Below are positions 1 to 64,000 of a DNA stretch of 64,000 bases, in pieces (the stretch's first letter is position 1; every line of letters begins with the position of its first letter). The notes under the pieces were generated by a model. The model was not told where the DNA came from and ran no database searches. It was given only the letters and a program-made list of their open reading frames with translations. The translations under genes and the position numbers were made by a program. This stretch comes from Strigamia acuminata (Eukaryota; Arthropoda; Chilopoda; Geophilomorpha; Linotaeniidae): positions 8,556,001 to 8,620,000 of the forward strand of contig OX442323.1 of NCBI GenBank assembly GCA_949358305.1, written 5' to 3'.

Positions 1-192
1 CTTTGACGGCCGATAAACTGTCACTTATTCACAACCTGTACTCCAAATCCATTTCCGAATACTTTTTCCATGTGCCTCTGCTATTGCACCAACGTAACAC
101 ATTTTTGTACATTGTCACAATCAGTGACAAAAATCAAGTTGCTCTTTACATTCATCATCATTACTAGTTTATGTGCGCTAGTTGTATATGTA
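1..192 (+). other. 3' flank of an upstream array member
   Basis: The first 60 bases match the sequence that follows the stop codons of U1, U3 and U7 (the CTTTGACGGCCGATAAACTG region). The window therefore opens just downstream of another copy of the microexon gene family whose coding exons lie outside it. I see no coding exon in this stretch. It ends at the TA target site of the Tc1-like element. Confidence 0.7.
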
Positions 193-1646
193 CTAGTGGA
201 AAGCATAAGTTTGGAAACATGAATGATTCCAAAAAATATTTTTTTTTCCACCTTTGTTGTGTGGAAATAAATGATTGACAAATATGACGAGTTAATACAC
301 ATTGTTGCCCTTTTATTCAGCTTCAAAACAAAGTGTTTGAACTTAAAAAAAAAATAAAAAATGAGAGAGAAATGATGATTTTTCTTCATCTGTTCCGAAG
401 CAAAAGTATGGAAATATTAGTTCCCTGTTGCAAAAGTTTAGAAACTTGACAATTACACATGATGTAGAAGCATTTATACAGTCAAATCAGATAACTAATC
501 ATGTGATTGTAACATAAAATCACTTAAGATCAAACATGGTGTTAAGTGTGGATGAAAAACAAATTTTAGTGAACATGCGAGCTAAGAAGAAACCTCATGA
601 CTGAAATTGCTAACTTTTTGAAGATGTCCCCATCATGCATCAACAAATGCTTGTAAATGTGTAAAAGAAGATGGTGGAAAGGTCAAATTGGCTAGAAAAC
701 GTTCTGGCAGACCCCTAAAATCTACAGAATGCCAGATTCAGATCCTCAAAACACTTGTCAGGAATCAACCAAAGCTCTCTGCCAATGAATAACACATTAA
801 ATGGCAACTTGAACCAGGTATAACAGTCCCAAAAGACATTGTTCTATGGAAACTTAAAAGTATGGGCTACAGATCTGAAGTTCCAGGATGCAAATCATAC
901 ATGAACAACAAACAAATTCATCAAGTGGCATGCACGAGCCACGGAAATGTGGAATTCGGTTATTTTCTTCGATAATTCTAAGTTCTGCTTGTCATTTGGG
1001 GATCAGGGAGTCCATGTTTAACGATGAAAAGGCAAAGAAAATAATCTAAAATGTCTGAACACCGCTGTGAAGTATCCCCTCAGCCTTATGATCTGGGTTT
1101 GCATATCCTCCAAAGGCCCAGGACAGTTAACATTCATAGAAGGAACAGTAAATGCTGGGAAATATCAACAGATTCTCAAGGAAAGTCTATTGTCATCAAA
1201 GAGAGTTTTATTTGGGCCAACAAGTAACCTTCATGCAAGATGGAGCACCCTTCCATATGGCCAAGACCATAATGAAATGGTTTTAAACAAACAAAATCAC
1301 TTTTACCTTGGTCAGGTAACTCACCAGATATGAATCTGATAGAAAATATTTAGCTGCTGATGAAGAAACGATTAAGAGCTCACAAACCCAGAAATGAAAG
1401 CTGCAATAACACAAGTGTGGGAATCAATCACCCCAGAGGATGACAAAAACTGACATTATCAATGGCGAGAAGGATTGCTGCAGTGATCAGGAGAAAGCGC
1501 CATCCTACCAAATACTGAGGTAAAAGTCATTTATAATGGTGGTTTTTTTTTTTTGATTTGTCAATCATTTATTTCCACACAACAAAGGTGAAAGAAAAAA
1601 TATTTTTTGGAATTATTGATGTTTCCAAACTTATGCTTTCCACTAG
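193..1646 (+). mobile_element. Tc1/mariner-like DNA transposon, degenerate
   Basis: The ends are inverted repeats of roughly 90 bases starting CTAGTGGAAAGCATAAG, at about 193-283 and 1556-1646. Each end is flanked by a TA dinucleotide (191-192 and 1647-1648), the usual target duplication of this superfamily. The interior carries a broken transposase reading frame on the plus strand. The element lies upstream of U1 and shows no sign of activity. Confidence 0.85.
536..1518 (+). pseudogene. Tc1-like transposase remnant
   Basis: The ATG at 536 opens a helix-turn-helix-like start. Farther on, pieces typical of Tc1 transposases can be read in different frames: a W-H-A-R-A segment near 930, an F-x-D-x-S-K-F segment near 965, and an open stretch at 1067-1333 with the W-V-C-x-S-x-x-G-x-G pattern. 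The end at 1516-1518 follows an R-R-I-A-A-V-I-like tail. Several frameshifts and stops interrupt the frame, so no functional DDE enzyme is encoded. Confidence 0.75.
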
Positions 1647-2883
1647 TAAAAGCAATTAATCGCGAAGCAAAAGCGATATATCGCAAAATTTACAAAGCAT
1701 CGGAAAAATATTGTTAATCGCAATATATTGCCTCGCTCAAATTTTCTGATAATAAACAAACGTGAGCACAAACAGAGTTGTGCAATATCCGTTCTATTAT
1801 ACGTAGTTCCGCGATTAAAATTTAATTTTCCACACAATTTTGACATAGAACTACGTTTAGGGAGACACAATGACGGAAGTAACAAACTTTTACAAAACGC
1901 GACACCAGAAACGGGACGACGTTACTCAGAACGTGCACAGAAGATAACAGGTAATGTTACCACGAGAAGAAGGAAATGAACAATTATCTAACGTAGTGAT
2001 TACTGTTAAAATTATAAAGTGGGGAGGAATGTTGTGTATTAACCCTAATTGATTGTGGTACTTTATATATTGTTAAATTGAAGATGATTATATGCAAATT
2101 GTAACGGTTGTTATGGAAACTTAATAAACGTGTCGACGTAACGAAATTCATGAGTGAAGATGTAATGTATTTGGTTTGATCCAACAGTGCGCAATATGCA
2201 ATTCCATTTTGTACATCAAGAGCCAATATTGTGTTTACAAGACCAGGACTAGAAAATGCTGCAACAACAAAGCACAAGATGCACTTTTCCACTGATTTTT
2301 CAAAAGAAAAACTTAAAATGTACGTGCAAAAATAATCTTTTACTGAAAATTCTACAGGATTAGTGCAAGAAAAGATGAAAAAGAATTAACGACTCGTGAA
2401 AAATGGAGAACTAAGTAAGCGTGGAATATGGAGTTATGCAATATCCGTTGTACTGAATTATTCTTGTTTATTGTGTTATTTCAACAAGGCGAATATCGTG
2501 TTTCTTTGTAACACCGCATGCAATTGCACGTTACGCGTCTCATTCCGCATTAAAAATTCAAATTTATTTTGTGATTGATTTCCGTATAAATATCAAGTCG
2601 TTTAAGAAAACCTTTTGCAACTGCACGTTGTGCGATTCATGTTTGTACATCACAAGTTTGGATTTCCATTTCAATAACGAATTTGTTGAAAAATAGTCAA
2701 CATCGTGTTTACAGGATGCGTGGAATGTGCGTTGTATTATTTAATCCTTTAACATGCATATCTTGTGTTTCTTTATGAAACCCCATGAAAGACTGCACGT
2801 TATGCGTCTCATTTCGCATTTAATATTCAATTTCTCACGAAACATTAGAATAAATTGTGCTGAAAACGAGTATACATCGTTCG
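1647..2883 (+). other. Intergenic region upstream of U1
   Basis: AT-rich DNA with no supported gene. From about 2155 to the promoter it is the first copy of a 5' flank that recurs upstream of U3 (about 5876-6628). Parts of it (for example the CATGTTTGTACATCACAAG stretch) also recur upstream of U8 and U9. The duplicated flank shows that U1 and U3 arose by a segmental duplication that included regulatory DNA. Confidence 0.6.
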
Positions 2884-2918
2884 TATAAATCAGACTCAAT
2901 ACATCACCAGCCTCAGTT
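2884..2918 (+). promoter_or_regulatory. Core promoter of U1 (TATA + initiator)
   Basis: TATAAA at 2884-2889 is followed by TCAGTT at 2913-2918. The spacing of 31 bases to the initiator A is ideal for a TATA/Inr pair, and TCAGT is the arthropod initiator consensus. The ATG follows 25 bases later. Confidence 0.75.
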
Positions 2919-2939
2919 ACCCAGAAGTGATCACAAACA

Positions 2940-4196
2940 ATGAATTGCTGCGTAGTTCTTTTGTTTTTGGTTTTGGGCTGCGCTGCAGCAAACGCCGAAC
3001 TGGTAAGCCCACGACAATACATGTATAATGTCTAGTAATTTTGAGTGTTATTATGTTTTGTAATATTTTAATCTAGGAAAATTGTCGTAAACCAATGGAA
3101 CCGGTGATATATTTGTCTCAACATTTTGACACATTTTATCTGAATGTTATAAATTAATACGAAACAGGCAGATCCGAAAAACTCCCCAACACCATTTCAG
3201 AAGCAAGTTATAGAAAAATGCATGAAAGAAAATCCAAAATTAGTAAACGCAATAGTTTTAATCTTAGCTGACCATTAACATTATGGGAAAATAATTTATT
3301 CACAGGATAAAAATGGTGCCGTACAATGTTACCAGGACAAGGTAAAAACCTCTACAGTCTAAACTCTATATAACGAATCGCAAGGGACCCGAAAAATCGA
3401 TTTATTGTAACGAGAATTAGTTGTGTAGGAATTTTTTAACATGGTGTTCTATGGCCAGCCAACCAAACCAGCCATTTTTAGGTATTCGTTACATTCATAA
3501 TTCGTAATATCGTGATTCGTTGTAAAGAGGTTTGACTGTACTAATAATCAACGATTTTTATAAATTCCAAATAAATTCAATTCCAGAGGCAAGCAGCACT
3601 TGAAGCATGCAAAACCGAAAACTTTGTAAGTAAAATTCAAATCTTTCTATTCAAATTTTAATTAATCGACAACAATAAAGGGCTCAATGGAAAAAGGTTT
3701 CTGCGTGTTCAAACAATTGGGAGTTGTGAGTCACATTATTCCAATCTTTTTCAATCTGTCGAAATATTTTTATTTGTACTTATTAGAAAGATGAACTTTT
3801 TTATGATTTCGCAAAATACAAGGCTCACATGATTGCTGAAGTACTAGATAATGTAAGCTTAAGTTGAATTTGAGAATTTATAAAAGGAACAATTTGTTGA
3901 CGCAAATTTGTGTAGAAAAAGAAAATAGTTGAAGAAGCGATAACTCCGTGCGAAAAGGAAAAAGTAAGTTGAATTGAAAACCATAAAACAACAAAAATAA
4001 TGCTGCTTTTGTATTAGTATTACGTGGACTGTGGTCATATAAACTTGGCAAAAGTATGTACAAAGATTCTCATAAGTATCTGTACAAATTAAAATTAATA
4101 CGCGAATGTGGTTTTCTTTCAAAGGTCTGTCTGGACTACAAGCAACGACTAGAATACATTGAGGAACTTAAGGGAAAAAAAATAATGAATAAATAA
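2940..4196 (+). CDS. U1: ten-exon secreted cysteine protein of the microexon family
   Basis: I do not recognise a named family. The exons are 2940-3002, 3077-3103, 3168-3242, 3306-3341, 3587-3625, 3681-3725, 3787-3852, 3916-3963, 4018-4053 and 4125-4196. All introns are phase 0 with GT-AG ends, and the product is 168 residues. Exon 1 is a complete signal peptide (hydrophobic core, small residues before the end). The mature part has eight cysteines, one in each of exons 2, 3, 4, 5, 6, 8, 9 and 10. The last four follow C-x40-C-x8-C-x8-C, like the second half of odorant-binding proteins. The start was chosen because it directly follows the TATA/initiator promoter and begins the signal peptide. 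AATAAA follows the stop. A secreted ligand-binding or effector role is inference only. Confidence 0.85.
3353..3540 (+). mobile_element. MITE in intron 4 of U1
   Basis: It has inverted ends: TACAGTCTAAACTC on the left and a right end whose complement reads TACAGTCAAACCTC, followed by ACGAATC-type sequence. It lies in intron 4, and related copies occupy intron 4 of U3, U7, U8 and both halves of U9. The insertion therefore predates those duplications. Confidence 0.75.
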
Positions 4197-5398
4197 ATTT
4201 CTTTGACAGCCGATAAACTGTCACTTATTCTCACACTGTACTCCAAATCCATTTCGCAACAGTTTTTACTTGGACCTTATGATGAAAATAATAATCACCA
4301 GTGATTTAGGAGAACGTTGTATCAGAACAGAGTATAGAATATATTGAGGTGGACACAACAACTACGACCATCCACTGGTGATGAAAGTAACAAATGAAAC
4401 GACGCCCAGTCATGGAAACTCACAATGCTGGAGACTGCAAACACTATTTTTTTTTTACAAACACTTTTTGTTACTTGTGAAATAACCACAGCCAACGACA
4501 ACAACGCAGCAACCATTCAGGCTACCGATTTCACGTGGTTCTGCGTTAGTGACATATAAAACATTTTCAAGTTTAATTATTTTATCATGGTTGCCATTTT
4601 TCACACAGATTTTAACACATTCTGTGCCCTCACTAATAAGCATTTCATAAGATGCTGCAGTTTTAATTTTTCGCTTGCTCACCAAATCTGCAAAAAAAAA
4701 AACATCAAACAAGTTATGCGTCTCATTTCGCATTTAATATTCAATTTCTCACGAAATATTTGAATAAATAAAGATGTCAAAAAAAACAATTTTTATAAAA
4801 AAAATAATGCTATTATTACAAAAAAATTCTTAAATTTTATTTTTAGTTATTACTTTAATAATTCCCCGATTTATTTTCATGGAAACCCCTGAATTAATTT
4901 TATGGGCTTCCCCATTTGCTTAAGTTCGGACTATAAGACGCACCCTAATTTTTGCTCGACCTTTCGAAGTAAAAAAGTGCGTTTGATGGCCTGCAAAATA
5001 CGGGAATCATTTAATTTAAATTAATTCTTTCATTTGATAACATCCGTCATCAAATTACCAGTTATTTTTACAAAGTATATTTCTTGTTACTCGTTTTCCT
5101 ACGTCATGACATTCATTTAAAAACAACAACTTAAAACCTACATCAATCATTATCACGTTTAAATGGAGCGAACCTCTGTGCTAAAAATATTTTTTTTTTA
5201 ATTAAAACAATAATTGTCGTAAATAAAATAGAAAAAATTAGAAGGAAATTAGTCGCAGCAAAATTGCCAGCTGACAGATGGCAAACACATGGAAAACATT
5301 TCTCCTGAATGATGCAATATCTCTTTTATTCTTTACTCTGTTGCATATAAACCCAATTCTCCGCATTAAACGTCCTCATTCACCACTAAATCGCAACA
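4197..5398 (+). other. Intergenic region between U1 and U2
   Basis: It holds the 3' flank of U1 (polyadenylation signal, CTTTGAC motif), a copia-derived fragment on the minus strand (4455-4733) and AT-rich DNA. A TATA-like box at about 5344 serves U2. The stretch 4200-4740 is the partner of 7890-8350, downstream of U3. Confidence 0.6.
4455..4733 (-). pseudogene. copia-type retrotransposon fragment (post-protease segment)
   Basis: The minus-strand reading frame contains an N-V-L-Y-V-like block typical of the region after the aspartic protease in Ty1/copia polyproteins. It closely matches the fragment at 8103-8674. Nothing else of the element remains here. It was probably duplicated together with U1/U3. 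Confidence 0.55.
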
Positions 5399-5816
5399 AT
5401 GAAGTACTTTGCTCTTCTCTTGTTGGCAGTCTGCACCGTAGTGTCCACCGAAGAGGTAATCACCCAAAAACCTTCTTTTAAACAATTTCTAATTAACTTC
5501 AATTAGGAAAACTGCTTCGATGAGGAAAAACTTAAATCGGCGAGCAAACAACTAACGACAAAAGTAGTGGCAAAATGCAAAGAAGACATCGCAAGAATCG
5601 TAAATATATTCTGCGGCTCCATCTTGAGCCTTTGATAGTGTGACCAATTTTTAAAAAATTTCAAAAAATTTATATAACTATAAATTTATTTTGAAAAATA
5701 ATAAATTTATGATTTAGTTTCCTGGAAATGTGGTCACCCTAGCTTGTGATATTTGTCTTATATTTATCTCATAATTCTAGAGTGATTCTGACGCTAATGG
5801 GTGTGGAGCAAAGAAG
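5399..5816 (+). pseudogene. U2: truncated microexon family member
   Basis: Three phase-0 exons are visible: 5399-5455 (19-residue signal peptide), 5507-5599 (31 residues with two cysteines) and 5781-5816 (12 residues with one Cys, ending at a GTAAAT donor). The exon lengths (31 and 12 codons) resemble U12 exon 2 and the family's exon 4. After 5820 the sequence runs into the duplicated 5' flank of U3 and no later exon is present, so the duplication appears to have removed its 3' half. A short product made by reading into the intron cannot be excluded. Confidence 0.65.
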
Positions 5817-5869
5817 GTAAATAGTTATTAATCTTAAATAGTTAAAGATTATTTAAAGATTATTTAATA

Positions 5870-6629
5870 ATGAGAAGATGTAATGTATTTGGTTGGATCC
5901 AACAGTGCGCAATACGCAATTCATGTTTGTACATTTCGAGCCAATATTGTGTTTACAAGACCAGGACTAGAAAATGCTGCGTCAACAAAGCACAAAATGC
6001 ACTTTTCCACCGATTTTTCAAAAGAAAAAAATTAAAATGTACGTGCAAAAATAATCTTTTACTGAAAATTCTACAGGATTAGTGCAAAAAAAGATGAAAA
6101 AGAATTAACCACTTGTGGAAAAATGGAGAACTAAGTAAACGTGGAATATGGAGTTATGCAATATCCGTTGTACTGAATTATTCTTGTTTATTGTGTGATT
6201 TCAACAAGGCGAATAACACCGCATGCAATTGCACGTTACGCGTTTCATTCAATTTTATTTTGTGATTGATTTCCGTATAAATATCGTGTCGTTTAAGAAA
6301 ACCTTCTGCAACTGCACGTTGTGCGATTCATGTTTGTACATCACAAGTTTGGAATTCAATTTCAATAACGAATTTGTTGAAAAATAGTCAACATCGTGTT
6401 TACAGATTGAGTGGAATGTGCGTTGTATTATTTAATCTTTTAACATGCAAGTCTTGTGTTTCTTTACAAAACCCCATGAAAGACTGCACGGAATGGGTGT
6501 CATTTCGCATTTAAGATTCAATTGCTCACGAAACATTTGAATAAATTGTGCTGAAAACGAGTCTATATCGTTCGTATAAATCACACTCAACACATCACCA
6601 GCCTCAGTTACCGACAAGTAGCAGAAACA
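5870..6629 (+). repeat. Duplicated 5' flank of U3 (partner of 2155-2939)
   Basis: About 750 bases closely match the flank of U1, including the TATA/initiator region. Small indels are visible (for example a missing block near 6210-6240). Together with the gene copies and 3' flanks, this defines a tandem segmental duplication of about 2.5 kb. Confidence 0.75.
6575..6609 (+). promoter_or_regulatory. Core promoter of U3
   Basis: TATAAA at 6575-6580 and TCAGTT at 6604-6609, with the same spacing as in U1. Confidence 0.75.
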
Positions 6630-7882
6630 ATGAATTTCTGCGTAGTTCTTTTGGTTTTGGCTTTGGACTGCGCTGCAGCAGCCGCCGAACTGGTAAGCTC
6701 ACGACAATACATGTATAATGTCTAGTAATTTTGAGTGTTATTATGTTTTGTAATATTTTAATCTAGGGAAATTGTCTTAAACCATTTGAAAAGGTAATAT
6801 AATATATTTATCTCAACATTTTGACACATTTTATCTCAATGTTATAAATTAATGCGAAACAGGCAGATCCGAAAAACTCCCTAACACCATTTCAGAAGCA
6901 AGTTGTAGAAAAATGCATGAAAGAAAATCCAAAATTAGTAAACGCAATAGTTTTAATCTTAGCTGACCATTAACATTATGGGAAAATAATTTATTCACAG
7001 GATAAAAATGGTGCCGTACAATGTTACCAGGACAAGGTAAAAACCTCTACAGTCTAAACTCTATATAACGAATCGCAAGGGACCCGAAAAATCGATTCAT
7101 TGTAACGAGAATTAGTTATGTAGGAATTTTTTAACATGGTGTTCTATGGCCGGCCAACCAAACCAGCAATTTTTAGGTATTTGTTACATCCATAATTCGT
7201 TATATCGTGATTCGTTGTAAAGAGGTTTGGCTGTACTAATAATCAACGATTTTTATAAATTCCAAATAAATTCAATTCCAGGTTAAAGCAGCATTTGAAG
7301 CATGTAAAACCGGAAAGATTGTAAGTAAAATTCAAATCTTTCTATTCACATTTTAATTCATCGACAACAATAAAGGGCTCAATGGAAAAAAGTATCTGCG
7401 TGCACAAACAATTGGGAGTTGTGAGTCATATTATTCCAATCTTTTTCAATCTGTCGAAATATTTTTATTTGTATTTATTAGAAAGATGAACTTCTTTATG
7501 ATTTCGCAAAATACAAAACTCGAGAGCTCGCTGATACACTAGATGATGTAAGCTTAAGTTAAATTTTAGAATTTATAAGAACAACAATTTGTTGACGCAA
7601 ATTTGTGTAGAAAAAGAAAATAGTTGATGAAGCGATAACTCCGTGCGAAAAGGAAAAAGTAAGTAGAATTGAAAACCATAAAATAACAAAAATAATGCTG
7701 CTTTTGTATTAGTACTACATGGACTGTGCTCTTATAAACCTGGCAAAAGTATGTACAAAGACTCTCTTAAGTATCTTTACAAATTAAAATTAATACGGTA
7801 ATGTGCTTTTCTTTCAAAGGTCTGTCTGGAGCACAAGCAACTACAAGAATTGATTGAGAAACTTAAGAAACAAAAAGAATAA
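6630..7882 (+). CDS. U3: ten-exon secreted cysteine protein, sister of U1
   Basis: Exons: 6630-6692, 6767-6793, 6863-6937, 7001-7036, 7282-7320, 7376-7420, 7482-7547, 7611-7658, 7713-7748 and 7820-7882. All are multiples of three, giving 165 residues. Introns and flanks are close copies of those of U1, while the coding differences include many amino-acid changes (exons 2, 5, 7 and 10). It has a signal peptide in exon 1, eight cysteines in the family positions and the C-x40-C-x8-C-x8-C end. Exon 8 (the T-P-C-E-K-E-K block) is almost unchanged between paralogues. The function is unknown; it is probably secreted. Confidence 0.85.
7048..7235 (+). mobile_element. MITE in intron 4 of U3
   Basis: Same element and same position as 3353-3540 in U1. 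It marks common descent of the two genes. Confidence 0.7.
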
Positions 7883-8102
7883 ATAAATAAATTTCTTTGA
7901 CGGCCGATAAACTGTCACTTATTCACAACCTGTACTCCAAATCCATTTCGCAATAGTTTTTACATTATGATGAAAATAATAAACACCAGTGATTTCGAAC
8001 AATGTTGTATCGGAACAGAGTATAGAATTACGTTTAGGTGAACACAACAACTACCACCACCCACTGGTGACGAAAGTAACAAATGAAACGACGCTACGGT
8101 AG

Positions 8103-8674
8103 TCATGGAAACTCAATGCTGGAGACAGCAAACACTATTTTTTTTTTTTTACAAACACTTTTTGTTACTTGTGAAATAACGACAGCAACACAGCAACCAT
8201 TCAGGCTACTGACTTCACGTGGTTCTGCGTTAGGGACATATAAAACATTTTCAAGTTTAACTATTTTATCATGGTTGCCATTTTTCACACAGATTTAAAC
8301 ACATAATAATAAGCATTTCATCAGATGCTGCAGTTTTAATTTTTCGCTTGCTCATATCTGACATGTATAAAAATTTATTATTATTCTTTGCACATGTGAG
8401 CTGATGCACCACTATCGAGGTTCCATTCATTACTTTTCACTTCACCGACGATGAATGTTGCATCATCCTGGTTAGCTGTGTTTGCACGTGGTTCACGCGG
8501 TTCTGCTTTGCTTCTGCAATCTTGCAATCGGTGCCCAAATTGTTGACAATTATAACACTTGCCTTTGAATCGCATTTCCTTGCAGCAAAATTTTCCATTT
8601 CCGTTCTGGTTTAGTTCCTGGTCCATTTGTTTATACAAACTCCATAAACAGAAACTTTGAACCCACCTATTCAA
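8103..8674 (-). pseudogene. copia gag/protease fragment
   Basis: Read on the minus strand, the order is a CCHC zinc knuckle (C-Y-N-C-x4-G-H-x4-C), the protease signature L-D-S-G-A-S, and an N-V-L-Y-V-P block. This order is typical of Ty1/copia elements. A stop after the protease motif (near 8381) and a frame change break it. No LTR, integrase or reverse transcriptase is present, so it is a dead fragment. Confidence 0.7.
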
Positions 8675-8767
8675 TTTTTAGCCAAAAACATTCAATTTTG
8701 TGTGTGAAAAAAAGAACCAATATGGCCACCCCCTATTAGGTTTTCTGGATCCCCAGAACTAAAAAAA
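8631..8767. repeat. Dispersed repeat, copy A (partner at 54058-54187)
   Basis: About 135 bases beginning TTTATACAAACTCCATAAAC and ending near GGATCCCCAGAACT recur 45 kb away downstream of RABL3. I cannot assign a class. No target duplication is obvious. Confidence 0.55.
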
Positions 8768-8848
8768 TTACTGATAAATTAATGGAGAAACGGGGCTCCG
8801 ACTTAGCTTGACCACCGTGAGTTATGCAATACACTTTATATTAAATTA

Positions 8849-9258
8849 TTAACCTTCCCATAGCCATGGTGGGTCAAAAAAATTACAGAAGTGGAAAAAT
8901 CACTGTAATTCTTTTTTTTCTGATAATTAATTAATGAGGTTAACTTTTATTCCTCAAAAACTTTTTTTTCTTATTTTATAATGTCTAAATACAAATAGTT
9001 TTTCAATTATTATTAAGATATTTTAATATTCATAACATAAAACACCCTTAATGGGAGCGCCGTACACTGCTTTGCCATCTGTTTGCACTAGGTGGCGTAT
9101 TAAAATTAGTCCTAAAACATGTGCTTTTACCAGGAAAAATGCGATTGCACCAGGAAAAATGCGATTCTGCACATGCGCAGAAGCATTTTAAAAGAAGGCC
9201 GATTTGACCGACCTTAGCTAGCAATGGTGGAAACTAGGCTTGGCTATGGGAAGGTTAA
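8849..9258. mobile_element. piggyBac-type MITE (TTAA target)
   Basis: TTAA at 8849-8852 and 9255-9258 flank inverted ends CCTTCCCATAGCCA. About 400 bases with no coding capacity. The TTAA target points to mobilisation by a piggyBac-like transposase, none of which is encoded here. Confidence 0.7.
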
Positions 9259-10233
9259 TAACTTATCGTGTAATTCTATTTTTGTATATTTATTTTATTT
9301 CGTAATTTTATCTGCTATTGTGTCGGAGTAAATTTGATGAGCAGTTTTCTACTAAACAGAAGGTGCTCTTTCTTTTTTCAATTGAGAATTTTGCTCTATC
9401 AGTCTTAGTTTAAAAATTAGAGTTGGAATGACCTTGAAGAAAAGATCAGAGGTCAAATTTTTTCACATTTTTGAAATGCCCTCACTTAGTTTACTAGTAC
9501 TACATTCGTTTCATTCATCTCACTCAAATGGTCTTTTCGTTATTTGACTGGCTTCGTTCATTTGGGACACCCTGTATACTGTCAATTATTCATATTCACC
9601 AAACACATTTCTAGAACTTTTACATCACATTCAAAGACATAAATCAAGTTGCACTCTCCATCAATCACCAGCAAACTTCAAAGAAGGTTTTTTAAATTCC
9701 TTCTTAAGTTGATTTAAATTAATAACGTATTTTACCGAATAAAAGTCGCCCTGCCGCGACTGATACACCAAGAACACCGTATTTTTGCAAAAGTACGCTA
9801 TTGTTTCCGTATTTAACCTCACGATCGATGAACGTACGCTTCGTTCGTGACGTTCAGACTTGGTTTGTTACATTAAACAAATCTAACAAACGAAAAACCG
9901 AAATTGTAATTGCTGACAAAAATGGCAGTTTTGAATAAGAGCCGCGGCTCTTAATCGATAAAATACGGTAATTAAAGGGGCACTTCGTCATTGCCAACAA
10001 ACATCGCCAGAATGAGGTCTTCTTTTTCCATAGCTGAGAATAGGAGCGCTGAAGCTTAAACTTCATTATGGCTTCAGTATGCTAGTAGATCCGCCCTTGC
10101 CTACTGAGCAAGACAAAACTACGCATAAATAAAGATGTGCAACGTCCGTTGCATTATTCTTGGTTCCGCGATTAAAATTCAATTTCCCGCGAAATTTGAA
10201 TAAATTATGCTAAAAACGAGTCAACATTGTTCA
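9259..10233. other. Intergenic region upstream of U4
   Basis: No supported gene. Near 9722-9975 a weak inverted pair (CGTATTTTACCGA and its near-complement) may be another MITE remnant. A GGGACACCCTGTATA motif at about 9566 looks like one end of a Tc1/mariner MITE. Confidence 0.4.
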
Positions 10234-10268
10234 TATAAAGCGTATTCAACGCATAAACAACCTCAGTT
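10234..10268 (+). promoter_or_regulatory. Core promoter of U4
   Basis: TATAAA at 10234-10239 and TCAGTT at 10263-10268, with the family's usual spacing. Confidence 0.7.
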
Positions 10269-10288
10269 ACCAACAAGTATCAAAAGCA

Positions 10289-11317
10289 ATGAATTCCTGC
10301 ATAGTTCTGCTGGTTTTGATTTTCTGCGCTGCAGCTGCCGCCGGACCGGTACGACCGCGACAATGTCTAATAATCATGATTATTCTTATTTTTTTTATAT
10401 TTTACCATAGGAAAAGTGCCTTAAGAAGGTGGAAGAGGTGATATAATATATTTATCTCGACATTTAGATAAGTCTTACTTAAATTTTAAAATTAATACGC
10501 AATAGACAGGTCAGAGCGCTGCCAAGGAGAAAATTAAAGCAGATTGCAAGAAAGAAAATCCAAAATTAGTAAACACGATTATTTTAAACTTAGTTGACTA
10601 TTAATACATTGAGAAAATAATTTATTAACAGGAGGATAAGGATATGGGAAAATGTTACTACACTAAGGTAAAACCTCTAATTATCATCATTGTTTCTAAA
10701 TTCTCAACACCGTAACTTCAATTCCAGATTATAGCTGCAAATAAAGCATGCAACAACACAAAATATGTAAGTTAAATTCTTACTTTTCGATTCAAATTAC
10801 TAATCAATCGATAACAATAAAGATGTCAATGGAAAACGCCCTCTGCCAGGACAAACAATTGGGAACTGTGAGTTAAGTTATCCCAATCAGTTTCCATTGT
10901 TGAAATGATTTTATTTCTACTTACTAGACCACAGAAACTCTGTATGATTTCAAAAAGTTCAAGACCCACGTGCTCGACCATGCACTAGATGAGGTAAATT
11001 AAATTTAGAAAGTAAAAAAAAGGAGCAATTTGTTGAAATAAATTTGTTTAGAAAAAGAAGGCAATGGAAGAAGCCATGACTCCGTGCGAAAAGGAAAAAG
11101 TAAGTGAAATAGAAAATCATAAAATCATCAAATTAATCGTGCTGTTGTTTTTAGTATTATGTAGACTGTGCTGATATAAATTTGGCAAAAGTACGTAAAA
11201 AAAATATCTAATATCATGACTAATTTTAATTAATATTTAAATTTACTTTCAAAGGTCTGTGTGGAGTATAAGGACCTAGTAGAAATGATGGAGGAAAAAA
11301 ACAAAAAGAAACAATAA
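10289..11317 (+). CDS. U4: ten-exon secreted cysteine protein
   Basis: Exons: 10289-10348, 10411-10437, 10515-10568, 10632-10667, 10728-10766, 10823-10867, 10928-10993, 11052-11099, 11155-11190 and 11255-11317, giving 157 residues. The acceptor of exon 3 was placed at 10513-10514 because the AG five bases upstream would break the frame. This makes exon 3 shorter (18 codons) than the 25 of its paralogues. It has a signal peptide of 20 residues, the eight family cysteines and the C-x40-C-x8-C-x8-C end. Intron 4 is short and lacks the MITE found in U1, U3, U7, U8 and U9, so this copy belongs to an older branch. The function is unknown. Confidence 0.82.
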
Positions 11318-12411
11318 ATAAATAAATAAATTTCTTTGACGGCCTACACATAGTCAGTGATTTATACACACAAATACATTTCTTGGCGCTTTTTCGTGTT
11401 TTTCGTGTTTGAAAACTGTTTAGAAGTTGAATTTAATAAGCTTTTGCGTAAAAGAGAGGATGTTGTTGAGGGAAATGAAGCTTGCACATCACAAAAGGTA
11501 ATTTAATAATAAACTTTTGTGTGTTTGTTTCCAATCACGCATTTCCGTTCGTTTAAACCCAAATTTTGTTGTCCAACTAATATCCATGTGTATGGAAATA
11601 AAGTTATGAAAAAAAATTGGATTCTCCTTTCTTTTGCAGACAAAGTCAGCAAAGAACTTTTCGGATGCTTTTTCCAATAAAAATTTAAAATTTACTTGCA
11701 AAAATTATCTTTATGCTGAAAAACTGCACTGGTTGTTGTATAAAACGTAATAACGTTTTTAAAATTAATTTATCAAAAATCTTTCTTCAGACATTTTAAA
11801 AAGAAAAATCCACGACCAAACAGCAAACACAAAATGTGAATTTGTACTATCGAACCCGAGGATCAACAACTCTGACCCTACGATCACATCAACACATAAT
11901 GTGAAAGATTCTTCAAGTACCAGTAAATCAACAATTAGACCTTTGATTGTTGGTCATTGGGTCAGAATTGTCGATCCTCGAGTTTGCTAGTCAAATTCTA
12001 CAATTTGAGTTCGCTGTTCGGTCATAAATTGTTCTACGGATAATCCGCTAAATCTTGTTTGTTTGTTTGTTTTATTTAAAGCACTCCCATGGAGTAAATT
12101 ACAAAATAAAAACGAATTAAACATAATTAAAATGTCTGATGAAAATGGAGAAAAAAAATTAGTTAAAAAATACTCCCTAGTTATTAAAACTTCAGACCCC
12201 TTCGTGACTTTTGGCACACTTTGCATTAAATTACATAACTAATCATATCTTTCTGAAAAAACTTACGCAACTGCATGTTATGCAATACATCACATATATT
12301 CATATATTCAATTTCCTTCACGAAATGTTTCAATCAGTTGTATAGAAAACGAGTCAATATTATTCATAAAAATCCCACTCGACGCATCAGTTATCCAGCA
12401 TTGACCAGACA
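11318..12411. other. Intergenic region between U4 and U5
   Basis: AT-rich, no supported gene. It carries a hairpin element at 11851-11986. The last 230 bases are the 5' flank that recurs upstream of U10 (about 39670-39940). The initiator-like TCAGTT at 12387-12392 is preceded by only a weak CATAAAAA box at about 12365. Confidence 0.55.
11851..11986. repeat. Inverted-repeat hairpin element
   Basis: About 28 bases at each end are near-complementary (CCGAGGATCAACAACTCTGA on the left). The total length of 136 bases without coding suggests a small foldback MITE. No clear target duplication is seen. Confidence 0.5.
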
Positions 12412-13871
12412 ATGAATTCCTACCGAATTCTCCTGACTTTGCTATTAGTCTATGCTACAACAGCTGTCAAATTGGTACGTCCATAACAATACAATATCCA
12501 ATTATATTAATGGTTTATTTTTTATTTTTCTATTTTAATATAGGAAAAATGTTTGAAGGAGGAGAATGAGGTGACATAGTGTATTTATCTAAGCAATCTG
12601 ATAAATTTTACTTCAATGTTAAAAACTAATGCGCAATAGGCAGATGAGAACAGTTACGAGTCGACATTTGACAAGCAAATTAAAGCAAATTGCAAGAAAG
12701 AAAACCCAAAATTAGTAAACACAATAGTTTTAATCTTAGTTGACTATTAACAATGAGAAAATAATTTATTAACAGGATGACAAGGGCATCAAACATTGTT
12801 ACTTGGACAAGGTAAAACCTCTGTTAATCATTATTGATGTTTCTAAATTCTGAATGAATTTAATTCCAGATCAGAGCAGCAGAAAAAGCATGCGATACCA
12901 CAAAGACTGTAAGTTATATTCATAGTTTTCAATCCACTAATTAATTAATCACCAACAACAAAGTGGTCAATGGAATACGACATGTGCATGGACAAACAAC
13001 TGGACATTGTGAGTCGGAATTATTTCAATCTGATTCAATCTGACGAAACATTTTTGTTAATCAGACCAGGAAAAATCTGTACGATTTCCAAAGATGGAAG
13101 ACCCATAAGCTCAACGATGCGCTAGACGAGGTAAGTCCAATATACAGGGTGTCCTAAAAGTCTGGTTCCCTCCAAATATTTCCTGAGCAATTGCATCTAG
13201 GCCAACTTTGATGGGTGAGAGCAATCCAATGACGTCATCAAATTTGACCTTGAAGGTCATTTTCAAGGTCATTCACTTTCTAACTTTTAAACCGTTTAAG
13301 ATACAGCAAAATTTCCAATTACAAAGTTGTAGAGCACCATCAAATTAGTACTATCCAACTTATTTTAGTTATCTTAAGATAAATGTTTCATAACGCGCGA
13401 TATCGCAGTAACGCATGGCAGCGCTATTCATTTGCGCGACATCGGATGTAAGAATTATTCTCACCCAACTTCCTATACGATCGCTTCATCAAAGTTGGCC
13501 TAGATGCAATTGCTCAGGAAATATTTGGAGGAAACCAGACGTTTAGGACACCCTGTAGAATTAAAAAAACAACAATTTGTTGAAGCAAATTTGTATAGAA
13601 AAAGAAGACAGTCGAAGATGCCTTAACTCCGTGCGAAAACGAAAAAGTAAAGTGAAATTAAAAACCACAAATAACAACCTAATTAATAATGCTGTTGTAT
13701 TAGTATTACTTGGACTGTGCTCGTATAAATTTGGCAAAAGTACGTAATAAAAACAAATCTAATATTCCCACAAATTTACATCAATAATACGCTTTTCTTT
13801 CAAAGGTCTGTTTGGAGTACAAACACCTACTAGAAGAGATTGAGAAAGAAAACGCACGAAAGAATGTATAA
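12412..13871 (+). CDS. U5: ten-exon secreted cysteine protein
   Basis: Exons: 12412-12474, 12544-12570, 12640-12714, 12776-12811, 12870-12908, 12964-13008, 13065-13130, 13599-13646, 13704-13739 and 13806-13871, all phase 0, giving 166 residues. It has a signal peptide of 21 residues, then eight cysteines at family positions with the C-x8-C-x8-C end. Its closest relative is U10; the two share a tryptophan-start exon 6 and an F-Q-R-W-K motif in exon 7. Intron 7 is expanded by a foldback MITE (13145-13555) that U10 lacks, so that insertion is younger than the duplication. U6 follows only 55 bases after the stop. The function is unknown. Confidence 0.83.
13145..13555. mobile_element. Foldback MITE in intron 7 of U5
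   Basis: The ends CAGGGTGTCCTAAA are inverted, with TA at 13143-13144 and 13556-13557. The arms share long stretches (ATTGCATCTAGGCCAACTTT) with the larger element at 51420-52183 and with a fragment near 15200-15310. Tc1/mariner-type ends; non-coding. Confidence 0.8.
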
Positions 13872-13926
13872 ATAAATTTCTTTGTTAACCCATCAGTCAT
13901 CCACTCATACCAAATACACTTTTTAC

Positions 13927-15052
13927 ATGCAACACTGCCATTGCAGCGACGCACGTGTTGGAGATCGTTTGGACACCTATGGAAGGTAAATAAAACATTT
14001 CTCCGATGTTTGATTAACACATTGCAGTCGATGTTTGAAGGCAGCACATTTCGGACGGATCTATTGGCCTAAATACTTGGACGACAAATGCAAACAAGAA
14101 AACCCGAATGCGGTAACTGTTTGTAAATGTTCGACTTTTACGTTTTTCTTACAAAAATATCATGTAAATAGATACACAGCGTCGTGGAGGAATGTACCAG
14201 AATTAAAGTAAATATTAAGGGGTTTCATAAATGATGCGCTGAAGGCGCTGAAGTGATTATTCCAATAATCACAATTGCTGCATTATTGAAGACCCACGCA
14301 ATGGATTATATTACTGTCACATTACTTATGTTTAAAGCATGAAAAGCTCCTTTTTCAGTGATTATAAATAATCGCTGAAACGTTGAAGCGATTATTTATG
14401 TGATTGGCCGACACAAGTCACATGATAATCGCTTCAGCAGAATAATCGTCATAATCGCTTCAGCGCCTTCAGTGCATCATTTATGGACCCCCTGTTGTCT
14501 GAATTTTATTCGCCAATACCTAAAAATACTTGTTTTGACAGCTCGATGAAATTCATAAAACGTGTACCGTTGCAAAGGAATTTGCCCCTTGCGTGCTCAA
14601 ACATTTTGCTATTGTAAGGTGATTTAATTAAATTTGATTTAAATTAATCCAGTTTTGATTCAATCTAGAAAGTACCTAGCAGAGATGAGCTAATTGAAAA
14701 GTTTAAAAAAGCAATGGAGTTTATAACGGACGAAAGTGTAAGTTAAATTGTCGTATTAATTGAATTTTGAAATTAATAAAATTTAACGATAATTTTATAG
14801 CAAACGAAGGTTGTTCGTGAGGTCGTAGCAACCTGCGCATCAAAAGTGGTAAATTTCAAATTTATGCACTCACACGGAGTAAAAAAAACTATTTTTAAAA
14901 CTAAAATAAATTTATACAAACAGAAATTCGCCAAGTGCAGTTTTGAAAAATTATTAGAAGAGGTAGGTTTGTTATCAATTCTAAAATTGCAAATGTTCAT
15001 TGTCACTTTGTTTTCCCAGTTTTGTCTGAAACCAGAAGAAGAAAAAGTCTAA
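13927..15052 (+). CDS. U6: short-subtype family member, 5' end uncertain
   Basis: Proposed exons: 13927-13985, 14028-14112, 14172-14207, 14542-14613, 14669-14737, 14801-14848, 14924-14962 and 15020-15052, giving 146 residues. From 14172 onward all introns are phase 0. The exon at 14542-14613 has 24 codons and two cysteines, as if family exons 5 and 6 were fused. The end keeps C-x8-C-x8-C after a 41-residue gap. The first exon has an ATG but no signal peptide, and the intron after it is phase 2, unlike the family. The same reading frame is open in U11, which argues for coding. It begins right behind U5, so it may once have been the second domain of a U9-like gene. The 3' UTR resembles that of U9. 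Confidence 0.6.
14217..14496. mobile_element. MITE in an intron of U6
   Basis: The inverted ends contain CATAAATGATGCGCTGAAGG and its near-complement, with internal palindromes of AATCGCTTCAGC. The same element lies in the same intron of U11 (42044-42955), so it was present before the U5+U6 cassette was duplicated. Confidence 0.7.
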
Positions 15053-15677
15053 GGACGAATTTAGTTGTGTAACAAATATATGAGAAATAAAAAGCTATTA
15101 ACAAATTAGAAAATTAGATATTCTTTTCTCTACAACTGCCAAGATTAAAAAATTCACTCAGGCATGAAAAGAATTAGAACTATTTCGCACAGCATAAGCG
15201 ATATTCACTTCCTAACTTTTAAGCCGTTGAAGATACAGCAAAATTTCCAATTACAAAGTTGTAGAACACCATCAAATCCATCAATATCCAACTTATCTTA
15301 GTCACCTTAAGTTAAACGTTTTTTTTTAAAAAAAAAGAAAAGAAATTAGAAAATTGAAATTTTTAATTTTCTCACAAGACTGATTTAGGCTTTACAAAAT
15401 AACAGTTTTTATGTCATCACTATCACAATAAATGTTCGACATGGTACCCCTCCATTCCAATGTACAGTTGCGCTTGATTTCTCACGAAATATTCGAATAA
15501 ATTGTGTATTAAGTATGGAGTTATGCAATATCCTTTGTATTGAATTATACTTGTTTATTGTGTGACTTCAACAACTCAAATATCGTGGTTCTTTGTCACA
15601 CCCCATGCAATTACATGTTACGCGTCTCATTCCGGATTGATGAATAAATTGTGCTGACAACGAGTCAACATTGGTCG
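15053..15677. other. Intergenic region between U6 and U7
   Basis: It contains the U6 polyadenylation signal (GAGAAATAAAAAGC), a fragment of the foldback MITE family (about 15205-15310) and the duplicated upstream flank of U7. No gene is supported. Confidence 0.5.
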
Positions 15678-15711
15678 TATAAATAACACTCAACACATCA
15701 CCAGCTTCAGC
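15678..15711 (+). promoter_or_regulatory. Core promoter of U7
   Basis: TATAAA at 15678-15683, with a TCAGCT initiator variant at about 15706-15711. Confidence 0.65.
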
Positions 15712-15733
15712 TACCTAGAAGTGACCACAAACA

Positions 15734-17111
15734 ATGAATTACTGCGTAGTTCTTTTGCTTCTGGTTTTGGGATGCAACGCCGAACTGGTACGCTTAAAAC
15801 AGTATAATGTCTATAAACTCTATTCCAAAAAGTATTTGAAATACTCCCATTGGAGATTTTGTCTCTAGTTCAGTTGTGTATTGAATATGATGCTGTTTTC
15901 AGATTCCATTAGACTTGTGCTGTTTTGTCGCTATGCATTTATACTGGTGTTATGAATCTCCCAACCAATGGGAGTATTTCAAATACTTTTTGGAATAGAG
16001 TTTAGTAATTTTGATTCTTAATATGTTTTGTAATATTTTAATCTAGGAAAATTGTCGTAAGCCGATGGAAAAGGTAATATAATATATTTATCTCAACATT
16101 TTTACATATTTTATCTAAATGATATAAATTATAAATTTTACAGATAGATCAGAAGAATTCCACAGCATCACCTCAGGATCCAGTTAAGGCAAAATGCTTG
16201 AAAGAAAACCCAAAATCAGTAAAAGCCGTTGTTTTAATCTTAGCCGACTATTAACATTATGTGAAAATAATTTATTCACAGGATAAAAATGGTGTCGAAC
16301 AATGTAATAACAACAAGGTAAAAAAAACCTGTACAGTCTAAACTACATATAACGAATCGCAAAAACCCGAAAAATCGATTCGTTATAACGATAATTCGTT
16401 ATATCTGAACCAAACCAGCCATTTTTCGGTATTCGTTATATCGCGATTCGTTATAAAGAGTTTTGACTGTACTAATGATTAACGATTTTTATAAATTCCA
16501 AATAAATTCAATTCCAGAGGCAAGCAGCATTTAAAGAATGCAACAACACAAAGTTTGTAAGTTAAATTCAAATCTTTCGATTCAAATATTAATTAATCGA
16601 CAACAATAAAGGCCTCAATGGAACAACTAATCTGCATGGACAAACAATTAGCAATTGTGAGTCACATTATCCCAATCTTTTTCAATCTGTCGAAATATTT
16701 TTATTTAAATTTACTAGAAAACGGAAGAATTTTATAATTTCAAAATATTCAAGACCGAGAGGCTCGATGAAACAATAAATGATGTAAGCAAAATTTAGAA
16801 TTTATAAAAGAAACAGTTTGTTGACATAAATTTGTGTAGAAAAAGAAAATAGTCGAAGAAGCGATAACTCCGTGCGAAAAGGAAAAAGTAAGTTAAATTG
16901 AAAATTATAAAATAACGAAAATAATGCTGCTTTTGTATTAGTACTACATGGACTGTGCTCTTATAAACTTGGCAAAAGTATGTACAAAGAGTCTCCTAAG
17001 TATCTTTACAAATTAAAATTAATACGCTAATGTGGTTTTCTTTCAAAGGTCTGTCTGGACTACAAGCAGATTCTAGAAAGAATTGAGAAAACTAGGAAAC
17101 AAACAAAATAA
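15734..17111 (+). CDS. U7: ten-exon secreted cysteine protein
   Basis: Exons: 15734-15787, 16047-16073, 16144-16218, 16282-16317, 16518-16556, 16612-16656, 16718-16783, 16840-16887, 16942-16977 and 17049-17111, giving 162 residues, all phase 0. The signal peptide is short (18 residues) because the alanine run seen in paralogues is missing. It has eight cysteines and the C-x40-C-x8-C-x8-C end. Intron 1 holds a small MITE (15814-16003) absent from the paralogues, and intron 4 holds the shared MITE. The closest relative is U8. The function is unknown; probably secreted. Confidence 0.84.
15814..16003. mobile_element. MITE in intron 1 of U7
   Basis: The inverted ends AACTCTATTCCAAAAAGTAT are followed by ATTTGAAATACTCCCATTGG. 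It interrupts the CTAGTAATT stretch that is continuous in intron 1 of U8 and U9. About 190 bases, non-coding. Confidence 0.75.
16332..16471. mobile_element. Shared MITE in intron 4 of U7
   Basis: A shorter version of the intron-4 element of U1/U3, with TACAGTCTAAACT and AAAGAGTTTTGACTGTA ends. Confidence 0.65.
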
Positions 17112-18427
17112 ATAAATAAATAAATTTCTTTGACGGCCTATAAACTGTCACTTATTCACACACTGTACACCAAATCCATTCCTCAACAGTATTTGGACCA
17201 ACGCAACTCATTCAGTGCCAAAAATCAAATTTCACGTTCATTCAATCATTACTAGTTTACCGGTAGATGGAGCACAATGCAAACAGAAACACTTAAAACA
17301 CGCCTTTTTGAATGTAGCTAGCGTAGTTTGCGTGAAATATAAAGAAGTGATTACACAAAAAAGTCCATCTATTTCCCCATACAATTATTTGAGCAGTGAG
17401 TTGTGATGTTTGTACCTTTATCACATCAGTCTATTGTAAACTTCATGCAGCTGCCGTGGTGGGCCTAGCTAGGGCCAGGACAGGACCACTCGTCGGGAAT
17501 TTACATGTCGACTGATTTTAAAAGCCTAAAAAAGCATTGCTAAGCTGAATTGCCTAGCAGTCGTAAATACAATGTTCATATTGTTGTATATAAGAATGGG
17601 GTGGAAGACACAACATTAGGCTAATGCGTTTTACTCACGTTTTAGGAGACAGATGCTTCGCCTGTCGTGGCAGCCATTTTGAATATAGTGGTTAGGTTAA
17701 AACTAAAACCTGACTTTACCACTTCAAAACCCACGAGAGCCATGCTTTTTATTTTTGCGATTTTTTTTGTCCATTCTGTTTATAAATTTGTAAATCATTA
17801 AAAATATGACAAGTTTAAATAAATTAAAAATAAATAAAATATTACTGCCTCGTTACTTGCGAAATTAAGAACCACAGCGATTACCAGAAAGCGCAAATGA
17901 ACCGCAACCTGTAAACGGCGATACAATAAACCGCAAATAACTAAAACCAAATCTGCAAAAATCCATCAAAAACACAAAAAAAACGTAAAGAAACGAAAAA
18001 AATCGCAGAAACCACGGCGATATTTACCACTATGGTTTTTGTAAACTAGATGTGGATGATGCTGCACCGAGGCAGACAAACGTGCGCATATACCGAGTTG
18101 TGCAATATCCGCTGAATTAAATTCTTGTTATCCTGCGATTGATTTCCGTTCAAATATCGTGTCGTTTAACAAAACCTCATGCAATTGCACATTATGTAAT
18201 TCCTGTTTGTACATCACAAGTTTGGAATTCAATTTCAATAACGAATTTGTTGTAAACTAGTCAACATTGTGATTACAGGATGTGTGGATTGTCCATTATA
18301 TTATTTAATCTTTTCACATGAAAATCTCGTGTTTCTGTAAAAAAAAACCCATGAAAGACTGCCCCATGGTGGATCTCATTTCGCATTTAATATTTAATTT
18401 CTCACGAAAACGAGTCAATATTGTTCG
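17112..18427. other. Intergenic region between U7 and U8
   Basis: The first 180 bases are a 3' flank shared with U8 (17115-17290 and 19710-19890). From about 18080 the sequence is a 5' flank also seen before U9 (CATATACCGAGTTGTGC). Nothing recognisable is seen between. Confidence 0.5.
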
Positions 18428-18462
18428 TATAAATCACACACACCACATCACCAGCCTCAGTT
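18428..18462 (+). promoter_or_regulatory. Core promoter of U8
   Basis: TATAAA at 18428-18433 and TCAGTT at 18457-18462. Confidence 0.75.
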
Positions 18463-18483
18463 CCGAAGAAGTGACCACAAACA

Positions 18484-19706
18484 ATGAATTGCTGCGTAGT
18501 TGTTTTGGTTTTGGTTTTGGCCTGCGAGGCAGCAGCCACCAAACTGGTACGCTTACGACAATATAATGTCGAGTAATTTTCATTGTTATTATGTTTTGTA
18601 ATATTTTAATCTAGGAAAATTGTCTTAAACCATGGGAAAAGGTGATATAATATATTTATCTCAACATTTTGATATATTTTATCTAAATGGTATAAATTAT
18701 AAATTTTACAGGCAGATCAGAAGAATTACACAGCATCACATGAGGATCCAGTTGAGGCAAAATGCTTGAAAGAAAACCCAAAATTAGTAAACGCAATTGT
18801 TTTAATCTTAGCTGACTATTAACATTATGTGAAAATAATTTATTCACAGGATAAAAATGGTGTCGAACAATGTTTTGTCGACAAGGTAAAAACCTTTAGT
18901 CTAAACTACATATAACAAATCGCAAAGGACCAGAAAAATCGATTCGTTCTAACGATAATTCGTAAAATCTGAATTTTTTAACATGGTGTTCTACGGCCAG
19001 CCAACCAAACCAGCCATTTTTATGTAATCGTTATATCGCGATTTGTTATAAAGAGTTTTGACTGTACTAATGATTAACGATTTTTATAAATTCCAAATAA
19101 ATTCAATTCCAGAAAACAGCAGCATTTGAAGCATGCAAAACCGTAAAGTCTGTAAGTTAAATTCAAATCTTTCGATTCAAATATTAATTAATCGACAACA
19201 ATAAAGGGCTCAATGGAAAAAGACATCTGCATGGACAAACACATGGGAATTGTGAGTCACATTATCCCAATCTTTTTCACTCTGTCGAAATATTTTTATT
19301 TAAATTTACTAGAAAACGGAAGAACTCTATGATTTCAAAATATTCAAGACCAAGAGGCTCGATGAAGCACTAAATGATGCAAGCTAAATTTAGAATTTAT
19401 AAAAGAAACAGTTTGTTGACATAAATTTGTGTAGAAAAAGAAAATAGTTGAAGAAGCGATAACTCCGTGCGAAAAGGAAAAAGTAAGTTGAATTGAAAAT
19501 CATAAAATAACAAAAATAATGCTGCTTTTCTATTAGTATTACGCAGACTGTGCTCTTATAAATTTGGCAAAAGTATGTACAAAGAGTGTCTTATGTATCT
19601 TTACAAATTAAAATTAATACGCTAATGTGGTTTTCTTTCAAAGGTCTGTCCGGAGTTCAAGCAGCACCTAGAAGCCATTGAGAGACATTTGAAACGAAAT
19701 GAATAA
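18484..19706 (+). CDS. U8: ten-exon secreted cysteine protein with a GC donor
   Basis: Exons: 18484-18546, 18615-18641, 18712-18786, 18850-18885, 19113-19151, 19207-19251, 19313-19378, 19435-19482, 19537-19572 and 19644-19706, giving 165 residues, all phase 0. The donor of intron 7 reads GCAAGC (19379-19384), where every paralogue has GT. It is either a working GC-AG intron or a damaged site. Read-through would meet a stop in the next codons (GCAAGCTAA), truncating the protein before three of its cysteines. It has a signal peptide, eight cysteines and the family C-terminus. Sister of U7. Confidence 0.8.
18893..19066. mobile_element. Shared MITE in intron 4 of U8
   Basis: Same element as in U1, U3, U7 and U9. 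The right end, TTTTGACTGTA, is intact. Confidence 0.65.
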
Positions 19707-20039
19707 ATAAATAAATAAATTTCTTTGACGGCCTATAATCTGTCACTTATTCACACACTGTACACCAAATTCATTTCTCAACAGTATTTGGACCAACGCA
19801 ACTCATTCAGTGCCAAAAATCAAGTTGCACGTTCATTCAATCATTACTAGTTTACCGGTAGATGGAGCAAAATGCAAACACAAACACTTAATACACACCT
19901 TTTAGACTTCTAAACTCTCTGTTTAGAAAGTCTAATAAAACGGTTTAATTAATTTTAATTTTTTAACAAATATAAAATAACAAACATTAAAATTACTGCT
20001 AAAAATAATAAAAAATACAAGTAAAAACTTTCACAAACA

Positions 20040-20620
20040 ACAGGATTTGAACCTGTGTGGAAAAATTCCTACCGTTTTCCCTCGAAAATTGCTGTTTTTG
20101 AAAGTTTTAGCGATTTTTTGAATATAACGTCATGACGTTGTATTCGAATACAACGTCATGACGTTATATTTGAGTGCATTGATGGGTGCGATGCCGGGAA
20201 GGGTTGCGGGTGCTCTTTTAACAGGCGCGATGCCAGAATATCGAATTTGAGCTCGAGGTGGCGCCCGCTACCTCCCTCCCTCCCCTCCCCCCGCCCAACC
20301 AATCATCACCTTGTTATTTTAATCCTTTTAGTGAAGTGTGATGAATATTTTGCAGTTAAAATGATTTGAGTAATAAAATAACTACTTTTTCGTAATTGAA
20401 ATTTCGAATAGAATTAACTTTGTCCAATTTACATACTCAACTTCTGATTTTTCAAAAGTTGCATAAAAAAGTAGGAATATAACGTCATGACCTTGTGTTC
20501 GAATACAAAGTCAGGTGTCGTTGTATTCGAATACAAAGTCAGGTGTCGTTGTATTCGAACAAAACGTCATGACGTTATATTCGAGGGAAGACGGTAGTCC
20601 GTTGCCTTAACCACTGGACC
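20040..20620 (-). other. tRNA-like sequence split by a MITE
   Basis: On the minus strand a perfect T-arm-like stem-loop (ACAGG-TTCAAAT-CCTGT, complement of 20040-20056) and a D-arm-like block (GGTCCAGTGGTTAAGGC, complement of about 20604-20620) lie on either side of the MITE at 20072-20594. Joining the flanks across one TA gives a tRNA-sized unit, but the acceptor stem does not pair. It may be a tRNA pseudogene or the head of a tRNA-derived SINE. Confidence 0.4.
20072..20594. mobile_element. Palindrome-rich MITE
   Basis: The ends CCGTTTTCCCTCGAA and CCGTCTTCCCTCGAA are inverted, with TA on both sides (20070-20071 and 20595-20596). The interior has repeated palindromes AACGTCATGACGTT and GTATTCGAATAC on both flanks. 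Non-coding. Confidence 0.7.
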
Positions 20621-21889
20621 ACCACTACAAACTATTGTTGCCTTCATGCAGGCAGTCATGCGGGTGAACAAAGTTGTGATGTTATATGTCATGTGATATC
20701 AAATTACTTGGGTTCCAGAATAAGGTTTGAACAGGCTAATCACCAAGTGTAGTGCTACACGTGACTTTTTTACTCAAAAAATAAAAAAAAATAGAGTTTC
20801 AACTCACAGTAAAGAATCCTGTGTGTTGTGACTGCATGTAACAAGGTGAGAGAGAGGTGCATTTAAATAATGAAAGTATTGACTGCTTAGATAATAACAA
20901 TACTTTATTTTTAAAAAAAACTAAACAATTGTGAGGGACACACTCCTGCGGTCTCCTTGTCAGCATACCTTCAATAGGTTCCTAAGGTATTTTCGTATTT
21001 CTCCGAACTCCGTTTTAATAAAAAAAAAACTGGTTTTATTAAACTTTTAGCCTTCTATTACAAACTGCTACCGAAAATAACGTATTATATTTTTTAGACT
21101 TTCCGCACAAAGTTTTGACTTATACTCTAGTTGCAGTCAAAAAGGCACTTTACAATCTGTAGTCCCATTGGTCGAGACAGTTTACTGGTGTAGTGATCCG
21201 GAAAAGTAGACCCAATCACCAGAATTGCATTACAATGTACAGACATTGTAATCGATTGTCCAGGCAACTGCCAAAAATTCAAAATTGTTTACTCTCCAGA
21301 CATAGTAACCAATAAACATAACAAACATGAGTTTGACATTTTTATATGCGTAAAACTTCATTTCAATGATTGAAATAACATTTTTTAATAAGAAAAATCA
21401 AAATAACATTAACTAAACTAGTCATAACAAGTACAACAATAAATAAAAATTAAAACTACTTCTCCTAGCAGTAGTATACAGTCTGGAGTTAGTAGTAAAT
21501 TGGCTCGACATGCGCATATACCGAGTTGTGCAGTATCCGCTGAATTAAATTCATGTTATCCTGTGATTGATTTCCGTACAAATATCGTGTCGTGTAACAA
21601 AACCTCATCCAATTGCCCATTGTGTAATTCATGTTTGTACAACACAAGTTTGGAATTCAATTTCAATGAATTTGTTGTAAACTAGTCAACAGTGTGGTTA
21701 CAGGATGTGTGGAATGTCTGTTGTATTGTTTAATCTTTTAACATGCAAAACCTTGTGTTTCTGTATAAAACCTCATGAAAGACTGCACGCAATAATTGAA
21801 TAAATTGTGCTGAAAACAAGTATATATCGTTCGAATAAACTGCAGTCAACACATCACCAGCTTCAGCTACCGAGAAGTGACCACAAACA

Positions 21890-24800
21890 ATGAATTCCTG
21901 CGTAGTTCTTTTGGTTTTGGGCTGCGCTGCAGCATCCGCCAAATATGTAAGCCCACGACAATATAATGTCTAGTAATTTTGATTGATATTAATATTTTAA
22001 TCTAGGAAAAATGTTTTAAACCAATGGAAAAGGTGATATAATATTTTTATCTCAACATTTTGATACATTTTATCTAAATGGTATAAATTAAAACGCAGTT
22101 TGGAGGAGATCCGAATCACCTAATAATATTTACGATGGAGGAGCTAGTTATGGAAAAATGCAGGAAAGAAAACCCAAAATTAGTAAACGCAATTGTTTTA
22201 ATCTTAGCTCACTATTAACATTATGTGAAAATAATTTATTCACAGAATCAAACTGCTGCCATCGATTGTTCCGATGATAAGAAGGTAAAAACCTCTATAG
22301 TCTAACCTCTATACAGTATAACGAATCGCAAGAGACCTGAAAAATTGATTCATTATAATGAGAATTTACCACTAGCTTGAGCTAAAAATAACTATGAATG
22401 AGATTAGGCCTAACCAAACAACAATCATTCTCCCGACCAATCCTGAGGCGCATAACAAACCGCTTTTGACGTCTGATTGGTTATTACGGAAAAAATTTCC
22501 TCTCGCCATGCATTTTTCCCAGGAAAATTTTCTCTTGCTTTGCGCCCCCCGGTGGGGCCTTTACGAACCAAGAATCAAATGTCAAAAGCGAGAGCGAGAT
22601 TGGAGAACGATTGTTGTAGTGTTAGGCCTAATCTCAAGGTAAATGCTCATCATGGCGGCCGCCTCTTTACGATGGGGCGAGGCCAGTTTGGATATGATTG
22701 ACTATCTACGTTATTTTCTATCGGTAAATTCTCGTATCAAATACACCTCACGCTTGAGTAATTGTCGGGATTAGGTCAGCACTCATCTTCCTGTCAGATA
22801 AGATTCGTGCTGACCTAATTATCCCGACAATTACACGTCACACTCGGTATATTACCTATGAGAATTCGTTATATCAAAATTTTTTAACGTGGTGTTCTAT
22901 GGCCAGCCAACCAAACCAGCCATTTTTATATATTTGTTATATCGCGATTGGTTTTAAAGAGTTTAAACTGTACTAATAATTAACGATTTTTATAAATTCC
23001 AAATAAATTCAATTCCAGAGGCAAGCAGTATTTACCGCATGCAAACCCCTAAAGTTTGTAAGTTAAATTCATACTTTTCAATTTAAATTTTAATTAATCG
23101 ACAACAATTAAGGGCACAATGGAACACGACCTCTGCGCGGACAAACAATTGGGATTTGTGAGTCACAATTTGTGAGTCATAATCAGTTACCATTGTTGAA
23201 ATGTTTTTATTTCTATTTATTAGACCACAGACATTCTGCATGATTTCAAAAAATACAAGACCTTTATGCTCAATGAAACACTAGATGATGTAACCTAATT
23301 TTAGAATTTAAAAATATTTGTTGACATCAATTTGTGTAGAAAAAGAAGACGGTCGAAGAAGCGATAACTCCGTGCGAAAAGGAAAAAGTAAGCTGAATTA
23401 AAAATCACAAATAATAATTAAATTAATTTTGCTATTGTATTAGTATTACACGGACTGTGCTAATGCAAATTTGATAAAAGTATGTACATGAGAGTCTCAT
23501 ACAAAGAGTCTCTTTACAAATTGAAATTAATACGCTAATGTGGTTTTCTTTCAAAGGTCTGTCTAGAGGTAATGAAAGTGCAACCCAGGATTGAGAAAAT
23601 TAGAAGAAAGCTTGAAGTCGTCAGAGTTGTAAGCCCACGAAATAAAATGTCTACAGTAGTAATTTTAAATGATATTAATATTTTAATCTAGGAAAAATGT
23701 TTTAAACCAAAGGAAAAGGTGATATAATATATTTATCTCAACATTTTGATACATTTTATTTAAATGGTATAAATTAAAACGCAGTTCGGAGAATGGCCGA
23801 ATGACCTAATAACATTTACGATGGAGGAGCTAGTTAGGGAAAAATGCAGGAAAGAAAGCCCAAAATTAGTAAACGCAATTGTTTTAATCTTAGCTCACTA
23901 TTGACATTATGTGAAAATAATTTATTCACAGAATCAAACTTTCAACGATTGTTCCGATAAAAAGGTAAAAACCTCTACAGTCTAACCTCTATACAGTATA
24001 ACGAATCGCAAAAGACCGGAAAAATTGATTCGGAATATATTTATATTCAATATAAAGCCAAAATCTGCTATTAATGCATATTTTCCAAAAATCGGAAATA
24101 AATGCATAAATTGCATTTTTTTTTATACGAAAGTGATACGTGTCGACTATCTGTGATACGTTTTGTAAACGTATCATATCAGTTAGGCCATTTATGTATT
24201 TAAGTACGCACGTGACATCATATTTCATTTACAACAATGCCGAAAATTGTTAATTCTAGATCGACACGGAACAATTGAACTTGTATGTTAATGAAATTGA
24301 TAAAAGCACATTACGGGTTGAATGTGATTTAATTTTGTTCCCAATTTAAGTCTGTGCTTACTGACAAGCGACAGTTTTACAACACAACACTGATTTTTAA
24401 ATTTTTAAATAGTTGTTATTTAGCGATTCGTTTTAAAGAGTCTTGACTGTACTAATAATTAACAATTTTTATAAATTCTAAATAAATTCAATTCCAGAGG
24501 CAAGCAGTATTTACCGCCTGCAAACCCCTAAAGTTTGTAAGTTATATTCAAATCTTTCAATACAAATTTTAATTAATCGATAACAATTAAGGGCACAATG
24601 GAACACGACCTCTGCGCAGACAAACAATTGGGATTTGTGAGTCACAATTTGTGAGTCATACTCAGTTTCCATTGTTGAAATGTTTTTATTTCTATTTATT
24701 AGACCACAGAAATTCTGCATGATTTCAAAAAATACAAGACCTTTATGCTCGATGAAACACTGGATGATGTAACCTAATTTTAGAATTTATAAATATTAAT

Positions 24801-25131
24801 GTTTGTTGACATCAATTTGTGTAGAAAAAGAAGACGGTCGAAGAAGCGATAACTCCGTGCGAAAAGGAGAAAGTAAGCTGAATTGAAAATCACAAATAAT
24901 AACCAAATTAATTTTGCTCTTGTATTAGTATTACACGGACTGTGCTAATGCAAATTTGATAAAAGTATGTACAAAGAGTCTCGTACAAAGAGTCTCATAT
25001 AGAGAGTCTCTTTACAATTAAAATTAATACGGTAATGTGGTTTTCTTTCAAAGGTCTTCTGTCTAGATGTAATGAATGCGCAACCTAGGATTGAGAAGAT
25101 TAGAAGAAAACTTGAAAGCGGATCTTATTAA
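21890..25131 (+). CDS. U9: two-domain, 19-exon member of the microexon family
   Basis: Domain 1 exons: 21890-21946, 22006-22032, 22099-22182, 22246-22284, 23019-23057, 23113-23157, 23224-23289, 23340-23387, 23444-23479 and 23557-23628. Domain 2 exons: 23692-23718, 23785-23868, 23932-23964, 24498-24536, 24592-24636, 24703-24768, 24825-24872, 24929-24964 and 25054-25131. All are phase 0, giving 322 residues. Exon 10 has no stop and splices into a second set of exons without a signal peptide. Intron 10 is a copy of intron 1, which explains the fusion. The two domains are very similar (exons 5, 6, 8 and 9 nearly identical). In domain 2 the last spacing is C-x9-C because of one extra codon in exon 19. 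The 3' UTR matches that of U6. The function is unknown; the layout recalls two-domain odorant-binding-like salivary proteins. Confidence 0.82.
22296..22972. mobile_element. Shared MITE in intron 4 of U9, with a nested insertion
   Basis: The outer element is the family's intron-4 MITE. Inside it, 22367-22857 is a second insertion flanked by the 9-base repeat ATGAGAATT (22358-22366 and 22858-22866). A 9-base duplication would fit a Mutator-like element. The insertion contains an inverted pair around AGATTAGGCCTAAC and a strong hairpin at about 22764-22845 (ATTGTCGGGATTAGGTCAGC). Confidence 0.6.
23976..24451. mobile_element. Shared MITE in the domain-2 copy of intron 4 (U9)
   Basis: The same outer element as in domain 1, but with a different insertion (about 24030-24420). 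The two halves of U9 have therefore had separate histories since the fusion. Confidence 0.55.
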
Positions 25132-25656
25132 GGACGATTTTTGTTGTGTAACAAATATATGAGAAATAAAAAGCTATGAACATTTAGAAATTAGATATTA
25201 TTTTCTCTACAACTGCCAAGATTAAAAAATTTACTCAGGAATGGAAGGAATCAAAACCATTTCACACACCATAAGCGATATATTTCATATTTGTCTCAAA
25301 AACGCAAAAAATTGAAAATTTTCTAATAAAGGAATTTCAATTAGTCATGGTCACACCAAGTCCGAAAACTGGATAACATGGATCAACATATACACAACCT
25401 TTGAAGTAAGTTTTTTGCGACTTTTTTATCATTTAATATTTATGTGACCAGCTGCCCCTGCGCGCTGATCACTTGCCTGCAGCACTTGGTGCAGCTCTCG
25501 CACTTCTGTTGCGGAATATCAATCTTTGTCCAATGTTTTGGTCAATTTTCTCAATTTCAGCTCAAATTTTTTATAATATTCATCAAAACAGTGGCATAGC
25601 AAGAAATTTTCATCCTCCGAAAACCAAAAAAAGTCGTTTTCGTCCTGCATGCACTG
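25132..25656. other. 3' flank of U9
   Basis: It contains the polyadenylation signal (GAGAAATAAAAAGC) shared with U6 and U11 and AT-rich DNA. Near 25591 a possible MITE end, CAGTGGCATAGCAA, has an inverted partner at about 39403-39416, beyond the nested LTR elements. Confidence 0.5.
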
Positions 25657-26428
25657 TGTTGTGTATACTGTGACCGCCAGGCCACCTAGGTGACCTGCGG
25701 CACTGCCACACACCACCGTGCGGCCCCAAAGGTCAACCCCTACACGGGTAGTTGACCTAGCCCGGGGAGGAGGGAGTGGAGTGGTGTGGTGAGGAGGGAG
25801 TGTTGTGAGAGAGTTGAGTGTTGGACACGGCCTGAGAAGGACGTACCTGCAGCAGCTCCCCGAGAGGAGAAGGTGTTCATCTGGGAGGGACAAGCAGTGT
25901 CCCGGTTTGACTCTGTACTCCTCACCATTCACCACGATGATACTCAGTATGACGGCTCCCACCGTTATACAGCCTCCATGAGTGGACGCGTGGGTCGTAG
26001 GTAAGTACGACACGAATGTTAAGTCGAACCGACCACGCCACGCATTGGGTTCCCACCCAGTGTGTGGCGGGTCGGTTGCCGGTGCGGTGTGCCTTCGTGG
26101 CACCTCTGCAGCGGGTGACGAGTTTCCCCATACCCCTAGACAACGCAATAAAGGCCAACCAACCAATATTGTGGGAAGTCTCCGTCATTTACGTGAAGTA
26201 TGCGTCCCTACCAAGTGTTCTCAGTCCCCTGACTACACTGGAAGAGACCATAGCAGTCACAATGCACCATATGTATTTTGTAATTGATAATAATACCTTG
26301 CTGTAAAACAAACAACAATCTCACACTGAAGTTGCTAGGAGTTTTTACTGCCTAGCAACTTCCCTAAACATGAATAAACAGTTCGTAATGCAAATCTGAG
26401 CGTGTCAACGACATTTATTTCGACTAGC
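25657..26428. mobile_element. Left part of a solo LTR split by the gypsy element
   Basis: It begins TGTTGTGTATAC after CACTG (25652-25656). The right part lies at 39304-39391 and ends ACTACA before CACTG (39392-39396), giving a 5-base target duplication. The total is about 860 bases with an AATAAA at about 26147. The 215-codon minus-strand frame here overlaps LTR sequence and is probably not a gene. Confidence 0.6.
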
Positions 26429-26432
26429 AGCT

Positions 26433-27252
26433 TGTGGTGACCCAGTTGGATAAGTGTCCCCCCAGGGCGGATGCTTGTCCTCTGAGTCACTGTGATTGAA
26501 GAGTCGTTCCCCCCCGAGTTGGCTCCACCTCCCCATGGCAGGTGTGTGCCCCGAGGGGGAGGAAGCGGCTGATGGTCAGCCCCCATTGGTTGATCGCCGG
26601 CCCTTCACCCCACTGCATAAAAGGCTGTGTTTCCCGCCTAAAGTCAGAACTTACACAAACGACACCAAGAACACAGCAACTACCTCACCGTCAGGCCAAC
26701 TTCAACTACAAGTTAGGATTGATCGAGGATCGCTGAGTAAAGTGCAAACTGTAACTCTCACGAAGTCACTTGCGAGCTATTCCTGCGAAAGCACGAGAAT
26801 AGCCCTTGTGAAATCACCCAGAATAATCGCCCAGACGATTATTCGCCGAAGTAAGTGTCCGAGTGCTTTGTAGGGAACCCCAAAGTTCCTAGACGAGGCC
26901 TCTGCGACGCTAAACAAACCCTAGACAACAGGCACGGATAGAAGACTCGAAAGAGCATTCCACCGCGTCCGTGAAGACGAATCCGTGACGAATTAACGAC
27001 AACTCGAGACGCCGCCTTTGTTCCGCCGACCACGCGGAATCGACGACGCCATCTTGAGAAATCCTTTGTTCGACGCTGACCACGTCGACTCTAGAATTAT
27101 TACTGAGTGTATTTTAAAGGCATAAAGCCTGGTGAATAAATTACCTGTTTATTTACATACATTTGGTATTCATTTGGGTATTTACATAATTGATCACAGG
27201 TAAAGTATTACACGTTAGCGCTATTTAAACCTATACCAAGTAGGACGCGACA
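26433..27252 (+). repeat. 5' LTR of the gypsy element
   Basis: 820 bases starting TGTGGTGACCCAG and ending GACGCGACA. A TATA-like GCATAAAAGG lies at about 26618, and AATAAA at about 27134 is the likely polyadenylation signal. Confidence 0.9.
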
Positions 27253-27254
27253 CG

Positions 27255-27272
27255 TGGGGGCCCGTCCGGGAT
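27255..27272 (+). promoter_or_regulatory. Primer-binding site, tRNA-Pro type
   Basis: TGGGGGCCCGTCCGGGAT starts two bases after the 5' LTR. It differs by one base from the well-known tRNA-Pro primer site. Confidence 0.8.
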
Positions 27273-27346
27273 TTAGAAATAAATCTCAAATCTGAACTTG
27301 TGATCTCTCAATAAGATAACCCAAATCGTAGAATTACCGAAAGAAA

Positions 27347-30300
27347 ATGTCAGACAAAGACGAGCAATCCACGTCTGAAACCGAGCAGAGAATGCCCGAG
27401 AAGGGAAAAAGGACCTCCGACTACCACCTGAGATCGGATGGTCCCGTCCCTGAAATGTCCGCAAAGGCGAAAGCCCGAGCGAATAAAAGGAGAGCGAAGG
27501 CGCAGAAAGAGGAGCAAGCTGCATCGCTCGCGGCCCTAGACGGGCCAGAGCGAGAGCGGGTTCCCTTGAATATGCAACCCTTCGAGGATACCGATCCGGA
27601 AGCCATAGAAAATCGAGAAGAAATTCGCGACGTATCGCCAGGACGAGTATCGATATTGATGACCGAGGAGACGAATGAAGCTCCGAAAATAACGGTCACG
27701 GTCGGCACGAACCCATCGCCACCCACGGCTCAGACGTCCGTGGAGCAAACCCCACGAAAAAACGACGGCGGGACCCCGATAACCCCCCGAGTTACGGCGA
27801 GTCCTGCAGTTGTTTCCTTCGAAGTATCTCACCTAATTCGGTTGACGCAGCAAGCTGCCCAGCTAAAAGCGATGATAGACATTCCAGTAGGAACGTCAGT
27901 CTGGGAATCGATTACCCTACTCACTGACGCTATCTGTGCGGCACAAGCCCCGACGCCGGTCGCAAGACCAGCAGCGGAGACGCCCATGCCCCAGGTAACG
28001 CCCAGTGACACCGGAGGTTTCGCGCCAGACCCCAACCGAACACTTCACGAATCCAGAGAGAAGGCCCGCGAGGAAGCCAGACAAGAAGCGACTAGTCGCC
28101 AACGAAGGCTGAGCGCAGAGCGGCGAGAACTCTGGAAGGAAGAGGAAGAAAGGGAGCAACGCGAGAGAAGAACCACCGAGAGAACAGAGAAACTGGTCCA
28201 AAAAATGAGGGAAGAACGAGAAGCTAAAATTCGAAAAGAATGGAACGCAACAGTAGAAGGGCGACATCGAGAAGCTCAAGAGTACGAGGACCAATTTCAA
28301 GCGCTAATAGCTCAAAGAAAAACAGAAAAACTACAAATGTTGCGAAAAGAGGCCATTCTACAACATCAGAAATGGGAAGAACAACATCGCGAGAGGTTGA
28401 GAGAAGAGGAAGCCAGAAAAGAAAAAGAACAGTTTCTGAAAGAGAAAGAAGAGTGGGATCGAGTCAGATGGACCGAAGAGTACAAAGCGAAGAAACAAGC
28501 TATAATGGATGAGCAAAAAAGATGGGAAGCCGAAAACTGGGAGAAGGAGACAGAAAAGTTCCAGAAAGAGTACGCACAAGACGTCTCGGACAGGAAGAAA
28601 AATGAAGAAAACCTGAAACGGAAACCAGAACCCCCCAGCGGCTCTGATACCGACACAGGAGAAGGTGCAACAAAGCCGGCAAAAACGGCGAAAAGGGGGA
28701 AATCTCAAAAGAGAGACGAGTCGGTCCCAAAAACAAAGGACCGTCACCCCTCAAAAAGATCCGAGACGGGAGCAGCCATCGACGCGTTACTCGAAAAGAA
28801 AAACGCAAATAAAAATCGGGAACGCCCCGAAAGCGAGGAAAACAGATGGCATTCTTTTTACGAGAACAACGACGGAGGGGAGCCGCCGCCATCCGGAGGC
28901 TCGAAACAGAAGAAGGCTGGCGGAGAGACCCCACCGAGAGGGCCGAGGTTTCACCCCCAAGGAGATCCCTCCGAGCCCTCCGATTCGTCGGACGACGACC
29001 ATCCGAGTCGACCGTCTACAGGAAGGAGTCAAGAAGACAGCGATGGGCACCGGTCGAACCGGCCGAATGCTTCAGACCGCTCTTCCCGGAGCTCCAACCC
29101 TCGTTCAGAGGAAGGGAACTTTCAGGACTCATCTGGCCGACATTACACGATGTCTGAGCTAGGCCGAGCCCTGCTGAACTCTTTCAGAAGAGAAGGAATC
29201 GATCTAGGCCATCCAGGCGACGAACATAATCGCGCTGGAGAGAGGGTTAAGCGCAAATATGGCGTACGAAACGAACCAAGCAGTGAAGCCACGGGTAACA
29301 TCCGCTGGCAACACTATATTCAAACGCGATTTGACGGTTCGTGGAAGGCCGGAGACCGCTTCCTGGACGAAGTAATGCGTATCAAGAAAGCGACAAAAGC
29401 CACCGTCGCCGACATGCTAACCCACGGGCTAGTGGAGCTAACTACGGGGTCAGCTCGAGAATGGTACCAGGGACTGAAAAACCCAACCTGGGACGATTTT
29501 CTCGTCCGTTTCGATCTCCGATACGGCGAGACTCCAGACGAGATCAGTAACAAATTACGGGGTCTACGACAAGCCCCAGGAGAAACATTAGCCGACTACG
29601 ACGCCCGAGCGAAACTCCTGTTTGCAAGAGCGCCGTACGAAATAAACCCCGCTGGTTTTACGATGATCTTTTACGGAGGATTATCGGCCCACTCGCAAAG
29701 AATTCTGCTAGACATGCGTGCACCCCGCACTGGCGATTACCAAGATGTCAGTAACTATCTTCTAACAAACACGTTAGAAATAGAACAGCGGTATTACGCC
29801 ACTCTGCCCCCGGAAGAAGCTGACGCGCACGAGAAGCGGTTGCAGACGAGCGCCGAACGCCACAAGACCTCAGAAAAATTAATGAGGCCAAGTGAATATT
29901 TGAGCGGCATAATGAGTCTCACCGAAGCATCCTTCGGACGAATGCTGACGCCTAAAGCAGGCAGTATTCTTCCAGCCAACCCGATAGCTGCCCCAAAGAA
30001 AGCACCGGCAGCGACGGCGATGCAGGTGACCTCGACGGACTCCACCCAGATGGAGAAAGTCGAAGAGACAACACCTCTCGCCACGGCTAAAGAAGAGGAG
30101 CCAGCATCGAGCGACGAGGAAGCCCTAAATGAGCACCTCGAAAACTTATCGACGGGATGCGACGATCAAGGTCCCTATTTGCACCATGCACACCGGGCCT
30201 TGGCAATCGCACAATTCAGAGCACACGTGCAAGCAACAAAAGCGAGAGGAGCATTGGGAGGAAAAAGACGATTCCCGACGCCCTTCGTCCCGAAAAAACC

Positions 30301-30487
30301 GGGATTCACTCCCACAGGGGATAAAAGTAACATCAAATGTTACAGCTGTGGAGAATACGGCCACTACTCAGATAAATGTGAGAAAACCGTCAAAGAAAAG
30401 GACATCATGCAAACCATGATGAAAATGATGATGGAGTTAAGAACTGATCTGGCAAAAAACTTCCAAGCGCAGGCGTCGCCGAAATAA
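27347..30487 (+). CDS. gypsy gag protein (1046 residues)
   Basis: This is the structural protein of the retrotransposon, expected to form cytoplasmic particles and bind the RNA. Residues 1-230 look disordered. About 230-430 is a long charged Glu/Arg/Lys coiled coil. About 440-640 is rich in Ser, Pro and Gly. About 650-765 matches the retrotransposon gag capsid pattern. A CCHC zinc knuckle sits near residue 998 (C-x2-C-x4-H-x4-C). At over 1000 residues it is two to three times the usual gypsy gag, mainly because of the coiled coil. The ATG at 27347 follows the primer site by 75 bases. A slippery site lies close to its 3' end. Confidence 0.9.
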   Translation: MSDKDEQSTSETEQRMPEKGKRTSDYHLRSDGPVPEMSAKAKARANKRRAKAQKEEQAASLAALDGPERERVPLNMQPFEDTDPEAIENREEIRDVSPGRVSILMTEETNEAPKITVTVGTNPSPPTAQTSVEQTPRKNDGGTPITPRVTASPAVVSFEVSHLIRLTQQAAQLKAMIDIPVGTSVWESITLLTDAICAAQAPTPVARPAAETPMPQVTPSDTGGFAPDPNRTLHESREKAREEARQEATSRQRRLSAERRELWKEEEEREQRERRTTERTEKLVQKMREEREAKIRKEWNATVEGRHREAQEYEDQFQALIAQRKTEKLQMLRKEAILQHQKWEEQHRERLREEEARKEKEQFLKEKEEWDRVRWTEEYKAKKQAIMDEQKRWEAENWEKETEKFQKEYAQDVSDRKKNEENLKRKPEPPSGSDTDTGEGATKPAKTAKRGKSQKRDESVPKTKDRHPSKRSETGAAIDALLEKKNANKNRERPESEENRWHSFYENNDGGEPPPSGGSKQKKAGGETPPRGPRFHPQGDPSEPSDSSDDDHPSRPSTGRSQEDSDGHRSNRPNASDRSSRSSNPRSEEGNFQDSSGRHYTMSELGRALLNSFRREGIDLGHPGDEHNRAGERVKRKYGVRNEPSSEATGNIRWQHYIQTRFDGSWKAGDRFLDEVMRIKKATKATVADMLTHGLVELTTGSAREWYQGLKNPTWDDFLVRFDLRYGETPDEISNKLRGLRQAPGETLADYDARAKLLFARAPYEINPAGFTMIFYGGLSAHSQRILLDMRAPRTGDYQDVSNYLLTNTLEIEQRYYATLPPEEADAHEKRLQTSAERHKTSEKLMRPSEYLSGIMSLTEASFGRMLTPKAGSILPANPIAAPKKAPAATAMQVTSTDSTQMEKVEETTPLATAKEEEPASSDEEALNEHLENLSTGCDDQGPYLHHAHRALAIAQFRAHVQATKARGALGGKRRFPTPFVPKKPGFTPTGDKSNIKCYSCGEYGHYSDKCEKTVKEKDIMQTMMKMMMELRTDLAKNFQAQASPK
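30454..30460 (+). promoter_or_regulatory. -1 frameshift slippery heptamer (gag-pol)
   Basis: A AAA AAC is in register with the gag frame (codons GCA AAA AAC at 30452-30460). A one-base backward slip enters the pol frame, which is open from 30448 because the stop at 30445-30447 lies upstream. Nine codons later the gag frame ends (30485-30487). A downstream stimulatory structure was not tested. Confidence 0.75.
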
Positions 30488-33400
30488 ATTCAGCTTCGTC
30501 TGCGCCAGCCGCGGAAATTAAAAAGAAGAAATATCACACTGGACCCGCAGGTCATGCCTTGGCAGAGGCACAGATCAAAGACCGCATACAGATCGTTCCG
30601 AAGAAGGAGGAAAAAGTGACGTTAACGAGTATGCAAGTGAGAACGAAACCGGAGGTCGACATGGATTGGACGGACCTTCCGTTCAATCTGGAGGTTGAGC
30701 CCCAGACATTACGCGTATTTCACTGCAATGTCACGAAAGCACATTGCGAAACTCTGTGTATGCTGCCAGTGGAGATAGAAAACCAAAAATTGTTCGGTCT
30801 ACTGGATTCAGGAGCGGATCGTTCATTCATATCCGAAGATATAGTAAAAGACTTGGATATTGGAAAGAAGGTGGCACAAGTGAACGCGAACGTAGAATTG
30901 CTCACCGCCAACGGCTACGTCAAGCCGAAGGGCGTAGTTCGCATCATGATCGACTGGACGGGGGGGAACCTGTCCCACCCCTTCATAGTCTTGCCATCCC
31001 ACGACAAAGTATTCCTCCTAGGGATGGACATCATGGCGAAACTGAAAATTCAGCCAAACCCGATAACCCGTTCATGGAACTGGATAAGTCCCGAGGGAGA
31101 ACGGTCAGTCCCCGTAGTTCCCCAAAAATTACTGGACGAAGCCAAGGACAAAGAGGAATACGGAAGAGGATTGCGAAAATTCGTCCAAGATTACGATTTC
31201 GCAGCCTTCACTCTGGAATTACAGAGAAGTAACGTCGTGGACACCCTGGTCGAGGAGGCAGCACTGCGTGTTAACGAGGCATCGCTACTAAGGCGAGTGC
31301 TTCGAAAGCATGAAAGAATTCTGACCAAGACACCTGGTCGAACGACGGAAGCAACACACGAAATAGTCTTAACCACAGACAAGCCGATTCGAGTGCCTTA
31401 CAAGGGGATGAACCCCCAGAAAAGAGACATCGTGACGCAAATGTGCCAAGACATGCTCGACAAGGGCATAGTAACGCAAGCCCTGGGCGAATACGCCATG
31501 CGGATCGTCCTGGTGATGCGTCCAGGCTCGGAACCTCGACTATGCATTGATTATCGCCCCCTGAACGCGATAACGGTTATAGACCCGATTCAGATGCCGT
31601 CTATAGACTCGATCCTCCGGGAACTGAGCCCGTTCAAGTGGGTAACCACCATGGACCTGTCAAAGGGGTATTGGCAAGTGGAGCTAAAACCCGAAGACAA
31701 ACTGAAAACGGCTTTCTACTCCCCGATAGGAAGACTAATGTTCAACGTGATGCCGTTCGGGCTTGTAAACGCCCCGAGCACGTTCCAGAAACTGATCGAA
31801 AGCGTGTTGGGAGATATGCTGCACGACTTCGTGTGGGCGTATCTCGACGACATCATAATAACGTCGGACACATTCGAAGAACATATAGACCACATCGATA
31901 GAGTGGTCTCTCGCCTAGCCAAGGCAGGACTCCACATCCATCCAGGGAAGAGCAAGTTTTGCAGGAAAGAGCTTGCCTTCCTAGGATATCGAATAGGAGT
32001 CGAGGGAATCGCGATTGACCCCGAAAAAGTCAAAGCAATAAACGGATTCCCCGCCCCCGAAGATATAAAAGGTGTCCAGAGATTCATGGGCATGGTCAAT
32101 TTCTTCGGCCGACTACTCTCTGGTCTGGCTGAAGTGGCCGCGCCTATAACGGATCTCTTACGAACGGATAAAGAGTTTGAGTGGACGGTCCAGTGCGAGG
32201 CCGCATTTAGCACTATCAAGCAAATGCTGGCTGACGTCGAAAAGATGCCATTGCCGGACCTAAACCGACCGTTCGTGTTGCACACCGACGCGAGTAAAAT
32301 CGGACTGGGTGCAGCCCTTCTGCAGACCCACGTGTACAACGGAATCTCGCAAGAAGTACCCTGTATGTTTATAAGCAGAAAAATACAGGGCGCGGAGAAA
32401 AATTATACGGCAACGGAACTAGAATGCCTAGCCGTAATTTGGGCAGTTCGGAAATTTCGCGACTATCTGGAGTACACGAACTTCGAGGTTCAGACAGATC
32501 ACCAGGCACTAAGCTGGTTGATGAAGCTCAAGGAACCCTCCGGCCGACTCGCACGATGGCAACTGGAGTTAATGGCGTGCGATATAACAATTACGTACCG
32601 CCCCGGGAAGTACAATCATGTGGCCGACGCCCTCTCGAGAGCCCCAGCCTCTGACCCCCAGGGACCAGACGACGACGGCGAGGACGACACCCACCTCTTG
32701 TACTGCCCGACTCCACGGAGAATATGGCGTTTGCGAAAGGCGAACGAGCTACCAGTGATGGAGCCTGAAGATAGAACGTTTTGTGGTTTTTGGACTCGAA
32801 CATACCAGCCAGCTGGGACAAACAATTCAACATCCGAAATTCAATCTCCGCCCCCCGGAGAAACCCACAAAACACTACTACGCGCCTTCACAGCAAAAAT
32901 TGAAGAAAAAACACAATACGCTCCACCCACGAGACGTGAGTTCGTCGAACACCAGGCAGCAGACACAAAATGTCAAATTATAACGCAATATTTGCTGAAC
33001 GGCGAATTTCCGGAAGGGATGACAAACCCACACCGCCGGAAACAGTTCGTCAAAGAAGCAACAAGCTACCTCATAGATGATGAACTCCTGGTAAAATACC
33101 ACCCGACGTTTCAAGATGACCTCAGCGGAGCGGGAAACTCGGTTAAAGTGGTCGTGCCGGCATCGCTGCACACCCGACTGTTGTGGCTGATGCACGGACA
33201 CCCGCTCGCCAGCCATTCTGGCGTGGCGAGGACCCTTTATCGAGTAAAACAACTTTTCTTCTGGCCGGGCGCGCGGCAAAAGATAACGAAATTTATCCGA
33301 CACTGCCCCCGGTGCCAAGCGTGCAGACCGCGAGATAAAGTGGCCAGAAACGCCATGTCTCTCGGACCCTACGCACCGTTTGACTGCTTAAGCATAGACT

Positions 33401-34590
33401 TGATGGGCCCCAAGCCCACAACGGGAAACAAGAACATGTATATTCTCGTAATTATGGACGTGGCCACCCGATGGCCGGAGCTGTACGCCCTCGCGAAGCC
33501 CTCGGCTGAAAACATAGTCGAGTGCCTTTACGACGTGGCAATGCGATTTGGGTTTCCCAGAAAACTCATTTCGGATAACGGCCCCCAATTCCGATCGAGA
33601 ATATATAAGGACTTCTGTAGAAAATTTAAAATGGATGCATCAAACACCTCCACGTATAATCCTCAGACAAACCCAGTCGAGAGATTAAATAAAGACATAA
33701 AATATGCGCTGACAGTATTCACCGATATTCACAATCGATGGGACGAATACCTGCGAGAAATCGCTTTCAGCATTCGCTCAACCGTGTCAAGAACACGCGA
33801 ATTCTCACCGGCGTACCTCAACTTCGCCCGCGAATTAAGGATGCCATGGGACCCACGCGTTGCCGAAGCTGTTAACGTATTAGACCCATCGAGCCCACAC
33901 GAGTACGTGTGCCGGTTGGAACAGACTATATCCGACACATACCAGCATATGATGGCGCATATTTTCAACATGAGAGAAAGAATCGCAGATAAAGAAGGCG
34001 ATCTCGCTTTCGCGAACTTTAAAGTGAATGATCTAGTGTGGAAGGAGGCACACACGTTGTCCAACGCAGCGAGGGGCATCGCCGCCGGTTTAGCCGACAA
34101 AAGGGACGGTCCCTATGTAATTGTGGCCGAACACGGCGGCAACGCATACCAACTACGCCGCTTAGAGGACAACAAAAATTTTCAGTCGATACATGGCCGA
34201 GATTTAAGGCCATACCTGCCAGAGTTTCCCCAAGAAATCTGGCTGGAAGGTCAGACACACAGCGGCCAAGGGGGCACCGTGGTCGACACGTTCCAAAAAA
34301 CAAATGAAGCTGAAAATATAGCGGAGGACGAGGATGAATTCTTCGACGCCGAATCTCCGGCCGACGAGGCTCCAGCACAGCCGGAGCAAGCAATTTCGGA
34401 GAGGGAGGAAGCAGAAGAAAGTACTTCTGAAATGGAAAATAAAAAAATTAGTAATGAGAAAAATGCCAACACATCGGAGATGAACGAGCAAGTAGAGTCA
34501 CGATCTACGAGCACGTCGAAAATCAACCTTCGACCACGACGAAGCAATAATCCGTTCATTCGGGACGGCAAAGTCGTGGGGAAGAACTAA
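30460..34590 (+). CDS. gypsy pol polyprotein
   Basis: The pol frame is open from 30448 to 34590 and has no early ATG, as expected for frameshift expression. Domains in order: aspartic protease (D-S-G at about 30805); reverse transcriptase with the YLDD catalytic box at 31840-31851; RNase H (H-T-D-A-S at about 32280, D-H-Q-A-L at about 32500); integrase with an H-H-C-C zinc domain (about 33190-33320) and the D-D-E core (I-D-L-M-G at about 33395, S-D-N-G at about 33571, a glutamate in the P-V-E-R-L block at about 33676). The tail is acidic and serine-rich. All catalytic residues I looked for are present. RT-RH-INT order is Ty3/gypsy type. Confidence 0.9.
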   Translation, partial: LPSAGVAEINSASSAPAAEIKKKKYHTGPAGHALAEAQIKDRIQIVPKKEEKVTLTSMQVRTKPEVDMDWTDLPFNLEVEPQTLRVFHCNVTKAHCETLCMLPVEIENQKLFGLLDSGADRSFISEDIVKDLDIGKKVAQVNANVELLTANGYVKPKGVVRIMIDWTGGNLSHPFIVLPSHDKVFLLGMDIMAKLKIQPNPITRSWNWISPEGERSVPVVPQKLLDEAKDKEEYGRGLRKFVQDYDFAAFTLELQRSNVVDTLVEEAALRVNEASLLRRVLRKHERILTKTPGRTTEATHEIVLTTDKPIRVPYKGMNPQKRDIVTQMCQDMLDKGIVTQALGEYAMRIVLVMRPGSEPRLCIDYRPLNAITVIDPIQMPSIDSILRELSPFKWVTTMDLSKGYWQVELKPEDKLKTAFYSPIGRLMFNVMPFGLVNAPSTFQKLIESVLGDMLHDFVWAYLDDIIITSDTFEEHIDHIDRVVSRLAKAGLHIHPGKSKFCRKELAFLGYRIGVEGIAIDPEKVKAINGFPAPEDIKGVQRFMGMVNFFGRLLSGLAEVAAPITDLLRTDKEFEWTVQCEAAFSTIKQMLADVEKMPLPDLNRPFVLHTDASKIGLGAALLQTHVYNGISQEVPCMFISRKIQGAEKNYTATELECLAVIWAVRKFRDYLEYTNFEVQTDHQALSWLMKLKEPSGRLARWQLELMACDITITYRPGKYNHVADALSRAPASDPQGPDDDGEDDTHLLYCPTPRRIWRLRKANELPVMEPEDRTFCGFWTRTYQPAGTNNSTSEIQSPPPGETHKTLLRAFTAKIEEKTQYAPPTRREFVEHQAADTKCQIITQYLLNGEFPEGMTNPHRRKQFVKEATSYLIDDELLVKYHPTFQDDLSGAGNSVKVVVPASLHTRLLWLMHGHPLASHSGVARTLYRVKQLFFWPGARQKITKFIRHCPRCQACRPRDKVARNAMSLGPYAPFDCLSIDLMGPKPTTGNKNMYILVIMDVATRWPELYALAKPSAENIVECLYDVAMRFGFPRKLISDNGPQFRSRIYKDFCRKFKMDASNTSTYNPQTNPVERLNKDIKYALTVFTDIHNRWDEYLREIAFSIRSTVSRTREFSPAYLNFARELRMPWDPRVAEAVNVLDPSSPHEYVCRLEQTISDTYQHMMAHIFNMRERIADKEGDLAFANFKVNDLVWKEAHTLSNAARGIAAGLADKRDGPYVIVAEHGGNAYQLRRLEDNKNFQSIHGRDLRPYLPEFPQEIWLEGQTHSGQGGTVVDTFQKTNEAENIAEDEDEFFDAESPADEAPAQPEQAISEREEAEESTSEMENKKISNEKNANTSEMNEQVESRSTSTSKINLRPRRSNNPFIRDGKVVGKN

Positions 34591-34970
34591 AAATAAAAGA
34601 AAATGTGATAACATGGAGCGGAGGCCTTGTAAAATAAAAAGATTTACTTACGAGAGCTGCTGCACATGTTGAGACGCGAAAATTTGGCTAAGTCCAAACT
34701 TCGCAACGAATTGTCGCAGTCACCACTAACAGACGAGAAGTTATGACGTAGCGGGCGACCACGTGACAACGAAACCACGCGGTCGACCCCGTAGCGTCAT
34801 TGCCAGCACGGCGGATCTCGCAAAATACGAGACGCGTTCGAGACCCACAATTCTCAGCGTCGATAGGCCCAGTTTCCGACTGTTTTTAACACGACGAGAC
34901 GTGTTTTTGCTTCTCCCCCAAAGAGAAAGACAAAGACCTCTCAAACAAAACTTCATTTTCCTAAATTGAA

Positions 34971-37900
34971 ATGGCCGATCGACGCAACCCACGATTAGAG
35001 CCGAGCGCATCGTCGAGAGACGAGAGCGACGGCCTAATCGTAAATGCAGAAGAAGATGAGAATTGGGACGAACAACCGCCGTTGCAGGTAAATTAGTGTG
35101 ATTTCCCCAGAGAAATCACATAATTCTTTGAATCTGTTGCATCCAACCCAGATTGGAGCGTGACTTGTGACTGATATATTTCTTTCTGTTTTATTGTTGA
35201 TTTAAGGCTGGCTAAAAACCCGAGAGTGGACCCAGATTCACCTCGGAGTCAAGGCCGCCAAAAAACTAGAACAAAGGAAGTGTTCGCGGAATGGCGTCGT
35301 GGCAAACCAAAACCAAAACTAAAGGTTTTCTTTCTTTTAAATTTAAACATCGTAATAAATTAAAATACGATTAGAGTTAAAATAAAAAAGTTTAACGTAA
35401 GAAATTAAAATTTAACGATCGGTTTTGCCTGCGACCCCTTCCAAAAAAGCGGATCACCTGAGTTCAAAAGTAGTGTTGGATCAGCGCTACGACGGCGGAG
35501 ATCATCGCAGAACTGCGAAACAAGAAAATAAGACCGACGGCCGCAACAAAAGAAAGGAGTTGCTGCCACCGTCGATCTTGAGCATATTTCTGATCCCCAT
35601 CGTTAACTGGGATTTATTATATTAATCTTGTGATCTAAAATTATTCAGGTCGACCCGCTAGAATCGTGGGACGCCCTGCCTCCGACGGCGTCAACCGCCA
35701 ACAACATCTTTCGCGGAGCCCTGCCGATTTACCTGCGGCAGGCCTATCCTGCAGAGACCAGCGCCTGGAAAATCCGATTGATGTATTCCAGGACCCTCGA
35801 GGAAAAATTCGAGCGATCAAAAACGCTGGTCGAGTGCATGACGAAGGAGATGAGGGAGCGAGTGGGGCCGCGGATCCCACCCGATGCGGATCCGCCGAGC
35901 CCCGTTTACTCCGGGTACCTGGAAGAGGCTTACCCAGGCACGGTGGCCGAGCTGCACACCTCCCATAGGTGGAGCGAGGCCCCGACCTTGGCAGCCCGCC
36001 AGAGAATAGTGGACGACGAGATCAAACGCTTAAAGCGCACCGAGACTCACGGAGTAACCCGAGTTCTCGAGAGAAACGGTTTCTCCCCCGAAGAAATCCG
36101 TAGATGGCTTCGCGACATCGAAGAAGATCATCTGACACCCAGATGGATACCGCCGGCGAATTTTACGGCCACGCAGTCTGAGATGTGGCAGTTATACCAC
36201 GCTGGTATCCTGGGAAGTCGCCGCCATCACAGAAGATCGAAGCGTCCGGCGGAGTCCGCCCCACGCGGACCCGCACGAAGAAGACAGGCCGTCTCCCCAA
36301 TAGAGGCCGGCCCGTCAACGAGCCGCGACTACCGCAGCCGCTCGAGCAGCTCCAGTTCCCGAACTCGAGTTGTCGTGCGCTCGGAGTGTCGCCGAGTAGT
36401 AACGCTCGAGCCTGCCTCGCCAGACGACGCGCGGGCTGAGCGAACAGTCGAATCTTCCGCCCACTGGGCTGCGAGGACCGAGACACACCAAGATCGAGGA
36501 AAGAAAAGATCCTCGTTGTTCATGGCGATTACCACACAGTCGTCAGATCAATCCTCGTCGCGACGAACCGTCTCATCACACCAGAGACCGAATTCTCCGA
36601 CGGACGTCCCCCAGAGGACGGCCCAACGAAGATCCGTCGCAGCCAGCACCCGGAGGAATCGAAAGCGCAAAGTACGTCAGAAGTTGCGAGCACAATCCCT
36701 GATAGCTAAGGGATTAGAGAAGGAGCGAGAGATGGCCGCCGCGAAACGGTCCGAACCCCAGAGTCTCGGACCCACGGCTGGACCGTCCAGGCGCCAAGCA
36801 GAGATTGATTTGGGAGAGTTGACGGAAGAGCAAATGTCCCCAGATGAGTCGGACAAAGATGGGCCGGTTACAAAACAGGATCTGGCCGTAGCATTGAAGA
36901 ACGCCTTCCGAGGATACGCGGCCAACCGGCCGTCGGGCTCAACACCGGCTGTGCCCACCGCGCTTGTGCCCCCACAAGTGCAATCGCGATGGCCGCCACT
37001 CCTCGAGGGTACAAACCCAGCCGTGACCGCTTGGACCCCTCCCCGGATGATTCCGGTGGGGGATCCAGCTCCGAAGCGGGTCAGATACGATAATCTACCC
37101 GGGCTGGGCCGTCCACCGTCACCCCCAACGCCACGAGTGTGTCGACCTTATCGCAACGCCGAATGGTACGCCCAGCGAGAGATGGACGCTCGATGCCGGC
37201 GTGAAGCGGCCTATCCCCCACTCAGCGAGCTACAAGAATATCTGGCCGAATACGAGAACCCCGCGATTGCCGAGTTGGCCATACGACAGGCCGACGCCGC
37301 CCAAACCCACCACATCAATTGGGCGATCGAACAGATGCGGACGCTGTCACAACAATTCAGTGGCAATCCGGACCGCGCTCACCCCTGCCATCGGAGCAGT
37401 TTGAATTTGGCAGTGACGAACGTCATGGCCCAGCTGCTGTCCCTGGGCGTCTTCTTGGACAGTCGGCAGGCTATGGCGGCCTGGACAATCGTCGACCGTG
37501 AGGGAGTTCACCTTCCTCGGGCGTTGTACCAGGTATGGGCCGGATGGACTCCTGAGCCCGCCTCGCTGCGCTTCGACCTGGCCAGGAATACGGAGAACCC
37601 AGGCCTGCAGTTTTCGAAGATGCGTTCGTTGGCATTCCGCTACCGGAACCCCGGAGTCCACCCTTCCTTGTTGCGAACAATTCGGGAGGCTCCGGAGATA
37701 CCGGGAACGACAGCGAGCCTCCCACAGGCCATCGAGACCGCCCCCCCAGAGGCGGCGGTCCAACCATACATACCGACCCCAAAGCCGGTATTCCAAAAGG
37801 AGAAGCGGTATGCGAATCGACCCAAATTGATTCCGAAGCGCTCCAACCGAGGACCGCGAACTCCTCCGCTGCCCTCTCCTTCGCCACCAGCGGCAGAGCT

Positions 37901-38435
37901 GGCCGCTCTTACAACAGAGCCGGCTACACCACCGTTGGAGAGTCCAATGGAGATTCCACTTCCTCCATCGCCTCCGCCGCCCCCAGCAGCGCAGCTTTAT
38001 TTGAGGCTGGGAGTGGAATACCCCTTCCTTCAGATGTCGGAGTTCACGCGACAACGCATCATTGACTCCGATGATCACGGCGAGTCGGTCCTCAAATGGC
38101 TGAACAGAGAGGCCCGATCTACCATGGACGCCGTCTTCCATCGCCGAATCTTGCGAGCCCACCGGAAACCCGGATCGAGCGCCGAGTCGCGAAGGATCCG
38201 GCTCGTTCCCGACCGATTCCCGGCATCCACCCGGATTTGGATCCACGAACGTACGGGACTGATTGGCGAGCCGGTCGGCGGTCACCCGCAGTACTTCATC
38301 AACGAGCGACAGAATCCTGCGGATCTGACAACCTCTCTGCCCCCGGATTTACCACCGCCGCCCCCGGCAGTGCCACCAGTGATCCTCCGCCCATGCAGAG
38401 GAGTGCTGCCGGCTCTTCGCAGAGGAGAGCGATAA
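34971..38435 (+). CDS. Third ORF of the gypsy element, probably spliced, function unknown
   Basis: Exon 1 is 34971-35087 (39 codons from ATG, donor GTAAAT). Exon 2 starts at 35649 behind a TTATTCAG acceptor and stays open to 38435, giving about 967 residues. The join is phase 0. An unspliced version could start at the ATG at 35778 (885 residues). The product has Arg/Ser-rich (about 36240-36420) and Pro-rich (about 37840-38000 and 38330-38380) stretches and no signal peptide, transmembrane segment or zinc knuckle that I can see. I do not recognise it, and it does not look like an envelope glycoprotein. It may be an accessory nucleic-acid-binding or structural protein. Splicing is inference. 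Confidence 0.65.
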
Positions 38436-38467
38436 AATTGAGATCGCTCCGATCCGAGATCGAAGCT

Positions 38468-38479
38468 GGAGGAGGGACG
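38468..38479 (+). promoter_or_regulatory. Polypurine tract
   Basis: GCTGGAGGAGGGACG-type purine run immediately before the 3' LTR. It is the expected plus-strand priming site. Confidence 0.6.
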
Positions 38480-39299
38480 TGTGGTGACCCAGTTGGATAA
38501 GTGTCCCCCCAGGGCGGATGCTTGTCCTCTGAGTCACTGTGATTGAAGAGTCGTTCCCCCCCGAGTTGGCTCCACCTCCCCATGGCAGGTGTGTGCCCCG
38601 AGGGGGAGGAAGCGGCTGATGGTCAGCCCCCATTGGTTGATCGCCGGCCCTTCACCCCACTGCATAAAAGGCTGTGTTTCCCGCCTAAAGTCAGAACTTA
38701 CACAAACGACACCAAGAACACAGCAACTACCTCACCGTCAGGCCAACTTCAACTACAAGTTAGGATTGATCGAGGATCGCTGAGTAAAGTGCAAACTGTA
38801 ACTCTCACGAAGTCACTTGCGAGCTATTCCTGCGAAAGCACGAGAATAGCCCTTGTGAAATCACCCAGAATAATCGCCCAGACGATTATTCGCCGAAGTA
38901 AGTGTCCGAGTGCTTTGTAGGGAACCCCAAAGTTCCTAGACGAGGCCTCTGCGACGCTAAACAAACCCTAGACAACAGGCACGGATAGAAGACTCGAAAG
39001 AGCATTCCACCGCGTCCGTGAAGACGAATCCGTGACGAATTAACGACAACTCGAGACGCCGCCTTTGTTCCGCCGACCACGCGGAATCGACGACGCCATC
39101 TTGAGAAATCCTTTGTTCGACGCTGACCACGTCGACTCTAGAATTATTACTGAGTGTATTTTAAAGGCATAAAGCCTGGTGAATAAATTACCTGTTTATT
39201 TACATACATTTGGTATTCATTTGGGTATTTACATAATTGATCACAGGTAAAGTATTACACGTTAGCGCTATTTAAACCTATACCAAGTAGGACGCGACA
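38480..39299 (+). repeat. 3' LTR of the gypsy element
   Basis: 820 bases with the same start and end as the 5' LTR. I noticed no mismatch in the segments compared by eye. Confidence 0.9.
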
Positions 39300-39303
39300 A
39301 GCT

Positions 39304-39391
39304 TAGCCCTAAATAAGCCCTAATTCTGCTGCAAGATGAAGAAGACCAAGCAATGGCCTTTCTGATGAGTAGTATCTGCTAGAATACTACA
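39304..39391. mobile_element. Right part of the split solo LTR
   Basis: Continuation of 25657-26428 after the gypsy insertion. It ends ACTACA and is followed by the CACTG target duplicate. Confidence 0.55.
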
Positions 39392-39942
39392 CACTGCACC
39401 CCCAATTGCTACGCCACTTACCAAAAAACCCATTTAAACCTCCATTAAGTAACTTAAAAACTTATTTTTTGCTGTGTTTTCTCCCCCACGTAACCTTGCA
39501 CTTTTATTGCCCTTTTTGTATATGTGACGCTACCCTTGGTCAGCACTCCCTTATTTCAACCATGTAATAAAATCACTTCACTCTTTTGTTAGACCCAACC
39601 AGTTGTCTAGTTATTTTGCTCGTACAAAATGAAATCATCATAATACAAACACATCATTTTTTTTCTAATGTCTGTTATTAGAACTTCAGACCCCTTCGTG
39701 ACTTTTGGCGCACTCTGTATTAAATTACTTAGATTATCGTACAATCACAACGTATGTGTTTCAAAAAACTTATCCAACTGCGCATGTTACGCAATAAGTT
39801 ACATGTTTCTATATCAAGCGTTGAAAATTCAATTTCCCTCACGCAATTGTTGTGCAACTTGTATAGAAAACGATAATTATTGTTTATACAAAGCACACGC
39901 GACGCATCACGAGCCTCAGTTACCCACAAGTGACCAGACACA
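39392..39942 (+). other. 5' flank and promoter of U10
   Basis: From about 39670 it is the duplicate of the U5 flank (CAGACCCCTTCGTGACTTTT). The promoter has TATACAAA at 39885 and TCAGTT at 39916-39921. Confidence 0.6.
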
Positions 39943-41045
39943 ATGAATTCACATCGAGTTCTCCTGATTTTGCTTTTGGTGTACGTTACAACAGCTGCCG
40001 AATTGGTACGACCATGGCAATACAATATCTAATAATATTGAAGTTTATTATTTATTTTAATATTTTGGTATAGGAAAACTGCTTAAAGTTGGAGAATGTG
40101 GTAATGTAGTGAATTTATCTAAATATTCTGATAAATTGTATGTCAATGTTAAAAATTAATACGCAATAGGCGGAAGCGAATTTCGAGTCTTCATTTGACA
40201 AGCAAATTAAAGAAAATTGCAAGAAAGAAAACCCAAAATTAGTATACACGATTGTTTTAATCTAAGTTGACTATTAACACAATGAGAAAATGATTTATTA
40301 ACAGGATGGTAACGGCGTCAAACGTTGTTACTTCGACAAGGTAAAATTTCTATTAATCACTATTGATCTTTCTAGATTCAGAATTAATTCAATTCCAGAT
40401 TTTAGCAGCAGATAAAGCATGCAATAACAACACGATAGTAAGTTAAATTCATATTTTTTTCAATTCACATATTAATTAATCAACAACAATAAAGTGGTCA
40501 ATGGAATACCACATGTGCATGGACAAACAATTGCGAGTTGTAAGTCAAATTATTTCAATCCGATTCCATCTGACGAAACATTTTCATTTTTACTTATCAG
40601 ACCAGAGCAACTATGTACAATTTCCAAAGATGGAAGACCCATAAGCTCAATGACGCGCTAGACGATGTAAGTTAAATCTCGATTTAAAAAAAAAAAAACA
40701 TTTTATTGAAGCATTTTTGTATAGAAAAAAAAGCCAGTTGAAGATGCCTTAACTCCGTGCGAAAACGAAAAAGTAAAGTGAAATTAAAAACCACAAATAA
40801 CAACCTAATTAATACTGCTGTTGTATTAGTATTACTTCGACTGTGCTCGTATAAATTTGGCGAAAGTACGTAATAAAAACAAATCTAATATTCCCACAAA
40901 TTTACATCAATAAAACGCTTTTCTTTCAAAGGTCTGTCTGGAGTACAAACACCTACTAGAAGAGATTGAGAAAGAAAACGCACGAAAGATTAGGCGCATT
41001 CGAAAAGTAATTTGCACTAAACGACCAGTGCAACTGGTAGTGTAA
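39943..41045 (+). CDS. U10: ten-exon secreted cysteine protein with a MITE-derived tail
   Basis: Exons: 39943-40005, 40074-40100, 40170-40241, 40305-40340, 40399-40437, 40495-40539, 40601-40666, 40725-40772, 40830-40865 and 40932-41045, giving 181 residues, all phase 0. Closest relative U5. It has a signal peptide of 21 residues, eight family cysteines and the C-x40-C-x8-C-x8-C end. A MITE (40993-41686) landed in the last exon and displaced the old stop. The frame continues 53 bases into the MITE, adding about 18 basic residues and an extra cysteine before a new stop at 41043-41045. Whether the new tail is tolerated is unknown. Confidence 0.8.
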
Positions 41046-41686
41046 ATTTCAAGTTAAACGACCCAATTTTCGAGTTTCAAAATAAATTTCTGTGTAAAAT
41101 TCAGTAGTGTAAATTCAAGTGTAAATATTAAATTAGTCCAAATAATAACCATAGTCATTATTGTTGTTGTTTACTCTAAAAAAAAAACAGGAGATTATAA
41201 AAACATGATTATAAAATGTAAATTTATTTTAATTATTTGTATTATTAATATTTATTTCCGAACGGGAATCGGCTGAACATCCGCCTCAATCGCACAAACG
41301 CGGCCGAACGTCGGCCGAACGTCGGCCGCATTCGATTGTACAAATGCGGCCGAACGCCGGTCGGACGTCGGCCGTATTCGATCGTACAAATGCGGTCGAA
41401 CATCGGCCGCATTCGATCGCAAGAATGCGGCTAATACCTGCTAAAAAATTGTTCTTGCGATCGACATCGTTCCAACCGATCTAACGAAAATCCAAGATGG
41501 CTGCCAGCAAGACCCGATTTCAACGAGAAAACTCGTTGCACGGAGATTTTAAACGGAAACGTGGCGTACAGGCCGTTTCCGTTTAACCAGCTTACACGAC
41601 ATTTACACGAATTAATTCGTGTAAATGTCGTGTGAAAACGAGTGTAAACACGTTTACACTCGTTTTAATGACTTTTCGAATGCGCC
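40993..41686. mobile_element. MITE inserted in the last exon of U10
   Basis: The ends GGCGCATTCGAAAAGT are inverted, with TA at 40991-40992 and 41687-41688. The inside has a GC-rich tandem CGGCCGAACGTCGG array and an inner palindrome ACACGAATTAATTCGTGT. Non-coding by itself. Confidence 0.82.
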
Positions 41687-41751
41687 TATTGTATAAATAA
41701 TTTTCTTTGTTAACCCATCAGTCATCCGCTTATACCAAATACACTTTTTAC

Positions 41752-43490
41752 ATGCAACACTGCCATTGCAGCGACGCACGTGTTGGAGATCGTATGGACA
41801 CCTATGGAAAGTAAATAAAACATTTCTCCGATGTTTGATTAACACATTGCAGTAACTGTTTGAAGGCAGCACATTTAGGTGGGATTTATTGGCCTAAATT
41901 CTTGGATGGTAAATGCAAGCAAGAAAACCCAAATGCGGTAACTCTTTGTAAATATTGGACTTTTACGTTTTTCTTACAAAACTATCGTGTAAATAGATAC
42001 ACAGCGTCGTGGAGAAATGTACCAGAATTAAAGTAAATATTAAAGGGTTTCATAAATGACGCGCTGAAGGCGCTGAAGTGATTATTCCAATAATCACAAC
42101 CGCTGCATTATTGAAGACCCACGCTAGGTGGTGCCAGGTCCAATTGATTATATGTATTACTGTCACATTACTTATGTTTTAAGCATGAAAAGCTCCTTTT
42201 TCAGTAGGTGCGTTCAATTTGCGAAAGGAAAGAAGAATCTTTCCTTTCGTTACTTTCGCCACCTGAAGTGACGTCAAAATCGTCATTATTTCCGAAAGGA
42301 AAATGGCCAAAATTACTTTAGCCAAAGGTAGCATTTGGGTCACTTTTCCTCCTTTCACTTTTTACTTTCGCGATCGGCGCATGCGCAATAGTCGGCCACA
42401 CCAACAAAAAAAAAAAATGTTCGTTTTCATGTTAAAATATTCGTTTTAACGGTAAAACAGCAGTTTTAAGGTTAAAAATTTTGATTTTATGACTAAAATG
42501 TTTGTTTTTATGTTAAAAATATTTGTTTTAATGGTAAAACACCAGTTCGAATGGTAAAAACATTTTTTTTGTTTCTAACTATTTTTTTTAATTATAGGCT
42601 AAAATGACTGCTCAATCAAACAGAAAAAAACGTGCATTTGTTTGTACTAAAATCTGGATTTGTTTGTAATAAAATCTGGATTTGCGCATGCGCAAACGAA
42701 AAGAAAGTACCAATAATAAGTGCGTTCATTCTAAAGTAACTTTTCTTCCTTTGGCGAAATTAACGAAAGGAAAGACTCTTCTATTCTTTCGCAAATTGAA
42801 CGCACCTAATGATTATAAATAATCGCTGAAACGCTGAAGCAATTATTCATGTGATTGGCCCACACAAGTCACATTTTAATCGCTTCAGCAGAATAATCGT
42901 CATAATCGCTTCAGTGCCTTCAGTGCATCATTTATGAACCTCCTGTTGTCTGAATTTTATTCGCTAATACCTAAAAATACTTGTTTTGACAGCTCGATGA
43001 AATACATAAAACGTGTACCGTTGCAAAGGAATTTGCCGCTTGCGTGCTCAAACATTTCGATATTGTAAGGTGATTTAATTAAATTTGATTTAAATTAATC
43101 CAGTTTTGATTCAATCTAGACGGTGCCTAGCAGAGATCAGCTAATTGAAAGGTTTGAAAAAGCAATGGAGATGATAACGGACGAAAGTGTAAATTGAATT
43201 TTCATCCAAATTGAATTTTGAAATAAGTAAAATTTCATAAATTTTTATAGCAAAAGACGGTTGTTCGTGAGGTCGTCGAAACCTGTGCGCCGGAAGTGGT
43301 AAATTTATAATCTACATGCTCATGCGCAATAATAAACCTTTTTTTTAAACTAAATAAAAATTTATACAAACAGGATTTCACCAAGTGCAGTTTTAAAAAA
43401 TTATTAGAAGAGGTAGGTTTCTTATCAAATCTAAAATTGCAAATGTTCATTGTCACTTTGTTTTCAAAGATTTGCCTTAAACCAGAATAA
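41752..43490 (+). CDS. U11: short-subtype member, sister of U6
   Basis: Proposed exons: 41752-41810, 41853-41937, 41997-42032, 42993-43064, 43120-43188, 43251-43298, 43374-43412 and 43470-43490, giving 142 residues. Every exon boundary matches U6, and the frame is open throughout despite many substitutions, which supports real coding. No signal peptide is visible. The C-terminus is four codons shorter than in U6 and keeps the C-x8-C-x8-C end. The third intron is swollen by the shared MITE with a second one nested inside. It follows U10 as U6 follows U5, so the two-gene cassette was duplicated as a unit. Confidence 0.62.
42044..42955. mobile_element. Shared MITE in an intron of U11, with a nested MITE
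   Basis: The outer element equals 14217-14496 in U6. Nested inside it, 42207-42806 has inverted ends GGTGCGTTCAATTTGCGAAA and TA at 42205-42206 and 42807-42808. The uninterrupted site is seen in U6, so the nested insertion is younger than the duplication. Confidence 0.8.
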
Positions 43491-44626
43491 GAAAAAGTTT
43501 AAGCACGAATTTTGCTGTGTAACAAATATATGAGAAATAAAAAGCTATAAACAAAATTGGATATTCTTTTCTCGACAACTATCAACAATTTTTTCATTCA
43601 CTCAAGCTTGGAAGGAATCAAAACTATTTCGCACAGCATAAGCAATATAAAGGGTGTCCCAAAAATAACGCAAGATTTGAATTAGCCGCCATTTGTGCAG
43701 TAAATTGTTGAAACAACAACGATTTGACAGCTGAAAGTTTAGGGTTTTATCTGCCGAAATTGGATTACATTGATGTGGCCAATATGTGGTTTCAACAAGA
43801 CAGTGCCACATGCCATATTGCCATACAACCATGGAAACAATTCAATTACTGCATGAGACATCACCGGTTTCGGTGATCAGAATTGGCCCCTTTTTCTTGC
43901 ACCGTCGCTAACAATTTACTGCACAAATGGTGGCTAATTCAAATCTTGCGTTATTTTTGGGACACCCTATATTTGTCATACATTTTAATTCAGACCACAA
44001 AATTCTGGGGAATAAGGGTGATCGTGAGACGCATCCATTTTCACATCCTCAGAAAGAAACTTTTGGTCAAGAAATTCATACTTGGGCCCAAACGGCCCAA
44101 ACAATTAATTGTGAAACCAGAAAAGAAATTTTTGGTCTAAAAATCCATACTTGGACCCAAGAAATTAATTGTGAAACAAAAAAAACCTCATTTTAGGCCA
44201 AAATTATTAATTTTTTTGTGAAAATTTGAAAATGAATTTTTTCCATGAATGAAATCAGCTGCAATCATCTGCAAAACCACTCAAGCCGACCCTGGATACG
44301 ACATTCCATCAATAAATCGACATTTATATTTTTATACACGCATATTTTTGTAAACACATACTTCAACTTTAGTTTTATCAAACATTTTTATGGATATCCT
44401 CTTTTTGTCATTCGCTCAAGGATACGGTGTACCACACAAACACAAACACAAACACAATGAACTAAATCAGCAAATTCAATCAGATTCCCACACATTGTGT
44501 AGACTATACACACTTTGTGTCCTGTTCAATATGACATCCTCCTCTTTCATACCCTTTGCTTATAATAAGCTTGCATTCATCACCACAGTCGCAATTGCTA
44601 TTCCAACACAAGCAAAACACATCAAC
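43491..44626. other. Intergenic region between U11 and U12
   Basis: It contains the U11 3' UTR (shared with U6 and U9), a mariner-derived MITE (43651-43968), AT-rich DNA and a TATAATAA box at about 44561 in front of U12. Nothing else is recognised. Confidence 0.5.
43651..43968 (+). mobile_element. Deletion derivative of a mariner-like transposon
   Basis: The inverted ends AGGGTGTCCCAAAAATAACG extend for about 60 bases on each side, with TA flanks. At about 43772-43880 a short frame encodes a W-F-Q-Q-D-x-A-T-C-H block, the second catalytic aspartate region of mariner/Tc1 transposases. All other domains are gone. Confidence 0.75.
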
Positions 44627-45982
44627 ATGGCTTCTTATTTACTTTTGGTTTTCCTGTTCGCTTTCTGCGCTGCAGAAACCATCGAAGAGGTATACAACAA
44701 TCTTCAATATTTTTGCACTTATTTAATCTAAATATTTTGCTTGCATTGCAGATTTGTTTGAAAATACACAATGTGGTTAGAGAGTGTAAGAAAGCAGAAG
44801 GCAGAGAAGGATTCAGGCTCTGTCTGCTTAAATATTACGAACTTGTAAGTAAAATAAGTAAATTCAACAAAAATGTGGGATAGACATCTGTTACATCTTA
44901 TAAACAGGAGAAACAGCAGTCTCAAGAGGACGATTTGTACAATGGATACAGGGATAGATTGGCAAACTATTTCGAAGAAGAAACAGTAAGTTGCTTTTTA
45001 AAGATATCGGGTCAGATGAAATTAATTAAATGATTAACCACACACAGAAAAAAGAACAGATACGTGCGCTGCTTGTCTCTTGCATGGGAAAAAAGGTAAT
45101 TTCTATTTATTCATTTAGTTTAAGCCAGTGGTTCTGAACCAGGGGTGTACACTAGTGGCGTGACAAGGGCGAGGCAAGCGAGCAGTTGCCTCGGATGCCA
45201 AATCTAGAGGACGCTAAAAATGAATTTTTTCCATCGCAAAATGCATTGTTTTCTGCCTCGAAATGCATTTTTTTTGCATACAAAAAAGCCCAAAAGTGCT
45301 TTTTTTTCTGAAAATGAATTTTTTCTTCATAAAATGCATTCTCTTTTCACTAAAATCCCAATTTTCTCTCAAAAATCCCAATTTTTTCTCAAAAATCCCA
45401 ATTTTTTCTCAAAAATCCCAATTCTTTCTCAAAAATCCCAATTTCTCTCAAAAATCTCAATTTTCTCTCAAAAATCTCAATTTTTTCTCAAAATCCCAAT
45501 TTTCTCTCAAAAATCCCAATTTTCTCTCAAAAATCCCAATTTTCTCTCAAAAATCCCAATTTTCTCTCAAAAATCCCAATTCTTTCTCAAAATTTCCATT
45601 TTTTCCTCAAAAATCCCAATTTTTTCTCAAAAATCCCAATTTTCTCTCAAAAATCCCAAATTTCTCTCAAAAATCCCAATTTCTCTCAAAAATCTCAATT
45701 TTCTCTAAAAAATCTCAATTTTCTCTAAAAAATCTCAATTTTCTCTCAAAAATCTCAATTTTCTCGCAAAAATCTCAATTTCTGGCGAAACAGCTTACAC
45801 TATAAATTTACATTTACACACACTAATGTCTCCTTTATTTTACAGGATGTCCTCTTTTGTGGAATTGAAAAATTGGCAAATAGCGTATGTTATTTATATT
45901 TATTTTTAAAAAAATATTTATTAATTTTTGTTTGTTTTCAAAGGTCTGTCCTGCAATAAAGAAAGATATATATTGGACTTAA
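44627..45982 (+). CDS. U12: divergent six-exon family member
   Basis: Exons: 44627-44689, 44752-44844, 44908-44985, 45048-45095, 45846-45884 and 45944-45982, all phase 0, giving 119 residues. Exon 1 is a 21-residue signal peptide. Six cysteines follow C-x9-C-x11-C-x44-C-x8-C-x8-C. The last three exons match family exons 8-10 in size (16, 13 and 12 codons) and Cys placement, so it is a distant relative with merged or lost upstream exons. U2 may be of the same branch. Intron 4 is filled by a tandem repeat (about 45340-45785). The six-cysteine layout is the nearest to odorant-binding proteins in this window, but the first two spacings do not fit the classic pattern. Confidence 0.78.
45340..45785. 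repeat. Minisatellite in intron 4 of U12
   Basis: About 25 copies of a unit of roughly 17-19 bases, AAAATCCCAATTTTCTCTC. It creates long false reading frames of Ser, Gln, Lys, Asn and Phe. Confidence 0.9.
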
Positions 45983-47243
45983 ACTTGTTCCACTCGGCAA
46001 ACTTTTCAATGTATCTTCCATGTAAAATAAAGGATTTGTTATGGGCATAAGAAAACATTAGTCTTGGTCTTGTCACCCTACCTTGTGTTGTCTCGTCTTG
46101 ATTACGAAGAGGAAAATATCTCCAACCTGTCATAATGCATCGTCCATTTCTGAAAATAAAATAATTATTAATTAATTAATTAATTAATTAATTAATTATT
46201 AAGTCTGCGTCTACTAACCAAGTTATCTTCCCCCTCGCCCCTCCAACGTACAGATCCAGCTGCAATGTTATCCTACAAAAAGTAATTCAATGAAAGAAAA
46301 AGTAAATACACAGTTGAAAACACCACATACCTTAAAACGCGATTGAATAAAACAAAATTTATGGGAAAAACTTCTCCAAACGTTTAAAATTTAAACCTAA
46401 GAGGCCATCGAGAGATCTGATTGGTAAACTGCACCAAAACAAGCCGAGAAACAAATGTAACGAAACCATGTCTTCCTCATCAATTGACAAGGTAAAAATG
46501 TAGTAGAGTGCGGCGCAGAATACCGGTGGAAAACACCGTGTGGAAGCGCGGAAACACAATACACAATACGGCGTCGTCTCTGCACGAGACGAACGATTCG
46601 GCTACGTACGAGCGCGTACGAGACGGAAAACCAACCGGATACACGCTCAAACACTTATAAAACGTGTTGAGCAAGTAAAGCAAACATTTAAAATAATAAA
46701 AAGATTTAATAAAACGAAAATGCTTACATAAATGTCCATTTGAATGCAAAGAAACACAAGGCAGCACCTGCCGATGGTGGCTGCCATCTTGGATCACAGA
46801 AAAAGCAAGATACCATGACACCTAGTGTCGAAATATAATACTGCGAAATAAACACCTTAAAAATCGATTAAAATTTTTAATTTTTACTATTATTAACTTC
46901 ACTTATTCCACGGAACAACTACAGCTAACCCTAACCGAACAAAAAATCCACACAACCCGCGAAATAACCACGACACCTAAAAAATCGATTAAGCATTTAA
47001 TTTTTATTAAGTTTAGTTACAGAAATTGAAAGAAGACAAAAACAAAATAAAAATGAAAGCATTTTGATCAAATGATTGCATTGTATGATACAAATACAAC
47101 AGTTTCTCTAACAAATTACAGAATAATTTAAAATAAACAACAAAAACAAAATGAAAATGAAAGCATTCTGCAAATTGGAAATGTTTTCTTCCTCGCCTTC
47201 CCCTTCACCTTCCCCCGCACTAACAAGATCCATTTTCTGCGCT
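45983..47243. other. Intergenic region with duplicated pieces
   Basis: It contains a TTAA microsatellite (46163-46200), a segment (46201-46428) that recurs at 49882-50130, and a copy of the RABL3 first exon (46429-46499). No complete gene is supported. Confidence 0.55.
46429..46499 (+). pseudogene. Copy of the RABL3 5' end
   Basis: About 70 bases match 53037-53107 (5' UTR, ATG and the first nine codons of RABL3) with a few substitutions. The frame meets stops soon after (TAGTAG), and the P-loop exon is absent. It is a truncated duplicate of the start of the gene 6.6 kb downstream. Confidence 0.75.
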
Positions 47244-48853
47244 TTATTCATCGACTTGAGAGCTTGAGAGCAACTCTTCCTCTTGCTCCGACGCCTCTTC
47301 GGACCCGCTCTCGGCTTTCGACCTGAAGCGCACGTCCGGCGACGGCGACGACGACGCCTGTCGGCCGCGTTTTTCCTGCCTTTCATCACCCCTTTTCTTG
47401 AAATGTCGAGCTGGTGAACTCCGCTCCTTCCTCACTTGAGCTGAGAAAGAAATGGTTGCAATTAGAATCAAATACAAGGTGGAATTTTAAAAATAATAAC
47501 CAAATCTCGCACCAGGCGACTTGGAGCGTCTCCGTTCCGCAAATGGACTTCTCCTCTTCTGGAAATTGGGATTTCCCTTTTTGTACCTGTCGTCATCGTT
47601 GGGCGACTTTCCTTTGTCGGGCGACACCGATTTCTGGCCACCTTTCCTCATCATTCTAGAATACAAAAATCAATTAAAATCCAATTTTTCACCAAAATTT
47701 TCAATAAAAATCCAATTTTTCACCAAAATTTTCAATAAAAATCGTATTTTTGACCAAAATTTTCAATAAAAATCGTATTTTTGACCAAAATTTCAATTAA
47801 AATCGTATTTTTGACGAAAATCCTCAATAAAATTCGTATTTTTGACCAAAATCTTCAATAAAAATCGTATTTTTGACCAAAATTTCAATTAAAATCGTAT
47901 TTTTGACGAAAATCCTCAATAAAATTCGTATTTTTGACCAAAATCTTCAATAAAACTCGTATTTTTGACCAAAATTTTCAATAAAAATCCAATTTTTCAC
48001 CAAAATTTTCAATAAAAATTCAATTTTTCACCAAAATTTTCAATAAAAATCCAATTTCTCACCAAAATTTTCAATTAAAATCCAATTTTTCACCAAAATT
48101 TTCAATAAAAAGCGTATTTTTTACCAAAATTTCAATAAAATTCGTATTTTTGACCCAAAATTTTTCCGTTAAAATCAACAAAAATCGAATTCTTAATCAA
48201 ATTTTCCCATTGAAATCATCAAAAATCCAATTTTCAATCAAATTATTTAATTAAAATCCAATTTTTCCATTAAAATCAACAAAATCGAATTTTTAATCAA
48301 TCAAAACCAACAAAAACAAAACACCGACCCTTTCGCCAACGCTTTGTATTTCGGCTTGCCGCGTCGGCCGGGAGAACTCGCGCACTTCACCGGGGAATGT
48401 GAACGAGATGAGCTAGACGAACTCGAACTCGATCGTGACGATGATTTTCTTATAAAAAAAAATTATTATTTATTTAAATCACGCAATTAATGGCCGCGGC
48501 TACGGCTACTATTCAAATTATTTTTTTTACCTTCTTTGGTATTTAGGAGTTCGTCGACGTGGACTGCGCCGACTGGGCCTCCGAGGAGACGGTCTGCGGT
48601 ACGACGAACGTCGTCTCGAACTGCGAGATCTTCGTCTCGGGCTCCTGGATCGATGTCGCCGCGACCTAAACACCAAAAAGAAATCGTTTGTTTTAAAAAT
48701 TTGAATTTTCCACCACAAATTCCAATCGAACCTCGATCGCATTTTATTTCTCCTAGAAAATATTATTTCTAGATTTTCGATTTTCTTTTTAAGTTCCGCG
48801 TTCTCGGCGATAAACTCAATCATTTCTATTGATTTGCCTTCCTCAGCCGCCAT
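47244..48853 (-). CDS. RS-rich (Arg/Ser) nuclear protein, family uncertain
   Basis: Minus-strand exons: 48853-48732, 48665-48531, 48448-48329, 47655-47513 and 47440-47244, giving 238 residues with consistent phases. The N-terminus is a short helix rich in Glu and Lys, then an Arg/Ser repeat domain (about residues 40-110), a central serine run, basic patches with S-P sites, and an acidic C-terminus ending S-Q-V-D-E. This composition is typical of splicing-related SR-like proteins, but there is no RRM motif and I cannot name the orthologue. Intron 3 (47656-48328) is a minisatellite. The donor of the first intron, GTTCGA, is weak and should be checked. Confidence 0.68.
47670..48175. repeat. Intronic minisatellite, copy 1
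   Basis: Tandem units of about 31 bases, AATAAAAATCGTATTTTTGA followed by CCAAAATTTTC, in the intron of the RS-rich gene. Confidence 0.88.
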
Positions 48854-48904
48854 GTTGTCACCCCTAAAAAAAAATATCAAAATTTTTATTTTTTTTATTA
48901 TTTT

Positions 48905-49321
48905 CAAATTGGGATTTCTGACCACCTTTCCTCATCATTCTAGAATACAAAAATCAATTAAAATCCAATTTTTCAAAAAAAATTGTCAATAAAAATCGTA
49001 TGTTTGACCAAAATCTTCAATAAAAATCGTATTTTTGACCAAAATCTTCAATAAAAATCGTATTTTTGACCAAAATCTTCAATAAAAATCGTATTTTTGA
49101 CCAAAATTTCAATAAAAATCGTATTTTTGACCAAAATTTCAATAAAAATCGTATTTTTAACCAAAATTTCAATAAAAATCGTATTTTTGACCAAAATCCT
49201 CAATAAAATTCGTATTTTTGACCAAAATTTCAATAAAAATCGTATTTTTAACCAAAATTTCAATAAAAATCGTATTTTTGACCAAAATCCTCAATAAAAT
49301 TCGTATTTTTGACCAAAATTT
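48905..49321. repeat. Minisatellite copy 2 with a piece of an RS-gene exon
   Basis: It starts with a duplicate of the exon-4 acceptor region of the RS-rich gene (CCTTTCCTCATCATTCTAGA), then about 10 units of the same 31-base repeat. Exon edge and repeat were thus copied together to just upstream of the gene. Confidence 0.75.
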
Positions 49322-49794
49322 TTAACCCTTGGAGGCATAAGGCTATACGGATTTAGGGACAAGCTCTTTCTTGAATAGGAAAATTTTTTTTCTATCCATT
49401 TTTTTTCGCTGAAAATTTGTGACTTTGTTTATCTGATAACAAAGTAAATGTCAAGTGAAATTTGTATTGATTCATCATTTATTTAATTAGTTATTCTTCT
49501 TGCAAAATTGGTGCCCCTTAAAACTCCAGCAAAAATTTTAAACAGGCTTTGCTGCTTTAGTTAAGAGCGCTTCAGTTAACAGCCTTTTTGCATTTACTGG
49601 TAGTGTTTAAAACCACCACCAGATGGTTCAAAGTTCATTATTATTGCATTAACACATTGTGCCCTCTATAAATTTAGTAAAGAACTACAAAAAACCTAAA
49701 CAGCGCTTCAACTAACTGACCTGAAAATTGTCCCAAAATCCGTAATGGCTTATACCAGAACGGCACATTTTACCCTTATGCCTCCAAGGGTTAA
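49322..49794. mobile_element. piggyBac-type MITE
   Basis: TTAA at 49322-49325 and 49791-49794 flank the inverted ends CCCTTGGAGGCATAAGG. The CCC start after TTAA is typical of piggyBac ends. No transposase. It split the minisatellite, which resumes for a few bases after 49794. Confidence 0.82.
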
Positions 49795-49881
49795 TAAAAA
49801 TCGAATTTTTCCGTGTTTGAAAAAGATAAAATTGAAAAATTATAAAATGGCGAACGGGCGCCATCGGGCGCCATCTCGCGC

Positions 49882-50130
49882 AAGTCTGCGTCTACTAACC
49901 AAGTTTCGTCCCCCTCGCCCCTCCAATGTATGTATCCAGCTCTAATTTTATCCTACAAAAAGAAAGAGTAAATATATAGTTAAAAACACAACATGCCTTA
50001 AAACGCGGTTGAATTAAACAAAATTTATGGGAGTACTTCGCTTTCCTTCCTCGTTTAAAACTTCTCTTAAACTTCTCTAAACGTTTAAAATTTGAACCTA
50101 AGAGGCCATCGAGAGATCTGATTGGTTAAA
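49882..50130. repeat. Duplicate of 46201-46428
   Basis: The block starting AAGTCTGCGTCTACTAACCA and ending GAGAGATCTGATTGG recurs with small indels (an extra CTTTCCTTCCTCG region here). Its function is unknown; it may be the start region of a duplicated transcript, because it is followed by a GAACCAAG|GTAAGT donor-like site at about 50224. Confidence 0.65.
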
Positions 50131-50394
50131 ACTCCACCACCGACCAATCAAATCACTCGTCTTACACCTCGTCGGTTGACATCTTGCTACAGATCTCACT
50201 CTGACGGCAACCACGCGAACCAAGGTAAGTAGAATAATAGAAGGTAAGACCAATAGGGGGTGCGCGTCGAAAAACCAGTTTCGCCATTATGCGCGCATGA
50301 TGTCATATTGTGGCCCAAGAAAGGCGCGAACAAAACAAGGCTACGTAGCGGCAAAACAATTGGTGCACTAGTGTAAGTTTTGAGTGTTTTAATT

Positions 50395-50670
50395 AATAAT
50401 GAATGTATTTATAACAACTAATAGTCTGATTAATTATAATCAGATATCTTGGGATCATTTGATGCAGTAGATTAGAAGTTTTGAGGAACATTAATCACAT
50501 TTGGTAAGTAAACAAAAAATGTAAACAAAAAATGACCAAATAAATTTGAAGTTTGTACTTATAACAACTAATAGTCTGATTAATTCTTATCAGAAATCCT
50601 GGGATCATTTGATGTATTAATTTCGAAGTTTTGAGTAACATCAATCACATTTGGTAAGTAAACAAAGCAA
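50395..50670. repeat. Two-copy tandem duplication
   Basis: About 150 bases with TATAACAACTAATAGTCTGA and CATTTGGTAAGTAAACAAA occur twice, with moderate divergence. Confidence 0.7.
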
Positions 50671-50923
50671 CTTATGAACAAAAAATAAAAACTTTTATGA
50701 TAAGAATCTCTAAAAATTGGAATTTTATCGCAAAAATCAGTAAAAAATTGGTTGAAAATTGGTAAGAATGTTGAAAATTGGTTTTGTTAAAAATATGCAC
50801 TCAAATTTCAAAAAATTAAACTTCTATTTTCAATTCCTCAAATGTAGCTATCAATTGGTCGAAAACATCGAAAACATCGATCCCTTCGAGAGGTTAAGTC
50901 ACTTTGAAGACAGGAAACAAAAT

Positions 50924-51155
50924 TAAAGAAGATACGCAGTGTGGTGCAAACTACAGAAGAAGTAAAAGACAGAAGGTAAGCTTTCAATCAATTGTAATTA
51001 GCATTGATTGTAATATGTTTATCAATATATTTTTTCTCTTCTTATAGGTTATGGAACTAAAACGGGAGTTGAAAGCTCGCCACCTACCTACATCTGGTAA
51101 AAAAGCTGAATTACAGCAAAGACTGACATCAGCTGTATTAAGTGGAAATATTTAA
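50924..51155 (+). CDS. SAP-domain gene, 3' part
   Basis: The exon at 51048-51155 encodes 35 residues with the SAP pattern (M-E-L-K-R-E-L-K-A-R, T-S-G-K-K-A-E-L, Q-R-L), a helix-turn-helix nucleic-acid-binding motif. It is preceded by a GT-AG intron and a basic exon proposed at 50924-50975. The upstream exons and start codon are not resolved; a 5' UTR exon near 50160-50224 is possible. The product would be much shorter than known SAP proteins, so this may be a gene remnant. Confidence 0.5.
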
Positions 51156-51419
51156 TTTTCTTGAAATTAAAAACATGCATTTATTATAATATATTTATTA
51201 TTATTTCTTTACTTATTTAATTATTAAATATTATTTCTAATTCTAACTATTAATTTTGCGGTGATCTCGCTTCGCAGCTTCGTCTCGGATTTTGCGCCAT
51301 TCCTTCAATCGTTTCGAATCGGGAAATGAAATAAAATGTCGGAAATGAGTATTTGAAAAAAAAAATGATTTGTAATCGATGTACCTGGATACAAGTAGCT
51401 AATTCTAAACTGAGATATA

Positions 51420-52183
51420 CAGGGTGGAACAAAAGTCTGTTCCCCCCTCAAATATTTCCTCAGCAATTGCATCTAGGCCAACTTTGATGAAGCGATCATA
51501 TAGGAAGTTGGGTGAGAGCAATCCAATGATGTCATCAAATTTGACCTTGAAGGCCATTTTCAAGGTTATTCACTTGCTAACTTCTAAACCAATCAGGTTA
51601 GAGCAAAAAAGTCAATTACAAAGTTGTAGAGCATCATCAAATTAGTACTATCCAACTTATCTTAGTCATCTTAAGTTAAATGTTTTCCTTTTCAAAAGGA
51701 GACAAATCAGAAAAAAATCAGCAAAGTGAAATTTTTTATTCTTGTGATAAAATAATTATTAGGGCATTAAAAAAAGGCAGTGGTTGTTCTTGTTTACTTG
51801 CATAATGATACACATTTGAATATGTTTATTTAAGTAATTCAGTATTTTTGTGATAGAAATTTAAGTTTTGTCACAATGGCTGGCTTTATTTCAGCTGATT
51901 TGTCTTCTTTTTAAAAGGAAAACATTTAACTTAAGATGACTAAGATAAGTTGGATAGTACTAATTTGATGATGCTCTACAACTTTGTAATTGACTTTTTT
52001 GCTCTAACCTGATTGGTTTAGAAGTTAGCAAGTGAATAACCTTGAAAATGGCCTTCAAGGTCAAATTTGATGACATCATTGGATTGCTCTCACCCAACTT
52101 CCTATACGATCGCTTCATCAAAGTTGGCCTAGATGCAATTGCTCAGGAAATATTTGAGGGGAACAGACTTTTGTTCCACCCTG
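51420..52183. mobile_element. Large foldback MITE
   Basis: Arms of about 300 bases are almost perfect inverted repeats. The ends are CAGGGTGGAACAAAAGTCTG, flanked by TA on each side. Same family as 13145-13555 and the fragment at about 15200-15310. Transcripts would form a very long hairpin. Non-coding. Confidence 0.9.
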
Positions 52184-52429
52184 TATATCTATTATTTATG
52201 GTTTTATCTACATGAATTTTGGGCCGCTAAGCTGTCATTACTTCTGACCCAAATTCTCAACATATTAGTTTTTTTTCTTCTTATTAAATAGATAAATAAA
52301 TAAATAAATAAACAAATAAATATATGTACCGTAAATGCTCCAACAGAACACCCAGCAATAGAAAACAGATTTCCTTCGCAATTTACATATTGAATTCAAT
52401 CGGTACGGTCAATTTAAAAATTAATTTTA

Positions 52430-52615
52430 GTGTTCTTGATCAATTTAGACATTTATTTTAGTGTTCTTTATCAATTTACACATTTATTTTACTGTTCTTG
52501 ATCAATTTACACATTTATTTTACTGTTCTTGATCAATTTAGATATTTATTTTAGACGTTCTGATCAATTTACACATTGAATTTAGTCGTTTTAGTCAATT
52601 TAGGCCCGCATTGTA
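52430..52615. repeat. 33-base tandem repeat
   Basis: About five units of TTCTTGATCAATTTACACAT followed by TTATTTTACTG. AT-rich, non-coding. Confidence 0.75.
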
Positions 52616-53075
52616 AAGGATACCGCGTTCAATTAGCTTCCCGTGCTCAATGAGAGCCTTTGCGGTATTAAAAATATAAATCTCTTTCCTTCAGTTTGCA
52701 AATTGAGGATAAAACTTACATTGGACGGCGTAACTCGCCTTGGTTATTGAAAAAAAGCAATAAAAAATCAATAAAACAAAAAAAAAATCATTAAAACATC
52801 AAAAAAGTCCAAAAAACATCAATAAATGTCAATTAAACATCAAAAAACTCAATAAAACTAAATTCGAATGTTTTTTGTGTTGCTGTTGTATGCTGTTGTA
52901 TGGCGTGCACGGTCTGGCGGGCCACAATATGACGTTTTAGCCAACTCGCTCTGTGATTGGCTAATTGCGAATTGATATACCCCTGACGCGAACTAATGAT
53001 ACCACACGATGTAAACATGACTACGTGTGCATAAACTTGCACCAAAACGAGCCAAGAAACAAATATAACGAAACC

Positions 53076-53968
53076 ATGTCTTCCTCATCAATCGACAAAG
53101 TAAAAATCCTAGTCGTAGGAGATTCAGGTAAGTCACGAAACATCAAACAATACAAAAATCTCATTCGTTTACTTGTTTCCGCAGGAGTTGGCAAATCATC
53201 CCTCGTTCACCTAATGTGCTACGGCGTGCACATAACAAATCCGTCGTGGACCATCGGGTGCTCCGTAGAAGTCAAAGTACAAAATCCCACGTTAAACGAT
53301 GCCGCGTATTAATTAAATAAATATTCGTACAGCTTCACGAATACAAGGAAGGGACCCCGATGGAGAAAAACTATTTCGTTGAAATGTGGGACGTGGGTGG
53401 CTCCAACAGCCACAGAAACAGTCGATCCATTTTCTACAATTTGGTGCACGGCATTCTGCTCGTGCACGATCTCACCAACCGGAAGTCTCAGCAAAACCTC
53501 CGTAAATGGCTGGCTGAAATCCTGAATAAGAAAAGCAACGGAAAATCAAAACACGAGTGAATTTTCGTCCGTCAATCGATTAAAAACGTGAAAATAATTG
53601 ATATTTACGTCGTATTTCATCTTTTTACTTACAGTTCGTACGAATACGACCCGGAACAATTCGTGGAGAGTCAAATACCGATTTTAGTGGTCGGAACCAA
53701 GCAGGATCTAGCGCAGGAAGTGCGATCTAACGTCGGGGCGGCCGTGCGCTCGTCGCCGTTCGCGGAGGAGTGCGGCGCGGACGAAATCCATTTGAATTGC
53801 CAGCAACCGAAAGCGCTCGCACCGGGCTCCAGCAATGCCGTCAAACTGAGCCGATTTCTCGACAAAGTGATCGAAAATCGCTTCCCGAGAGAGTCGCACA
53901 TGGCGGCCTCGTTTCTCGACAGACGACGCTTGTTCATCCCAAACTCAAAAACGACCCACAACGATTAG
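53076..53968 (+). CDS. RABL3, Rab-like small GTPase
   Basis: Exons: 53076-53127, 53185-53276, 53333-53556 and 53635-53968, giving 233 residues, close to the 236 of the human protein. The P-loop G-D-S-G-V-G-K-S-S is split by intron 1. The switch-II-like block is W-D-V-G-G, and the T-K-Q-D motif lies in exon 4. There is no C-terminal prenylation cysteine motif, as expected for RABL3. In animals RABL3 is a small GTPase that can form homodimers and is linked to prenylated Ras-family proteins; this is family knowledge, not shown here. It is followed by AATAAA-rich sequence. Both its 5' and 3' ends occur as duplicates nearby (46429-46499 and 54778-54925). Confidence 0.93.
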
Positions 53969-54777
53969 AAATAAAAATAAAAATAAATAAAAATCATAAA
54001 TGACGTAGAACAATAAACCATCCATCTTTTTCTTTATCATTTATTATTTCATTCTGTTTATACGAACTCCATAAACAAAAACTTTGAACCTGTTCAATTT
54101 CTGACCAAAAACATTCAATTTTGTGTGTGAAAAATTGAACTGAAATGGCCACTCCCATTCAAGTTTCTGGATCCCCAGAACTAAAAAAAAATTTACAAAT
54201 CGCATCTTGACATTGAAAAGCTCGTTTTTCGTATCGGGACAAACGTTACATCAATATAGTTCAAACAGCTCCCACCAGGTGGCGTATTTTTTGCCGTAAT
54301 TTCGCTTTATTTCTCTTTTAACTACATTTAATGTTTGTTTCTTGTCTTTATTAAATAGAACGGCGAAAACTACACCAAAATAATGTAATATCAAATCTAA
54401 AAGGTTGTTTTTAATCATTTATTCGTTTGGGTGAACATTCCACGCACCGGTGTACATACGCTACGACAATGCATCGTATATAAGGTAAATCGAAGCATAT
54501 AAACACTGAAATAATCACACTAATGGCTCTCGAATCCTTTTTCGTCTGCGTGTGCAGTCGAAAAGCGATTCGAGAGCCATTTGTGTGATTTTGTGAAATG
54601 TCTTCTTAAAGTCCCATGCAACTGTGTTTTTGAAGTTTTATTTTCATTTTTGACTTTCAGGTTTTAGCAGATCTCACTTTTCCTTCAAAAAATGCATTTG
54701 TTCCTCCGCAAAAAAGATTTTTTTCCTCCCCAAAAAAGCATTTTGTTCCCTTAAAATATCCTTTTTATACCTAGCGA
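53969..54777. other. Intergenic region downstream of RABL3
   Basis: It contains the RABL3 3' UTR, the second copy of the dispersed repeat (54058-54187), a perfect-looking hairpin (54513-54590) and T-rich short repeats (about 54680-54770). No gene is supported. Confidence 0.5.
54513..54590. ncRNA. Long hairpin, possible miRNA-like precursor
   Basis: AATCACACTAATGGCTCTCG pairs with its near-complement at the other end (one mismatch in about 25). The pairing continues through TTTTCG/CGAAAA to a loop of about 12 bases. A 78-base single hairpin of this shape could be a microRNA precursor, or a very small foldback element. Expression is unknown. Confidence 0.4.
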
Positions 54778-54925
54778 TCATGGCGGCCTCGTTTCTCGAC
54801 AGACGACGCTTGTTCATCCCAAACTCAAAAACGACTCACAACGATTAGAAATAAAAATAAAAATAAATAAAAATTATAACAATAAACTATCCATCTTTTT
54901 CTTTATTATTTATTATTCCATTCCA
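54778..54925 (+). pseudogene. Copy of the RABL3 3' end
   Basis: The last 22 codons, stop and 3' UTR of RABL3 (53898-54050) are repeated nearly identically, with a small deletion after the stop. The copy ends 17 bases before the HSP70 stop codon and so lies, in antisense, in the HSP70 3' UTR. Confidence 0.85.
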
Positions 54926-54941
54926 AAAAAAAAATCGAAAT

Positions 54942-56921
54942 CTATTCCACTTCTTCTATAGTAGGTCCGCCATCTTGCGACGTCGTCGATCTCGATCGCC
55001 GGCCGCTGTACGGAGGCGGCGCGCGGCCAGCACTACTACCGGGCGCACTGTACGCCGAAGTGATCAACCGAGTAACAATCGGCGACAAAACATCCTGAAC
55101 CTCCTGAAACTTCCTATCATACTCGTCCTTGTTAACATCCATATGTTGGTCGACCCACTTCAACGTATTCTCGCACAACCGGCTCGCAGTGTGCTTATCA
55201 TTATCCGGGATCCGGTCCCCGGACTCCTGAACCGTCTGCTTAACGCCGTAAATATACGTCTCGAGCAAATTACGCGCCTCGATCCGATGCTTCTGCGTCT
55301 CGTCGTCCAGCCGGTACCTCTCCGCGTCCTTCAGCATCCTCTCGATGTCGTTCTTCGACAACCTCCCTTTATCGTTCGTAATAACAATCTTACTCGAGCG
55401 TCCCGAACTCGTCTCGGTGGCCGTCACGTTCAAAATCCCATTCGCGTCGATATCGAACGCAACCTCGATCTGCGGAATCCCGCGCGGCGCCGGCGGGATC
55501 CCCATCAACTCGAAGCGGCCGAGCAAGTTGTTGTTGCTCGTCAAACTCCGCTCGCCCTCGTACACCTGCACGGTGACCCCCGGCTGGTTGTCCGCGTACG
55601 TCGTGAACATATTCGACGTCCGGAAGGGGATTCGCGTGTTCCGCTCCACTAATTTCGTCATGATCCCGCCCGCGGTCTCGATGCCGAGCGACAGCGGCGC
55701 CACGTCCACGAGCAACACGTCCTGGATGTTCTCGCTCTTGTCCCCGGAGATGATGGCCGCCTGCACGGCCGCGCCGAACGCCACCGCCTCGTCCGGGTTG
55801 ATGCTCATGTTGAGTTCTTTCCCCTCGAAGAAATCCTGAAGAAGTTTCTGCACTTTAGGGATGCGCGTCGACCCCCCGACCAACACCACTTCGTTGATGT
55901 TGTTTTTCTTGAGTTTCGCGTCGTTCAGAGCGCGTTCCACGGGCCCCAGCGTCGATTTAAAGAGGTCCACGCAGAGTTCCTCGAAGCGGGCGCGCGACAT
56001 CTTCGAATAGAAGTCGACTCCGTCCAAAAGCGCGTCCAGTTCGATCGACGCTTCGGTGCTGGAAGATAGAATCCTTTTGGCCCGCTCGCAGGAGGTCCGG
56101 AGCCGGCGCAGCGCGCGGGGATTGCCGGTCAAATCTTTTTTGTATTTCCGACGAAACTCCTCGACGAAATGCGTGACCATGCGGTTGTCGAAATCCTCGC
56201 CGCCCAAGTGCGTGTCGCCGGCCGTGGCCTGCACCTCGAACATGGCGCCCTCGTCGATGGTCAAGATGGACACGTCGAAGGTTCCGCCGCCCAAATCGAA
56301 GATCAAGACGGTTTTCTCGCCTTTGAGGTTCTTGTCCAGTCCGTAGGCGAGCGCGGCCGCCGTCGGCTCGTTGATGATGCGGATGACGTTGAGTCCGGCG
56401 ATGGCGCCCGCGTCTTTGGTCGCTTGGCGCTGCGAGTCGTTGAAGTAGGCCGGCACCGTGATGACCGCGTCGCGCACCTTGACCCCCAAATAGGCCTCGG
56501 CGGTCTCGCGCATCTTCACGAGCACCATCGAACTGATTTCTTCCGGGGCGAACGTCTTCTCCTCGCCTTTGTATTTGACTTTGACCATTGGTTTGCCGTC
56601 CACGTTGACCACTTGGAAGGGCCACTGCTTCATGTCGTTTTTCACCTGTTTTTCGTCGAATTTGCGCCCGATAAGGCGTTTGGCGTCGAAGACGGTGTTC
56701 TCGGGGTTCATGGACATTTGGTTCTTCGCCGCTTCGCCGATGAGTCGCTCGGTGTCGGTGAAGGCGACGTAGCTGGGCGTCGTGCGGTTGCCTTGGTCGT
56801 TGGCGATGATTTCCACTTTGCCGTGCTGGAAGACGGCCACGCACGAGTAGGTCGTGCCTAAATCGATGCCGATGGCCGGGGCTTTGGACGGCGGGGCCGC
56901 CGGTTTGGACGACGAGGCCAT
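54942..56921 (-). CDS. Cytosolic HSP70/HSC70 chaperone, intronless, EEVE end
   Basis: ATP-dependent chaperone of 659 residues. The N-terminus has an extra 15-residue Ser/Ala/Pro/Lys stretch before the signature [10 protein letters not shown]. The second signature, [10 protein letters not shown], and the third, [10 protein letters not shown], are intact, and the substrate-binding domain follows. The C-terminal tail lacks the usual Gly/Met/Pro repeats and ends G-P-T-I-E-E-V-E, where cytosolic HSP70s have EEVD. EEVD is the docking site for TPR co-chaperones such as HOP and CHIP, so the change may weaken them. The lack of introns is typical of stress-inducible HSP70 genes, but I found no clear heat-shock elements by eye. 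The gene is GC-rich compared with its surroundings. Confidence 0.95.
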
Positions 56922-57249
56922 GGGTTCGTCCGCAAAAAATTAACTGTCAATCACTTAGAGAGATCGGGTTAAATGTTGTTGGTTTTGGGCGGTTTTTTAC
57001 TCACCATTTGCAGGTTTTCGCTACAACATGTCTGAAAGTTGATTTGTATTGTTACGAAGCGTGATTTTTGTCAACAATCGAGGATGTTTTGTTTGTTTAA
57101 TCGTTTAATTGTTTAATTGTTCATTTTACACGACGAGAAAGGATTTTTTTTTAGAAATACTACAAAAATGCATTATCACGTGACGGAAACATTGAAAAAT
57201 GGAGGATTTTGGAAATTTTGTAAAAATTAAATTTAAAAAAATTAAATTT
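56922..57249. other. HSP70 5' region and ZC4H2 3' flank
   Basis: About 330 bases between the HSP70 start and the ZC4H2 stop, with both genes on the minus strand. No clear TATA box or heat-shock-element array was recognised by eye. Confidence 0.4.
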
Positions 57250-58753
<1,504 letters not shown>

Positions 58754-60041
58754 TATCGGATTGGAAATATAATTAAATTAATTATCACAAACCACCGCAG
58801 CTACAACGAGATGAATAGCTTTATAAATCGGTCGATTTATCGATGGTTTTAAAGTGGTGCGATTTTATAATCGATTTTAAACCAGCGCAATGCTAAATGG
58901 AAAATCTCGCGAGAATCGAGTGCTTCTGTCTGAAGGAAATCGATATTTTAAGGTCTATTGCGCCAACTAGTGCTAGAATCTGGAACATCAACCATAAATA
59001 AAATTCATTTTTATTTTTATATTTTTTTTATAATAATAATAAAAATAATAATAAATATCGACGAAAAACACGGAGGTTTTCATTTCACCTTGAAATCATT
59101 TAATTTTTTTAAAAATTGTGATTTAAAAAATCTTTTTTTTTTTACCATTTTACTGCGATTTTTTTTACTTCATGCAAGTCCGTGGGAAAACAGGCGTGAA
59201 CTACAGTCAGCGCACGGTATCTTGATGCTAAATTCGTACTGCGCATCCCATTCTGCGCAGACGATTTTCTAATTCCAGTTGTTATTTATTTATTTTTAGA
59301 CCTAATAATGCTAAAATAAAGTAAATAAACAACAATAAACTCATCATTAAAAGTAATTCACACAGTATGACCAAAATATTGTTGTTTATTTACTTTATTT
59401 TAGCATTGATAGGCCTAATATTAGGTTTAATACAGCTGAATAACAACTGGAATTAGCAAATCGTCTGCGCAGAATGGGATGCGCAGTACGAATTTAGCAT
59501 CAAGATAACGTGCGCTGACTGGGATTAAAAAAAAAACCTAAAAACCTAAAACTAAAAATATAAAAACTAAACAAAAATAAACAAAATTAAACATTAAAAA
59601 AAAAAAAAAAAAAAAAAAATCAAAATCAAAAAAATTCATTTCAAAACAAATTAATCCAAAACAATTTAATTAATGCAAACATAAAGAATGCACCCAATCT
59701 ATTCTTACCTAAAAAATTCCACGAACCCCATGACACCAATTCCCATTGTCCCTACCTGAATTCCAAACCCCTTAAGTCGATAAACACGAACGACACACAG
59801 TAACACACCACATGATCCACCAAAAAACATCCAAAACATGAATCAACCGCACAATGATGCGCCAACAGAATTTCCCCAACCAACCGCTGAATCACTCCAC
59901 GTTGCTCCCGTCGTGTCACGCCTTCCAACGTCAGCGCCGACAACGAAACCGAGCAGGTGCAGCACGCGGTCGCAGCCACAGAGTCAATAGGGGTGCGACA
60001 ACACATCCACACATCTGTTTCACTCTCTCTTCACAGAAAAT
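58754..60041. other. Intergenic region with a MITE and poly-A run
   Basis: It contains a long-arm MITE (59204-59521) and a run of about 25 A at 59596-59620. An ORF from the ATG at 59838 ends in a TAG before the next gene and may be 5' UTR. Confidence 0.5.
59204..59521. mobile_element. MITE with arms of about 140 bases
   Basis: The inverted ends CAGTCAGCGCACGGTATCTT extend through the AAATTCGTACTGCGCATCCC region to TAAAATAAAGTAAATAAACA. About 318 bases. TA precedes the left end. Confidence 0.85.
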
Positions 60042-60458
60042 ATGATCCCAACGTCTCAGGATATGTGCCAGACGCCGATTAAGACTGCTCAAAGTGCCCA
60101 ACTGTCTATTCCTTATATGGTTCCATCTCCAATGACGACCAGTCATCCCACAGTCAACAATTTCGCACCTGAAAATCGCGCATTTCTCGCGGGAAACGTC
60201 AATCAAGAAACGTGCACTCAAACAGATGTTGTTGACAGTTTACGGCAAAACGAGTTCGATTTGCCCGACGAATTGGCCGATTACATCATCAAGATTCTCT
60301 TTACGAATCGCCAGGACGTGCTGGACGACTTTGACGACCCGAAAAACCCGGATGACGAACGTTTAGTGCTTTTGTTGCTGCAGTTCGGATTGTACGAAGT
60401 CAAGGATTTGCCGCATTTACAGCTCCAGGACGACGAGTTGGAACTGTTTGGTGCGTAA
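60042..60458 (+). CDS. Hypothetical acidic protein
   Basis: A single open frame of 138 residues whose ATG follows a strong TCTTCACAG acceptor (60035-60036), so an upstream non-coding exon is likely. The first half is Thr/Pro/Ser-rich. The second half is acidic and helical (L-P-D-E-L-A-D-Y-I-I, E-R-L-V-L-L-L-L-Q-F-G-L-Y-E-V) and ends in a leucine/aspartate-rich tail. No domain is recognised. AATAAA lies about 70 bases after the stop. It is convergent with RPS4, with only 163 bases between the stop codons. Confidence 0.6.
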   Translation: MIPTSQDMCQTPIKTAQSAQLSIPYMVPSPMTTSHPTVNNFAPENRAFLAGNVNQETCTQTDVVDSLRQNEFDLPDELADYIIKILFTNRQDVLDDFDDPKNPDDERLVLLLLQFGLYEVKDLPHLQLQDDELELFGA

Positions 60459-60621
60459 ATTTACGCAAAAACGCTTTCTTTTATGCTGTGATATGTTGTA
60501 AAAAAATTTAAGTGCTTTTCTAATGTAAATAAACAAATTATACGTAAAAATCGGAAATAATTAATGTATTTTTGTGTTTTTTTTAAATTTTTTATTTATT
60601 TTAAATCGTAAATACACATTC

Positions 60622-62129
60622 TTAATGTGCAGCTTTGGCGACCAATCGCTTATCTCGTTCTTCGGCGATGCTCAGTTTCACACCCTTGGAACGCGGCAGG
60701 GAAATGTACGGCTTCGTACTTTTTCCGATCAGGAAAATGTTGTTCAACCTTCAAAAAAAAATTTTTTTTATAAAAATTAATTTTTTTTCCATTTTTTGTT
60801 ATTTTTGCTCGTTTTACCGCGTGGCAAATGAATGGCCGACCGAATCTTTGACGTGGACGATGTCGAACGAACCGGGATGACGTTCCCTGTTTGTAATTGT
60901 TCCCACTCGCCCTAAATTGCGACCTCCGGTGATGAAACACAAATTTCCTATAAAAAAATTCAATTTTTAACACTTTTTCAACGTTTTTCGCGAATATTTT
61001 GTATTTTTGGTGGGTAGATACTGATTATTTATAAAAATCTACGTCTAACCAGCGACCAAAATCCAAAAATCTCTTGATTTCGGCGTCATTTTGAACCTCA
61101 GGAATTTGGAAAACCTTCCCAAGGTCTTCGATAGAGCCTTTTCAATGCACATTTCATCAAAATTTCATTTTTACCAGTCTCGAATTTGATGAAATCGGTG
61201 ATTTTCCCGGACGCAATGTCGACCTGCACGCTGTCGTTCACTTTGATGTTGGGGTCGGGGTAGCGAATCGTGCGACCGTCGTGCGTCACCAAAAACGGGA
61301 TTCCTTTAGGCCCGACTTGCACTTTCTTAACTTTGCACAATTTGTACTGAAAGAATAAAAACAAATTAAATTTTTTTGTTTTTTCTCATTTTTCGATCGT
61401 ACTTTCGCCTCTTCCGCTGTGATTCGGTGCTCTGTAAATCTTCCTTTCACGTCGTACAACAACCTGAAGAATTCTCCGGTTTTTTCAATGGTAATTACAT
61501 CTAAAAAAAAAAAATTTAATTAAAAATTTCAATTATTTTCTTGATTTTTAATTACCCATGAAACCGGCGGGAAAATTATTATCTGTTCGCACTTTTCCGT
61601 CGACCTTGATGAGTCGCTGCATGAGGATTTTGGTCACTTCACTACCGGTCAATGCATAACGCAGACGATCACGAAGGAAAATGATAAGGGGAAGAGATTC
61701 CCTCAGTTTGTGCGGTCCAGTGCTGGGTCGCGGTGCCTGAATTGTTCATTTTAAAAGAAAGAAATTAATTTTTTTGTTGTTTTTCGTCGATCGGTGCAAA
61801 TCTACTTACAAAAACACCAGAAAGTTTGTCCAAGATCCATGATTTCGGTGCGTTTAATCGTTTGAGATGCTTCTTCGGCCCTCGCGCCTATTTGGATAAT
61901 AGAAAGGATGAAATTAAAACCAAGAAAGCCAACGTGTTAAAAATGGCCATTTTGGGCCTAACTACATATGCAATGACTAATGATTATATTTACACTTTTT
62001 TAAAACGGGATTTCAAAACACGAATTAATAAATTATATAAAAAGAGTTTTGAAGTTGATTTCGGGTGTGAAATCGATCGGATGGATCTAGATTTTGTTTT
62101 CACACACGATGACAAGAACAACTCACCAT
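60622..62129 (-). CDS. 40S ribosomal protein S4
   Basis: Minus-strand exons: 62129-62127 (ATG only), 61887-61810, 61736-61556, 61500-61403, 61346-61175, 60947-60818 and 60748-60622, giving 262 residues, the normal length. Exon 1 ends immediately after the start codon, an arrangement conserved in animal RPS4 genes. The N-terminal [10 protein letters not shown] block, an S4-type central region, the KOW-like segment (G-G-R-N-L-G-R-V-G) and the C-terminal basic region are all intact. It is a structural component of the small ribosomal subunit. It is divergent from MTF-1, with about 450 bases between the starts. Confidence 0.96.
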
Positions 62130-62581
62130 ATTGGAGAAATCCGGTAACTTGTTAGAAAGGAAATCCCACAATCCCTCCTACCGGAACTGCGTCATAAATC
62201 CAGCCACGCACAACCGCTTCCTAAGACCAAAACAAAACCACAACCAAATCAACCCCTAAAAACAAACCTGCAATTAAATCAAGCCGTAAAAAATCCGAAA
62301 TAAAAATAAAAACAAAACGCCGAACCAAAAAACCGAACCAAAAAACAAAAATATCTCCAAAACTCGACCACCTTCTCCACTCCTCACACCTCTTCCACTC
62401 CACAGTACCTTTAATTTTTACCACGTTTGTCCAATTTCCCGACATTCGTGCCGACCAAAGCGTGCTAAACCCACGAAAACATCGCCGCAGCAACAACCAG
62501 AATGTTTTCCACAAACAATTCCACCCATTAGCGCCCGCAATCGCCTCTCGAAGGTCAAAAAACCATCCATCCGTCAGTCAA

Positions 62582-63677
62582 ATGGCGACACCCATAGATT
62601 TCAACGGAGAAGAAGAAGATGAACGAGATCATTGTCACCCGTCCCCGCACACACTCACCTTCCAAGACTGCTTGGACGACAGCTTCGACGACACGAGTTT
62701 CCGCAAAGTATACGACCAAACTAACGTCTACATCGAGCTCGATTCGGAGGACATGGGACATTCCAACGCTGGAACTGTCGACACCGAAGAACAAGACGAA
62801 AATTCCGGGTAAAACGCAACAAAAATCATCAAAAAAATGGAATTTGACGGAATTAAATCAATTTCCAGATATGTTCAACACACCATATCGTCTGCGGATC
62901 AGATTTACGTCCAATTCAACCCGGGGAAGAGCCAAATGCCGTTAAATCCTTCGCACGCGACGCTCACGATCGAAAGTCACAACCCAGAGACGAGGCAGAG
63001 AGAGGTGAAAAGGTTTAGATGCGATTACGAGGGTTGTAAACGAAGTTACAGTACTGCTGGTAACTTAAAAACACATCAAAAGACACATACTGGTGAAGTT
63101 TGTGGTGGAATGTGCGTTTTTAGTGCGTTTTTTGACGTTTTGTTTTGTTTTTTAGGTGAATACACGTTCGTTTGCGAGCAGGAAGGATGCGGGAAAGCGT
63201 TTTTAACGTCGTATAGTTTACGGATTCACGTTAGGGTGCACACGAAAGAGAAACCGTTTGAGTGTAGGGAGTTGGGGTGCGAGAAAGCGTATAATACGCT
63301 GTATAGGTTGAAAGCTCATCAAAGAATTCATTCTGGGAATACGTTCAATTGTGATCAAGAAGGCTGTTTTAAGTTTTTTACGACGCTCAGTGATTTAAGG
63401 AAACATGTTCGGACGCATACGGGCGAGAAGCCGTATAAGTATTTGAGATTTGTTTGGTTTTTTTTGAGTTTTTAGTGATTGGATTGGTTTTTTGTGCGAT
63501 AGGTGCGAGAAAAATGGATGTGGGAAAGCGTTTACGGCGAGTCATCACCTGAAGACGCATACGAGGACCCATACGGGCGAGAAACCTTATTCGTGTCATC
63601 AAGACGATTGTAAAAAAGCGTTCACGACGCAGCATAGTTTGAAATCGCACATGAAAAAACACGGAAGAGTAAATTGA
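62582..63677 (+). CDS. Metal-responsive transcription factor MTF-1, C-terminus possibly beyond the window
   Basis: Exons: 62582-62808, 62869-63092, 63156-63438 and 63503-63677. An acidic N-terminus contains the [10 protein letters not shown] stretch, followed by six C2H2 fingers in MTF-1 order with their typical linkers, including T-K-E-K-P-F and the short fourth linker. In animals MTF-1 senses zinc and copper and activates metallothionein genes through metal-response elements. The frame ends at TGA 63675-63677 just after the sixth finger. The bases before it, GGAAGA|GTAAAT, could instead be a splice donor leading to the activation domains usual in this family. The start at 62582 was preferred to the upstream in-frame ATG at 62462, because the extra 40 residues look unrelated to the family. 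Confidence 0.9.
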
Positions 63678-63739
63678 TTTGAGTTTATTTTGAAATTTGT
63701 TAATAAATCGCGATTTATTGCGATTTTTCGGTTTTATCA

Positions 63740-64000
63740 ACATGAAAAATTCAATTTTTCGTGAAGAAAATTCAATTTTTTGCCTCAAAATTCAATTTTT
63801 TGCCTCAAAATTCAATTTTTTGCCTCAAAATTCAATTTTTTGCCTCAAAATTCAATTTTTTGCCTCAAAATTCAATTTTTAACCTGAAAATTTAATTTTT
63901 TGCTTGAAAATTCAATTTTTTGCCTAAAAATTCAATTTTTTGCCTGAAAATTCAATTTTTTGCCTGAAAATTCAATTTTTTGCCTGAAAATTCAATTTTT
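63740..64000. repeat. 20-base minisatellite at the window end
   Basis: About 12 copies of AAAATTCAATTTTTTGCCTC, running off the end of the window. If MTF-1 continues, this lies in its intron. Confidence 0.9.

Follow-up and report, generated by a model that had tools for sequence, protein, structure and literature searches.

A tandem array of ten-exon microexon genes for putative small secreted, possibly OBP-like proteins in an arthropod genome

Organisation of the gene array

The window, i.e., the whole stretch of 64,000 nucleotides analysed here (C11:8556001-8620000 of a 237.5 Mb arthropod genome), contains nine copies of a ten-exon phase-0 unit and four divergent or partial relatives, arranged as follows.

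2880..2939, plus strand: core promoter of unit A (TATAAA and TCAGT initiator, spacing 31, 25-base 5' UTR)
2940..4196, plus strand: unit A, ten phase-0 exons, 168 aa, 8 mature Cys
2940-3002, 3077-3103, 3168-3242, 3306-3341, 3587-3625, plus strand: unit A, exons 1-5
3681-3725, 3787-3852, 3916-3963, 4018-4053, 4125-4196, plus strand: unit A, exons 6-10
5399..5816, plus strand: unit U, truncated divergent copy with signal exon, fused exon 2+3, and exon 4
6630..7882, plus strand: unit B, ten exons, 165 aa
10289..11317, plus strand: unit C, ten exons, with an uncertainty of a few bases in where exons 3 and 4 start
12412..13871, plus strand: unit D, ten exons
about 13947..15052, plus strand: unit J, divergent, exons 5+6 fused, 8 Cys
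15734..17111, plus strand: unit E, ten exons
18484..19706, plus strand: unit F, ten exons, GC donor at exon 7
21890..23628, plus strand: unit G, ten exons, exon 10 at 23557-23628
23692..25131, plus strand: unit H, exons 2-10
39943..41045, plus strand: unit I, ten exons
about 41772..43490, plus strand: unit K, follows unit I and is a copy of J
44627..45982, plus strand: unit L, the shortest member, six exons, six mature Cys

It is clear that a microexon gene array is present in the window. The tandem phase-0 family with mostly one cysteine per exon and a hydrophobic first exon, as described in the first-pass annotation, is confirmed by exon chains that recur in the real sequence versus control sequence. 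The array of plus-strand units stands, but their number is 13 (nine copies and four divergent or partial units) and not twelve. The exons are small as described, with lengths in the ten-exon units of the window ranging from 24-114 bases instead of 27-114, and units U, H, J, K, and L deviate from the ten-exon plan.

Exon 1 is hydrophobic, of the signal type. In units A-I, exons 2-6 and 8-10 carry one cysteine each, with the exception of exon 10 of unit I, which has two, while exon 7 has none. The ten-exon units A-F and I span 1.0-1.5 kb. All ten exons were recognised in six of the nine copies (A-E and I) by the initial exon search, and exon 7 of F, with its GC donor, exon 10 of G, and exon 4 of H by later searches. 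The cysteines are nearly invariant: exactly eight are found in the mature part of 17 of 20 ten-exon proteins and nine in two of the 20, and cysteines make up seven of the eight columns that are invariant among 18 members. A pair of TATA and initiator motifs lies upstream of 12 of 29 genes, versus 0.8% of random 140-base stretches.

The array reaches far beyond the window, in a cluster of approximately 177 kb with both strands occupied. Ten-exon chains account for 28 of the 34 exon chains found in 145.5 kb, one of the 28 being a mis-joined G/H pair, and chain scores in this region range from 74 to 821 versus at most 20 in control sequence. For the control, on one strand, the 130 kb were reversed and also replaced by four sequences from a first-order Markov model; the best chain of each had a single exon and scored 17-20, versus up to 821 with ten exons for the real strand. 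Given that the exon finder accepts only phase-0 exons with an AG acceptor, a GT donor (or a single GC variant), and a frame free of stops, the phase, splice sites, and open frames of the chains are not independent evidence. The independent evidence for the units is the ordered match of all ten exons, repeated from unit to unit. Moving the frames of unit A by one base brings stops into several exons. Retrocopies, which would be proof of splicing, were not seen among the genome matches listed.

Several units depart from the common plan. In unit U, exons after exon 4 were not found, and the sequence downstream of it holds a repeat in common with 2156-2480. A recognisable signal exon was found neither in unit H nor in units J and K, where the boundary of the first exon is uncertain. 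Exon 10 of unit D has a possible alternative donor after 13865, immediately ahead of the stop, and that of unit I extends into an element inserted at 40993-41686, which carries inverted ends. Exon 10 of unit G is without a stop, ends in the donor GTAAGC, and is separated by a 63-base gap from exon 2 of H; for this reason G may splice on into H, and the two are probably a single two-domain gene, with H as the second domain. Possible examples of changes in whole exons are unit L, which keeps six of the eight cysteines, J and K, with exons 5 and 6 fused, and the two-domain arrangement of G-H, perhaps also of D-J and I-K.

Cysteine spacing and similarity searches

The gaps between the family cysteines are typically 26-(12)-40-8-8, versus 26-3-37-8-8 in insect odorant-binding proteins (OBPs); the three insect OBPs compared give 26(27)-3-37-8-8. 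Of 20 ten-exon proteins, 18 have a C2-to-C4 distance of 26 residues and the remaining two have 25 and 27, and the gaps from C5 to C8 are 40-8-8 in 16 proteins and 41-10(12)-8 in the other four. The published positions for the chelicerate VdesOBP1 (C2-x26-C3, C3-x42-C4, and C5-x8-C6; spacing 19-26-42-20-8) are close to C1-x23-C2-x26-C4 and C5-x40-C6 of the family. A cysteine 9 residues past C8 occurs in only two of the 20 proteins, both from upstream copies.

As the first-pass annotation had it, no named family is recognised: profile searches of the scanned members gave none above cutoff, and no homologue at E<=1 was found in a large protein set. The best Pfam match of unit K is PBP_GOBP (E=0.005, 17.4 bits versus a cutoff of 22, profile positions 18-100 of 113), which is not among the matches listed for the other scanned members (3, 18, 3, and 4 proteins, in overlapping sets). 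The organism itself does not resemble a winged insect, with no matches to OS-D or PBP_GOBP and one borderline match to 7tm_6, to be read as negative evidence only. Equal or better matches than PBP_GOBP were obtained for the unrelated Pfam families Ectatomin (0.00055), NRN1 (0.0017), SL4P (0.003), and Sin3 (0.0031, three members), and Mt_ATP-synt_B matched at 0.0078 across 113 residues. Ectatomin was rejected, being below cutoff and confined to 15-16 residues of two members. The enterotoxin matches of the nine-member alignment disappeared with a wider alignment and were attributed to chance, as were DDX52, PhoU, and similar matches.

With the profile of 18 members (A2) against PDB, two of the three sequences at E<=10 belonged to a single cockroach pheromone-binding protein in different forms (E 0.42-0.47). 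With the nine-member alignment profile an unrelated family outranked the pheromone-binding protein, and no OBP was found in the search with J+K. VdesOBP1 was one of four matches of protein A (E 6.5), over query residues 30-150 of 168 and most of VdesOBP1. In hhalign, C2, C5, and C6 of the family fall onto C2, C3, and C4 of the Varroa protein with E 0.021 for one comparison and a probability of only 2.3%; the insect OBP set gave a probability of 0.2% and E 0.27.

Shuffle controls were scored by HMMER, either plain or with the cysteines fixed. Against a small OBP profile, K was equalled by 8 of 2000 plain shuffles (19 with cysteines fixed), J by 32 (89), L by 372 (595), seven typical copies by 163-1085 (255-1291), and VdesOBP1 itself by 115 (125). 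The family profile scored as high on 55 of 1000 shuffles of VdesOBP1 (106 with cysteines fixed) and on none of 1000 of the cockroach fragment, but this fragment had been pre-selected for its score; with the profile of the upstream subfamily there was no separation (203 of 1000).

Together, the cysteine spacing and the weak profile matches point to an OBP-like carrier fold rather than to the effector analogy, which keeps some probability. Homology to OBPs is suggested rather than proven, with unrelated families scoring as well.

Divergence between copies and competing explanations

The best explanation, in which we place about even confidence, is that the array is a genuine tandem family, expanded in this lineage, that encodes small secreted proteins, most likely highly divergent OBP-like soluble carriers. 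The ten phase-0 exons would be spliced constitutively to encode a signal peptide and a mature protein of about 140 residues, which is probably helical and held together by four disulphides. The six cysteines C1-C6 of insect OBPs would have their counterparts in C2, C4, C5, C6, C7, and C8, with C2-C5, C4-C7, and C6-C8 as predicted bridges and an extra one between C1 and C3. The proteins would be secreted into extracellular fluid and bind small hydrophobic ligands, and the copies may diverge in ligand or partner preference. More tentatively, this may be a carrier-type scaffold cut by phase-0 introns into exons almost all of which serve as interchangeable modules with one half-cystine each. Selection would then act on a family that expands and diversifies as whole exons are exchanged, fused, or lost, and the microexon design of secreted proteins would have arisen independently once more, outside aphids and schistosomes.

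Amino-acid change in the family is fast, and it bears on a possible analogy to effectors, namely a family restricted to this lineage and unrelated to OBPs, whose secreted products would be effectors or venom, salivary, or gland proteins, convergent with aphid bicycle genes or schistosome MEGs and evolving in conflict with a host, prey, or rival. We regard this reading as a substantial but minority possibility. Microexons, a hydrophobic first exon, tandem expansion, and conserved cysteines on a fast-changing sequence agree with it, as do the absence of any family or homologue in the searches above and a structure that would pass the bicycle classifier but for phase. In six of eight sister pairs, pN is above intron divergence (P<0.05), and omega is 1.0-2.2 in six of the seven closest pairs. 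Nonetheless, pN is significantly above pS in none of the eight, and intron divergence may be underestimated given that pS itself differs from it in four of them. The OBP-like cysteine spacing also argues against an effector family, and fast divergence is likewise a feature of OBP families.

The first-pass annotation had also seen in this design a means of making isoforms with different disulphide sets through skipping of phase-0 exons. This is speculative and we consider it improbable, although all modelled internal exons are symmetric and exon 10 of D has a possible alternative donor. Shared ancestry alone accounts for the symmetry, and skipping a single exon out of 2-6 or 8-9 costs the protein one half-cystine, turning an even number of cysteines, eight in 17 of 20 proteins, into an odd one. 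This argument is weakened by two proteins, among the 20, that have nine with all exons included. Slightly less probable still is that the units are mostly decaying duplicates without function. The partial or altered copies (U, H, exon 10 of I, and J and K without a signal exon) and an omega near 1 in several close pairs agree with decay, but the presence in 145.5 kb of 28 chains with ten exons, of which one is mis-joined, and the cysteines among the invariant columns argue against it. So does the median omega of 0.69 over 156 pairs with dS<1, together with point estimates of 0.35 for J-K (six exons) and 0.46 for G-H (seven exons).

Comparison with known systems

Insect OBPs (PBP_GOBP, PF01395) are, like the family, small proteins with C-x26-C ... 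C-x37/40-C-x8-C-x8-C. Their hallmark is a six-helix fold with the pairing C1-C3, C2-C5, C4-C6, and their genes form tandem clusters, a likeness to this array. The family differs in having two extra cysteines, ten small all-phase-0 exons, and a sequence match that is never significant. The x3 (CxxxC) between the second and third equivalent cysteines of insect OBPs is x12 in the family and x8 in J and K.

In the chelicerate OBPs (VdesOBP1, TurtOBP1-4), a cysteine precedes the C-x26-C pair as in the family, and a VdesOBP1 fragment searched against PDB likewise matches no insect OBP. Chelicerate OBPs are described as having six cysteines, with pairing C1-C6, C2-C3, C4-C5, and as encoded by a small number of genes in each species (PMC8222343, PMC8269058), in contrast with usually 8 cysteines and 28 ten-exon chains here. 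By its description, the second OBP family of Tetranychus urticae, with 12 members and 7 Cys, is like this family a lineage-specific OBP-like expansion with an odd cysteine pattern (PMC8269058). The authors of that paper found no database evidence for a common ancestor of insect and chelicerate OBPs (PMC8269058). If OBP-like, the family would add a further lineage to the OBP class, one whose cysteine set is new and whose gene structure is extreme, and would be of help in connecting the OBPs of insects with those of chelicerates.

Aphid bicycle genes share with the family many small single-phase exons, a signal peptide, and fast evolution. Their internal exons are almost all phase 2, they have about 17 exons each, and their fold is saposin-like (PMC9168663, PMC13041983), whereas the family has ten exons with internal phase 0, as imposed by the finder. 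This difference in phase, already recognised from the letters alone, is borne out by the published gene-structure GLM, with which 26 of 26 chains (one being the G/H mis-join) were negative, the largest P being 6.6e-15 versus the cutoff of 0.72 in the paper. With phase 2 substituted, the five printed logits became +2.1 to +2.8. Bicycle membership is rejected by this classifier via intron phase alone. If not OBP-like, this would be a new family of secreted proteins whose genes arrived at the microexon design of gall effectors with introns of a different phase; in that case, given that only the phase term rejects it, bicycle-type effectors could not be told from exon size by itself.

Schistosome MEGs have symmetric short exons and secretion, as the family would. 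About 80% of their coding sequence is described as lying in 6-36 bp exons (PMC5825161), while in unit A exons of at most 36 bp make up 99 of 507 bases, below that share. The KQY/KHI cassette effectors of the pea aphid also combine a signal region with miniature exons. KQY1a is reported to have 37 exons, 33 of them at 15 bp or smaller, in 45.7 kb (PMC7495047), versus ten exons in 1.0-1.5 kb in units A-F and I.

Gene units, cluster extent and surroundings

Self-comparison of the window revealed blocks repeated between 2900 and 41000, which exon-by-exon alignment resolved into nine phase-0 units, A-I. All ten exons were seen in six of these in the first alignment, and the missing exons of F, G and H were recovered by later scans, except the signal exon of H. 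The tandem array of phase-0 ten-exon units proposed in the first-pass annotation is upheld for A-I, but there are four more relatives (U, J, K and L), each divergent or incomplete, and H, like J and K, has no signal exon. Its description of one cysteine in most exons was borne out in A-I, where exons 2-6 and 8-10 carry one each (two in exon 10 of I) and exon 7 carries none. Copies upstream vary more, with two cysteines in some exons 5, 6 or 10. Boundaries are ambiguous for exons 3 and 4 of C, exon 2 of I and the first exon of J and of K. Exon 10 of G terminates in a donor and the gap to exon 2 of H is 63 bases; the two units may thus form a single gene with two domains. Exon 10 of D has a possible donor just upstream of its stop, and J lies downstream. 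An element with inverted ends (40993-41686) lies within exon 10 of I, whose C-terminus is altered relative to unit D.

Features of the array and the sequence around it
Unit A (+): exons 1-10 of 63, 27, 75, 36, 39, 45, 66, 48, 36 and 72 bases
27347-34590 (+): two long ORFs, the gag and pol frames of a Ty3-like retrotransposon, inside the array in the GC-rich block between H and I
45352-45781, 47670-48176, 48979-49321 and 63767-64000: minisatellites (second half of the window) built from 20- and 31-base units, with higher-order periods in some of them

A Pro- and Arg-rich ORF of 885 aa (35778-38435, +) possibly comes from a second mobile element, and 193-1646, with 28-base inverted ends and no ORF of 150 aa, is a probable Tc1-like remnant. 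Near the array lies an intronless Hsp70 reading frame of 659 aa (54942-56921, -), and at 62837-63475 a C2H2 zinc-finger frame, which we take to resemble metal-response factor MTF-1.

The window occupies C11:8556001-8620000 in an assembly of 237,517,015 bases and 157 contigs. Genome matches, counted as lower bounds, numbered at least 27 for protein A, all within C11:8532614-8575503; at least 37 for an upstream relative, 36 within C11:8466965-8643371 and one, weak, on contig C3; and at least 10 for unit K, seven in the cluster and three weak ones elsewhere. In 145.5 kb of the cluster region, window included, a chain finder returned 34 chains, of which 28 have ten exons; one of the latter (window 21890-25131) is a G/H mis-join, and the other 27 are gene models as predicted by the finder. 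Two ten-exon chains lie on the minus strand (C11:8536577-8537641 and 8551431-8553742). Reported chains score 74-821, versus a best of 17-20, with one exon, in the control (one strand of 130 kb, reversed or in four Markov versions). Because the finder requires phase 0, splice dinucleotides and frames free of stops, none of these is an independent result.

Of five contigs read at their starts, two, C1 and C11, begin with CCTAA repeats. These are TTAGG telomeres, as would fit an arthropod. Homeobox matches to a Ubx query include those at C3:19.07-19.49 Mb. In the best frame the motif following the Ubx homeodomain is retained but there is no long alanine run, which winged-insect Ubx has.

Transcription, splicing and rate of change

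Of the 29 genes examined, 12 have an upstream TATA box followed 24-36 bases later by an initiator, a pair present in 0.8% of random 140-base stretches; in 20 of 26, AATAAA occurs no more than 60 bases from the stop. This suggests that at least the genes with these signals are separate transcription units. The exons would most likely be spliced constitutively. Exon skipping is possible, given that it would keep the frame, but loss of any one of exons 2-6 or 8-9 removes one cysteine, and 17 of the 20 proteins have exactly eight in the mature part. Two others have nine and one has ten, so an odd count is at least conceivable. The product would most likely be secreted, oxidised to four bridges and able to bind small hydrophobic molecules, and duplicate copies would each have become specialised; its fold and tissue are likewise predicted. 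What the sequence itself shows is the repeated gene models, their array, the cysteine frame and the rapid change.

In the mature part, nonsynonymous divergence exceeds intron divergence in six of eight sister pairs (P<0.05), and synonymous divergence in five of eight, significantly in none. Synonymous and intron divergence differ in four of the eight, so constraint or the way of aligning introns may have lowered the intron values. Omega is 1.0-2.2 in six of the seven closest pairs; across the 156 pairs with dS<1 its median is 0.69. Point estimates are 0.35 for J-K (six exons) and 0.46 for G-H (seven exons, only five synonymous differences). Seven of the eight invariant columns in an 18-member alignment are cysteines. 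A fair reading of these comparisons is that the family evolves rapidly on a fixed cysteine frame, and positive selection is suggested.

Cysteine frame and likeness to odorant-binding proteins

Numbering the mature cysteines C1-C8, the C2-C4 distance is 26 in 18 of 20 ten-exon proteins and the C5-C6-C7-C8 gaps are 40-8-8 in 16 of 20. Three insect odorant-binding proteins (OBPs) compared give 26-3-37-8-8 or 27-3-37-8-8, and the published cysteine positions of Varroa OBP1 (VdesOBP1) give 19-26-42-20-8 (PMC8222343). These similar gaps tentatively suggest an OBP-like cysteine frame for the family. Compared with insect OBPs, the second and third OBP cysteines are further apart in the family, and there are two extra cysteines. 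J and K, whose exons 5 and 6 are fused, have x8 in this interval. Proteins of an upstream subfamily (L028-L034 and L070, C11:8464501-8558000) start MKSCF and have C6-x10/12-C7; two of the 20 copies compared have an extra cysteine 9 residues past C8, near the C6 position of VdesOBP1.

The first-pass annotation recognised no named family, and for the members scanned neither Pfam nor NCBIfam, which is built for prokaryotes, gave a match above cutoff. In a large protein collection, whose coverage of spliced eukaryotic proteins may be limited, no homologue at E<=1 was found for protein A among 30 candidates or for the 18-member alignment among 8000. Among PDB sequences, the wide alignment matched three, two of them forms of cockroach pheromone-binding protein (E 0.42-0.47); with the nine-member alignment this protein (E 0.48-0.56, among 14) ranked under four sequences of an unrelated family. 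VdesOBP1 was one of four matches of protein A (E 6.5). Unit K matched PBP_GOBP, the Pfam model of insect OBPs, across most of the profile (E 0.005, under cutoff), which is weak alone because unrelated families reach comparable values in other members (Ectatomin 0.00055, NRN1 0.0017, SL4P 0.003, Sin3 0.0031; an ATP-synthase subunit 0.0078 over 113 residues). OBPs are, weakly, the recurring sub-threshold matches that make biological sense.

The score of K against a small OBP profile was reached by 8 of 2000 shuffles (19 with cysteines fixed) and that of J by 32 (89); clear separation was seen neither for the seven typical members nor for L or for VdesOBP1 itself. A whole-family profile separated only the cockroach fragment, which had been chosen for its score. 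The upstream-subfamily profile did not separate that fragment (203 of 1000 shuffles) and separated OBP69a (6 of 1000). A VdesOBP1 fragment found no other PDB sequence at E<=10, so absent sequence similarity leaves an OBP fold possible. A six-frame, exon-by-exon genome search, which proves little where negative, gave no PBP_GOBP or OS-D match and one borderline 7tm_6 match. Taken jointly, these negatives speak, if weakly, against a typical winged insect.

Comparison with other microexon systems

A search of open-access literature, with most subscription journals outside its coverage, turned up a paper on endoparasite splicing but no description of OBPs with microexons, and nothing recognisably this family, judged by listing and abstract, among phase-0 small-exon secreted arrays. 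Bicycle genes were set apart by the first-pass annotation on intron phase, and rightly: nearly all their internal exons are in phase 2 (PMC9168663), and the bicycle-gene GLM rejects 26 of 26 chains (P<=6.6e-15). With phase 2 substituted, the five logits reported would be positive, so phase alone separates the chains from bicycle genes. Bicycle proteins have saposin-like folds (PMC13041983). Exons far smaller than those of this family characterise both MEGs and KQY genes (PMC5825161 and PMC7495047, respectively).
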